A stretch of 64,000 nt of DNA from Trebouxia sp. TZW2008. Its lineage: Eukaryota; Chlorophyta; Trebouxiophyceae; Trebouxiales; Trebouxiaceae. The DNA lies in NCBI GenBank assembly GCA_002118135.1, contig BDIU01000192.1:310001-374000 (forward strand), written 5' to 3'. The position numbers were made by a program, and so were the translations under genes. The notes below the pieces were generated by a model. The model did no database searches. It saw only the letters and a program-made list of their open reading frames with translations, and was not told the origin of the DNA. Below are positions 1 to 64,000 of this stretch, one piece after another. Each line of letters begins with the position of its first letter. Positions within the stretch are counted from its first letter, which is position 1.

Positions 1-62
1 GCCGCACTCAGATTTGCGAAGGTCACAGAAAACTGGGATCTCGCTTGTCCGCACAGTCTGCC

Positions 63-3000
63 ATGGCGCTTGGCCTGACTGAGTGGGTCGACTCGAAGCA
101 AGCGTGTCTGATAGCAGCGGGCGTCTTCGGACTGTGGAGGCTTGGAAACTTTGTCAGGTGAGGCTCTGCCCTGGAATGGCATTTGAGACAAGAGTTGTGT
201 CCAGGCCAGCTGTATGTCTCAGGGCTGATGCTGACATGAGCCTGTGGACCAAGCAAGAGCCCCCAGCGAACGCTTTTGAGGACCAGGTCGTCTGGATCAC
301 AGGAGCAAGTCAGGTACACGAGTGTGAACATGTCTGCAAGGGCAGTCCTTCTGTTTCATCAGACCGAGGACTGATGCCTGTAACACTAGCTCAGCGTGAC
401 ATCAACATCATTGTGGCATGCCAAACTGTGCCTGACATGCATGTCAACCTGAAGCAGCTGATGCATGCACCTCACAGGACCCAGTGCAGGTTTTACCACT
501 TTGAGTGAGCAGGCAGCCAGTCATCGTCAAATGACTTTCCATTGATGACATCAAAGGGAAGACCAACAACCTAGACCAACAAACCACAACCAGCAACCAA
601 CAGCCAGCAACCAACAATCAACAAACGAATCACAACAAAAAACCAGATAATAAGTAGCAAAAGTGCTGCTCAGGGGCTGGGAGAGGAGTTGGCGCTGTAC
701 TTTGCTGCACATGGAGCGCGCCTCATACTGTCCTCAAGAAAGGAAGACCAGCTTCAGGTGAGTTCACATGAAGAGCAGGCTCTGATGTAGTTGTGAAAAC
801 CCTGCCGAAAAACAACCAAAAAAGAAAGAAACAAAGGTTCATGCAATCAACTGTCATGAAGTGAGCCCCTACAAGCAGAAGCCGCCCAGGAAAGCCTGTA
901 CGTATTCATTCATTTTCATTTCACATGCATTCTAGGCAGGCTCAGCAGGCCCAACTAGGTACGTACAGGTGCAATCAACTGTCTCCAACCAATTCTGTCT
1001 TGTGCTAATCTGAACCATTTAAACTGACAGTGGGGGGTGGAGAGACTGTTGTACACTGTACGTATGCAAAGCATCACGGCTGGTTTCTTGACAGCGTGCA
1101 TGGTTGCAGAGGGTGAGAAGAAGATGTCTTGGGAAGCATGCCCCTGAGGGCATCAAGGTTCTGCCCTTTGACCTGATTGGGTCACCAGAAGAGCTTCAGC
1201 AAGCGGCATCTGCTGCTGTCAATGCATTCTCAGATGCGCCTTTAACTCATCTCATACACAATGCAGGTTTGCTCCATACATGTCACAAACTTTCATTGCC
1301 ATATTTTGGCACATGCAATCCGACTTGCTGTATGACTGAAGCATGTAAATGCTCCATCCTGCATGTAGCATGCATCACTGCATCACAATGCAGATGCACC
1401 TGTGGATGCCTCTTGACTCATGTAGTACATATTGCAGATTCACCTTTGTCAATGCATTCCCAGATGCCCCTTTGACTCATCTCATACACAATGCAGGTTT
1501 GGTCAGTTCTAATGGGATTTACCACATCGATGATCTCAGTTACTGTTCTCCTCCAGGGTACACTATGAAACGTCTCGACATTGACAATACATGTGACATA
1601 CATCACTGACGCATCTGAGGATGCCCTTGAATTTATGCAGTACATATTGCAAGTCTGCTGTTGTCAATGCATTCCCAGATGCCCCTTTGACTCATCTCAT
1701 ACACAATGCAGGTTTTGTCAGTTCTTATAAAATTTACCACATCGATGATCTCAGTTACTGTTTTCCTCCAGGGTACACTATGAAACGTCTCGACATTGAC
1801 AATACATGTGACATACATCACTGACGCATCTGAGGATGCCCTTGAATTTATGTAGTATATATTGCAAGTCTGCTGTTGTCAATGCATTTCCAGACGACCC
1901 CTTGACTCTTCTCATACACAGCGCAGGTCGCTTTCAGAATTGATGTGCATGTCCTGCTTCTGCCAGCAGCCTTACTTGTGCCAATCACCACCACGTTTCT
2001 GACGGACTGCTGACCCAGCGCTCGGCCGTAATCTGTCCATTCGCCAACACTGACTACAATGAACAAAGACAAACGAAGCAGATATGACAAGCACCGGCAG
2101 CAGGCATTAATGCCCCTTCAGAAGTCTACAGAGATGTTTCTGTTTCTGTCATTATTATCACTATCATTGCCACCATCACAATCATTCTCATTGTCATGAT
2201 GATTGTGATCATTGTAATCATTATTGTCACTTGGCACTTGTGCCGTTACTCAGGCTAGCACATGCAGGTGCAAGCCAGCATGCCCTGGCAGAAGATACCA
2301 CAGCAGAAGTCGCTCAGAAGCTGTTCCAGCTGAACACTCTGGGACCAATCAACCTGACTCAAGCCCTGCTGCCTCTTCTTCTTCACCCCAGCAATCATCA
2401 GCCAGATTCCAACCCTGAAAACCCTGCCCAACCCATACATGCAACAAGGCCGTGTCACATTACTGTTGTGGGGTCAATGGCTGGCAAAGTGCCCTCTCCA
2501 GGGCAGTCTGTGTACAGCGGCTGCAAAACTGCCCTCATGGGCTATTTTGCATCTCTTCAAGCTGAACTTGCAGCCAGGTACATTCCTGAATCACTCAGGA
2601 AATTCTCCTGGCCAGTGTGTGGTCAGCGGCTGCAAAAGCGCCCTGAAGGGTTACTTTTCATCTTTGCAAGCTGAACTTTCAGCTAGGTAGTGTCCTGCAG
2701 CAGTCACTTGCATGCTCATACAGCCTCATTTGGCTGGTGGGCAGTCTTTGCAAAGCAGCTGCAACAGTGTCCTGACGCTTTACTTGACATCTCTTCAAGC
2801 TCAACTTGCACCTAGGTAGTACCCTTAACCATTGCCTCGACTGCTCAGTCATGCAGTCTGGATACAGCGGGTGCAAAACTGCTCTCACGGCTACTTTGCA
2901 TTGCTCCAAGCTGAGAAATGTTGTCGCTGAAGCTGCACACACACTCTTATCTGCAAGTGCTTAACCTGAATGTCACAGAGAGTCTCAAGCAATTCATGAG

Positions 3001-5739
3001 CCAGCTTCCTGCACTTGCTGCATTTGACTTGTCTAGCATGCTGCCAATGCGTCAATCCTGACAAACAGCACAAAAGGCTGTATCGAATCTGACAACAGAG
3101 CACAGAGTCACCGGCGCCGCTCTCATTTTGTCACTTGTTTGCGAGCGACGATGTTTGGCTAGTCTCATGTCTGTTTACTCAGATCTGATGAGACAGCAAC
3201 CGCCATAATTGCAGGGCCATGACGGTTACTACCTTCTGTCCAAGACTGTGGCTATCTGCCGCCTACAACTAACGGCACTGAGGCTGTCCAGACCAGCCCA
3301 GACCAGCCCAAAGCTGATATCACATGGAGCATTTATGCCTGACAGTCTTAGTTGCAGGGGCATTATTATACAGACACCGTCTGTCACAAAGGACCAGTAG
3401 CAACAGGCCGACCAGGCCAGCCGAGAGCAATCTACAGTGGTACAGGTTTTACTTTTCACAGTGGCCCATCATAACTGACAGCCATTGCCATGATTGCAGG
3501 GGCATTGCAGTCACCACCTGCTGCCCCGGCCCAGTAGCAACAGGCCATCCAGACCAACTTTTGATTCATTTTTGGCTAAGGCATTTCCAACTGCTGTTGC
3601 CTCAGCGCTTATCCCAGTGACTGTGAAGTTTCAAGGACTTGAGCTACTGAACTGCAAGTCCTTGAAAAAGAAAACAAGTGGCATCACAATGAGTATCCAG
3701 TTTGAGCCAAAGCTGAAAGCTGTCAAAATGATTGCATCACAGTGACTATCTGCTGTCCAGGGCCAGTAGCAACAGGTCAACCAGGTTGCCCCAGAGCAAT
3801 TCTTAATGGTAAAGGTCTGATGCTTCACAGTGAGCAGTCATTGCCACGGTTGCAGGGGCATCACAGCGACTATCTGCTGTCCAGGGCCAGTAGCAACAGG
3901 CCGTCCAGGTTAGCCCAGGGCAATCTGCAATGGTGCAGGTCTTATTTTTTCACAGTGGCCCATCATGACTGACAGCCATTGCCACGGTTTCAGGGGCATC
4001 ACAGTCACCATCTGTTGCCCAGGATCAGTAGCAACAGGCCAATCAGGCCAGCCCAGAGCAATCTACAATGGTACAGGTCTGACTTTCCCAGTGGAAAGTC
4101 ATATGTGACAGTCTGCCATGGCTGCAGGGGCATCACAGTCACCATCTGTTGCCCAGGGCCAGTAGCAACAGGCCAGCCAGGCCAGCCCAGAGCAATCTAC
4201 AATGGTACAGGTCTCATGAACACCAGCAGCAGTGAGAAGGAGTCCAGTAAGCGCATGGCACCCCCTAGGGTAGCAAAGCTTATTGGCAAAGCGACCTATT
4301 ACAAGCTGGACGAGTGCTGGATAGCACGGCACCCTGTGCTATTCATGGGTAATGCCTCACAACTGCACACATGCTTTGCGACACTTGTAATCTGGACGAG
4401 GACTGCAGCTCACTGGCAAAGCAATCGACCACAAGCTGGATGAGTGCTGGATAGCATGGCGCCCTGTGCTGCTCATGGGTAACGCCTTCAGACCGCATAA
4501 TCTCATGAAAGGCTCTGCTTCTTTCTGTAAACTGGATGCGTAATGGCCAGAGAAGCAGCAGTGACAATTTGACCTTCCATCAAATGGGTGAGTGCTGGAC
4601 AGCACAACACCCTGTGCTACTTATGGGTAATGCTGTGAGATTGCACAGGTGCTATGCATAATTTTGCCTCCTGTGTAAGCTGGACGAGAATTGCAGCTCA
4701 CTGGCAAAGCGACCTGTTACAAGCTGGATGAGTGCTGGATAGCACGGCATCCTGTGCTACTTACGGGCAATGCCTTAAGACTGCATACATGCCATGAAAG
4801 GCTCTGCTTCTTGCTGTAGACTGGATGTTGAATGGCCAGAGAACCAGCAGTGACAAATTGACCTTCCATCAAAAGGGTGAGTGCTGGACAGCACAACACC
4901 CTGTGCTACTTATGGGTAATGCCTTGAGATTGCACAGGGGCTTTGCATAATTTTGCCTCCTGTGTAAGCTAAAATTGCAGCTCACTGGCAAAGCGACCGA
5001 TTACAAGCTGCATGAGTGCTGTATAGCACGGCACCCTGTGCTCCTCATAGGTAATGCCTTAAACTTGCACACATGCTTTGCGACACTTGTAAGCTGGACC
5101 ATTATTGCAGCTCACTGGCAAAGCGACCTACTACAAGCTGGATGAGTGCTGAATAGCATGCCACCCTGTGCTACTCATGGGTAATGCCTCAAAGGCCGCA
5201 CACATGCCGTGAAAGGCTCTGCTTCTTGCTGTAAACTGGGTTGTTAACGGCCAGAGAAACAGCAGTGACAATTTGACCTTCTATAGAATGGGTGAGTGCT
5301 GGATAGCAAGGCAACCTGTGCTATTCATGGGTATTGGCTCAGACTGCACATGTGCTTTGCAGAGTTTTGCCTCAGGTGCAAGTTGCGTTGGTCATGTTGA
5401 GCAAATTACCATATCTCCCCATTGACATGAATGAGGTTTTTGCTGCACATGTGCATATGCAACTGCATGTTGATCTGCATCAGCAGACATAGCCAACATA
5501 TCAACGCTTCATTGCACCATACGCTTACCCAATATCTCATCTTGGTAGTGTTTTGCGCTATGATCTAGCCAAGCCTTGGGTGCTGCCATGCAGGTTATTT
5601 GATGCAATATACTCCGTCATTGGGCACCACAGTCATGAAGCTGATTGGTCCTGGCAGAGCAGCACAAATGAAAGGCGGAAGCAGCGGTTACGATGTAAAA
5701 TCCATGCTCTTTGGCAATGCAAAACAGAAGCAGCGATGA
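63..5739 (+). CDS. Membrane-anchored short-chain dehydrogenase/reductase, DHRS7-like
   Basis: Seven exons: 63-157, 223-313, 674-757, 1110-1266, 2268-2577, 4128-4348 and 5594-5739 (1104 nt, 367 residues). All junctions are GT-AG and in phase. The protein has the classical SDR hallmarks: the cofactor motif TGASQGLG at residues 58-65, NAG at 141-143, and a catalytic triad of Ser212, Tyr225 and Lys229 (YSGCK). A proline-glycine motif (CCPGPVATG) follows, as expected after the active site. Residues 15-27 are hydrophobic and could anchor the protein in the ER, as in DHRS7 proteins. Length and C-terminal layout fit the DHRS7/DHRS7B group, which act as NAD(P)-dependent oxidoreductases; the substrate cannot be told from sequence. 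The start is the ATG nearest the window edge, so an upstream start cannot be excluded. Introns 4, 5 and 6 are packed with decayed copies of the flanking exon edges. Confidence 0.88.
1267..1930 (+). repeat. Echo array of SDR exon 4 donor side (three copies)
   Basis: The 3' end of exon 4 with its donor (real exon end 1266) recurs in the downstream intron. The copies end at 1496, 1711 and 1926. Spacing is 230, 215 and 215 bp. Each copy still encodes VNAFPDAPLTHLIHNAG or a close relative before a GT. The last copy has more substitutions. The intervening intron sequence is copied too. Confidence 0.85.
2100..2235 (+). repeat. ATC/ATT-rich low-complexity tract
   Basis: A stretch of imperfect ATC/ATT/GAT triplets lies just before the acceptor of SDR exon 5. 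It is simple-sequence DNA without coding signal. Confidence 0.6.
2578..2925 (+). repeat. Echo array of SDR exon 5 donor side
   Basis: The exon 5 end, encoding the YSGCK active-site region up to LQAEL, is repeated downstream. The real exon ends at 2577. Copies with a donor-like GT end at 2686 and 2815, and a poorer remnant lies near 2845-2915. The first copy reads SGCKSALKGYFSSLQAELS. Divergence rises with distance from the exon. Confidence 0.8.
3215..4127 (+). repeat. Echo array of SDR exon 6 acceptor side (six copies)
   Basis: The real acceptor is at 4127/4128. Copies of the intron tail plus the first ~90 nt of exon 6 (encoding GITVTICCPGPVATG) start near 3215, 3358, 3500, 3735, 3856 and 3994. 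The usual period is about 134-143 bp. The 3500-3735 interval is longer, with unrelated sequence at about 3570-3730. Most copies keep GCAG before the exon-like part. Confidence 0.85.
4349..5340 (+). repeat. Echo array of SDR exon 6 donor side (seven copies, dimeric)
   Basis: The exon end encoding ECWIARHPVLFMG plus the donor (real end 4348) recurs with ends at 4478, 4626, 4766, 4915, 5050, 5180 and 5330. Two alternating unit types occur. One carries an AATGGCCAGAGAA-type spacer, the other a GCAGCTCACTGGCAAAGCGACC-type spacer, so the array has a higher-order period of about 280 bp. One copy has GC instead of GT at the donor position. Confidence 0.85.
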
Positions 5740-6235
5740 GTGCCTCTATATTGCGCGTGTCTTGCCGTTGCGTTCTGCTTCCTTTGCTGCCTGAGATCAG
5801 CACTTCAAGCGTAGTGTCCCCAAGCTAGTTGAAAAGTTGTTTGATGCTTGAATCTGCACTCTGAGTGCAGTACTGGTAATGCTCACCTGGTGTTGTGCCA
5901 CCTTCATACCGTCAAATCTTAGAAAACATGCGCTACTTTCTGAGCAATTCACGAGCACACGCCTAGATGTGAATTTTGTTGCTGTGCATTGACGTGCATG
6001 ATCTGCTCTCACTGCTGCAAGTCTTCTGCTGCATTGTGTTCAAGCAGGTGGGAGGGCGGATTTTGCCATCTGTCCCTTGCAAGCGCCTTAGGTCATCAAG
6101 CAAACTTTGCGCACCTGTAGCCCGCGTGACGCAGCATCGGCTACAGTGTGCACTCGCCCCGCAGCTTGTCTGTAAAGCACTCCACATTTTTGCTGCGCAA
6201 CAGCTAGGAGCCCGGGGTGCACTGGTTTGGACACC
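5740..6235. other. Intergenic, SDR 3' end to ATX1 start
   Basis: No convincing coding exon is seen in these ~500 bp. A TGTAA at 6171-6175 could be the SDR polyadenylation signal. The rest presumably holds the ATX1 promoter and 5' UTR. Confidence 0.4.
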
Positions 6236-6684
6236 ATGACCGAGGTCAGCGTTGCTTTCGCAACCGTGTATCAACCTGTGCAACTTGCATGCTGAGATGC
6301 AGACATTGTGTATTGTTTCCCTATCTACGACCTTCTGTTCTCGACATCGAGAAAGTGGGATGCACGCTGTACAAGCTTGTGATCTCCAGATTTTGGCCTG
6401 CTGCAGGTTGCGCTGAAAGTGGGAATGACTTGCCAAGGTTGCGTAGGTGCTGTTGATCGCGTGTTGAAGAAGATGCCAGGTAAGTCTCTAGGTGGGCACG
6501 GTCGGGAGATGGCTTCAAGCCTAAATTGCAAGGTGCTGAGCTACTTATTGCCTGATGCGCAGGTGTACAGTCAGTTGACATTGACCTGCCATCACAAAAG
6601 GTGTTGGTGAAAGGCGATGTAACTCCAGAAGCAGTCTTGCAGCAAGTCAACAAGACTGGAAAGCCAACTCAGTTGTGGAGTTGA
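6236..6684 (+). CDS. ATX1: ATX1-type copper metallochaperone
   Basis: Three exons: 6236-6244, 6407-6479 and 6563-6684 (204 nt, 67 residues). The first coding exon is only nine bases (MTE). The product has the single heavy-metal-associated fold with the Cu(I)-binding loop MTCQGC at residues 10-15, followed by a helix ([13 protein letters not shown]). The C-terminal strand has a lysine-containing turn (NKTGK), typical of ATX1/HAH1. The length matches the family (about 65-75 residues). Known family members carry Cu(I) in the cytosol to P-type ATPases of the secretory pathway. The phase fit across the tiny first exon supports the start, though splicing of a nine-base exon is predicted only from sequence. 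Confidence 0.9.
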
Positions 6685-7121
6685 GATGCACCCTGCAGCA
6701 TGGACTGTCAGCATGCTGCATCAGCAGAAGTTACACAAAGTAGCTATGTATATCGCTTGAAGCTCCTGCTTTGCACAAGGTGCGCAGCTTGAGTTGACAT
6801 GCATGGTCCTCCTCTGCAAGCTACTACACAGCTGCATAGTCAAATGCAGAAACTCAGGGTTGGTGGTTATGCCATGCAATTCTGTATTGCATCATGGATC
6901 TAGCTTTTGAAGGTGTCTGTCTTCTGATGTCTCAGTCACAGAGTATTGATCTGCTGCAGACAACAACTCTGCTATGCAACTTAGCAGCCAGGCTCTACAG
7001 CAATCTGATTTTGAAAGAAAAGGAAAAGAAGTCTGCGCCATTCAGTGTCATCCTTTTACATTATATGATTTCGTATTTGACTTGACCTAGCCGGCTTCCC
7101 AGCTCATTGAAGCAAGTCTTT

Positions 7122-7126
7122 TGTAA
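7122..7126 (+). terminator. Candidate TGTAA polyadenylation signal for ATX1
   Basis: TGTAA lies about 440 bp after the ATX1 stop. TGTAA is the usual chlorophyte poly(A) signal. A five-base match is weak evidence alone. Confidence 0.3.
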
Positions 7127-7455
7127 CTGCTTGTCACTCAAGCTGACTGTGTGTAATTTGTATCTTGTTGTTAATGATGAATCATCGAGCAAGCTCAAGA
7201 TTTGCCAGGCACATGGTGTGTCTGTTTGTTCTGCTGATGCCGTTTGTACTCACAAGCGGAATATATGCAATTAGTTGAGCATACGCACATGAACATTGTC
7301 CGCTGGAATGATCTGTTTACTTGTTGATGCAATGTCTCTGTTGCGCACGCAACCATCAGAGGCCTAAGGTGACTGATCACTGCATGCCATGCCCTGTGAG
7401 CTTGCACAGCATTGAGTGATGAAGGCTGCCGCATGCAGCTCTATCTCACAGTTAC

Positions 7456-7460
7456 TTACA
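7456..7460 (-). terminator. Candidate TGTAA polyadenylation signal for aldolase
   Basis: TTACA on the + strand, that is TGTAA on the minus strand, about 310 bp after the aldolase stop. Confidence 0.3.
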
Positions 7461-7767
7461 TGGAGCACGTTCACAACTGAGGTACCCTAACTGCTTGCAA
7501 AGCTCTGACTGCATGCAGCTCAAGCTACGCCAACACCTCGAGCAGCAAGTAACTGTTTTGACGGGCAGACTTGTCTGGACAACACTGGTGAACACAGCGA
7601 TGTGATCGAAATCAAAAACAAAGCGCTGAACAGACCGGCTTTAGCACATTTGCAGCACGACTGCAAGTGACTCAATGCTGCACGACAAGGGGGCAACAGA
7701 CTCCTGCGAACGAGCAAAAGTTTCCAGCCTTTGCAAAACGCTATACGACCATGCGCAACTCGACTGT

Positions 7768-10679
7768 CTAGTAGACGTAACCCTTCTCGTAGGTGGACTC
7801 GCCAGCAGCCTTGTCCTCCTCCTTGGGGTCGTACTTGCCCTGCTGAGCAGCAGAGTTGGCTGATGCACGCTTGATCAGTGCCTTCTGTGCAGCCTCCCAG
7901 TTGGACTCATCTCCCTTCCATGTCTTAAGCACGGTGTTTTGCAAGGCGCGGGCGTATGAGAAGGATACGTGCCATGGGTTGGGCGACTGGTTCATTGCGT
8001 TCAGGTTGAGGGTTGCCTCCAGCTCTGACTGGCCTCCTGACAGGAACATGATTCCTGGCACTGCGGGGGGCACTCTCCTCTTCAGCAGGTTCAGGGTGTA
8101 CTTGGCGACAGTCTCTGGGGACTCCTGTGCACATACAGAGTTGAAGTCAGGCCCTGCTGCATACTGTTTGATGCGCCTCCGAATTGACTGTATGTGAGTC
8201 AAGCCACAAAGCATTCTTACAGCAAGCATAATGCTGTCAGGTAGCCAGCAGCTGTCAAGCTGTGGTATGCATACACAAGCTTGGAAATTGCAACAGTGCA
8301 TTTGACACTGAGCACCGCATTGCCCATCATTCGGACTGTTAGATTGCAACTGAGAATCGATCAGCATTTACAGATGGCGATCAAGCAAGTCCGGCACATA
8401 ACACCTGGCAAGCAAGCCCTCCTCAAGGTCCAACAACCAAATATGCAGCACAAACGTATTTGTGAATGCACATGACAACACGTAATGGTTGTGCCTAGGC
8501 TCAATAGCAAATTCAAGGTGCCTGGTGCACCCTATGCAACACGCCGTAGCTGAGCCAGAGTACAAACGTTACGCACTGCTTTGCAGCAGCAGAGCAAGCA
8601 GCTCTGGTGGCGCGCAGCTTAGCCCTCTGTCAGCAGCTGCAGCATCCTGCAGTTGCTGACAGGAGGCTTTCCTGTACGGCAAGACTGCCTTGCAGAATGC
8701 CCAGCTGACTTGTGCTAACAGATGTGCGTGCTGAACACAGGCTGCAGGTTGTAAATGCAGCCTGCAGCCAGAAAGCTGTAACCAGTATGCACCATCTGCT
8801 CTTGCATTCCTTCAAAGCAGACCTCTGCCATACAAAAGGCAAACATGGCAAAGCTGAGCACTCTGATGAGACACATTAGGCACTGCACTGTTTTGCAGTG
8901 AGCCAAAGAGCCTGATGGGCATGCTGAAAACAGCTTGCCTCCTGAATTGCGAAAATGAGCAAAGCGGGAAGATTCTAGCAATCACAGCTTTGTGTTTCAT
9001 GAGCAACTAGCTGCTGGGAGCATGATGCATGCACAGCAACAACGTGAGATCCTGACGACTGCTCATGCTCTGCCTCATTCAGCAGGGCATCAAGGCAAAG
9101 CGAATTCATGTATGCAACCCATATGCGCACATCCCTGAAGACCAAACCGCCTTACAATGGCTGACGGCCAATCCTGGAGCATGATGCAGTGCTGTGTGCA
9201 CATATGCATTACCACTAGTGTTTAAAAACTGAAGATATTGTATGCTGATAGCTTGAGTAAGCTTACCTTCTTGCCAGAGTCAGCTCCTGGGGTGACCATG
9301 GAAGGCTTCAACAGGATGCCCTCAAACAGCACGTTGTTGTCTGCCAAGTACTTGAAGGTCTGTGCCCAGATGTCCTGAGCCACCTCTGAAGTCCTGCAGG
9401 ATAGACAAAGAGGATGATGGCAACTGCTTGACCATGCAGCTCCCAGAATACAAGCAAAGCACGCGTGATGCACAGACATGTCCTCAATCAATCAATCAAT
9501 CAATCAGTCAGTAAATATACATCTACTATCATACGGACCTTTCAGAGGGTCAATACTGAATCCTGAGTCACCTCTGAGCTCCTGTGGACACATTCATGTG
9601 CTTTTGAAGCATGACACACAAACACAGCCTGATGAGTACACGACTCAATGCATATAATGCCGCACGCAGCAAACAAGGGACGTGCAGGATGCATCTGAGC
9701 TGAAGCAACAGCCAATTTGATGGAAGCAGTGTGAGTTCTGTGCTGGTTGTAGACATGCTGCATTGACAAGTAACACTTGGCATTTGACTGCAGGCTACAG
9801 GCGAGTGGACTGCAAATAGAGAGCACAGCTTCTGGCAATGATGCAGCAGAAAGAATGAGATGTACCTCTGAATGTCGTGCTCGCCATCAAGCAAGACCTC
9901 TGGCTCAACGATGGGTACCAGACCTGCAGCCTGTGCGATGGCAGCATATCGGGCAAGACCATAGGCGCAGTCCCTGGATGCGAGGGCGCTGGGGCCTGCT
10001 GGAATTGAGACGACTGACCGCCACTTGGCGAAACGAGCGCCCTGCTTGTAGTACTCAGCGCATCGCTGCTCTAGTCCGTCAAGACCCTGGCACCATGACT
10101 CGTTGTTGCTGCCGGGCATCGGGACCAAACCCTTGTCGACCTTGATACCGGGAACAATGTTCTGGCCGTTCAAGACGTCTGTGAACTTCTTGCCGCTCCT
10201 GTCTGACTGGTACAGAGTCTCCTCGAACAAAATGGCACCGCTGATGTATTGACCAAGGCCTGGGGTTGAGACCAGCAGCTCACGGTATGTTCTGCGGTTG
10301 TCCTCTGTGTTCTCAACGCCGATAGAGTCAAGCCTCTTGCCGCAAGTGCCGTTGGACTCGTCCATGGCAAGAATACCGCGTCCGGGGCTGGCAATGGTTT
10401 GCTGCAATGCACATGAAGTAGGTTGTCAGCTGCAGAGATCGCCAGTATTCTTGTATGAAGACTTGCCAGGATGTACACAATAGAGACCAAAGAGGTGCTA
10501 GCTTGCTATACATTAACAAGTAAGCGTGAACAGCTTACCGCCGTCTTGACAAGCTCCTCATCATAAGCACCAGCCCTAACAGCAACAGCACCTCTGTTGA
10601 CTGCACGCGCCTGCTTTGGTGATGCAGCAAGCTTCTGTCCCACGAACGAAGCGTTTGCGGTGAGCATTGCGGCGACCAT
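7768..10679 (-). CDS. FBA: Class I fructose-bisphosphate aldolase, plastid-type
   Basis: Four exons on the minus strand: 10679-10539, 10401-9866, 9393-9267 and 8124-7768 (1161 nt, 386 residues). All junctions are in phase. The mature part is a full class I aldolase: GILAMDES near the start, then the Schiff-base lysine in [11 protein letters not shown] (Lys255), then SGGQSE, and the conserved C-terminal tyrosine. The first ~35 residues are rich in Ala, Ser, Lys and Arg without acids and look like a chloroplast transit peptide. It is therefore probably the Calvin-cycle/plastid glycolysis enzyme interconverting fructose-1,6-bisphosphate with triose phosphates. The start at 10679 was chosen over the upstream in-frame ATG at 10724 because it begins the transit-like stretch. 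Intron 2 holds one echo of exon 3. Confidence 0.95.
9486..9510 (+). repeat. ATCA tetranucleotide microsatellite
   Basis: About five to six ATCA units, the last ones imperfect, inside aldolase intron 2. Confidence 0.8.
9541..9590 (-). repeat. Echo of aldolase exon 3 acceptor side
   Basis: On the minus strand a CAG followed at 9581 by exon-like sequence (SSEVTQD versus the real TSEVAQD) lies 188 bp upstream of the true exon 3 start at 9393. It is a single partial copy of the splice junction. Confidence 0.75.
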
Positions 10680-11203
10680 TTTGACTTCTTTACAGCAAAC
10701 ACAAAGCTTGCAGCACTTCTCCAAGCAGTTATCGTGAATTGCAAGCCTAGAACCGCTGGGATAGATAACGGCTGAGCATGAACGGCTCGTTCTTTTTTTA
10801 TCGAATACGGTTATATCCCTTGAAGGCGCCCGCCGACCTGGCTCGGTATCGATTCCTGCTGTTTTTACTGTGAAGTGCGGTTATAAACGGTGAAGATTTG
10901 CGGCCGCCAGGCACTCAACTGGCGGGCAGCAAAGCGATGGTTGACGATTTTACGATTTGGGCTCCCAACCGCCCCAGTGCTAGTCAGAAACGCCCTGCAT
11001 ACAGCAGATAGCAGCGTGATTTTACGACAGGAAAAGTGCAACGCGCTGAGTCTGTGAGTGTCGCTGTGGGTAGGGAAGGATCTTTGTGACATTGTCGGTA
11101 TCAGATCGCATTGATCACTGCCCGGAACGTTGACACAGGCAACAGTCCGTTTGATCCGTCTGCTGCTGTTTGGGTCTCTCAGGCTGCTGTGAACGCGCCA
11201 ACA
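10680..11203. promoter_or_regulatory. Divergent promoter region, aldolase and GIY-YIG/NFU genes
   Basis: About 520 bp separate the two divergent start codons. No specific promoter element can be assigned with confidence. An AT-rich patch (TTTTTTTATCGAATACGG) lies near 10793-10810. The in-frame ATG at 11111 could extend the + strand gene into this region. Confidence 0.4.
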
Positions 11204-14200
11204 ATGAGCAGCATGCTTGTGAAAGGATCTGCGCTGTTGCGCATCTTACGAGTGCAAGCTTGTGACGTACATCAACACCGTTGCTTGCTTCACTCCTCCG
11301 CACACTCCTCCTCGATTGCGCAAAGTCACTTCAGCAGAGCAGACCGACTGCTGCGAAGAGCTGCACAGACAGATGCCGACGTGCGCGAACGACTCGAGAC
11401 ATCTAACGGCGTAGTCACAGATGAAGCTGTGCCAGAAGGGCACAAAGGGCTGCATGGCTTTTTGTATGGGGACGGTGGGGCCGAGGAGCACGACTCCCGC
11501 TCACAGTACAACTTCCGAGAAGTAAGGACATGTGCAGGCAATGCCCGAAACCCCACCCCATCAAAAAAATTGTGCTGTTGGCAGAAGGTTTGCACCACAT
11601 TGCATGCACAACCTATGTCACTTTGCTGAACATTCTTTCCATATCGCAGGGCCAAGATGATGGCACCTCTTGTCTGTCTGTGGATGAGTACCTACAGACC
11701 AGGGATGGCGAGAAGCCACTTGGGGTTTATGCCCTGTATGACGCCCACAACGCAGTACAATATGTTGGCTACTCACGCAACATGGTGTTAGCTGTCAAGG
11801 TGATTTTCCATCCTGGGTGTCTTGCTGCTGCTGCTGCTGCTGTTGCTGCTGCTGTTGTGTGTGTAGCTGCTTGTCGGCAATGCTTGATGATGTTGTCACC
11901 ATCTGCTTTGAAGTTGCTGCATGAAATGCACCTCCTTGCATGTTTTCTTGACATATTACAAGCCTTGCATGTCAGCAGTCATACACCATGCATGCTTTCG
12001 AGCACATCTGCCCTGATGCTGCTGCATACACTACACCTTCTTTGCTCTTGCAATTTCACCCTACTACATTGTTGCATGTCAGCAGTCTCAGACAATGCAT
12101 GCATTCATGCACATTGTGTCATGCTCAAGCACACAGCAGTCAGTCTTGCATCCTGTGACAATTCCTGCTATGGCCCTCGCGTGTCACTCGTCTCAAGCAA
12201 TGCAGGCTTTCATGCACAGACATTCTTACTTGGCCTTGCGCATCTGATGGCATTCATACCAGGCACAGCGTCCCCCGTATGCAAGAATTGAGATCAAAGC
12301 CAAAGCACACAGCAGTCAGCCATTGACCATGGCATTGGCAACCTCTTGTGCGTGCAAAATCATCAGTCTGAGACATCACATTCTTCCATGTCATGCACAT
12401 TGAGTTGTGCCAAAGCACACAACAATCAGCCATTGATCCTGTCATCCACCACCTCTTGTATGACCACCTTGTGCGGGTGCAGAGCCATCTACAAAGAGTT
12501 GGTGAGACGAAATGTGCCTTTGTGAGGACCATGGTGTTTGCCAACGCAGCCATGGCATCCAGATCCAACCTAGAGCGAGAAATGATGAGCTGGATAGACC
12601 GTGAAGGCGTCATTCCTCCAGGCAATGGCCCTGAAAAGCAGCTATGGGAGGTAATGTTTCAATATAGGGTCTATCAGGTTGTGCTGTGTGTTTGTCTGTG
12701 CATGCCTTCTGCCTGCATGATCAACAGACCGTCTAAAGCACAGTTGCAATATAATAGTATCAGGGCTGGTGGAATGCAGACTTGGAGAATTGCAGTCAAA
12801 AGTCAGGGACATGCAGACTTGAAATCTCATGGCAACCTTGCAGCAAGCACTTCTTTCATCTGTTTTTGAGACTGCTTTCAGCGTTGTGAGCTGCCCCTCT
12901 ACAATTGTCTGGATGTCAAATCACCAACCGGTTATAAGGTGCAGCTATCAGTCATGTCATGAAGCCTGACCATCACATGGCAAAGCTGCAGCCAGCACTT
13001 TTACCAGATGAAGGCTGTGCTTCATCTTATGCTGTAAGCTGTGCCTATGTCAAGAGTCCAACAGGGTGCATGACCAGCACATCTCAACATGCTGTTACAG
13101 CACAAGGAAAGGTGGGTTGGTTGGAGGCAGATCTGCAGCTATCAGTCAATGTCATGCAGACTCAATGTCTCATGGCAAAACTGCAGCAAGCCCTTTGGCC
13201 ATGTGGTGGTGAGTTTGAAACATACGCTGTAAGCTGTGCATCTGCCATTCTTTGATTCCATGCACACACAGCAGATCATCAGGTGCAGTTGTCAGTCAAT
13301 GTAAAGAATGTTGACAATCACAAGGAGAAAATGAAGCCAGCACATTCCCATATGCCTTTCAGACTGCGTCCCATGCTGTAAGCTATGCATCTGCCACTCT
13401 TTGGATTGCACGCACACCCAGCAGCTCGCCAGGTGCAGTTGTCAGTCAATGTAAAGAAGGCTGACCATCACAAGGAGAAAGTGAAGCCAGCGCTTCTTCC
13501 ATGTGCTTTCTGAGACTGCATGATATGCTGTAAGCTGTGCCTCTGCTATCGTGCCAACATTACGCAGACCCATCAGATTGCAAGGTGCAATGTCACAATA
13601 AACAGCAGGCTGATGGGAAGCAGATTTGCAGCTGTGAGTACATGTAATGATGCCTGACAATCATATGTGACAAGTGCAGCTAGTACTTTCCTCATATCTG
13701 ATCCATCTTCGTCACATGCTTTGAGCTGTGCCTCTGTCATTGCTTTGACAACATGCACACCCAGCAGATTGTAAGATGCAGCTGCGCCACAGTACAATTA
13801 AGGCTGATAGGCGGCAGGTTGACAGCTATCAGTACATGTGATGGAGGCTGACCATCGCATCAGAAAACTGCAGCCAGCATTTTTCCATGCGGAGGATGGC
13901 CTTCATCACATGCTTTGAGCTGTGCCTCTGCCATCAGTGTGATAGCATGCACACCCAGCAGATTGCACAGTGGAGCTGCACCACGGTACATGTCAAGCTG
14001 AGGGTACCAGATTTGCAGCTGTGAATTCATGTGATGAAGGCTGACCATCGCATCAAAAATCTGCAGCCAGCACTTTTCCAAGCAGAGAGCGGCCTTCCTC
14101 ACATGCTTTGAGCTGTGCCTCTGCCATTAGTTTGATCGCATGCACACCCAGCAGATTACAATGTGCAACTTTGCCACAGTACATGTAAGGCTGATAGGCG

Positions 14201-17200
14201 GCAATTTTGCAGCTGTGAACTCATGTGATGGAGGCTGACCACTGCATGTGAAAACTGCAGTCAGCAATAATCCATACGTAGATTTGCCTTCTTCACATGC
14301 TTTGAGCTGTGCCTCTGTTGTTAGTCTGAGAGCATGCACGTCCAGTACATCGCAAGGTGCAGTTGCATCACAGCAAACATAAGGCCAAAAGGAGGCAGAT
14401 GTGCAGCTATGACCTCATGTGATGAAGGCTGACCATCACATGGGACACAGCCAGCACTTTTCCATACGGAGATCCGCCTTCCTCACATGGTGTGAGCTGT
14501 GCCTCTGCCATCAGTCTGATAATGTGCACGCCCAACACATCGCAAGGTGCAGCTGCGCCATAGTAATGATGAGGTTATAGATGGCAGATTTGAAGCTGTC
14601 AGTACATGTAATGAAGGCTCAACATCACATGGGAAAGCTGCAGCCAGCACTTTCCTCTGATGGTGGCCAGCCTTCGATACATGCTGTGAGCTGTGCCTCT
14701 GCCATCAGCCTGGTAACGCACACACAGCGCCTTGCAAGGCGCAGTTGCATCACAATTAACATAAGGCCAACAGGAGGCAGATTTGCAGCTATGGGTACAT
14801 GTAATGAAGGCTTACCATCACATTGGAAATCTGCAACCAGCACCTTTTCAATTTGAAGGTCAGATTTGAAGTTGTGCCTCTGCCATCACTTTGCCATCAC
14901 GCACACTCAGTAGGTCTTAAGCTACAGCTGTGCTGCTGTCAATGCAGGGTTGATGGGCTGCATATTTGCAGCTTAGCATAGTAAACCAGCCGGGACAAGA
15001 CTCAAATCATATGAGTCGACACAACAGTCACCATCACAACTATTGTGGCCTCACAGGCCACAGCTTCGTCTGCATGTGGCAGGCTTCAGGCACAGGCCTG
15101 TAACGCAGCCTTTTTGTAGCAGCACAGCATCAGTACTGTACAAGCGGTAATAGGGGGCTAGACGAGCATGTGGATGTGTGTGCAGGATCAAGCCTCAGCC
15201 AAGGCAATGTCTCCAGCAATAGCAGTTCAATAGCAATATAGTAGCGATATGGTCGCTATTTAGTTGCAAGACAGTAGCAGCAGAACTGTAGTACAACATC
15301 AGTGCAAGGCAAGCAGTATTGGTCGTCTAGATGAGCATGTGCAGGGTACAGCCTCAGCTAGGGCAGTGTCTCCAGTAAAAATGGCAGATTACGAAGCAGT
15401 CACAGCCTTGCAGTTACATCTCAAGTAGAGCAGACCTGACAGTGCAGACGAGCACGTGATCATGTATGTATGTGGGGGCTGGCCTCAGCCAAAGCAATGT
15501 CACCAGCAGAACTGGCAGAATACAAAGCAGTAGTAGCAGTACTATGAAACAGTATTGGCAGTCTATATGAGCATGTGATCACATTGGCAAGGCCATGGCC
15601 ATGATAGCACTCCAGTCACAGTAGTAAAGTAGCAGTGCAATAGAAGCAGTGATGGCTATCTTTTGAGACGTGTGATTGTGTGTGCAGGGTTTAGCCTCAG
15701 CCAAGGCCATGTCTCCAGCAGAAATGGCAGAGTATGAGGAGAAGAAGCTCAAGCAGTCCAGCTGTAGCAATACAGTGGTGATCCAGTGGCGCTACACCAG
15801 CAGTGCTATGGAAGCAGTGTGAGCAGTCTTCTCAAGCATGCGATTGTGTGTGCAGGGTACAGCTTCAGCTAAGGCAATGTCACCAGCGGAAATGGCAGAG
15901 TATGAGGAGAAGAAGCTCAAGATGCGCAAAGCTATGGGAGAGAACCTGCATGATGATGTACAAGGTGATACCCTGCACTACATTTATCCTCTTGGGGCCC
16001 TGTCATGACATAGACGCTCTTGATCCGTGCGCTTGTAGTGATTCAGCATGTGCTCAGACAGGGTTGCTCAAAGACATTTGCTTGGAGTGGTACGCAGCTA
16101 ACAAGGCCTTTGAGCCTGAATCACATGCGTTTTGATTGAGAGGTAGATAGATAGATGGCTTGTTGTTTCTGTTGAAAGCAATGCAGCTGGCATCACATGA
16201 TGCACTTGACCTACTGCAGCAATCCTATCATATGCACAGCGCTGCATTGGCTCAGATACCCTAGGCCCCTCCTCAGGATTTGCCCAGCAGCCTTAGCTGA
16301 CCAAAATTTGGGGCTGTAATTAGACACGCATTACATGCATTACACATGCATCAGCATGACTGAACAACCTTCTGCGCTCACCAGCATCAATGCCCAAGTT
16401 GCTGTGCTAAATAGGCAAGTGCTGTACTTTTATAGGGTCAGCAGACACGAACCTGGGCTGCTCCTTTGTGCATTGTCATATTATCAAGCAGGAAACTCAT
16501 GCTTGTGTTGAATTCTGCATATGACAGACTCACATGGCATTGACTGTTACACTGCTTATGACTCAGCAGACTCATACAATGCACAATCTTGCACTGTGGT
16601 TGCCACTGCGCATGCACCTCTGATCAAAGCCCAGAAGAAAGTTTAGTTCCTGCATTTCCTCAGCGGCAAATCAGGGCTCTGCACATCTTCTTGGCCGTGC
16701 TCAAGGGTGTTTGAGCGATGTCAATTGCATAACAGACTGATTGTGATATGAGCGTTCTGCATAAGGATCACCCAGACGCTCCCACTGCATCCGACTGCTG
16801 GGAAGGGGTCACATCTTAGCGTGTAGCACGTGCCACAATTCATCCTGTGAAACAGATACGCCGTGTAATTCTGCACATGGCAGGCCCATATGTGACCTCT
16901 ATTTTCCCTCTGCCTTTGACTCAACAGACTCTGTGGCAAAGGCCCTTCCTTTGCTCATGACTGTGTAGACCCACATGGCATATACTTCTTCTTCATTGCT
17001 TGTGTTGCACATGTAGCCTTGACGAAAGATCAAAGTGTGCCAAAAGCTCATGGTGACCACAACAGCGATTCTTACACTTGTGAGGTCTGCAATGACTTTG
17101 TGCACAATCTGATCTCAGATCAAGGCTAGATATGCATTGCAAGCAATAGCAAAAGTATATATGCCATCGCAGTTGGTGCACAATTTGTTACACAATTCCA

Positions 17201-20200
17201 AACAGTTTTGAAAACGTTTCTTGTTTGCAGCAGAATTGTACAGGGGCACGACTTGACGCAAGGTCCCAGTCAGTTTTGAAAAACGTCATTGATCTGCCGC
17301 AGAGAAGAAGGGTCTAGGGACAAGACAGGGTGGACTTGAATCTCATACTGCACCTGTTGCATGTCACATCTTGCAATGGTCTGTTGTGCCTCTGGCAGTT
17401 TAATCAAAAATCTTTGCTTGCTGCCATTGCTGCTCAAAGCTCAATTGGATACAAAGGAAGAGTCTGATGCGCGTTTGAGCCCATGTGCTGAGGCGTGTGC
17501 AACAGATGAGTTCCTCAGACTCGGAGTGTTGCAAACTTGAATCGTCTCCTGTCTGTGTTGACCCGTCTGACACACAAGCCAAGTCTAGCTCTCACATGTA
17601 TCTGTACTCTTCTGTTGCACAGCGCTACTTGCCCCACAGGCATTTCTTGTCCCTTCAAAGTCTTTACTTGCTGCTGCTGATGCCCAATGCCGATGCCTTG
17701 GTGGCATGTTTGACAACTGAAGCACACAGACAGAGATATGTTGCCAGTCCCAAGCATGCCCCTGTAGTTGTTACAAAACAATCATTTGTGTTTGATCTGA
17801 CACAAAGGCAAGCTTGGCTCTGACTCTTTGCTTTGTGGCACCAGTTGTGCCACATAGCTTGTTTCAGCTGACCGTCCACTTTGCTGCCATTGCTTCTCAA
17901 AGCTAGTGCCTGGTAGCATGGTTTTACAGATGATGTGCTCAGACAGGGAGTGTTGCAAATTTGCAGCGTCTCCGGTCTGAGTGGAGGCATCTGATAAATG
18001 AGCCAAGTCTAGCGCTCATTTGTATCTGCACTCGTCTGTTGCGCATCGCATAGTTGCACCACAGCAAATTAAGAAGTCTTTGCTTGCTGTGGCTGATGCC
18101 CAAAGCTGGCATCTGGTTTTGTTTCTGACAGATGAAGTGCTCAGACAGGACGTGGTACAAAGGCTGCAATGGTTGCAATGACTCTACTGTGTTCAACACG
18201 TTTGCCACACTAGCTGAAGGCTGACATGTGATTGCGTGCGTTTTAGGTGAAGCGCCAGACTCAAAGCAGCGAAGGCTGAACATGATCAAGGCTGTGGAAG
18301 GTGATGACTGGAGCGGCGTCATCGATTCTCAGACCCAGCAAACGCTTGAAGGTGAGGCCAACCACTTACCTCACAAGTGCTTTGGGTTTTGAGTTTGAGG
18401 GTCTCTGCATCGCAACAATTAGGGAGACCATGTAGAGAGACCATGTAGAGGGGCTGCTGAGCCTGTCTACCACACGTTTAGAGTGAATGCAGAGTGAATG
18501 TAGAGAAATCAGAATTTACTCCTGCAGAGCAGCCTCGATTGGCTCAAGCATCAGATACGCCAATCATGAGGCCTGATGGCATTTGCTTTTGTTGCCTTGC
18601 CTTGTACTGTTGCTAAAGGTCGATGCTCTGTTGCATGGTACCCAACCCTACTCATGCAAGCAGGGAAACACAGTTTGTGATGCAGCAGGTCATACAGGAT
18701 GTAGCGATATGAACATGTAATGCAGATGGGTTCAAGCCTGAGCCATCTACAAGCACTGCCAAAATCCCCAAAAGACCAAGAAGACGACACAACTTAGCTA
18801 AGCCCACATTGCACACCGTGGTCACATATGCGCATTGCACATATAATGTAATGTATGCAGTCATGCATGTATGGTCATGCAGATGGGTTGAAGCCTGAGC
18901 CATCCACAAGTGAAGCGGACACAATAGCCAGATCAGCACATCTTCAGCAGGATGAAGCCATTAGGCAGCACAACCGCCAAAAGGCAACACAGCAAAAGGC
19001 AGCAGGCACAATCAATGGGCAACTTGATGGGCAACCCAACCCTTCAGACACCCCCCTGCAGAAGGCTCAAAAGGCAGCCAATGGGCAGGAGACCCTGGAG
19101 CAGGCCCAACAGCAGTCACAACAGCCGGAAAGCACAAGTTTCCAGACCCTGGAGCAGCCTCTGGTAGGGCAGGAGGGCACCAGGCAAGAGACCCTGGAGC
19201 AGGCCCAGCAGCAGATGGAGCAAATGGAACAAAAGGAGGTCAACAGGCAGGAGAGCGTTCAGAAGGCACAGGCTGTTGTCAGTCCTTTCACAAGGGCCAC
19301 TGTTCACAGACAGATAGGTCAGTGCTGAATCCAGTCAAAAGGGCCCTTCTGCCTTCCTTTTGTATCTTGGGCAAAAGAGTGTCCAGAGACATTGACCAAT
19401 GCCGAAGCCGATGCATATGGATAGGATTGAAGCAATTTGTTACAAGGTTTGATAGCGTCTGTGGCTGGCTGCTTCTGTCGCTGAAGCTGCCTTCCTGCGA
19501 CACTACTCGTACCCTTGATCAGTTTCCAAGACAGATCACAAAGTTTGCATTGAAGTGTGACTTGCTTTACTTGCTGAAGTATGGGTCCCCATGACGTTGA
19601 CACTAACATGCTGATCTCTTGCGCTTCAGACTCAAGACCCTGCGTGTAGTGCCTTCTGCTTGCTGTGATGCTTACAGAACAAACTTCACCTGGTCGTGTT
19701 TCTGAAGTCCCACGCCTCATTGCACAGCATGAGAGCTATACATTATACTCTCACTGCTTTTCTGCAGGCAGCAGTCATGACTATGACGCTGACGAGAACT
19801 TGCCGCCCTTGACTTCTCATTTGGTAGACAAGGCTCTCAATTCCAGTTGCCATCAAACTCAGTTCAAGACTGTGTCTGCAGGCAGCAGTCATGATTATGC
19901 TGCCCACAAACAATTTGCACAGATTTTCAAGTTGTGTTTCTGCAGGCAGCAGCCATGACGCTGATAAGAAGAACTACCCTGACTCCCTACTTGGTAGACA
20001 AAGCCCTGGATGAGATTCGGCCTTACCTTATAGCAGACGGCGGCAATGTGGAGGTAGCAGCTGTAGACATAACTCACTTGTATGGTTCTTTTGCAGGCAG
20101 CAGTCACGACTATGATGCTGATGAGGAGCTACCACCCTTGACTCCTTACTTGGTAGACAAAGCCCTGGACGAGGTGCGGCCTTACCTGATAGCAGACGGC

Positions 20201-21172
20201 GGCAATGTGGAGGTAGCAGCTGTAGACATAACTCACTTGTATGGTTCTTTTGCAGGCAGCAGTCACGACTATGATGCTGATGAGGAGCTACCACCCTTGA
20301 CTCCTTACTTGGTAGACAAAGCCTTGGACGAGGTGCGGCCTTACCTGATAGCAGACGGCGGCAATGTGGAGGTAGCAGCAGTGCAGGATGGCGTAGTCAT
20401 GCTGCGCTTGAAAGGAGCTTGTGGAACATGTCCTTCCTCTACAGCTACAATGAAGATGGGCATTGAACGTTCGCTCAGGGTAAGCTGTTTTGTCACAATC
20501 GTCACTAGTGTCATCTTTGCTGGCACAAATGCTGAGTGTGTCGCCCAAACCTGGCTGTTGAGTCAAACTTGGTTCCACATGTTGTTAGCTTGTGGGTCCT
20601 TATGAAAATGCGAGAGATGGCCTGCGGCTATTGCCTCTCATCCACAGCTACAATCAAGATGGGCGTTGAACGCTCACTCAGGGTGAGTTCCGATTGTAAG
20701 CATTAGTACAAGTGCTAGGTACGTGGTGTCAGCCTGGCTCAAGCCCGTCTGCTGACTCCAGTGTGGTGTGCGGTGTCATGACTTGATGATATTGCCACAA
20801 CCAACATATCAGTTTGAACACATTTCAGTTGTGTGCACAGCTTGGCATGTGTTTGTAGCTGCATTGAGACAGAGGCAACTGTACTTCATTCTGTCTGATA
20901 CTCTGTGCATGGTGCAGGCTACCTTTGGAGAGCAACTACTAGAGGTGCAGCAAGTGGATCAGATTGACACATCAGCATCCCTAGACTCAGTCAACAGCCA
21001 TCTAGACATGCTCAGACCAGCCATCAAGTCCTATGGGGGCAGTGTTGAAGTTGTGGCTGTCGATGATGGCATTTGTGAAGTCAAGTATGAAGGGCCTGCA
21101 CCCATAGGCATGGGCATTCAAGCTGCAATCAAGGACAAATTCCCAGACATTAGGGTCGTTGAGCTGCTGTAG
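11204..21172 (+). CDS. GIY-YIG domain fused to tandem NifU/NFU scaffold, probably plastidial
   Basis: Eight exons: 11204-11521, 11650-11799, 12483-12650, 15856-15964, 18247-18351, 18883-19317, 20256-20479 and 20918-21172 (1764 nt, 587 residues), all in phase. An Arg/Ser/Ala-rich N-terminus could be a transit peptide. Residues ~129-205 form a GIY-YIG-like fold: GVYALYD, then QYVGYSRN, and later REGVIPPGNG. This resembles the N-terminal domain of plant plastid GRXS16. A Gln-rich low-complexity linker covers ~284-425. A NifU domain follows with the cluster-binding CGTC at 484-487, then a second NifU-like domain (504-587) lacking CxxC, the layout of plastid NFU1-3. The likely role is a Fe-S cluster scaffold; the function of the GIY-YIG part is unknown. 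An in-frame start at 11111 would add 31 residues. Confidence 0.85.
11822..11860 (+). repeat. CTG/TTG trinucleotide microsatellite
   Basis: A run of CTG units with TTG interruptions in intron 2 of the GIY-YIG/NFU gene. Confidence 0.8.
12880..14960 (+). repeat. Intronic ~195-bp tandem satellite, about eleven units
   Basis: A motif around GCAGCCAGCACTTTTCC recurs near 12984, 13186, 13335, 13480, 13677, 13870, 14066, 14252, 14446, 14645 and 14832. The spacing is mostly 186-202 bp, with two units of about 147 bp. Units also share TGAGCTGTGCCTCTGCCATC and GCACACCCAGCAGAT. Unlike other arrays in the window, it does not match either flanking exon as I have modelled them. Confidence 0.8.
15186..15855 (+). 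repeat. Echo array of GIY-YIG/NFU exon 4 acceptor side (four copies)
   Basis: Copies of the intron tail and exon start (encoding TASAKAMSPAEMAEYEEKK) begin at 15186, 15345, about 15476 and 15688. The real exon starts at 15856. The nearest copy is almost intact for about 75 nt; the farthest keeps about 30 nt. Three of the four copies keep a CAG. Confidence 0.85.
16140..17400. other. Middle of intron 4 of GIY-YIG/NFU gene
   Basis: About 1.3 kb of intron with no recognised exon, RNA gene or clear array. Confidence 0.4.
17400..18175 (+). repeat. Intronic tandem repeat of ~200-250 bp, four units
   Basis: The motif TTTGCTTGCTGC..GCTCAAAGCT or a relative recurs near 17412, 17661, 17878 and 18078. 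A companion GCCAAGTCTAG..GTATCTG..CTGTTGC motif appears near 17577 and 18000, and CAGAC..GGAGTGTTGCAAA near 17515 and 17940. The copies are diverged and do not match the neighbouring exons. Confidence 0.65.
18726..18785 (+). repeat. Echo of GIY-YIG/NFU exon 6 acceptor side
   Basis: A copy of the exon 6 start (DGFKPEPSTS versus DGLKPEPSTS) preceded by GCAG begins at 18726, 157 bp before the true exon start at 18883. Confidence 0.8.
19370..19490 (+). repeat. Dispersed repeat family B, copy 1
   Basis: About 115 bp, including ACATTGACCAA, GATGCATATGGATAGG, TTACAAGGTTTGATAGC and GCTGAAGCTGC, recurs in the same orientation at 25030-25145 inside another gene. It lies in the intron after the linker exon of the NFU gene. 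Confidence 0.7.
19768..20255 (+). repeat. Echo array of NFU exon 7 acceptor side (four copies)
   Basis: Copies of intron tail plus exon start (GSSHDYDADEELPPL) begin at 19768, 19882, 19946 and 20097. The real exon begins at 20256. The last copy is 159 bp long, almost identical to the real exon start, in frame, open throughout, and has its own TTTTGCAG acceptor. The 19946 copy has a small deletion. Confidence 0.9.
20637..20690 (+). repeat. Echo of NFU exon 7 donor side
   Basis: The sequence encoding SSTATIKMGVERSLR followed by GGTGAG copies the exon 7 end (real end 20479). The copy ends at 20682, 203 bp downstream. Confidence 0.85.
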
Positions 21173-21345
21173 CCAGTGACATTGTGTCAGGGCCACCAAA
21201 AGCAGGGGTTCAATTTGGTCAGCGTGCCAATGTCAGTTGTCAACTCTGTGACGCCCAGTGTGTCCAAGTTCCACAGTCACAGCAACATTTGATGCTATTG
21301 CCTAGGATCAGCAAACCTACATTTGCCAAACAGCTGCATTGGCAC

Positions 21346-21350
21346 TGTAA
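21346..21350 (+). terminator. Candidate TGTAA polyadenylation signal, NFU gene
   Basis: TGTAA about 175 bp after the stop codon of the GIY-YIG/NFU gene. Confidence 0.35.
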
Positions 21351-21835
21351 CATCAGCTGTGAACATGTTGTGGATTCCAGCTTGAGCGCTGCTGCAGCAT
21401 GCATCTTGTCTTGCTCATATCTGTTTGAGGTTCTGCCAAGCTGCCATGTTGACAGCAACGACTATTTCTCTCCTGCATACATACGTCTGAAACGACGTGC
21501 TCTTGATGAGCAAGAGAATAGAATTTGGGGTACTGTTGTTCAACAACTACAATGATGTCCAATACCAGAGGCCCTGTGCGTGCGCGCCACAAACATAGAA
21601 CATTGGCTAGAGGTTCAGGCTTAACGAACAGCGAATCAAGCACTTGATCTGTCTGACTTCATAAGACAGAGACAACAAAGCAGGTGATGCTAGGGTTAAT
21701 CCCTAAATGCTTATGCTGAGCAATATTCTTGCGCCATCAAACTTACCTGCGCAAAGCTGAAAATCCTGCTGATGTCCCTTGTTGTACAAGAGCTGCGTCC
21801 AGCTACCTCACACGTGACCTAGCAATACCAACACC

Positions 21836-21840
21836 TTACA
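21836..21840 (-). terminator. Candidate TGTAA polyadenylation signal, SNM1-like gene
   Basis: TTACA on the + strand, about 130 bp downstream of the minus-strand stop at 21968. Confidence 0.35.
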
Positions 21841-21967
21841 CAGCGACAACAACGTGTACAACTGGAGGATGAGACTATATACACGTTGACAAGCAGTTTC
21901 CAGATTCAGTGGGGTACGGCGAAGTCCTGCCATTTTAAAAAAAGGAATAAATGGCAGGCCAATAAAC

Positions 21968-24900
21968 TCAATGAGTCAGGGAACTGCCAGTGCGTCTGCA
22001 AATCTGACTGACAAGGCTTGTCAAACTATCACTGCTCAGTGCTACACTGCTACTTTTCCCTGCATCTAGGCTCGGATCACAGGGCGTCAACGACACTCCT
22101 GTTGAGTTTACAGCTGTGCTTCCTTGCAACAGACCTGGAGAGCACACATTGCCTGCCTGTGCTGTTGAAACTATACACTGACTCAGTCCTGGAGTTTCTG
22201 CAGCAGAAGCTGGCGCTTGGTTTGTCATCCGTTGGCAGATATGCGTTTGCGCTGCCTGGAAGTCAAAAACAGCTTCCTGCTGTGCTGTCACACCAGCCTC
22301 AGCCAACCTCACTGTCTCACTGGTTTGCGCTCTGACAGCGAGCCTCTCAGCCGGAACTGCTCTCGGCCTTGCTTGTGCTGTGAGACCAGTCTCATCTGGG
22401 AACACTCTCTCTTGTGGCTTTTGCTCGCCCTGTGAAGCGACTTTTGACAGCTTTTGCCTCTCCTGTGAATCAGGTACTGAGGAGTTGTGCTCGCGCTGTG
22501 TAACTGCTGTTGATGACATTCCCCACTTGGGCATGCGCCGTTGGTGTGAGTGGCCAGCAAGCTGATGACTTGCAGCTCCTTGCTGATGTCCACATGCGTT
22601 CACGCATGCTGCGTCTGGGGCAGCCATGTCATTACAATGCCGAACATTCTCCTGCTGATTTGCACATGCGCTGATGCATGCTGAGGCCGAGGCTTGCAAG
22701 TCATGACACTGCTGAGCTGCTTCTTGCTGATGTCCATTTGCGATAAAGTATGCTGAGCCTGATGCATGCAAGTCGTTTGGCTGCTTATTGGCTTCAAGAC
22801 AGCCTGATGAGTCCCTATCACAGGTGTGAACACTCTGCTCTGGTGTCAGCATGACAGAACCTTCAGCTTTGAAAGTGATGCAAGGCAGCTCTGCAGATGT
22901 GCTGGGCGCAGGCTTGATCATTGTTGGCGACTTAACCTGTTGACAGCTTTGAATCGAGCAAGCAGTACTGGAGCTGAGCTTGTCTGGACAGCGCCTGTGC
23001 TTTAAGGCATCACTGCAGCTACGCCATGTATCCTGCAAAGACAGCTTAGTAACAATTCTGTAACAACATGATGATCAATGGACAACTCTATGCTGCTGCA
23101 CATGCGGGCGACTACTGAGAGAGATGCCAGCACCTCAGCAAGGGAGGTCAACCGATTGTTGCATTAGTCGATTGCATTGCCATGGGCACCAAGGCATTTA
23201 CAGCTGTGGCATACATGGTGCTATTGTGCTCAGCTCACCTGCCAGGACCCACGTGACTCAAGCTGAGCTGCTAGACTTCCTCCCATTGTCTGCTCAGAGC
23301 GCATGCTTGCGCTCGACGCCTTCCTTTTCGTTGCTAGCCCTGTCACCTGCCGAGACTGCTGTCTTGGCTGCTGCCTTGACTGCTGTGTCTGCTGCTGTGT
23401 GGGGTCGCCCAACAGATGCTCGAGGTGACGAGCTGTATCCACAAGCCTTGGCTGCTTTCCTGGCTGCTGCGCTTGCTGCTTTGTGGGTTGGCTCAAAAGG
23501 TGCTTGAAGTGCTTAGCTGGATCAATTGGGCATCTGGGGTCATAGCACTTCTTCACTATGGGCACAATGGCGTGTGGTCTGAGGTGAGATACAAAGGACT
23601 CCAGCTCGCTGAAGCTGCTGTGCAGGGAGTACGGGATCTTCTTGAGCAAGGGCAGGGCGTTTTCAAGCTCTGCTGCAGTCACAGCTTTTGCCCTGCAGTA
23701 TTCATCAAGATGATTGTTTGCGGAGATTGTGCCTGTGCAGCGCCTAACAGACAAGAAAATGGATTCCAACGACAACGCTGGGCAAGCAGATGGTATGTAA
23801 GGTCAGTTGCGTCAGCATAAGCTCTAGTGTCTTCAGGAATGCGTGTTTGCATAACTTGCCAGGCCAAGCTTCACATGTGTGCTCAAATAGACTGCAAAGC
23901 CTTTGCATCCCACAAGTCACTACACTCTGCAAGACAAGCAGCAGCTAATGAGTGACGCACCAGCTTTTATGTGAGCCCTCGCACAGCAACTAAATACGCA
24001 TGATGTTGTTGGTACTGCTTGCAGTTTGGCTGATGGACCCACCTATCAGGAGCCTTTTGCTGATGTACCAAAGCTGCATATGATTTGAGGTCATCATCAA
24101 GCAAGTTGCACTCCTGAAACAGCTGACTCTGGAACGCATCAATGTGATGACTGATGCCAGTGTCAAGCTGTTGATCACATGCAGAGGCTGCGCGTCCCTG
24201 TGACTGCTGCTCTTCTGTTGCCATATGTGGTGTTGATGCTGCAATTGATGGTTTTGTAGCAGCCTTGAAAACTGTGCTGTCCAGACAAGCAAAGCCTGCA
24301 TGCAAAGAAACATATGTTGGTCAGGTAGACTGGCACTATGCAGCCTGTTTCTAGATGCAGCAATATCAGCCTGATGTGAACTGTGTCATGACATCAAACA
24401 AAACCAGCAACAATGGCTGTGACTTTGACAAAGACACAGCTGTTGATGCTACTTGTCTGCCTATTCACAGCATGCGCAGATTTGCACAAAGACTGCATGA
24501 CAATAACAGTACTGCAGGAGTGCATGCTTCTGGTCTGTATTGGCACGAGCACTGAGCAAGCCATGTACATCATGATTTTCTCCCCTTCGTGCTGATTCTT
24601 TAGGCGTTTGTGAACTGCAACAGCATTTGTACATGGCTTTACCTGTTGGAACTATGCCCAAAGTGAGCGTACTCCTGTTGAATTTGGCTAGCAGCTCCAA
24701 AGTTACCATCCACTTGGGCAGCGCCCTGCAACACAACACCAGGATATCAGATGAGAATTGTTGCTGCAATGATGATGAGAATAGTAATCACACATTGCAT
24801 CACATGTGCTAGGTGTGTGTGGCCCAAGTCTTGTGTCGCCAGGCAAGCTTGTCATGAGCGCCTTTGTAGGGACGTCTGATCTTCAACTTTTGAGATTCAG

Positions 24901-27390
24901 ACAAAACAATGTCTTGCTGCAATGATGATGTAAAACCTCTGACGAGAATTGAGTTGATTTATGTCGGCTGCAATGTAGCTCATGATTTGCAGCCACAGCT
25001 GGAACCTGTCCAGTCAGCTTTCATACCTTAGGCACAGGAGTGACCAGAGACATTGACCAAAGCCAAACTTGATGCATATGGATAGGGCCGCAGCAATTCA
25101 TTACAAGGTTTGATAGCATCTGTGGCTGTTGCTGAAGCTGCAGCGTCAGTGATGTCACAAACTGCCGACCACAAAGGCTGAAAGCAGGCAGCAAGCACCC
25201 CAACAGCAGGAGCTGACCACCTGAAGATTTGAAACCAGCCAGCTTAGGCACTAAGGCTTTGGCAGGGCAGAGAGAGGTGCAGCCCACCTGACGCGTGTGG
25301 CTGACATGTCAGCAGTGAAGAGCTCTTCTGGCAAACCAGCTATGCTGATGGTTTGCAAACGCTCCACAGGCACACCAACTGGCAGCCCTATTGCATGGGC
25401 CACAGCAGCAAGCATATCCTCTGCAATACAGCAGATGTCAAGCATTGTTATAATGAAAGTGATGCTGACAATGAAAGGTCAGATTGGCAGCCATGTTCCC
25501 TGGACCGCAGCTGCCAGCATGACCTCTGCATTATAGCACATGTCAGCATCACGGCATCTGTCAAAGGCAATACTGCTGATGATAGTGATGATGCTGAAAT
25601 TATAATTGACATCCTTGCTGCACAGTGCACAGCAACAAGCACGTCGTCTGCATAACGGCTTGTGTCAACTCCCCAGCTTTAGCAGCATGTGGACTTGGTG
25701 CTGCTGGCCGGCTGAATGCAATGGTTTGTCATCGCTTTAATACAGTAAAAAGTCAGTGAAGACTTGACTATTGAACGATGCTTTCAGCTCAAGAGTGCAT
25801 CTGCGCGGCATTTGTGGTGATCAGTGCTGACATGTGGTGCAGGCGATTTGTGCAATTGTCCCTCGATGACCACTCTCATGCCTAATATGACAAAAGTCTG
25901 CACAAGGGAAGTGTGCTGCCGAGAGTGAGTACGGCATCAAGGCTTGTGTGTCTAATCAATTTACAAGCTGAGATTGCCTTGATCAACAATCCACTTGCAA
26001 CAGCTGCACAACTTCATGGACATTATGACCAGGAATCATGTTGCACAGAGCGTCGTACTTCACAGCAAATTTGATGGGGGCCAAGGTGTATTTTACCTTT
26101 TCCAAGAGAATCAATTGCAAGGACTATGTCCATGTCAGCATGTGCCTGGATCATGCTAATGATGCTCTGACACGCCAGCAGCCGACAAGGAAATACGTAC
26201 CTGAGCGAACATTCAGGTCTCTTGGTTAGAGAGCTCACATGAAGCAGTCTGACTCACACGTTAGCATGCCAGTGTGCAGCATGCTAAACGCTATAGAATA
26301 GGTGAGGTCTGGTTAATGATAGTTGATCACACTTTGCAGCACATGTCCTATGTGTGTCGCCCAAGTCCTATCTCGCCAGGCTGGCTTGATCTGAGCATCA
26401 TAGTACTGGCGGTTGATGTTCAACTGTTGCAAAAGGTCTTGGCTTGTCAGGATCCAGAATGAGCTGAACATGCAGACAACAGGGTGTGCCACAAGGCAGC
26501 AGCCCTTACAATCTGATTCAAATGGGCAAGACTTGCAGTTCTGCGCATGAAAGCATGGATGTTTTCTATATGTTATCAACTGAAGATGAACTTGTCAACA
26601 AAATGGCCAGATGAAGCTACCTGGGGTTGCAGTAAGTGTTGTCCAATACCAGCAGATCAAGGGGACCAGCCTGCAGTGCGGCGTGCTGGAGTAGCTCAGC
26701 TTGAGCCTCATGTTCCCACCTAATACACACAAGGTGCTGATTTTGGAGTACTGATAACCCAAATCTCATGCACACTTGCAACATAGTGCAAGAGGGGCAC
26801 ATGAGCTGTGCACACTGCGCAGACAGTCAAAGCAACATGCTTGTCATCATTGAGGGGTAATCGAGGCGCCCCAGCTAGCCAAACAATTATGTGGCAGACA
26901 GCGGCGATTCAGACGGGTCGGAGGCATTGCCAAGCCATGCAAACGCACCTGAAGTCACCTGTGTGGAGGACACGGCCGCACGCGCCCTCAAAAACATACA
27001 TCACAGCACCCTGCACAAGAGACTTGGACCTTTTCCTCTGGCAGAAGCTGTTTGAGCTGTTCAGGCTTTGCAGCAAGCGCATGATTGTTTACGTACAGGG
27101 CAGTGATTTGCATCTATTGCCGTCACTGTCAGGTTTTCAATTTGATGCAACTGAAGACATATACTCTCATCCAGTGGGACGATGTGACATGAAAGACTAG
27201 GCCATTTGCGCTGAAGCAGTGCGCCAGTCACTTCACTGCAGTAAATGGGGCCTTGATTCCAGTCATTGTGGAGGCCTTTGTAGTGGTCGGCGTGCATGTG
27301 TGTCAGGAAGAAAGCAGAGGCGTGAGGTGCTGTCCAGTAGTCAATAGCTACTGTGCACCTCCCACACTTCAGCAGGAAGCCATCAGACAT
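21968..27390 (-). CDS. SNM1/Apollo/Artemis-like metallo-beta-lactamase nuclease
   Basis: Nine exons on the minus strand: 27390-27097, 27010-26949, 26719-26621, 26200-26097, 25420-25288, 24725-24643, 24295-24043, 23692-23239 and 23032-21968 (2547 nt, 848 residues), all in phase. The N-terminus is the metallo-beta-lactamase core with THMHADH at 30-36, DANHCPG and HTGDF (Asp117). The beta-CASP part follows: LVLDNTYCNP, IDSLGKE, FTADMSATRVR and IPYSLHSSFSELESFV. This is the layout of the DCLRE1 family, 5'-exonucleases for interstrand crosslink, telomere or end-joining repair; I cannot say which paralogue. An insert encoded mainly by exon 7 splits the beta-CASP end. The last ~450 residues are low complexity with three 24-residue repeats. 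Intron 4 holds two exon echoes and one family A element; intron 5 holds a family B and a family A element. Confidence 0.88.
24795..24930 (+). repeat. Dispersed repeat family A, copy 1
   Basis: Shares TGTGCTAGGTGTGTG, CAAGTC, TCGCCAGGCAAGCTTG, TTTGTAGGG and TTCAACTTTTGA blocks with 33625-33760. It is weaker against 26335-26450 and appears inverted at 55730-55800 and 63910-63990. It lies inside an intron of the SNM1-like gene. Confidence 0.75.
25030..25145 (+). repeat. Dispersed repeat family B, copy 2
   Basis: Matches 19370-19490 over about 115 bp in the same orientation, with scattered substitutions. It sits in an intron of the minus-strand SNM1-like gene, so it is antisense here and sense in the NFU gene. 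Confidence 0.7.
25488..25660 (-). repeat. Echo array of SNM1-like exon 5 acceptor side (two copies)
   Basis: On the minus strand the exon 5 start (EDMLAAVAHA) is copied upstream, with exon-like starts at 25525 and 25647. The real start is 25420. Both keep TGCAG. The nearer copy reads EVMLAAAV and the farther one is more decayed. Confidence 0.75.
26335..26450 (+). repeat. Dispersed repeat family A, copy 2
   Basis: Matches the family A consensus (ATGTG..GCCCAAGTC..TCGCCAGGCTGGCTTG..TTGATGTTCAACT) within another intron of the SNM1-like gene. It is more diverged than the copies at 24.8 and 33.6 kb. Confidence 0.65.
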
Positions 27391-27796
27391 ATCTGCAGCT
27401 GACCCGCACGCACGCCCTGGACGTCAGAACAGGCAACACATGCCAACGCTGCAGCAGACAAACAGTAGGACAGGACAATGCCTCGGCCCTGTCCGCACGA
27501 TCGATCCTTAATCGGCAGATCAAAGCACACCGAAGCATGCATAGCAGGCTCTCACGCATAGCGTGAAGCAGGCGTGAACCGTGTCAACAAGACGGGGATC
27601 AATTCAGGCCTTGCTGAAATAGCTCACTGTCTCGCCCGTTGGAACGCCAGCCTTGATACGCATCCATTAGCGGTCAAGTGTACCATCATCTTGACTCCGG
27701 CGTTATCGTGACTTAAGGACCTGATTGTTTCATCGAATTGTACGTGGACACTGTCAGATCTACAGTAGCCTAGCTGCAATCAAGCGCTGAGGCAGC
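27391..27796. promoter_or_regulatory. Divergent promoter region, SNM1-like nuclease and RPN11
   Basis: About 400 bp between two start codons on opposite strands, so both promoters must share this stretch. I see no TATA box or named site that I would defend. Confidence 0.45.
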
Positions 27797-30256
<2,460 letters not shown>

Positions 30257-31043
30257 GACACAAGCCGCTTGAGACCCTTTATTTTGCTGTCCACACACAT
30301 GCCAGCATGCCATAGTCTCTGCCAGATTTTTCCACAGCAGGACTTGTGACACAGCCAGTGCTCCTGATGATGCAGCGAAATGGCATTTGACGTCAGATGA
30401 TACATACTATTCCAGAGCATCCCTTCAGAGCGTGACTCAAAAGCTGTATGTAAGTTGCAAGCATGTCTTCCTGGCTGTGCTTGAAGATGCGACAGCTGCG
30501 CAGCCTGGGCAAGGACTGGCAGATTAGTTTGACACAATATTGTGTCACCCGATCTTGGTCTCTCTCTGCCTGTATTTCTGTGCTGCAGGTGTGCGTGTCA
30601 TGTCTTCTCATGAAAGGATGAGCTAATTTAGTTGCAGTGCATTAAGCGCACATAGCCGCATGCAGCTGCATGGGCATCCTGCATTGCACGTGGGGCCTGC
30701 AGCACTGCTGTCTCTTAGCACCTTGCATTGACCTTTTTTCCTTGGAAACGGTAAAAGCGGAACCCACACGTCAATTTAGATGATTATCCTGGCTGCCACT
30801 TCTGGCTTCACCCTGCTGCGTGCACATGTACAGCCTTTGCCCGGGCTCGGACAGAGCATACTGCAATTAAAACTGTCAAACAGCAGCAAAAGCGGTATCG
30901 GTGCTGGTTGCTAGAGCCCAAGACTGCTGGTCTGACGGTCCGCTGAAACGACCTGCCCAAGCAGCGCGGAGGTGAGGCACCTGAGCACTCAAATAAGCTG
31001 CAACAGACAGAGATAGGCAGAAGGCCGCTCAGCAGTGCGTCCA
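30257..31043. other. Intergenic region, RPN11 to secreted Ala/Ser-rich protein
   Basis: About 790 bp with no recognisable gene. It should contain the RPN11 3' UTR and the promoter of the next gene. Confidence 0.5.
30449..30453 (+). terminator. Candidate TGTAA polyadenylation signal, RPN11
   Basis: TGTAA about 195 bp after the RPN11 stop codon. Confidence 0.35.
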
Positions 31044-34000
31044 ATGGTAACTTCACGCTTGCGCTGGATGCAATTCGGAAGCGTCGCGGCCCTGGTACTG
31101 CTCTGCTGTGCTGCCACCGCCCGTGCCGAAGGTGACGCACTTGCAACTTTTCAGGCTGCACTTGAGTCGCGTTGCGTGACAGCATCTGCAGCCTGCATCC
31201 GATGCATCGCGTGTCGACAACTCGGTCTGCTGCTGCACGAAGCTGCCGACAGTCAAGTGCTCATGCCAGCGGTCAACACAGTCCAGTCTGAGATGCTTTG
31301 CAGGCTTTCAGGCAACATCATACAGGCGACAGCTCAAGCAAGACTCAGCAGCTGTGGACATTGTCTCAGACCTGATCTCAGGCAACGCTGATGGAGCCAG
31401 TGCAGCAATTGCTTCAGCCTCTGCCAACAATGATGCTGCTGGCATCAGCTCAGCCTTGGCTAGTGCTGCTGCACTGGTGAGCACGGCACAACACTGAACA
31501 TGCAGATTTGAATCTTTCAATCCTTGAGTATAATAATGAGCTGTTGACTGCCTTGCTGCCTGCAAAGCTGCATCGCTTTGTAGTTTGCATGTCACACTGT
31601 GTAGGTCAGAGGCAAGGCAAACCCCAGCCTTCATATGTTTGCATGTGACAGACTTTGGAGTGTGTCATTGCGCCCTGCATCCCTCATCCCACGCATGTCA
31701 TGACACAGTTGAGACAGCTTCCATGCTCTGTCAGCACATCATGCACAGGTTTGGGGCTTTATGCGCTCACTTGATTCATTGCAGGGCAAAAGCACTCAAG
31801 CAGCCCAAGCCGTGGCTTCTGCAGTCAGCGCTCCCAACGCCAATGCTGGTGTCATCATACAAGCACTGTCCCAAGCGGTATGCACCATATTGCCTTGCCA
31901 CCACCAGCACCCAGAACGCCTGCATACTTGCGTGTTGCTTGCAAATGCAGCAAGACAAGTTTGCTTTGCTGTATGGAAAAGGCCATGCGCTCCTGTCATC
32001 ATGTCCCTAGCGTAGCAGTATCTACAGCAACTACTGTCAATCAAGTAACGGCGGTGACCAGCCAAACCCTTGTCACCAACCATTTGCTCTAGATGACACC
32101 ATCATCTCACACTGGCCAGCACTATCATATGATAACCAGAAATATCAGTATGCGCAGACCTGTTTTAAGAAAGTTTTGCTGCAGGGAGTAGACACTGGAT
32201 CCCCTGGAGCATCCCCTGGGGCAGTTTCCAGCAGCCCCTCTGGCAGCCCCTCCAGCAGCCCTTCCGCGAGCCCTGTTCCATCTAGCCCCGAAGCGGTAAG
32301 CACGATCAGTGCTGGTTACATGAGAGTCTTAAGCAAGACATGCCCAGACTGCTTTGACACATTTGCGATGCAGTTTGGCTTGGAGACTTTGCTATCTGAG
32401 CTGACACAAGCATGTTTAAAACAGCATGCATGCAAATTGTCTTGCATGGCATGAACAGAAGGTCAAGCCTGAACGCTTATGCATAGAGCGCTGCACTGAT
32501 GTCTGCATCCCGGGCTCACCACGCTGGTCAACAAAGCGCTTACTGCATGCATGACTATCGCTGCTGCATTGTCTTCCAAGTAGGCACATCTCAAGGCAGC
32601 TTACAGCCCCCACAGCAGTGGGCTAGCTTGTTGCCGCCAAAGCATGCAATCAATGATCATGACACAGGACTGACCAGGAAATTTGCTGCTGCAGATCAAC
32701 GCTGGTGATGTGGCCAACCAGCTTGGTGACACCGGAAGTAAGCTTTTCCTATACTGCATCTGCATGCTGTCATTGCACTAGTCCCATGGCAAAAGGCTGT
32801 GTTCATACTACTTTCACATTCTGCAGCAGTCTGTCGTGGATGCTGTTGCAGTGATTGCTTTCCAACTGAAAGTAGTTCATCATAGTCTTGCTGACTGCAA
32901 TGCTAGGTCAGGCTGGCTAGGCCTGATTCTGCAATGAACAAAGGCTTTCCTGGCATCTGTAAGGATCTCTGCTCCACCTGTGCATTTGGCTTTCTCCCTC
33001 AGCAGCTGTCACCTCCTGCAGTTTTACGGCTGTGCAAATCCAAGACATTTCATGTGCACCATGCAACACTGCATAGCCTGCATTGCCCTGATCTTCCTTT
33101 GAGCCAGAGCTCTTGCCTTTGTGACACAATCCTGCGCTCCATCAGAAACTCTGATCAATAGCACATAGTCCAGTTGCAACTGCTGCAGGTGTTATGATTC
33201 AAAAGTGGCCAATGAGCTTTCACTTCAAGTGCAGGCAGCTGTGGCTTGCATTCAACATAGGGGCCTTGCATATGCTGCTCTGCTGTGTTACATCACCACA
33301 GCTACAGCGTGGACTCTGTTCAGTAGCGCATTGTCAATCCAGGTAGCTGCAACTGCCTGCAGGTAGTGTGACTTCTGTGGCCAGCTCCAACTCCCAGGAC
33401 TTCACCACGGAAACTAATGCTGTGACCAAAGCAGTGTCTGACGCCTTCGCTCAGGTACTGCCCCACATGAAGTGTTGACTGTGTAGTCTTCATCTCATAG
33501 TGTCAATGTACGGTACACTGATGCTGTGACCAAGGCAGTCTGTGATGCCTTCACTCAGGTACTGCTGCTACCCCATACTGTCTGTACAGTTCCCTAGTAG
33601 TGATATTAGTCATTACACATTCCAGCACATGTGCATGTGCTAGGTGTGTGCGGCGCAAGTCCTGTCTCGCCAGGCAGGCTTGTTCTGAGCGTCTTTGTAG
33701 GGGCACCTGATATTCAACTTTTGAAACTCAGACAAACCAATGTCATTCCAGATCTTCTCTGGTGTTGTGTCAAGAACAGTGTCTGACGCCTTCACTTAGG
33801 TGCTGCAGCTACTCGACATTCACTGTACGGTACTCTGATGCTGTGTCAAGAAAGAGTGTCTGATGGCTTCAATCAGGTGCTGCAGCTACTTGACATTTAC
33901 TGTACAGTACAGTACGCTGATGCTGTGTCAAGGCCAGTGTCTGATGCCTTCAATCAGGCATTGCAGCTGCCGCACATGAAGTGCTGACTGTACAGTACTC

Positions 34001-36547
34001 AATGCTGTGTCTAAGACTGTGTCCAAAGCCTTCACTCAGTCAGTACAGCTGACTCAGATTGACTGTACAGGTCTACCAAGCAGCAATGTATAACAGGAAA
34101 AGAGTGCTAGCACAGCATAGAAGCAATTTGCAGGCTGCTTGCCTGTGTTTTAAACAGCTTCATACGGCATGGCAAATCCACTAAACAAAGCCTGTCTTTC
34201 AAGCTGGGAACCATCAAACATGATGCAATTGTGTGCGTGCTGAGAATGCATAAAGCTGCATCATGCTCGAGTCCTGTGTCTGGCAGCATCTGCCTCTACT
34301 GTGCTACAAGAGTGAATACTTGGGAATGGTATTTCTGTCTGATCTTCTATGTCAGCAGTTCAGCTATCAACCCTCTATGTTTCACTCACACATTGGCTGT
34401 AACAGATCAGAAATGAAGCGCTGTAGCTCCATTGGCAGGGTGAGCGTGGTGTCATTTCAGGCCCATAGATTGTATAGAATGCCAAGCAATGGTCACTAGA
34501 TCACGCTGTTGGATGCCGATTTGATGATCAGCTGCTGGTACTGTGCAGGTGAAAGGCGGCGCAGATGCACAAGCCACCGCCCAATCCGCTGCACAGGCCA
34601 TTGGAACAGCTGTAGCCACTGCTGTCGCTTCTGCAAGCACCAAGGTCACCACCACAGGTTTGTGCTGTCTTAGCTCTTGAGCTGGCAGTGCACATCAATC
34701 GCTTCAGTCTTGTGTTGTTAGTCGCTTATTGTAGAACATGTGGCTGCAATGTGGGGTTGAGTCCGTATGCACTGACCACAATGGGTTGAACTTCTCTGTC
34801 ATGTGATTGAAAGGACGCCATGACAACAGACAGTGCTGCACCAATCTGACAACTCTTGCAATGCAGCATGTTGTATGCTGTTGACATTGCCAAGCTGCAG
34901 AGATCTTGCAGCTCTTGATATTGCAGGTAGAAAGAGGATACTGCTCTTTTGGCGCCACTTAGCTGCATGCATTTATTTGCTGCATCAAAGCTTGCCAAAA
35001 GGCTTTGCTTGATATGCTTATAACACATCACTGAATGCTGCTTTCTCATCCAGGGCGTCAACTTCAGCAGGCTCAATGTCCAAAAAACAACATTTAGATG
35101 CTCTATTGCAAGAGCATGATCAAGACCATACCCTTGTCATCGCTGAAATGGTGCTTTGCTTGTTGCCTTAGACTGCAACAAAGTCGACAACAGAAAGCCG
35201 GAGTACTTGTTGTGTGCAGGTCAAGGGTCTAGCGGCTCGGCTGATGCCACTGCTGTCAGTGTAGCTACTGCCAAGGCAACTGCGACAGCCATTGCAAACG
35301 CTGTCGCTCAAGCCACCAACAGTGAGTGACCTTGCCTCCTGAATTCACTGTTACGCGCGCAGTTAGAAGCTTCAACACAACTTATGCACAGCAAGGCGTG
35401 TATTGCCATAGTCTCTGGATTTGCCTGGTCTTGCAGCAACAAAGGAGCAGAGTATGTCTCAAAAATGCACATCACATGACAGCACCCCAACTTTTGCATC
35501 AGCATGTAATCAGCACCATATTGTTGAAGTCAAGCACAGCAATGATGCATTTACAGTAAAATTGTAAGGCAGTGATTATGACATGCTATGAACTGCAGAC
35601 AATGCACAAGCCACAAGTGCAGCCAATGCCCAAGACATACAGACAGCTGTGGCGTCAGCAGTGGCCACCGCCTCCGCATCAAGCACAGCTTCAAATGGTG
35701 AGTCCTGTCTATGTAGGTGGTCTTTTCTGCAGCAAGAGATGCCTTGTTGAATACTGCAAAACATTGCCGTATATAGTCAGACTGCCTTTTGCCGAGCTTG
35801 CAAATCGAGGACACCTGATGAAGTTGGTAGCATATTGCTGATGTGGCATGTGACAAGTGAACGCCTGAGCTTTCAACTTTGCTACTGGTTGCCATATGTT
35901 GAGTTTGCGCTGGGTCCGATCTTTAGCTTGAGCATGTGCCTGGGCTGCGAAAATTGGAAGAGTCCTTGCTTAATGGCATGCGCTGTCAGTCCTTTTCCCC
36001 TTTTGATTGTCTCAATGCTGCTGATCCTGCTTGTGCTACTTGATGCCTCTGTTCAGATCAATAATTCTCTTGAGCATACTGTGATTCAAGCTCTGTTTGC
36101 AAGCATAGCATGCGTGTTTGCCACAAAGCGGCCTTGCCAACACGCACAGAATTGGCCTCAAAGCTAATGTGGCACCTTCTCACATATGACTCAGAGGTTG
36201 ACTCAACTCGGCCCAGTTGAGTCATCACTTCAATGAAGAAGTCATGGTGGTCTGTGTTGATCTGCCTTATGCAAACGGATCTGATCAGTCAAGCCTCAGC
36301 TGCAGGTGAGCTCAGATTTACTTCACTCACTTGCTGAGGTGACCAATCATGTGCAAAATTAGTCACGGGGCAGCATGAAACAGATTTCCACAGTCTGGCC
36401 TCAAAATTGGGTTAAAGCTGGGCATGTACTGCAGGCGGATCCTCTCAGGCAGACTCTACTGCTGTTGCGACATCAGTCAAGCAAGTTGTGGCCACTGCCC
36501 TGGCAAAAGCGCTGGCAACTGTTGGTGGCACTGCAACAAGTGGCTAG
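31044..36547 (+). CDS. Secreted Ala/Ser/Thr-rich repeat protein, unknown function
   Basis: Ten exons: 31044-31131, 31304-31476, 31785-31877, 32185-32295, 32695-32737, 33363-33454, 34549-34657, 35220-35321, 35599-35697 and 36435-36547 (1023 nt, 340 residues), all in phase. The N-terminus is a classic signal peptide (basic start, then FGSVAALVLLCCAATARA). The rest is built from short Ala/Ser/Val/Thr modules such as AIGTAVATAVASAS, AVASAVATASASSTAS and VVATALAKALATVGG, each on its own exon, plus one Ser-Pro module (exon 4) suited to O-glycosylation. No cysteines are expected in the mature repeats. The protein is probably extracellular or in the cell wall; composition resembles silk-like or structural wall proteins, but I recognise no family. 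Exon 6 is followed by five echoes. Confidence 0.75.
33500..34040 (+). repeat. Echo array of exon 6 donor side in Ala/Ser-rich gene (five copies)
   Basis: The exon 6 end (encoding AVTKAVSDAFAQ) plus donor, real end 33454, recurs with ends at 33558, 33799, 33876, 33957 and 34039. The last four are spaced 77-82 bp. The 241-bp gap between the first two is explained by a ~135-bp family A element at 33625-33760. Confidence 0.85.
33625..33760 (+). repeat. Dispersed repeat family A, copy 3
   Basis: Closely matches 24795-24930: TGTGCTAGGTGTGTG, CGCAAGTCCTGTCTCGCCAGG, GCTTGTTCTGAGCG, then ATTCAACTTTTGAAACTCAG. It lies inside the echo array of the Ala/Ser-rich gene. Confidence 0.75.
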
Positions 36548-38168
36548 CCTAAAGTTACAGATTCTGGTGTTTGGAGTGTCAGGAAACAAGTTGATACATG
36601 CAAGAAGCTTCAGTGATGCAGCGCACTGCCTTTGGCACTCACATTCAACACATGTACAAACCATCAGGCAATAATACGTGCAGTTCAAGAGACCTTCCTA
36701 CCAAGTGCACTGCAATAGAGTGCAGAGAATTGATCAGACTTTGCATGGCTACGTGCTATTGGCTTGCTAAGAACTGCCTGAGCTTGGATGGGTTGTTGTT
36801 TCAGCCTAACAAACTGACTGTAGATCATCCAAGTGCAATTTTTGTGTACACATACTCAGGCACATACTGTAGGCTTCAGCACCGATGCTCTAGGCTGATA
36901 TTGCTATGCAACTGAGTAAAACTGTAATGATGCTTCTGGTCTCTGCAAATCTTCCCCTGAGCTCTGACAGAAGTGATTTGTGCACAAACATGACTTCAGT
37001 GCAAGCAGCTCAGGTTGGTGACTGGCAGCAACTTTGCTCCACACTGTGACAGCACTGCTAGTTGACATTGCTGATATCACGATCGATTGTGATCAGCCGC
37101 GTTTGCTGTGCTGCGAGTCCAACTGTTCAACTAGTACTTGACCTAAACAAATGAAGTGAAGCAATGCTCCATTACACATTTTCACTGTTGCATTTGCCAG
37201 AACATTGTTGGGGCAGGCGCTCGCGGTGAGTCGCTGCAGCAAAGTGGAAAAGCTGGGTTCAAACCATCGAAAACCTAGGGTTTCGGAGCGACCCATACTC
37301 TCGGCGCCCTCAGAACTGATGCTGCCATTTATCAAGACATTTTCTCGCACTATCATTTTCATACTTTGTAGTGGTATGCAGGTTCAAATGGCAGCGACAT
37401 GAAGCTAAAGGTCAAGTTCGATCTCACGCTTTCAAGTCAAGTTCGATCTGAGGGCCTGCGACCAAGGAACTAAGTGTTCAGGCAGCGGTGTATGGGCGGT
37501 AGTTTTTTTCAAAACAACCAAGCCGCCTGTGCGATCGTTGCCATCGTCCAAGGGGTCCGTGTCTCTCGACATCGCCTAATTCGGAATAATACTCTCTTTG
37601 CGAATTGCATACATCAAATTGCCTAATGCATTTTGTGATGGAAAAGGGGGGAACAGGTAAACTCCGCTAGTAGCTAAGGTTCTGGGCTAGTCGAAACAAC
37701 AACAATGCCTTCTGTCAATCAAGACCTTGAAGAGATGTAGCAAGCAAAGGTAGAGTGTTGCATACACAGTAGCACCCCTGTCATCAAATTGTCAACAACT
37801 GAAACCTGAAATTTCAACAATCTGGTAGGGTGCTGCACACACTCAGAGATGAGCCTGCTTACACAGCCATGACCTTACGCTTGGAATGCTTAGTTATAGC
37901 AACTGGTCACTGGAAAGGCATGTAGCTATATCGACGCTGTCCACTTTAGAAACTTTCGGACATCTGCAAATCGACAGGAGTCAGTATGGTCTCGGAGCAG
38001 CCTGCAGGGAAATGGATTGCTTTTTCGAGGCGACAATGGTTCGCCTCGGAGTAATCACACGACCACCTTTTGGGATATGCCGGCTTCTTCAGATGCGGAC
38101 AGTGCACAAGATCAACGCAGAGGGAGGCGCTGTCGCATCCCTCTGGCGAATCACGGCTGCAAGCCTGG
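36548..38168. other. Gene-poor region 3' of the Ala/Ser-rich gene
   Basis: About 1.6 kb with a TGTAA at 36923-36927 that may end the upstream gene, and a dispersed repeat at 37255-37615. No convincing ORF. Confidence 0.45.
37255..37615 (+). repeat. Dispersed repeat family C, forward copy
   Basis: About 360 bp alignable to the reverse complement of 59478-59845. Shared blocks include ATCGAAAACCTAGGG, GACCCATACTCTC, GGTCAAGTTCGATCTCACG, CCTGCGACCAAGGAAC, GTAGTTTTTTTCAAAACA and AATTCGGAA. No ORF or terminal repeat typical of a known transposon is visible. Confidence 0.75.
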
Positions 38169-38516
38169 ATGACACTTTCAGAGCTTAAAGGTACTGATGC
38201 AGCACGATCCGTTTCTGCGGGCGCAAAATTTCGCTTGAACAGTATTTTTTTTGCAGACCCGCATGGTGCACGGCGACGTAAGGGCCGGCCTGCATGCATA
38301 TGGCACCACATTACAGAAAACTTGCCAGTGCCTATCTTGGCGATGCTGACCGGACTTTACGTCGCTGAACGGTTTTTGACTATACTTCAGCGCAAGAGGC
38401 AAAAGCGCATGTACGTTTCCTTGCTTTGCATTGCACAGTGCCTGCAGCTTGCCGAGGTTGTATGATGCAGGACACCTGTCAGCAACCTGCAAACAGCGAT
38501 GTCACTCTGGATATAG
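38169..38516 (+). CDS. Possible small single-pass membrane protein
   Basis: Three putative exons, 38169-38190, 38257-38410 and 38471-38516 (222 nt, 73 residues), are in phase with good splice sites (a long T tract before the second). The middle exon encodes an Arg/Lys-rich start (GARRRKGR), a hydrophobic stretch (VPILAMLTGLYVAERFL) and a basic tail (QRKRQKR), as in a small inner-membrane protein. I recognise no family. It could also be a chance model or the start of a longer gene running to about 38750 or 39240. Without conservation or transcripts this is weak. Confidence 0.3.
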
Positions 38517-39508
38517 GTTCTGAGTACACTGCATACATTCCATACTGTACAGTGTACATTGCAATCTACACCTCTGCATGTGCATATGCTGCCAAAGTGA
38601 CATTTCGAAATCTGAGCAAACGGAACAAATCTGGATGCATCTCACAGCAGTTTAACATCAAGTTGCATGTCTCACAGGCGGCGTCGCCCAACATTACCAG
38701 GCTCAGAGGCGCCCACAAAAGGAGAAGTGGTGAGTTGAGATGGTCTTGTGGCTGACTGATTTCAACTTGGCTTGTATTGGCAGACATCACAGTCAGGGCT
38801 TCTGCACAATGTTTGATGCATCCTAATCAGTTCAAATGCACAGAACCCTGTCGCAAGATTGATGATGCATGAGTCAGCAAAAGTATTCGTTGTGATGACT
38901 TGTTCTTCTTGCAGTGTGATTGGAAAATTGTCTACCCCTGTCGCAGCACTAGATTCAGCGCTCCTCCCTGTTAGAATCACTCAGCCTTGCACGTGCAAGG
39001 GGAGCGTTGGCAGAACTTTCTACAGATGGCTGTACATGTACATCTTGCACAGCTACTCAAGACAAACTCAGCCTCAAAGTCAAAGCAACTTTCAGATGTA
39101 CAATTTTTTTGGCATTGTCCCTGCAAAGGCCTAGGTAGCAAGCTGGTCAAACATGAAGCCCTCTACCACGCCAATGGCTTTCATGTGTATCAATTGCTGT
39201 TGTCTTTGTTGCGTCGAGTTTCGTAGTGTATCGGCATACGTGAAACACTACAACATTCATGTTTGTTCTTAGTGTAGCTGGCCCTTTTCAGAGATCTAGA
39301 GCCGTAAGATGTTTGCACAGCCTGGTATCAAACCTAACATACACCATACACTGTCCGAACACCATCAAATGATGTGAGCTGGTCGCTGATGTCCAGCTTG
39401 CTGTTATTTAGTAGCTTATGTCAGAATCTGCATCAGTGTAATGTCACTGTCAAGTACCAAGCCTCAAATCAAACAATCGACGTGAGTGCTGCTCAAAAGC
39501 CCTGCCCG
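38517..39508. other. Intergenic region before the thioesterase gene 3' end
   Basis: About 1 kb. Several small ORFs occur but none has recognisable protein features. It includes the 3' UTR of the minus-strand thioesterase gene. Confidence 0.4.
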
Positions 39509-42500
39509 TTACAACTTGGACTTTTGCTTGCTCATTCTGCTGCTGTGATATTCCTCTATGGTATCAGGATAAGGCGCACCACCTGCTGAGTATTCAATAT
39601 GGCTCCCTTGAGCTAAGAGCTCTCCAGTAGATTTTTGTCTGCAGCATCATCGAAGGCACCAATCAGGCACTCTGCACATCATGGTGACTGCGCTCAAATT
39701 GTTTCCAAGGAAATTGAGAGCATTTCAGCACCACATTGATGTCCAAAATCAATTGGCCCTTTGAATGTTTTGTTCTGTCATTATATGCAGCTGTCTGGGT
39801 TGCAAGTGCTGCCGTCAACAGAACATGCTGGACGTGCCTGCCATGCATGCCATTCATTGTGTCTCAGTTTATGATGCACAAAGCTTTTCACGAATATCAG
39901 CAGCTAATGCATTTGATGCCTGCCTTCACAGGGACACTTGCAGTTGCACGTGCAATGCTTGATTTCAGAAACAAAGTTCTGAGAGAATACACGTAGGTAC
40001 TTGCAATTGCAAAAACAATGCTTGATTTCAGAAAAAAAGTTTTGAGGTCATCAATCATGCAGCCCCAACATCAATGCTGTTGCCATGACAGAACCAAACA
40101 TGCAACACATTGCGCAATAGCAGCTGAAGCACTCTGACTAACAACTAAGACCAAGTTTGAAAGCTTGTAATTGATGTCATCAATTGACAAGGCAAAGACA
40201 ACATAAGTATGCTTGATGACAACTGACGCTTGATGACACACCCGAAAGACAAGTCAGCAACAGGGAAAGGCAGCTTGTGCACTCTTGATGTCAACAAGCA
40301 ATGCCAAGCAACACACCTGAAGTTGAATGCTCCTTAGCAAATGACAGAGTCTTGCCCAGCTGCACCATGTGCACTTTGACAAACAAACCCTCACCATTGG
40401 CAAAGGGTCAGAAGCAGCTTCAGCAATCATGATAACATGTTGTAAAATCTACAATTGTCGAGAATCCAGTGACGCACCTGAAGTTGACCTCAGCAAAGGT
40501 CAGAGTCTTGCACAGCTTTGCCATATGACACAAGCCCTCACGAATGGCTAGTAGTCAAATTTGAGTATGCATGACAATAGACAACAGCTGGTAAGCACTA
40601 AGTGACGCACCTGAGAGCTAAATACAGCAACACTGCCCAGCTTCTTCATGTGAGCTTCAACTAAAAATCTTCACCAATGGCTAAGGTCAGAAGCAACTTG
40701 AGCATTCATGATACCAATCAACAACTGGCACGTGTCGAGTGACGCACCTGAAGCTGACTTCAACAAAGGTCAGAGTCTTACCTGGCCTCACCATGTGATG
40801 TTTCAACGGAAAACGCTCACCAATGGCTGAGGATCAGAGGCAGTGTAAATATTCACAACAGCAATCACTATTGGACGCGTGCCGAGCAACTTACCTAAAA
40901 TTGACTTCAGCAAAGGTCAAAGTCTTGCCCGGCTTTACCATATGAGCTTCCACATACAAGTCCTCACCAATTGGCAAGGGAGCAAAGAAGTCTACAGAGA
41001 TTGTGACGCTGACGCTTTGCCTCTTATCTGCTGCTGCCAGTGCTGTGGTACTGATGAGATCCACTAGAGAGCAGTAGCAGCCAGCATGCAGGTGGTTCTG
41101 TGGATTGGACAGGCGGGCTGATGTTGGAAGGACTGCTGAACATCGACCAGAGCTGACTTTGATGTCCTGCAGAAGCAACACATACTGAGATCAACTGAAG
41201 AGCTGCAGTAGCTGGCATGCAGGTGGTGCTGTGACTAGTTGGTGAGCCTATATATATCATCAGAGCATTGCAGCAGCCACTTAGCAAAGCACCACTCACA
41301 CTGTGCAGAATTGTGCGGCATGAGCATCAGCTTAGGTATGAGCATTGTGACAGATACTCTCATGCCCAAGTGACCTTTGAGTCTCAAAGCACTGCTCACG
41401 TCTGCATGTAAGGGGGTCAGGTTCATTGCAGGGTTCAGTCATGCATAGCATGGAAGCCGAAGAAACACCTTGAGCAGACAACCTAATGTTGTGTCAAAAC
41501 AGCTGCAGTCTTCGCCACTGTAGCTGTCTGTCACCATGGCAATCCTTTGCAGCAGGGCATGCTTTGCACGCTCTGGGGCAGGGCTGGTCACAGAACTGCC
41601 CTGACTAGGGCTTCCTCCCAAACAACCCTGACTCGTCCCATGACTCCCATTTGAGGCCCCATTTGCCTCCTGTGATTCTGCGCATTGCTGCGGTTCCGCT
41701 GAGCTATATTTGGACACTGCATCAGCAGCACTTTGTGCTAACTGCTGCATGCTTGCCATAGCATTGGTTGCAGCAGCGCTCGCTTGCTGTGCAGCGTCAG
41801 TGGCTTGCAGTCTGACCGCAGCGTTGCTGACAGCATGACCTGCTTGCTGTGCTACATCACTAGCTTGCTGTGCAGCATCAGTGGCTTGCAGTCTAGCGGC
41901 AGCATTGCCGACAGCCTGACTGGCTTGCTGTGCAACATCTGTTGCTTGCAGTCTGGCTGCAGCATTGCTGACAGCATTACCTGCCTGCTGTGCAATGTCG
42001 GTAGCTTGCTTTGCAGAGTCTGTTGCTTGCAATCTGGCTGCAGCATTGCTGACAGCATGACCTGCCTGCTGTGCAATATCAGTAGCTTGATGGGCGAGCT
42101 CAGAAGCATGTGCTCTGACATCGGCAAAAGCAGAGGAGCCTTGTGCCTGCTGAGCAGTGCTTTGCAGCTGAGTTGCAGCGCTCTTGCCAGCAGCTTTGCT
42201 ATGCTGGGCAGCGTCTTGCAGCTGGCTTCCAGCACTGTAAGCATCAGCCTTGCCTTTCTCAGCAAAGCCTGATTCCTGCAGCTGAGTTGCAGCGCTTTGA
42301 GCAGCAGTTTTGCCCCTCTGAGCAGTGTTTTGCAAATGGTTTGCAGCGCTTTGAGCACCTGCTTTGCCATTCTCAGCAAGGCCTGACTCCTGCAGCTGTG
42401 TCAAGCTGCTATCTGCTGCTGCTTTGGTCTGTTGTGCAGCATCGGATTCCTGCAGCTTTGTTGTAGCATTGTCTATAGCGCCCTCTGCTTGCTGAGCAGC

Positions 42501-44430
42501 ATCTGAGTCTTGCAGCTTTCCTACAGTGCCTTTGATAGCAGCCTTTCGATGCTGAGCAAGACCTGACTCCTGAAGCTTTGTTGCAGCCTTGTATGCACCG
42601 CTCTGTAATTGCTGACCACTCTCTGATTCGTGTAGCGCTGTTGCAGTGCTGCTTGCGCTACTCTTCACTTGTTGAGCAGTATCTGAGTCTTGCAGCTGTG
42701 ATGCAATGCTGCTTGCAGCATCACTGGCCTTGTGAGCCATGTCTGTGACCTGCCCTTTGGCCATTGCAAAGCCTTTTGCCTTCTCAGCTGCAATGGAAGA
42801 GCTTGCCTGGAAAGAGCAGCAAACAGGCTTTATTGACAATCAAAAAAGCTGGAACCATCAATGCTGACTTTTTCTTCATGTCAGAGCCAAAATGGGCAAT
42901 TCAGTCAGTCACAAATCAGCTGAGGCAGTATAGCAGTGATAAAGAAAGTCATGGCAAACCGATGCAGTCTGTTGTGTGAGCATGAAATTTCAGATATATA
43001 TGCCATATAAAATCAATATGCATGGCCAGCAAGCAGACAACCACTACATGCAAGTTTCAAGCAGGATTCAAGGCCAAACAGCTACCTCGTTCTGCGCTGT
43101 GCTGTGTTGCCTGCTGTCTGCATCTGCGCCACTGTCCTGCTGTGCTGCTGCTGAAGAAGAGCGCAGCGCACTGTCAGCAGCCCGCTGAAGTCTGTTAGCA
43201 GCAGCCCTAACAGTCACGCCAGCCTGCCCAAAAGATGCCACGGCTTTCTGTCGCAGATCTGAGATAAGAATCCGTGTGCTGTCGCCACCTCCTGAAGAAG
43301 CGCTTGAATTACCATCGCCTGTTTGGTGGGGAACGCTGCCACTGTTGACATTTTGCCCATCTGTGTGCAGCATATGCTCAGCAGCGGTTTGTAATCGCTG
43401 AAGCGTGGATTTGGCTGCTGACGCTGCAGTGGTGAGGTAGGCTGAAGCTCTTGACTTGATAGTGTGGGGAGCCTGCTCAGTGTATCGGCCTTTGGCTATC
43501 AGTCTCTGGGACTTGGCATCTTGTAAGGTGACCTCCACAGATGCACTGATGCTTGTCACTGCAGGCCATTACATGGGTTGGGTGTTTGTAGCAAGGTGAT
43601 CAATGTCACAGCCAATGCAGGGCACTACATGGTTGGGTGTGTGTGCGCTTGTTGAGCAGATTCAGACCTCTGGTTGATATTATGCACGCTGGCTTTTACA
43701 AGTACACTGATATCTGTCACTGCAGGGCATTGCATGGGCTGAGTGTTTATGTCAATGTGATCTCTATGGATGCGCAGGTATATGCCACTGCAGCGCTTTG
43801 CGTGGGTTGAAGTTTTTGGCAGTCATGCATGGGGTTGCTGAGCAGGCTTAGGATCTGGGGCAATTGTGTGCAAGGCGCCAGCTTTTTTCCAAGACATGAC
43901 AGGTGACGCTGCCCGACCGTGAGCAGATGCCCAAATTCAACAGTCACTGCCCAAGCTGTTGACTGCACAACTTTATGATGCTTTTTTCGCCCTGACAAAT
44001 GCAAATGCAGACAGATTGCAAAAATCAATGACATGATGTGACAACTCCAACCGGCATTACTGGGATGGAAGTACATACCTGTAGTGACTCTGGCAACGAC
44101 TTCGACAACAGCGTCGCCTGGCATGGCGCTAAGGTAGTCTGTGGAGCTGCTGGTGACAATGCCAGACCTGGCAGCGAGTGTCTCCAAAGCTGTACCCGCC
44201 ATGATGCAGGTCAAGGCAGCCATGCAACCGCCGTTCATTGTGCCATAGTTATTCTGAAGTCGCGGGGTCACCATAAGCTTGCATTTGCACAAACCAGCCT
44301 CGGTCACAATCTCCTGTATGCTGTGCGCAACTGTTGCTTCGAAACTGCTAGTGGCATGCGGTTGAAAATCTGGTCTGTGTTGGCTGATCCAGTAGTGCAG
44401 CAGATCGTCGGCCTTCTCCGGGCTCCCCAT
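39509..44430 (-). CDS. Double hotdog thioesterase with long helical repeat linker
   Basis: Five exons on the minus strand: 44430-44079, 43558-43086, 42806-41469, 41166-40895 and 39638-39509 (2565 nt, 854 residues), all in phase. Residues ~40-149 form a THEM2/PaaI-type hotdog domain, and ~700-845 a second one. Domain 2 keeps the expected active-site pattern: LHAG (His748) and LVD (Asp757). Domain 1 has NGG (Asn66) and Cys75 where His and Asp are expected, so it may be inactive or structural. Between them lie ~550 Ala/Gln/Ser-rich residues with units such as AAARLQATDVAQQAS and KLQESDAAQQ, resembling LEA-type amphipathic helices. The likely role is acyl-CoA or related thioester hydrolysis in a multimer held by the repeat. 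An upstream in-frame ATG at 44529 exists. Confidence 0.8.
40300..40810 (-). repeat. Echo array of thioesterase exon 4 donor side (four copies)
   Basis: On the minus strand the exon 4 end (GKTLTFAEVNF) and donor, real end 40895, recur with ends at 40748, 40611, 40478 and 40317 (spacing 147, 137, 133 and 161 bp). The first reads LTFVEVSF. Copies carry GTGCGT at the donor while the real one has GTAAGT. Confidence 0.85.
41167..41290 (-). repeat. Echo of thioesterase exon 4 acceptor-side sequence
   Basis: On the minus strand, CCACCTGCATGCCAGCTACTG followed by a GATCTCA block copies part of exon 4 just upstream of the true acceptor, and runs straight into the real intron tail (TTGCTTCTGCAG). Confidence 0.65.
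41780..42770 (-). repeat. Coding tandem repeats in thioesterase exon 3
   Basis: Two families of in-frame repeats. Residues from the middle of exon 3 carry ~12-residue units of the LQESDAAQQ type. Its 3' part carries longer units of the form AVSNAAARLQATDxAQQA. DNA-level similarity between units is high, so they arose by tandem duplication. Confidence 0.8.
43590..43800 (-). repeat. Echo array of thioesterase exon 2 acceptor side
   Basis: On the minus strand, copies of the intron tail and exon 2 start (TGACAAGCATCAGTG after CTGCAG), real start 43558, begin at about 43612, 43719 and 43787. All follow a CCATGTAATGCC-like sequence. Only ~30 nt of exon remain recognisable in each. Confidence 0.7.
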
Positions 44431-44904
44431 GAAAAGCACACGGTGTACAGTGCAATTCAATCGCAGTGTCAGATATACATGTCGGTGCCAAGCTCGCAAC
44501 TGTCCATGACCAGGCAGGAGTCCGTTCAATCTTGGTTACGGCAAATTTAGGACTCGCGATCCGACATCAACAGTGTGCTACCAATGAAGGCAAGCAACAT
44601 GCTGGACCGATGAGCGGGTAACGCAGCAAGGCAAAAAGCCAGTCAATGCATGAGACCTGCATAGGTCAAGTCAGCGTGACTAAATTTACTCATCGCAGCT
44701 TGCGCAGCATGACAACAGATCTGAAGTTGCGCAGACCCATCGAGCGTGCGCATTCCGTACTAGCGCTCTACTGTGTCTCCAGTAGCTCAAACCATCAGAG
44801 CCCTGCTGCCGGTCAAGTCACGAGTTTGCAAGGGCCGGCTATACCTGCGCAACTGCTCAGTACGCGACTATAACAAGGTCTCGTTCATTGTTGTAAGTTT
44901 CCGT
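44431..44904. promoter_or_regulatory. Divergent promoter region, thioesterase and alcohol dehydrogenase
   Basis: About 475 bp between divergent start codons. No individual element is assignable. Part may be coding if the upstream ATG at 44529 is used. Confidence 0.4.
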
Positions 44905-47900
44905 ATGATCGGCGTTGGCCGCAAAGGCCTACAACAGTCTTTCACCCGCGCTCTCAGCAGCTGTTTGATTCAAACGCAGCCGGCACAATTTCTGCCGTCG
45001 GCCACTACAGTCGGTGCAGCATGCATGCATAGCAACCTTTTGCCGTACCAGCAGCTCAGTTCAATGAAGCGAAGTTTTGCCGCGACAGCCGATGAAAACT
45101 ACAACCCTGACGGACAGATGAGCGCCGTTACCTTTCATGGACCACGAACAATGAAGGTTTCTCAAAAACCCAAGCCAAGGCTAGAGACCTCAGGAGTGAG
45201 CACCCCTCAGGCACAAAATTAGATCAGGGAAAGATACGCTCATGACTACCTGCAACAGTAATCTCGCACAAACCATGCAAGTATCGGTGCAATGGGGCTT
45301 CACACATTGCACATAGTCATGCCTTAGTCACCTATGGCAACTCCAGCACTACACAGACCTCTATTCACAGCGCAAAGTTCTGCTATGAACATGCGCATCT
45401 CGCATAATGTTGTCAACCTCTGCATGCTGCTGTCTCATGGTCCAAGTCAGTTGTTCTACAAAGCAGAAGCACAGGCACAAGCAAAACCATTTCTTGCTGC
45501 AGGACGTGATTGTCAAAGTGACTATGTCAAGTATATGCGGCAGTGATATGCACCCATACGCTGGCAGAGGCGTCGCACTTGATAGTGGCATCACGTTTGG
45601 TCATGAGTACACTGGAGTCATTGTTGCGATTGGAGATCAGGTCGCTGTCCCCTCCTTGTCTGTCGGAAATGCTGTTTCTTGAGGAGCAATGATGCACCTC
45701 CAGGGATGCATTGTGCATTGGCATTTGCGGTATCATTTACACACACCAATGTGGGAGCTGTCAGCATTTGTGTAATGAGCTCTGAGGATTCTGCATGCGT
45801 ACAACATGCAGACAATCACGCCGTGCAGATTCTGCCTGACTGCAGCAGCAGGCAAGCTAGCATGTGTATATGACAGGCCTCTGATGCTACTGTTCACAAG
45901 CCACCATTCCATTTCCATCAGCAGCAGCTTGAGTGTTGTTGCATGTCGCGTTATCTCTGAACAGCTTTTCACCAACAGCTGGCTGAATGGTGCACGATGA
46001 ATGCCACCAGCAGCAACACAAGTGTCGTTGCATGTTGAATTACCTCTGAACAAGGTCTCACCAAAAGCTGGATGAATGGTGAACAATGGATGCTGATTTC
46101 AGGTCACAACATTGAAGGTGGGCGACCGCGTGGCTTCAGCCTTCTCCACTTCGTGTGGGCAGTGCTACTACTGCACCCATGCTCTCACCTGCCGATGTGA
46201 GGCAGGCGGCAGATTTGGTTGGATTGTTGACGGCAAAGGCATTGAGGGGGTGCAGGTGAAGCTTATCTGCGGCTTTGCTTTCTGTTCTGTAAACTTGTAC
46301 TTTCTGTTGAGCTTTTTTTGGCAAAAGAGCAGAGACAAGTCACATCAGTCACAATTCATTTCTTGCGCATTGGACTGGTATGTGACAGCCTTGCAATGCT
46401 GATGATTCTTTCTGGCCAATTGAGTTTCTGGACTATCCCTGATTGGACCATACCAAACCGAAGAGTTGCTTTTTGCTTCAGGCTGAGTATGTGAGGGTTC
46501 CCATGGCTGACAGTACTCTCATTCCCACCCCGGACAATGTCACAGACAAGGAGGCTCTGCTTGTGGGGGATGTTCTGCCCACAGGTATGCCATCAACAAC
46601 ATCAAAAAAGTCGTGCATTTTTGCGAATGGCATTCTAAGGCTTTGCTGAGCAATGTGCTGTGGCTTTCAGGCCGCATTGAATAGTACCTGATCCCGCATG
46701 TCTTGTATGCATTGTTTCTGCATGTCCTGCAGCACAATTGACCGTACCCCAATAATTTTCTGCGTCAGAAAGGTCCAGCAACATTGACATCGACTGACTG
46801 TTGGCTTTGTTGCTCTACTCAAGCTTGTGGTACCTACTGCACTGTGCCAGCAATATGGCAATTTATGGCAGTGACATGAAACTGCCTGAATTGGCATGAC
46901 ATTACCATGATCCTTAGTGCACCAGCTTTCCAAGGGGTCAAAAGAGTTCTGATGTTGCTGGTGTGGTTACAGGTTGGTTCTGTGCGTCACGAGGGGAGGT
47001 TGACAGAATGGCCAAAGAATTTCCTGATGATGCTACATCAGCTGCAGTGATTGGCTGTGGCCCAGTTGGACTCATGGCAATTCTTGCAGCTCAAGCTCAG
47101 GGTGCTCAGAAGGTGAGCTCAATGACATCTTTCTTGGGTGTTCATATATGTACAAGTATATGGCTGACATCATGACATGCACAGAAGGCAGACAGTAACA
47201 AAGCACTGCAGATAATTTAGGAGGGATCTGCAGTAACTTCCAATGGTTGCTGCAGGTAGTTGCGGTGGACACAGTGCAAGAACGGCCAGATCTAGCTAAG
47301 GAGTTTGGTGCTGTGCCTATCAATGTAGCTGACATGGAGTCTGCATTCAAGGTGGTCAACCACAATATTGCAGCATCTTCTGATGGTTGCTGCAGGTATT
47401 TGCCTTGGACACAGTGCAAGAGCGATTAGACCTAGCTAAGGAGTTTGGGGCTGTGCCAATACATGGGGCTGACAGGGACAAAGCACTGAAGATAATCAAG
47501 GAGGGGACTGAGGGCAGGGGGGTTGATTGTGCCCTTGAAGCTGTAGGAGCACAGCCTACCATCAAGCTGGCCTTTGACCTGATCAGAATGGGAGGTAATA
47601 ACATATTAATAGTGATAGCACAAGCATAATACAGTATGTTCGCGGAGTTATTGAACCCCCAAGATGTGGGTCTTGAGGGTTCTGCGTTTGGTCGCAGGAG
47701 TCGTACACTGTTGAAGTACACACTGATGCTGAATTCAATTTGCACTCAGTGAGTGGTCTGTTGGTTGCAGGAGTTATTTCTTCTGTTGGCCTGCACACTG
47801 ATGCTGAATTTAAGGCCTTCACACCAGCAGAGGGCTACAACAAGAATGTCACCTACAAAAATGGTGAGCAATTTCATCAACTTTGCTGGTCACTACATTT

Positions 47901-48726
47901 GCCTGGCCATGTCTTGGGGTTGTCAGGCACAATGGTCAGACAAGTTGCACCATGTTTGCATCATCCATATTTGCCTTGTACCTGTTTGCATGTGTGTTGT
48001 CAGCATCATAACGTCAGCTCGCTGGCTCCCTCAGGCGCAAAGATATATCACGGCTTCCGAAGTCATGATAGCTGCTGTTTTTAAATTAGTCATAGCTATA
48101 ATGTCTGAACCAGGTTCAGCTCTCAATTCTGAATCAGTCATACCTGTGCCTCCTTGTTGACAGCTGTGGTTTATGAATCAGTCATAGTTGTCAAGTGCTT
48201 GACAACATGAGGTAGCATAGCTGTCATTCTTTCAAAGTTGAAGCTGTCAAGCATGAAAAGACGCAGCAATGACATTTGGTCATTGCGTATCGCAGAGCGG
48301 TGTTGCACACACCATCGCTTGGCCAGTTGCACATGATAGTTGCAAACAAGTCATGGCTTTAGAACACAGTGATTGTGAGTTGTCTGTTGTAGGGTGGTGT
48401 TATATGAATGAGCTGATGTCCGTCATGCGCAATCGGCATTGCATCACATCATTTTTAAATTAGTCATAGGCATCACTCTCACACCAGTCATGGCATGGAG
48501 GAAACACAATGATTGTGAGTTGTCTGTCGTAGGGCGGTGTCCAGCCAGGCATTATATGGATGAGCTGATGTCCCTTGTGAGCAAGAAGTACTGGGGGGAC
48601 CCTTTCCCAGGCAACAAGATCTTCTCGCACGAGGTGTCATTGCATGATGAGAAGGCAGTACAGGATGCATATGTCAAATTTGAGAAGAAACTAGAGAATT
48701 GCACAAAGGTGCTGATACTGCCCTGA
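44905..48726 (+). CDS. Zinc-type medium-chain alcohol dehydrogenase, organelle-targeted
   Basis: Eight exons: 44905-45195, 45503-45640, 46103-46255, 46482-46584, 46973-47112, 47396-47594, 47771-47863 and 48533-48726 (1311 nt, 436 residues), all in phase. The first ~55 residues are rich in Arg, Ser and Gln with almost no acids, like a mitochondrial or plastid presequence. Then come the catalytic zinc ligands in SICGSD and FGHEYTG, a structural zinc loop (CGQCYYCTHALTC), and the Rossmann motif VIGCGPVGLMA. It is a GroES-like MDR dehydrogenase acting on an unknown alcohol or aldehyde with NAD(P). Exons 6, 7 and 8 each have upstream echoes. The echo at 47256 is nearly a full in-frame half exon. 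Confidence 0.9.
45895..46095 (+). repeat. Intronic tandem duplication in alcohol dehydrogenase intron 2
   Basis: Two ~95-bp diverged copies (GTTGCATGT..TCTGAACA..CTCACCAA..AGCTGG..TGAATGGTG..ATG) lie directly before the exon 3 acceptor. They involve intron sequence only. Confidence 0.65.
47180..47395 (+). repeat. Echoes of alcohol dehydrogenase exon 6
   Basis: A copy starting at 47256 (real 47396, 140 bp apart) encodes DTVQERPDLAKEFGAVPI, matching the real DTVQERLDLAKEFGAVPI. A fragment at 47186-47230 copies a more internal part of the exon (ACAAAGCACTG..AGATAAT). Both sit before GGTTGCTGCAG. Confidence 0.85.
47660..47770 (+). repeat. Echo of alcohol dehydrogenase exon 7 acceptor side
   Basis: GTCGCAG followed at 47698 by GAGT and then CACACTGATGCTGAATTCAA copies the exon 7 start (real 47771), 73 bp apart, with a small internal change. 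Confidence 0.7.
48270..48532 (+). repeat. Echo of alcohol dehydrogenase exon 8 acceptor side
   Basis: A copy of the intron tail (GATTGTGAGTTGTCTGTTGTAG) and exon start (TATATGAATGAGCTGATGTCC) begins at 48393, 140 bp before the real exon at 48533. The TTTTAAATTAGTCATAG block is also repeated in this intron. Confidence 0.8.
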
Positions 48727-49475
48727 TGGTCTCCTTGGGCAAGGTTGACAGAAGCATGTGGTATAGAAGCACATGACTAGCGGAGCATTTTACAGCAATC
48801 TGGAAAGGTGTCTGGTCCCTTGATTGCACTAAGAATTGAAATAGTCAGTGCATCCAGAAGGTTTGCTGCAAAATGGCTGGTTTGGCAGTTGGAAGAGGAG
48901 ATAAAAAGGGGCTGAGTTATCAGGAATAGGTCAGCTGCAGCTTGGTGAATGCATTCACAGCAGCCAGGCAATGCAATACTTTGCAGAAATAAGCGCCACT
49001 CAGTACACTGCCACAAGCAGCAGACAATGACATGCGTCAGGAATGCAAAGCTAGAGCTGAAAACACTGTAAGTTGGCAGATGCAGTCAGCTACACATTCT
49101 GCAGATCAAATGTAAGCATGTGAATTGGAGCACGTTTCTCCAACAGACTTGTTCTACAGCGTCTGTGCCCCGCCGTATCAGATGTACATGATAGCTTGAG
49201 CACAGCTTTGCAGCTTTCAGGAGGATTGCTTGGGGTAAGTTAGGATACCCCGACTTCAAGTCAGGGACCCCCCCTTGCTCTTGTGTTGTTTGAACTTATT
49301 GCATTCAGTCAACACTATTTGCGCTGAAGCAAATCAGCTTTGCGATGGTGCGTGGCCAGACGCAACTGCGGAACAAGCCAGACACGACTGCGTCGATAGC
49401 GTCGCTTGCATTTCTGCAGGCTGCAATCAGCCGTTGCAGCTCACAGCGTTTCGGACCTGCGACGCGCCTTGACAA
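48727..49475. other. Intergenic region, alcohol dehydrogenase to PSTK
   Basis: About 750 bp without a recognisable gene. TGTAA occurs at 49067-49071. The part near 49350-49475 may be PSTK 5' UTR. Confidence 0.45.
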
Positions 49476-52400
49476 ATGAACCAGACAAAGCCCAATCAGC
49501 GCGCCAGAGCCTGCCTTCTTGTGCTCTGTGGACTGCCAGCAAGTGGCAAAACTGTCTTGAGCAGATTGATCGCCACGCACCTTGGCATGCATGCACCTGA
49601 GTTGAGCAAGCACAACATGCTTGTATCTCCGGGAGCGCTGAAGGCCAAAATGCTCGATAACACGCTTCCTGGGGTTTGGGACACAGTCTGTCAAGTGCTC
49701 TCGTTCGATGACTATGAAGCAGGTGGAGGCAAAAGTAGCCTTTGTAGCGTATAGTTGTTGCTATTGCACACTGAGTATCTGTTTTGTACTGCAGCAGAGC
49801 ATATGAACCTGAGAGCTGCCAAATCAGAATCAGACTTCAATCCTGCAACATGGAAGGTAACATCACGAAGCCTCTGCCTAGGCTTTTGCAGCATTTAATG
49901 CTTACCACCCCTTATGTTTCCCCGCACAATCACGGTGTATCATCATCATACGTTGTCAGCTGGCCTTGTCTTTGCAAAGTATATGAACATACGCCAAACA
50001 CATAAATTCCAACGTTTGAGCCAAACATCAACACTTAGCACTCTGCATTTGCATCGCTTCTTGCACATTTCCAGGCAGGCTTTACTTTCTTGGTCAGCCG
50101 GCTGCCACTCCATCTGGATGCACACGCTAGCTGCACATAGTACCAAACATGAACAGGTCACACATATTGTATTGGTCACACAGTCTGGAAGCGCCATTGT
50201 TAGGCAAAACATGTTGCCAGTACATGGTGTCAGCATTCAGTTTCTCAGCTGACTTGCTTATAAGTGTTTGCAGGAAGCCAGGGGCTCAGCGATAGACAGG
50301 GTTGAGGCGCATTTGCAAGCTGCATCAGCTCAATCTGGTGCATACCATCTGATCATTGTTGATGACAATATGTACTACAGGTAAGCAGGATCACTGCTTT
50401 GCTGCTACTTGCAGCACGCAATATGCCTTGTGTACCTGCTCACAACTGATCACAAAGTACCAAATGCCTTTGCACCCTGACTCCATGAAGCAGTTGTCAC
50501 CATGCTTGCATTGCTTCTTGCTGTCAAACTATGCATGCAGTCTCAGACTCAGTTGATTTACATGCTTTGGTCAATCTATTTCCCTTATTGCAACTAAATT
50601 AGCAAAGGAGCATTGCACTGCTACAGCACATACGGCTGAGGTCCATTCACAAAAACGCAGTTTCAAAGGTGACAGGAGTGACTGTCAAATGTTGCCAAGT
50701 GGTTTGCATGCTGGGTCTGCAAGCGAGCATTTTGGCGCTTCACTCTGGCAACATGAAGACGTATGTCCAAAGCGCATGCCTTGCTATGCTTCAGGAGCAT
50801 GAGGTACAGCTGTGTACAGCTAGCGCGCAAACATCAAGCAGCCTACATCCAACTGTACATACGGGTTCCCTTGAGAGTAGCTCTGCAAAGAAATGCTCTA
50901 CGACCACTGCCACACAGAGTGCCAGACAGCGTCATGCATCGCATGGCTAGCTTGCTTGAGCAGCCAAATGCTGATAAGCATGCATGGGAGGCCAACACTA
51001 TTGTGTTGGAAAGCGCCTGCTGGGAGAACAATAGCTGGTGTGGCATCATGTCTTATGCTTCTGCATATGGTTCAATGCTGTCAGATGCCATTTGCAGTAG
51101 TGTGCCCATGAGCTACAAGTCATTTCGCGGAATTATTGCTTGGGGTGCACCATTGAAGCAACATTGTCTGTGGTGCCTGAGTCACGGTAGAATGACACTG
51201 TGTAACACTTCTTGCTGTTGGCATGACAGCAACTGTCAGGCATGCTAAAAGCATGCGTCTTGACATCAGTCTCCAGATGTCATGATGCAACGATTCACAT
51301 TGGTTTCTGTTGCAGTGTTGAGGTGTGTCAGCAAATCTTGACGAGGTGGCAAGGCCCAGCAGTGCCGCCTGTTGACCCAGCAGAAGCTGAACAGGCCAGG
51401 CAAGCCAGCCAAGACGCCACACAGGCCAGCCTTGTGCACCAACTGGACCTCTTCTGCAGGAAGGAGGTGTCACATGCCATGCAGCAGCTCATGTCTCATC
51501 AGGCAAGTGTACAGAAAATGTCGCATGCAATGCCCTCTTGGAACTGATCTGCAGGAGGGAAGTGTCACATGCCATGCAGCAGCTCGTGTCTCAGCAGGCA
51601 AGCTTGTTTTACAGGTTGCTACACGCCATGCAGCAGCTCAACTTGCATGACGGTCGCCCTGATACATCATGCAAAGTCAAGCATCATCAAGTTTGAGCTG
51701 TACTACAACTTGCTTGCATTGTAGCTTGGTCAAATCTTGAGTCCTTGACATCAGACACCATGCAGCAGCTCAAATCCCTGTAGGCAAGTGCTGGTAAGTG
51801 TTGCACGCTATGCAAGAGCTCAACTCTGAGCAGAAAGTGGTCACATGCCATGCAGCAGCTCAAATCACATAATGCAAGGATTTTCCAGAATATGCCACAT
51901 GCCATGCAACAGGTCAAGTCTCAGCATGCAAGTGCTTTTGCGAATGTTTCACATGCCACGCCAAGGCGATCATTTTCAGACAACACGTGCCAGCAGATCA
52001 AGTCATGGCAGACAATCGCTGGACATTCTTCAACATGTGCTTGTCAAATTTGAGCTGCTGCTAGGCAATTGCACGTCTTGCTTGTCAGGCCTGACTTGCT
52101 GCCAGGCCTTCCCTGCTGAGAAATGCATTGCTCCCAAGAAGCAGCAGGAACTTCGGCAAGCACGTGTTAGCACATACCAGGGACTTGCTTGAACCTCAGC
52201 CGGCAAGAGAGGATGTCACATCTTATACACGTGCTCAAAGACTAGCAAGCAGACGTGACCAAGCTCTGTGTGACAAACAGATCTCACAGTCTCTTCACTG
52301 AGGTTGAAGTATGCAGTGTACAAGTTGGGTTGTGAGACTGGTCATCAGCGTGTGCTGCATGCTTGCAGGCTACGACAAAGAAGCAGATGTCTGACTTGTG

Positions 52401-52722
52401 ATCAGTGTGTACTGCATGCATGCTTGCAGGCTATGACAAAACAGCAGATGTCTGACTCATGACCAGTGTGTACAGCATGCAAGCTTGCAGTCTAAGACAA
52501 AACAGCACATGGCTCGCTTGTGATCAGTGTGTGCAACATGCATACTTGCAGGCTATGACAAAACAGCAGATGGCTGACACTGCCCAGCATCTCAATGCAC
52601 AGAAGCAAGCAGCTTTATCAGCACTGAAAGCGGCGACAGCACCACAGCTTCAGAGTGTGTACAAGCAACAGCAGGAGGCCTTCAGACATGCAACAGCACA
52701 GACTGTGACCAAGAAAGTGTGA
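49476..52722 (+). CDS. PSTK: L-seryl-tRNA(Sec) kinase
   Basis: Six exons: 49476-49722, 49795-49856, 50274-50380, 50795-51037, 51316-51502 and 52552-52722 (1017 nt, 338 residues; human PSTK 348), all in phase. The N-terminus has a kinase P-loop (GLPASGKT, residues 19-26), then SFDDYE, a Walker B-like region with IIVDDNMYYRSMRY, and the family-typical QLYIRVPLRVALQRNALRP and EQPNADKHAWEANT. PSTK phosphorylates Ser-tRNA(Sec), the step before SepSecS makes selenocysteyl-tRNA, so the organism should make selenoproteins. Exon 5 ends at a GC donor (CAG/GCAAGT). The donor of exon 4 (GTGTGG) is weak. Exon 5 has downstream echoes and exon 6 upstream echoes. Confidence 0.9.
51535..51980 (+). repeat. Echo array of PSTK exon 5 donor side with GC donors
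   Basis: The exon 5 end (SHAMQQLMSHQ) recurs after the true end at 51502. Clear copies end at 51597, 51783, about 51873 and 51927, and partial ones lie near 51650 and 51830. Several keep the GCAAG that follows the real exon, so the GC donor was copied with the exon edge. Confidence 0.8.
52369..52551 (+). repeat. Three 61-bp echoes of PSTK exon 6 acceptor side
   Basis: Copies of intron tail plus exon 6 start (AMTKQQM) begin at 52369, 52430 and 52491. The real exon begins at 52552, so spacing is exactly 61 bp each time. Identity is high. Each ends its exon-like part in a stop or drift into ATCAGTGTGT. Confidence 0.9.
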
Positions 52723-53842
52723 CCTTTGGTCTTATGATCACTACAACTGGCAGGGCCACCATTTTAGACAGAAGATCTGGCTGTCTACAAAAAAGGTCAG
52801 CTGTGCGGTTTCGTCCACTTCTTTTTGTGGCGTATGGGACGCCAGTGCATGACTGCATGCTGTTGCGACTTTGAGAAGTGAGCATGCCATGCAACTTTGC
52901 AACTGACCATGCCATGCAACTTTGCAACTGACCATGCCATGCCATGCAGTTTGTTCCTTGTGCAATGCGTGATCCTGTTTGTTGACTGTCAGCACCCACC
53001 GCGGCATGCAGCGGTGCCTGCAGATGCGCTGTAATTGATACTTTCACTGAACAGGGCTCTTCTTTTTCAGGCGTAAAAGGTGGCGTGCAGTAGAGATAGA
53101 GATGTTGAGACGCTGACAGCAGCCTAGCAACCATGTTGAAGCAGGTTTCTTGGAGGCCAAGTCCTGAAAACATCCAGATCCATGTAAGCAATGTCATATA
53201 CAGCATTGCCAGGTCATTTTAACACATCCTCGATAATCTTGCTGTTGTCAAGACAAATGTTGCCAAATTGCACATAATGCTACAAACTCTTGATTTACGT
53301 CAATGCATAAGTTTGTGATCTTGAGTTTTTTCAAACGTGAAGCATTTCCCTAGCATGCATGTGCGAGCCTTACAGCTGCACCTTGGACACGGATGTTCGT
53401 GCAGCGGCCAGACAATAGGAAGCTGTGCTTTACCACAGCCTGTGCAAGCGTCGTAGCACAGTCCATGGCCTGCCAGTTGCACTGCATGCTATGACGTAAA
53501 CACGTGCATGACAGGATTTTGTATTGTGAAGAAGAACGCAAGCTCGTGCATTTTGCTTCAGACAACTGCAGTGAAGGTTGGTGGGTCCGCTGATATCGGG
53601 CGCTGAGCCGTGGTGAAGGCCCGCCCTTGGCAGGATCCGGAAGCGCAGACTACTTTGACTCCTTTGGCGCACCTGCTGTTCATGCTCGAAGTTTGACGAA
53701 GTATAGATCCTGTTCTCACCTTTGGTCGGTTAAACTTTGTCAGGTGCAAAATTGTGTCGGATCTGCCTTGAACAGAGCTGGAACTGCGTCGGATCGCATT
53801 CGATCTGCTCCAGCCGCGCTTGGGCGAGCACAGCAGCACATC
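52723..53842. other. Intergenic region, PSTK to PI-PLC-like gene
   Basis: About 1.1 kb. It includes a short tandem repeat of CATGCCATGCAACTTTGCAA at 52885-52950. Small ORFs are present but none is convincing. It must contain the promoter of the next gene. Confidence 0.45.
52885..52952 (+). repeat. Short tandem repeat, ~26-bp unit
   Basis: CATGCCATGCAACTTTGCAA with a short spacer, repeated about 2.5 times, ending in CATGCCATGCCATGCAG. Confidence 0.7.
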
Positions 53843-56800
53843 ATGTCGTCGGTCGTCGAGGCCGTGCTATTTGTCGCTGTCTCGCTCATCTCGGCGGCGA
53901 CTTGCTCTCAGCTTCGCCTGAATGAAGCGCAGGTCTGTACTGCGTTTGTCATGCATGTTCCGCATGTCGGATGCTCCGCCGATTGCTTGTTCAGCCAGCG
54001 GGACTTGCAGCACGCTTCAACGGTTGGTTATTGCACAGGTCGTCGGCACACATAACAGTTACCATTTGGCCCCTCCACAAGCGATCCAGGATCTTGCGTG
54101 GAACCCGCTGGTCGATGCTGTGGCAGCATCGTACGCGCAATCAGCCGTCAATACCACCCAATACAACCACCTAAGCTTGTATGACCAACTAGATATAGGT
54201 CAGCATTAATGACAATGCATGGGCTGTCACTTGCAAAGCTGTGCATGCAGTGCATTGCCGATAGCACCTCTGTACATGCTTGAACGCTTGCGAGTCACTC
54301 ACAACAGATGCAAAGCAGCTCACAATCCTGACTGTCAAATGCAAGCAATCATGCCAGCAGCAAGGCCACTAGCATTGTTCAATGGCTGTAGACGTAACAT
54401 GTGTGTCTCTTTGCGCAAAGCCAACATGATTTTCAGGGCTATTTCGCTATGTTATAGATTGCCTGAAGCTGATGGACACATAGTCAATGCCACTGTGTGG
54501 CACAACCTCCCAGCGGTTGAAGCATGGATGAATCGTCTTTTCTGCGCAAGCATGTGAAAGTCTTCCTGTTTGCTTGGCACTGCAGGTGTCAGAAGCGTCG
54601 AGATTGACATATATCCTGATCCATCGGGCAGTACCTATGACCAATCCGTTGCTCTTCAGCTAGCAGGGGTTAGTGGATGGCAGAACAACTCAGGCCTTCA
54701 AGCTCCTGGCTTTAAGGTAAATTCATCATTCCCATCTGATGCAAGGTGCAAAACTTGAGCTTGCATGAGCTTGTAGCATGCTGGATATCTGCTCACTGGT
54801 GGTTGGCAGGGGCTTGCAACCGTCACTACAAATAAGCAAAAGAGGGGGGGGAGGAAGTAGCCTAGTGCAATTTATGCATGTATACCGCAACCTAATGGCT
54901 TGGCAGCTGCCCTTGCTCTTAGCCAGAGAGCAGAATGACACTCATATTGCTGCTCTTTTACTCTTTTCAACAGTGTAGATGACTATGCATATGAAAGGGA
55001 GCCGCACATATGCGTCGCTCTGTCAGCAGACTCGTTACCTCAGCAAAAGCAGCATACTTCAGTGAAGTTGCCTCAAAATGGTGATGAGATTGTGTTTTCT
55101 GCAGAAATCTGGATTTGATACAGCCAACATTTAGCAGGCAGCTGACGCATTGTGTTGCAATTGCAGGTGATGCATGTGCCTGACATTGATTTTGGGTCCA
55201 CATGCCTCAACTTCACTAGTTGTATGGGGCTCATCCAAGCATGGCATCAAGATAATCCAGGTCATTTTCCATTGACCCTCTTCCTCAACCAAAAGGTGGA
55301 TGGGCTTGCGAGCTACCTGGGAGACGAAGGGTCAACTTTGTTGACTGCGGTCATGTCGACGTCCACCACTCCTGGACCTGACACGTGAGACCTGTTGGCT
55401 AATCAAGCCTTGCGCTTTTCTGCTTTTGCAAAGGGTTTCTAACATTCCTGGCGATCGTGTACGCATTATTGTTGCTGCTTCCTGTCATTCACCATGCTAG
55501 CATGCAGAGCTTTTCATGTCATGTGACCATGTTGCTGCTGCTATCTGTCGTCCATCATGCATTGCAAATGTTGTCCTACGTGGGTATCAGTCATGTTTGA
55601 TTATTGTGTGCACAAAGTGCAGAGCTGGCAAGGCTGAGCGTGACCATTGCCAATCTTCAACAGGATTTGTCATCACTAGTCAGCAGCTGCCCAACTGGCT
55701 TGAGCAAAGCTATGTATGTAATTCATTACCCAGTGTTCCGTGATGCTCAGAACAAGCCAGCCTGGCAAGACAAGACTTGTGCCACTAACACCAAGCACCC
55801 TTGCTGGAAAGTGTAGACATTGTCAGTACTCACCAGTGTTCACTGTTCAGGTATATCACGGTGCCGCCATTTGATGACACCAGCTACAACCAGATTGAGA
55901 CTCAGATATTGACCTTCTTCAACAGGAGCGACATTGTGACCCCAGATGAAGTGCGGGGAAGCTACTCCACACTATCACAGGCTGTGTTGCAAAACACAAG
56001 GTATGCAATGTCTCTGCATTTGGAATGGCTGATTGACATCGGCAGATCTTAGCTGTTGCCCAAAAGTTGATGTCCTGTGGCCAGGCAGACTCATGTTGCC
56101 ATCAGCACACAAAACATCTTTACATTCTGCTGCACTGCCCATTCATGTCTCGCAATTCCTGACAAGGTTAATGACATTGTTGCACTAGCTCTGCAGTTCA
56201 AGTCACAGTGGACCAAGTTGACTGTTATTGGACCGCATTAACTTGATGTCAGTCTGGTTAAACAGTTCACATCAATACATGATGATTCTGGGCAAAATAA
56301 ATCTTGAGGCAGCTCACTGTTGTTATATGCAGCCAGCAGGGTCACAGCACTTCATCAGTCAGCTTCTGTATGTTGTCATTGACACTGTCTTGTAAGGCTT
56401 TGCAGTGCTGGGTACCATGGACCAGGTTGGCCATTACTAGACTCTGTCAGAGGCCAAAATTTTGCTTGTCTGGACGCCAGAAAGTGAAAATTTTCAATTG
56501 AATGACTCTGTATACTGGCTTTGCAGCGCTGGGTACAATGGACCAGGCTGGCCTTTGCTAGACACTCTTAGAGGACGAATCTTCCTTGTCTGGACGCCAG
56601 AAAGTGATGGCGGCTACCTGGGTCTGCACCCGAATCTGGCAGGCGCTTTGTGTTGGGTCAGTGGTGTTGATGGCAACTCTGGTGACAATGGAGGCACCAC
56701 AGCCACAGACCCAGCAATTGTGTTCATCCAGACCTATGAGACGCTTTCTTGGAGCTCTCCTGTCACTGCAAGAGAGATTTCGTCCTTCAATAAGAAGGTG

Positions 56801-58153
56801 CCCTGCTGAGCGCTTGACTGTAGAGTAATAGACTTGGGGTTCAGTTCATGTTTGGTATCTCAGAACTTTGCTTGCACTCTACATTTGGGCATCGGTGCGC
56901 CCCTGTGCCGTCTGTGCTGCAGGTGATGTGTGTCGATTTGACCGTGGTGGTAATGCTTATGCGTGCTGACAAGTGGCATCCTTGTCATGGCTATAGCAGC
57001 ATGTTTAATTGACATCTAGCATTGCACGCAGTGACTGTGATTTTGATGCGATATCTGGTGGAATCACTTATCAATACCATAGCATCGTGGGTGTCTTCAA
57101 TGGAACCCACTGCCCTCAGGTCTTGTTTCTCATTCTTTGCGGCATTTCAGCCAAGCATTCACCTTTCGCAGATCGCCTAGTGCAGCATACATGCTAGAGA
57201 GTCAGGGAACACTTGCTACATGACAATTAGCTTTGCTGAAGACTGTCTTCATCGACGTGAAGCTTGCTTTTTGAGCCACTTTACCCAGCTTGCATGTGCT
57301 GCAGATTGCCCAGCGCAGCACACGCGCTAGAGAGCTAGTGAATGCTGGCTACATGACTATCAGTTTTGTGGATGAGGACTGTAATGAAGCTAGGTATAAC
57401 TACACAAACCGACGGGACTCCTTGACAGCAGCTGGCTCCCAGATACTCAAGACCAACTTCCCCACCCCTCCTACATTCTTTCCATCCAATTTCACGGTAT
57501 GCATTCTCATCTGCCACTGTTCCTGTTGTTGCATAACATGCATCAAGTAATATCACAACCCCTACATTCTGTCAGAGAAGCTCCTGGGATATGCATTACA
57601 TGCAAATGGCTCCTTTTGACCGCAGTTAGAGGTAAGATGCATTTCACTGCTCATATGTGATGCATGCCATACACTTGCCTGCCCATACATGCTTGCATGC
57701 AGGACATTGTCCAGTGGACAGTTGATGCAAAGCGTGCTAAACGCAGATGGCTCCATTTGACAGCAGATACAAAGCCGCATTGCACTTGGCTGCTAATGCA
57801 TGCTGCATTTTACAGGCAAACTAGTGCTCAATCAGCAGAGTACGCTATGCATGTCACAAGCAGTTGATGTTCACTATGTCAAACGCAGTTGGCTCCCTTT
57901 GACAGCCATGTAGGGGTGTCATACAGTCCTCTGCTTGCGCATGTTGCACGCAAAGCACAGTTCAACCAGTAGTTGACACAAGTTGCGTCACTTGCAGATG
58001 GCTCCCTTTGATAGTAACCTAGGGGCGCGTTGCAATCCAGTCAACACCCAAAACAGTACTACCCCAGCTGCAGACGGCAAGACGACGGCCACATATTGCT
58101 CGGTGACAGATCTACAGCCAGCAAGCACTGCATCAATGGCCACAGCTGGATGA
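53843..58153 (+). CDS. Secreted PI-PLC-like phosphodiesterase (Ca2+-dependent PLC-C1 type)
   Basis: Eight exons: 53843-53932, 54039-54198, 54586-54716, 55167-55384, 55851-56000, 56527-56797, 57305-57496 and 57998-58153 (1368 nt, 455 residues), all in phase. A signal peptide opens the protein (VLFVAVSLISAATC). The catalytic-barrel start is clear: VVGTHNSYH (His35), DQLDIGVRSVEIDIYPDP, and later PDIDFGSTCLNF, LTLFLNQK, DIVTPDEVRG, GRIFLVWTPES and FVDEDCNEARYN. The layout fits the bacterial/algal calcium-dependent phosphoinositide phospholipase C family, which cleaves phosphodiesters outside the cell or in the secretory path; the substrate here is unknown. The donor of exon 6 (GTGCCC) is poor and needs RNA support. 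Exons 6, 7 and 8 have upstream echoes. Confidence 0.85.
55730..55800 (-). repeat. Dispersed repeat family A, copy 4 (inverted)
   Basis: GCTCAGAACAAGCCAGCCTGG, CAAGACAAGACTTGTGCCAC and ACACC form the reverse complement of the family A core, in an intron of the PI-PLC-like gene. Confidence 0.7.
56390..56526 (+). repeat. Echo of PI-PLC-like exon 6 acceptor side
   Basis: A 121-bp unit. GGCTTTGCAG followed at 56406 by exon-like sequence (GCTGGGTACCATGGACCAGG) through CTTGTCTGGACGCCAGAAAG, before the true exon at 56527. About 95 nt of exon are copied. Confidence 0.85.
57160..57304 (+). repeat. Echo of PI-PLC-like exon 7 acceptor side
   Basis: TTTCGCAG then exon-like sequence from 57172, 133 bp before the true start at 57305. 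About 80 nt are copied (GCATACATGCTAGAGAG versus GCACACGCGCTAGAGAG). Confidence 0.8.
57598..57935 (+). repeat. Echo array of PI-PLC-like exon 8 acceptor side (three copies)
   Basis: Copies of the exon 8 start (ATGGCTCCCTTTGA) begin at 57605, 57747 and 57889, exactly 142 bp apart. The real start is 57998. The last two keep CGCAG. Confidence 0.85.
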
Positions 58154-61100
58154 ACGTCCACAGCTGCAACAGAGCTAGTAGCTGCAGCTAGCTAGCATTG
58201 GATCAGTTGCCTGTGAGAGCGTTCTTAGCTGTGGCAGAGCCAGCAGTCAAAGATAGCCAGGCTGCTGCCACCTTTTGTTTGGCAGCAGATACATGACTAG
58301 CTCAAACAACAGCAAGCGCCACAGCTGCAGCAACCGCAGACGTGGTTTTATAGTTGAGCTTCCTCCTGCTTGTAGTCAACTCAATTACTTGGCGCATTCT
58401 ACGCTGTCAAGCTTCAAGAGATGTCATGTACAACAGTGAACAGATGGCTTATGGCAGCAAATTTGAGATTTTCAAGCAACGAGGCAAAATAAAGGAGGAA
58501 AATGAGGCAGAATAAAGGAGGAAAATGGACGCCAAGCCTGGGCTGCAACTTGCAAGAAGTCAAAGAACACGCCCTGTCTTCACAACAGGGTAGACAGCCA
58601 TCTCTGGTCATTGCAGATATCTTGTGCTGCATTTGACATGTCTGGTCCAGGTTCAGTATGTGTTGAAATTGCTCTATCAGAGATACGATTGCAGACATGC
58701 TTCTTGTATGCGATTTCATTCTGTGCATCAAACTCTGAGTCCCCTTGCTCAACTTCATTTGCTTCGAAGCATATACTCCCCTAGTATGTTAGTAGAGCTT
58801 TGTATGCAGCCTTGCGTACACGTGATTTCAATGCGTGACTTCCATGCGCACAGAGGCAGCTTTGTGTTCATGCTGTTGGGTGTTGGTGATTCTGCAATTG
58901 TACAAACACCTGTGGCATTCACTTGTGTGTGTAGGATTGCTTTTGTCCTGACGGATGCATAGGCACCGATTTTCTGCGTGTATAATGCTTCCGGGTGTGT
59001 TGTTCAAGTCCATGTATGCAGCACGAGTCAATGTAATGTCAATGTCAATGTGTCACGAGTCCACGCGCAAAATCCACAAGCGGCTTTTCAATTTTGCAGA
59101 CATCATGCAAAGGAAAGCGCAAATCAAATGAACACGCTGCTGTCACAGGCAACATCAAAACACAGCCTGTTTGAAGGATTCAAGGCACTGGATTGCAGCT
59201 CCTACACAGACACTGTATAAATTGCCAATATGGCATCAATTGACATCAGTTGCACAACGTTCGCAAGCTGGATATCATCGAAAGCTCCTAACAGCAATCA
59301 CTGCCAGCTCCGCAACATGTTGATTAATGGTCAATGTTGACAGAAGGCACTACTGTTGCTTCTGTTGACTCAAAGGCTCCCATTATGACGCCTGATGACG
59401 TTAAATTAGTTTTCTTTTCCTGCATCCATCACAAAGTGCATCAGGCAAATCGCAAATGTTGACAAGTATTATATGCGAGTCGCAAAGAGAGTTTTCTTCC
59501 GAATTGGGCGTGTCCAGAGACCCGAGCCCCTTCTACAATTTAGCAACGACCTGGTAAACGGCTGATGTTTTGAAAAAAACTACCGTTGCCGATCGTTGCC
59601 TGAACACTGGTCCAGTCACGTGGTCAGTCTCGTTCCTTGGTCGCAGGTCGTCAAATCGAACTTGACTTGAAACCGTGAGATCGAACTTGACCTTTTAGCC
59701 TCAGTCCAGTGCGATGTGAACCTGTATGCCACATCAAAGTATGAAATCAATTGTGTGACAAAGTGCCTCTATAAATGCCAACATCAATTTCGAGGGAGCT
59801 GAGAGTATGGGTCACTGCGAGACCCTAGGTTTTCGATACTTTGGATTCCCAGCCTCTGGGCGTTGATGAGTTGGCAAGCTTTGCTCTGTGCTAGAATCAA
59901 AGCTGGAATATGTATGTTGGGGCGGTCACACGCTGCAATGTTGCATGTGACAGCATTTGAGTGGCAGGCCTTGCACTTACATCCTGAAATCGAGCCGATT
60001 ACCTTAAATTGACCCAAGGACTATGCAAGCACTCGTGCAATTAGCTTCCCGCATGGCCTTTGTGCATGGGTGAGTGTGTCGCAGTCTACATCTGAGTAAC
60101 TTTTAACAAGTCATGACAGGTGTATGACAAGTCATTACACACAAATTTACCCAATTTGACACACAATGATCTTTACAGTAATGATGCTTCTGCCAATCGC
60201 TTAGATGCAAAGTGCATTTACAGCTGCCACAACAAACTTCAAGCCTCAATTGGCACAGCTCAAAAGGCATAGGTCTTAGTGTCAGGGCTACAGCTGGATG
60301 ACTGATCTATGCATTGCCACGGCAGCTTTATTGCAAAGCTCAGATGGTGATTGCTGCAGCCTTCAAGATTGTATCAGACCACTGTTCAGCCCAATTTAAA
60401 GCAATTTGCCCATGCAGGCAATTGTGCGCTGCTATGGTCAATAAGGCGTGTGAGAGGACATGACCAACAGGGCTGAGCAACAAACTGCTGTGTTGCCACA
60501 GCTCTGACCCTCTATCAAGAAGCATGGACGTTAGGCACCATGCTCTGGCTGCTGATATGATCTCAGCCATACCATACATACAGATTATGACTGAGCAACA
60601 CGTCAGCATTCCCTACCGCGTTAGAGTGCAGCTTGTGTGTGATTAAAAGCAATAGGCAGAGTGACAAGCTTCGTGCTTCTCATCAGTCAGTCTGGTGTGC
60701 CAAACAAATGCAATGATAAGTATTGCCGTGTAGCATAAACCTTGCCTTGCATGCACAGAAATTTGGTGCATGCACATTGCAGTGAAGGTAATGGCACTTT
60801 TGACAATAGCTGCAAAGCTTATCAAGACTTGACCTTTTACTGCTGTCAGATGTCTTGGTGTGACTGAAGCAATTGATGCAGTCTTTACCCTTTAAAGAAA
60901 TTTTCCGTGGTGGAATAGACGCGTGCCATCCCTCCATGCAACCTACATCATTGACATCAATGTCAGCCTTCCATATTAATATTAGCAATGCAGATTGGGC
61001 CACTCGTGACTAAGCTTGCTTGCTGGGAGAGCAGTGTCCTTCATGCACATCATGTGTCAAACGGAGCAGTGGTCTGCGAAATAAGTCTGTGTGTCTGCAC

Positions 61101-61726
61101 AATGCACAATGCTGAGCACAGCTTGGCTTGTGTGCTGCAAAGCCTTGTCAAATTATGCACGATAGCAGACGCAGGTGCTTCGCTGTGCTAGAGACTAATG
61201 CATTTAGAGCATGCGATTTGGAATATATGTCAAGCAACTGACAAAGCCGGCACATTGCATCTGCAAGCTATTGCAAACAGTCCACAAGGGAGCAATGCAG
61301 ACACGTCATGCATGATAGCAAGCTAAAAGCTTGCTCAATTAGTTAACCTTGTCTGTCAATGTCACTGCTGTGCCTGCATCACCTGATGCGCTCTGTTGAG
61401 GTGGGCATGCCAACCGTGAATCAGCAACTTCAAAGCTGTCCTTGTCCAAAACAAGCGATGATGGTTCTGCTATTCAATGCTTCAAGCTTTGAGAACGCCC
61501 AAGGCTGTCCTCATGATTGTTGGAAGGGATGAAGAGCCAAAGCAAAGCTTCAATAGCGTCCGACCGCCTGCAGAGCAGCTGACTCAGTGGCCGACTTGCT
61601 GGTCCACTCGTGCACAGTTGAGGTGCAAGTGAGCTGAGCAGGCTACCGTGCATTCTGCCGTTACCTGCAGTCGGTGGCCTGCAAAGCTGAGTGCGCCCTG
61701 TAACTCGTCATGGACGCTCAATACGC
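58154..61726. other. Gene-poor 3.6-kb region
   Basis: It contains the PI-PLC-like 3' UTR, the inverted family C repeat, and small ORFs without recognisable features. A minus-strand ORF at 60340-60609 has moderately protein-like composition, but I could not join it to anything. Confidence 0.4.
59478..59845 (-). repeat. Dispersed repeat family C, inverted copy
   Basis: Reverse complement of 37255-37615, with many substitutions and small indels but the same block order. It lies in intergenic DNA. Confidence 0.75.
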
Positions 61727-63469
61727 TCACGGCGGCGTGTGAAGAGCAAAGCCGTCAGCGCTGGCATCCTGGTCTGGCCCGGCCAGGCTGTCTGTCAGGG
61801 CAGCTTCATCGATGGCGTGACTGACGTCCACTGGCTGCTGCGGCACAGCCGACCAGAAGGGTAGCCAGCTGAGCAGGAGGAGTTTCCAGCGGGCGTAGCT
61901 TGTGTTTTGCCTGTTGGTGCTGGCAGACTTAATGCGGTAGAAGCCCCTGGCAGGCAGATGGCTGCCAGGCAGTGTCTGGTGCTCTCTACTTTGGGGGTCT
62001 GATGATGCAAAGCGCTTCATGTCGTCCACATGCATGCCCATCTGAGTCTCCAGCAAAACCTGCCATGTCACAACAAACTTCTGCCACATGTACAACGGCA
62101 CTGTTGAAGACAGCGATGATTCAGCCCATGACAATGAGACATTGTTGCATTGAAAGGACAATGCACAGTAAGGCACATTTGTTCTTTGTTCTCTTGCTTC
62201 AATTGAATTGATCACCTCAATGCAATTGAGCAAACTCTTGAAAGGCTTGGCTGACTCAGTGCCACCACAAGGCTGCAAGACAAAGTCATCTGAGGTTGTA
62301 GGAAGTGAAATCATTCAAGCCAACTGGCCCACAACCGCAAGCACGATGTGAGTGTAAAGATCACTGCAGCGCTTGTAAGCCAAACCTCATGGCCCTGAAG
62401 GACATTGCTAAAGCAGCAAAAAGCAGATGCTGGTCACAGATCACTGCACCTTGGAACAAGGTGCGTTTACTACTGTGTGAGCGCATGGCTTCTGGCAGAT
62501 TTTGCAAATGATTGAAACAATTTTGCACAAACACATTGACACATCTACCTTTGGCACAGACTGGTTTGAATGCTTGCGCATCCATTGGCACACATTGACA
62601 CAGACAGACGCCCTCACAAGTCGCAACACACAGAGACACTGACACGCATGCGCTCTGGCTCTCAGCATTTCTGCATGTGTGATGGTTTGCCTTGCCAAAA
62701 GGGACCTATGCAGATGTCCAGATACTTGCTATTATTGTTCATCAACTGTGACAGCATATGATCATGGATTCAAGAGCTTGCCTTGAGGTACGGTGAAGCT
62801 TCCGCAAGCCTGATGATCCCTTGAACGCCATCTGAGAAGCCTTTTGGGCTGAATTGCGCCAGGATGACTGACAGAATTGCATGAGTGTAGCTGGACAGAA
62901 AGTGATGATCCACACTGTGGCCTGCAGCCAGCCAGGCCACAGCCATTGCTGCATCTGTTGTGTACATCCTTACAACTATCAACATGCCACAATTACCGAC
63001 GTGATTCTTGTTATTGGCATTGTCATGGTTGCCAGTGTTGCTATAGTGGCTGTCGATTCTATCACAGTTAACATGTATATTGTGACTACAATCATAGCTA
63101 TCTTTTACGAGCAAAAAAAGTAATGCCATTGTGAGCAGACCTGCTGGATCTTGATGGACTGAAGCCTCAATGGCGGAGGGGCAGACCACCATACGCCCCG
63201 CATCATTCACAATCACTCGCCTGCCTGGGCGCTTGTACAGGAAGAAGAACTTGCCTCCCCTTGTGACAACATCCTGCAACATGTTTGAATTTGGTGAAAC
63301 CATAGTAGACACTTGATTTCATGTGTGCGCACCTACCTGGGCCTGCTGGGCCTGCCTAGCATACGTCTTGAATGAATGGAAATCAATGCAGTAGAGGTGT
63401 TGCTGGGCAACGCTTGATGATTTCAGCAGCAAGTACACAGCATTGTTGATGTGAGAAGAGGTGGCAATC
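61727..63469 (-). CDS. Unidentified protein, C-terminal part (gene continues upstream)
   Basis: Four minus-strand exons join in phase: 63469-63337, 63273-63141, 62975-62782 and 62059-61727 (264 residues to the TGA at 61727). The first begins mid-codon, so the 5' part lies further right, probably beyond the window. Visible features: INNAVYLLLK, a Gln/Ala run (YARQAQQAQ), GGKFFFLYKRPGRRVIVNDA, a long helical stretch (DAAMAVAWLAAGH), and near the end a hydrophobic segment (WKLLLLSWLPFWSAV) followed by an acidic tail. The third exon would need a GC donor (AAG/GCAAGC) and its acceptor is a weak TAG. I do not recognise the family. Confidence 0.5.
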
Positions 63470-64000
63470 CTGACGAGAACTTGTCTGGTGCAAATCATGC
63501 ATGTTTTGTGTCAATGAGCAGCAGCTGTTCCTTTGCAGCTGGGCGACGCTTGAGTGATATGCATGTCGCTGCCTTTGCCTGGATGCTGTCAAATTCAGCA
63601 GCATACAATAGCTGGCAGACTAGCAAATTCTGCAGTCACTCAATGAATTGGTAAGTAACCTTACCTGTATTTCCATATTTCAATTGCCCAAAGCAAACTT
63701 GAAAATTAATTGAAATATTTGTTTTTGAGTTTGCTTTGGGCAATTGTCTATTTGGTGCAGTACGGGCCACAAGTACAGAGATGAGTACACAAACAGAAGC
63801 TCGATGAACAAACAGACACTGCAGATAAATCGCAGCATCACCAGGTTTCAATCCTGGAGCTGTGTTGAAATCCACACTTGAAAGACATTGTCTTGTCTGG
63901 CTTGCCACACTGGAACTTCCTTTCTTTGACCACTCAGAACAAGCCAGCCCGGTAAGATAGGAACTTGACCCACACACACCTCGAACTTGTTGTGGCAGAT
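63470..64000. other. Right edge, probably intron of the unidentified gene
   Basis: No coding exon recognised. A family A repeat is present. A short inverted repeat (TTGCCCAAAGCAAAC / GTTTGCTTTGGGCAA) occurs at 63687-63742. Confidence 0.4.
63910..63990 (-). repeat. Dispersed repeat family A, copy 5 (inverted)
   Basis: ACTCAGAACAAGCCAGCCCGG then GATAGGAACTTGACCCACACACACCT matches the reverse complement of the family A core at 33640-33700. Confidence 0.7.

Follow-up and report, generated by a model that had tools for sequence, protein, structure and literature searches.

How introns lengthen, and how intron sizes come to differ between genomes, is an open question. The window studied here, a stretch of 64 kb of Trebouxia DNA, bears on it: many of its introns hold head-to-tail copies of the adjoining exon edges, and an earlier note on this DNA attributed them to a process acting on splice junctions. 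We asked what process made these copies, and whether exon edges are favored by it.

Exon-edge copies in the window and beyond

The genome that holds the window comprises 68.5 Mb in 527 contigs, and the alcohol dehydrogenase encoded in the window shares 93% identity with a protein from Trebouxia sp. C0005, on which grounds we take the source to be a lichen alga of this genus. Six published Trebouxia genomes measure 63-74 Mb with a GC content of 49.6-51.1% (PMC11523091). Our survey region consisted of the 264 kb around and including the window (C184:110001-374000, the window being 310001-374000), for which genes were modeled ab initio with a purpose-written hidden Markov gene finder trained on the same 264 kb. 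From 446 predicted exons we kept 346, the other 100 scoring <3 bits or being judged repeat copies. The resulting 211 strict introns all end in AG and begin with GT (198) or GC (13). Pfam names four of the window proteins: short-chain dehydrogenase (PF00106), NifU, PI-PLC and alcohol dehydrogenase. The other gene names in the window are ones that we presume, and we take the short-chain-dehydrogenase gene to be FVT1-like. Gene models were checked against proteins in three genes (NFU, PI-PLC and alcohol dehydrogenase), which flipped the labels of two window arrays. Copies were accepted at a blastn E value of ≤1e-4 with at least 30 aligned bases, and shorter blocks were dropped.

Self-comparison of the 264 kb at offsets of ≤2 kb returned 412 local direct-repeat pairs, as compared to 7 hits to reversed sequence and 3 inverted pairs, these controls having used non-overlapping 4-kb chunks and the direct-repeat search overlapping ones. 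Pairs with ≥30 bases combine into 151 arrays with a median unit of 144 bp: 114 touch an exon edge (107 of them in genes), 24 are purely noncoding (18 in genes) and 13 are exonic. Copies are present at 106 of the 618 internal exon edges, with acceptor edges having a copy in the adjoining intron more often than donor edges (63/309 versus 43/309, Fisher p=0.042), and intact tandem units were found at 12 loci. Divergence between copy and exon is ∼12-30%, edge-crossing identities being 72, 81 and 87% at the 10, 50 and 90% points, and the copies are thus too different to be assembly artefacts. The core of the earlier description, namely head-to-tail exon-edge copies in adjoining introns, on both strands and in unrelated genes, is borne out far above the controls.

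A second sample was drawn from other contigs and comprised 24 loci, six of 30 having been omitted for overlap with others; it was selected by a DEAD-helicase exon and is exon-centered. Here, too, arrays touched an exon edge in 27 of 31 cases. The sample agrees with the earlier proposal of a general process, and together the data support the view that tandem duplication acts genome-wide in the introns of this Trebouxia rather than as the history of single genes.

Within the window, the edges with copies had been put at more than 20 introns in nine genes; many edges indeed carry them, while at our threshold the number accepted is 18 edges, spread over 8 genes and both strands. This tally starts from 21 window arrays that the script had labeled junction-crossing. 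Three were dropped: 12801-14973, which is wholly intronic according to the product P0122; 3192-4218, whose exon is in doubt; and 24787-26429, which is a dispersed repeat. The arrays at 47187 and 47229 were counted as a single edge, and 57719-57906, purely noncoding according to the script, was added, since protein P0242 puts the true exon start near 57998. The accepted edges are as follows, in window coordinates.

1209..1928, + strand: donor-side array, short-chain-dehydrogenase gene, exon 1110-1266; copies at ∼1447-1504, 1654-1713 and 1869-1928
2495..2914, + strand: donor-side array, same gene, exon 2268-2577; copies at ∼2604-2691, 2739-2820 and 2853-2914
15121..15921, + strand: acceptor-side array, NFU exon 15856-15964; copies at ∼15165-15217, 15338-15400, 15467-15531 and 15631-15753, skipped by P0122
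18717..18910, + strand: acceptor-side copy 18717-18753, NFU exon from 18883; skipped by P0122
19759..20382, + strand: acceptor-side array, NFU exon from ∼20256 (P0122); copies at 19760-19837, 19938-20088 and 20089-20247, skipped by P0122
20435..20687, + strand: donor-side copy 20638-20687, NFU exon end 20479; skipped by P0122
25380..25549, − strand: acceptor-side copy 25485-25549, predicted exon 25288-25420
33413..34073, + strand: donor-side array, exon 33363-33454; copies at 33517-33565 and, interrupted, 33757-34070
40270..40980, − strand: donor-side array, predicted exon 40895-41166
41055..41233, − strand: acceptor-side copy 41186-41233, predicted exon 40895-41166
43544..43762, − strand: acceptor-side copy 43705-43762, predicted exon 43086-43558; intron part also duplicated
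47187..47505, + strand: acceptor-side copy 47229-47338, alcohol dehydrogenase exon 47396-47594; not in P0001, the protein of a congener
48343..48584, + strand: acceptor-side copy 48343-48432, last alcohol dehydrogenase exon from 48533; intron part also duplicated
51444..51934, + strand: donor-side array, exon with a GC donor, ending near 51503; limits set by eye
52336..52587, + strand: acceptor-side array of ∼60-base units, predicted exon 52552-52716
56396..56607, + strand: acceptor-side copy 56396-56487, PI-PLC exon 56527-56797; once in P0242
57168..57382, + strand: acceptor-side copy 57168-57246, PI-PLC exon 57305-57496; once in P0242
57719..58020, + strand: acceptor-side copies, last PI-PLC exon (57998-58150 per protein P0242)

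Products and decay of the copies

An obvious reading of such repeats is that they are functional, serving as alternative exons or as exons of tandemly duplicated gene parts. The best test case is the NFU gene, which spans 11.2-21.2 kb of the window and whose model is 99% identical to a 587-aa database protein, P0122. This protein probably derives from spliced RNA, as its source sequences are ≤2,076 bases. It matches the window in blocks 11204-11521, 11647-11799, 12468-12650, 15853-15969, 18240-18350, 18882-19319, 20255-20485 and 20912-21169, their limits being match ends untrimmed to splice sites. Every NFU stretch occurs once in P0122, and all NFU copies are omitted, including 19938-20247. 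Likewise, the copied sequence of PI-PLC is present once in protein P0242 (69% identity), and that of alcohol dehydrogenase once in the predicted protein P0001. For their own genes, the three proteins contradict the possibility, already named in the earlier note as the case that would overturn it, that the copies are ordinary exons. In the genes checked (NFU, PI-PLC and alcohol dehydrogenase), these comparisons support that the copies would be spliced-out debris of tandem duplications. The ab initio gene finder nevertheless called 17 of the 106 copies exons, a warning for annotation that exon-edge copies in introns get mistaken for exons.

Does the decay of the copies tell the same story? In-frame stops occur about as often as in neutral sequence (25 seen versus 26-32 expected in 106 copies), and 47 of the 106 carry a stop or a frameshift, counting frameshifts in the exon part alone; the remaining 59 have neither, which a functional role would explain. 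Splice dinucleotides are mostly retained, AG in 49 of 58 acceptors and GT or GC in 33 of 39 donors; this again could be taken for function, but the control retains 78%, and copies and control do not differ in this respect (p 0.11 and 0.44). Mean splice-site scores of the copies lie below those of the true sites (4.52 versus 6.72 and 2.91 versus 5.20).

Two measures sit better with function. Codon positions 1, 2 and 3 differ by 0.132, 0.103 and 0.254 across 106 copy/exon pairs, giving a third-position ratio of 2.42 (95% 2.17-2.70), compared with 1.63-1.70 in a neutral-copy model. For disabled copies that the gene finder had never taken for exons, the ratio is still 2.14 (1.83-2.50); disabled here counts gaps anywhere in the block, intron part included. 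Moreover, gaps per substitution amount to 0.044 in the exon part of copies and 0.088 in noncoding pairs (p=8e-7), a depletion for which exon-side substitutions account only in part. Most copies look neutral; the third-position ratio and the gap depletion misfit a simple neutral copy. Weighing these against the products and the neutral stop count, we consider functional copies highly improbable. Preservation does not depend on position in the manner first suggested, with the copies nearest the exon being best: at 31 edges with at least two copies, the nearest was better in 17, worse in 13 and tied in 1.

Placement of the duplications relative to exon edges

The earlier note had called for a check that repeat units overlap exon edges beyond expectation. 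Among the 211 strict introns, 79 of 88 arrays cross the edge (33 on the donor side, 47 on the acceptor side, one on both), and on the other contigs 17 of 19 arrays do so (64 strict introns, 24 loci). Part of this could be plain survivorship, in which duplications fall uniformly, exonic ones are purged, and edge-crossing ones are tolerated and stay visible longer through their constrained exon copy, with no preference for the edge. Since introns exceed the units in length by only a modest margin, many edge crossings are indeed expected from random duplication plus selection: geometry alone predicts that 41-54% of tolerated duplications cross an edge, and a cruder formula gives ∼50 of 88. Detection also favors edge-crossing copies, because their exon half barely changes. 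Very young copies are few, so one-sided decay matters.

We therefore made fairer tests. Among duplications that are young and nearly intact, the edge is crossed by 11 of 12 (p 0.0008-0.007). When noncoding-noncoding similarity alone was used, which is fair with respect to age, the edge was crossed in 32 of 43 cases versus an expected fraction of 0.44 (p=5e-5); this held at identities of at least 80% (18/22, p=2e-4) and at least 85% (8/10, p=0.017). Both tests speak against plain survivorship.

A forward simulation with substitutions, indels, duplications and deletions, and with detection as for the real data, points the same way. The observed ratio of edge-crossing to noncoding arrays is 107:18, and 46:16 with exons masked. 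Fifteen uniform runs gave unmasked ratios of 0.66 to 2.2, plus 6.7 (40:6) in one run, which speaks for survivorship. This run had the longest quiet phase, and its masked result was only 1:5; masked ratios were ≤0.92 in all fifteen, and none of the 15 matches both observed ratios. With a 5-fold edge preference, unmasked and masked results were 97:24 and 33:20, 92:17 and 29:14, and 72:8 and 7:9; with a 4-fold preference they were 96:19 and 45:19, and 86:17 and 20:16. A preference of 4-5 fold thus roughly reproduces both observed ratios. The first junction-preference runs (275:99, 243:98 and 369:121) had produced too many events and overlong introns and were redone with fewer events. Raising indel rates to 0.25-0.4 left the excess in place, uniform runs giving 79:71, 76:53 and 89:82. 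As far as ab initio gene models allow, these data support a ∼3-5 fold over-representation of edge-crossing duplications relative to uniform placement, and we regard survivorship without an edge preference as unlikely.

The account that we favor, and think probably correct, is tandem duplication whose edge-crossing copies are hidden by splicing, with a several-fold preference for exon-containing segments. The introns of this Trebouxia contain many local tandem duplications. Where a unit spans the edge of an exon, the copy joined to that exon is kept, and the other, splice site included, ends up inside the intron, missing from the products checked and accruing stops at the neutral rate; repeated events yield arrays. 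Exon-containing segments would be duplicated, or retained afterwards, several times more than purely noncoding ones, and selection would presumably purge most within-exon duplications while sparing those that splicing hides.

Whether the junction itself is the target is a separate matter. The overlap of arrays into the exon, relative to unit length, ranges from 0.21 to 1.13 (5-95%), and with such variation there is no fixed junction position in the unit. Frame-keeping duplications inside exons also happen, given that the offset is a multiple of three in 8 of the 13 exonic arrays. The wide overlap and the exonic duplications fit duplication-prone exon-containing DNA, and a junction target fits too. 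What survives of a process acting on splice junctions is thus the tandem-duplication process and the edge excess; the targeting of junctions does not follow, as exon-prone DNA explains the overlap equally well. Single-copy offsets (n=59) center on 157 bases (5-95%: 115-264), a value close to nucleosome repeat and Okazaki fragment size; a link to either is only a thought.

The intron side of the unit is less readily explained. Copies had been described as including the adjoining intron end; this stands for the splice dinucleotide, which is mostly kept, but a copy of the intron beyond it could be detected in just 27 of the 63 cases open to testing (43%). Other tallies gave 17/40 and 39/85 testable pairs, the latter leaving out 21 of 106 pairs with spacers beyond the testable range. 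Simulated plain tandem duplication made the intron side detectable in 61-83% (three settings) or 65-92% (five settings). In the other 46 of the 85 pairs the intron side is undetectable, with homology fading close to the splice junction, at a median of 5 bases inside the intron. According to the simulations, one-sided constraint accounts for where homology fades, not for how often. Fast intron turnover or a splice-site-bounded copying could underlie the missing intron side.

Such copying, for example by repair that uses pre-mRNA or a splicing intermediate as its template, would write exon edges into the intron, and the 46 pairs, far more than plain duplication predicts, are what recommends it. 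However, in the young intact duplications the unit is an ordinary tandem one and takes in long stretches of intron; viewed by eye for microhomology at the breakpoints, their alignments offered few clean cases. A scan for cDNA-like signatures was loosely positive in 14 of 80 cases, yielding no good one. Alignment exposed the top-scoring case as an annotation artefact, a simple duplication lying next to an exon that had been predicted wrongly; the second-highest was read as sequence only. We judge copying of this kind very unlikely as the origin of the copies. That exon edges are actively copied by a splice-site-bounded process, RNA-templated or coupled to splicing, with introns being largely successive fossil edge copies, strikes us as quite unlikely.

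Growth of Trebouxia introns and known systems

Under the favored account of hidden tandem duplications, introns of this Trebouxia lengthen visibly through repeated events, and old exon-edge copies stay behind. These copies could give every exon a neutral reference close at hand, and they form a natural experiment on how the spliceosome passes over close-by duplicates of real splice sites. If exon-containing DNA truly duplicates several-fold more than noncoding DNA, this would amount to a mutational (or retention) bias; we know of no prior description of such an exon-favoring bias in duplication or retention.

Among the closest known systems is internal gene duplication, for which Gao and Lynch reportedly described, in 2009, tandem segments within genes that include exon-intron boundaries. 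Trebouxia shares with it the tandem duplication of gene segments, boundaries included, but differs in that most of its copies lie hidden in introns, at very high density (the 106 of 618 internal edges above) and with a bias to exon edges. In the potato RdRp gene, a tandem duplication across an intron-exon boundary duplicated the splice signals (PMC4974935); this is a single recent case in which a new intron was made, whereas in Trebouxia an old intron was lengthened and none made. Intron gain by tandem genomic duplication, as outlined in PMC3443670, creates an intron from a duplicated exonic AGGT segment and resembles the present case in the tandem duplication and in having splice sites within the unit. 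The earlier note had brought up this route; among the 211 strict introns, in no detected pair does the offset match the length of the intron, and intron gain of this kind is not seen in them.

A mobile or introner-like element inserting with target duplication would be a further source of repeated intron sequence. Introners share with the Trebouxia copies a genome-wide change of introns and are known in green algae (PMC9860276). They are, however, common to many loci, whereas two Trebouxia arrays match their own locus alone in a genome-wide search that skipped very common words, and we find such an insertion scarcely credible here. In the literature accessible to us in part, we found no description of introns pervaded by copies of exon edges; the word "intron" is absent from the available text of the Trebouxia genome paper (PMC11523091) and occurs once, in the reference list, in that of PMC12712428. 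Boundary-crossing internal duplication is already known, while such a density of copies and such an edge bias appear to be new.

Divergence between exons and their intronic copies

Across 106 copy/exon pairs in the 264 kb around and including the window (C184:110001-374000), the ratio measuring how far third codon positions differ between an exon and its decayed copy was 2.42, compared with ~1.65 under a model in which the copy decays neutrally, and this excess was present even in disabled copies. GC-AG introns were frequent in the same region, accounting for 13 of the 211 strict introns, i.e., the well-annotated ones predicted by our ab initio gene finder.

Within the window, the array list holds no exon-edge copies detected in two conserved genes (7768-10667 and 27797-30234), which we take to be aldolase-like and Rpn11-like, respectively. 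Most of their neighbours differ from them in having such copies.

Repeats in open frame

Among the NFU copies at 19938-20382 is an offset of 159 bases (53 codons), at 97% identity and with an open frame. The gene finder took this frame for one exon, and P0122, the database protein taken as the spliced NFU product, leaves the copies out; alternative inclusion may occur here. Another stretch of repeats lies inside a predicted exon whose product is Ala/Gln-rich:

41779-42697, minus strand: in-frame repeats within a single long predicted exon, offsets 81 and 114

Dispersed and paired repeats

24776-24913, 26326-26432, 33601-33744, 55741-55816 (minus strand): dispersed repeat, ~75-144 bases, 76-84% identity
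884-1059 and 63307-63408: dispersed repeat, short
19357-19467 and 25018-25128: direct pair, 83% identity, spacing ~5.7 kb
37252-37611 and 59472-59853: inverted pair, 74.6% identity across 389 aligned bases

Both dispersed repeats have additional copies elsewhere within the 264 kb, and the one listed at four places is mobile-element-like. One member of the direct pair sits inside an NFU intron. The inverted pair, which flanks genes, is likewise mobile-element-like.
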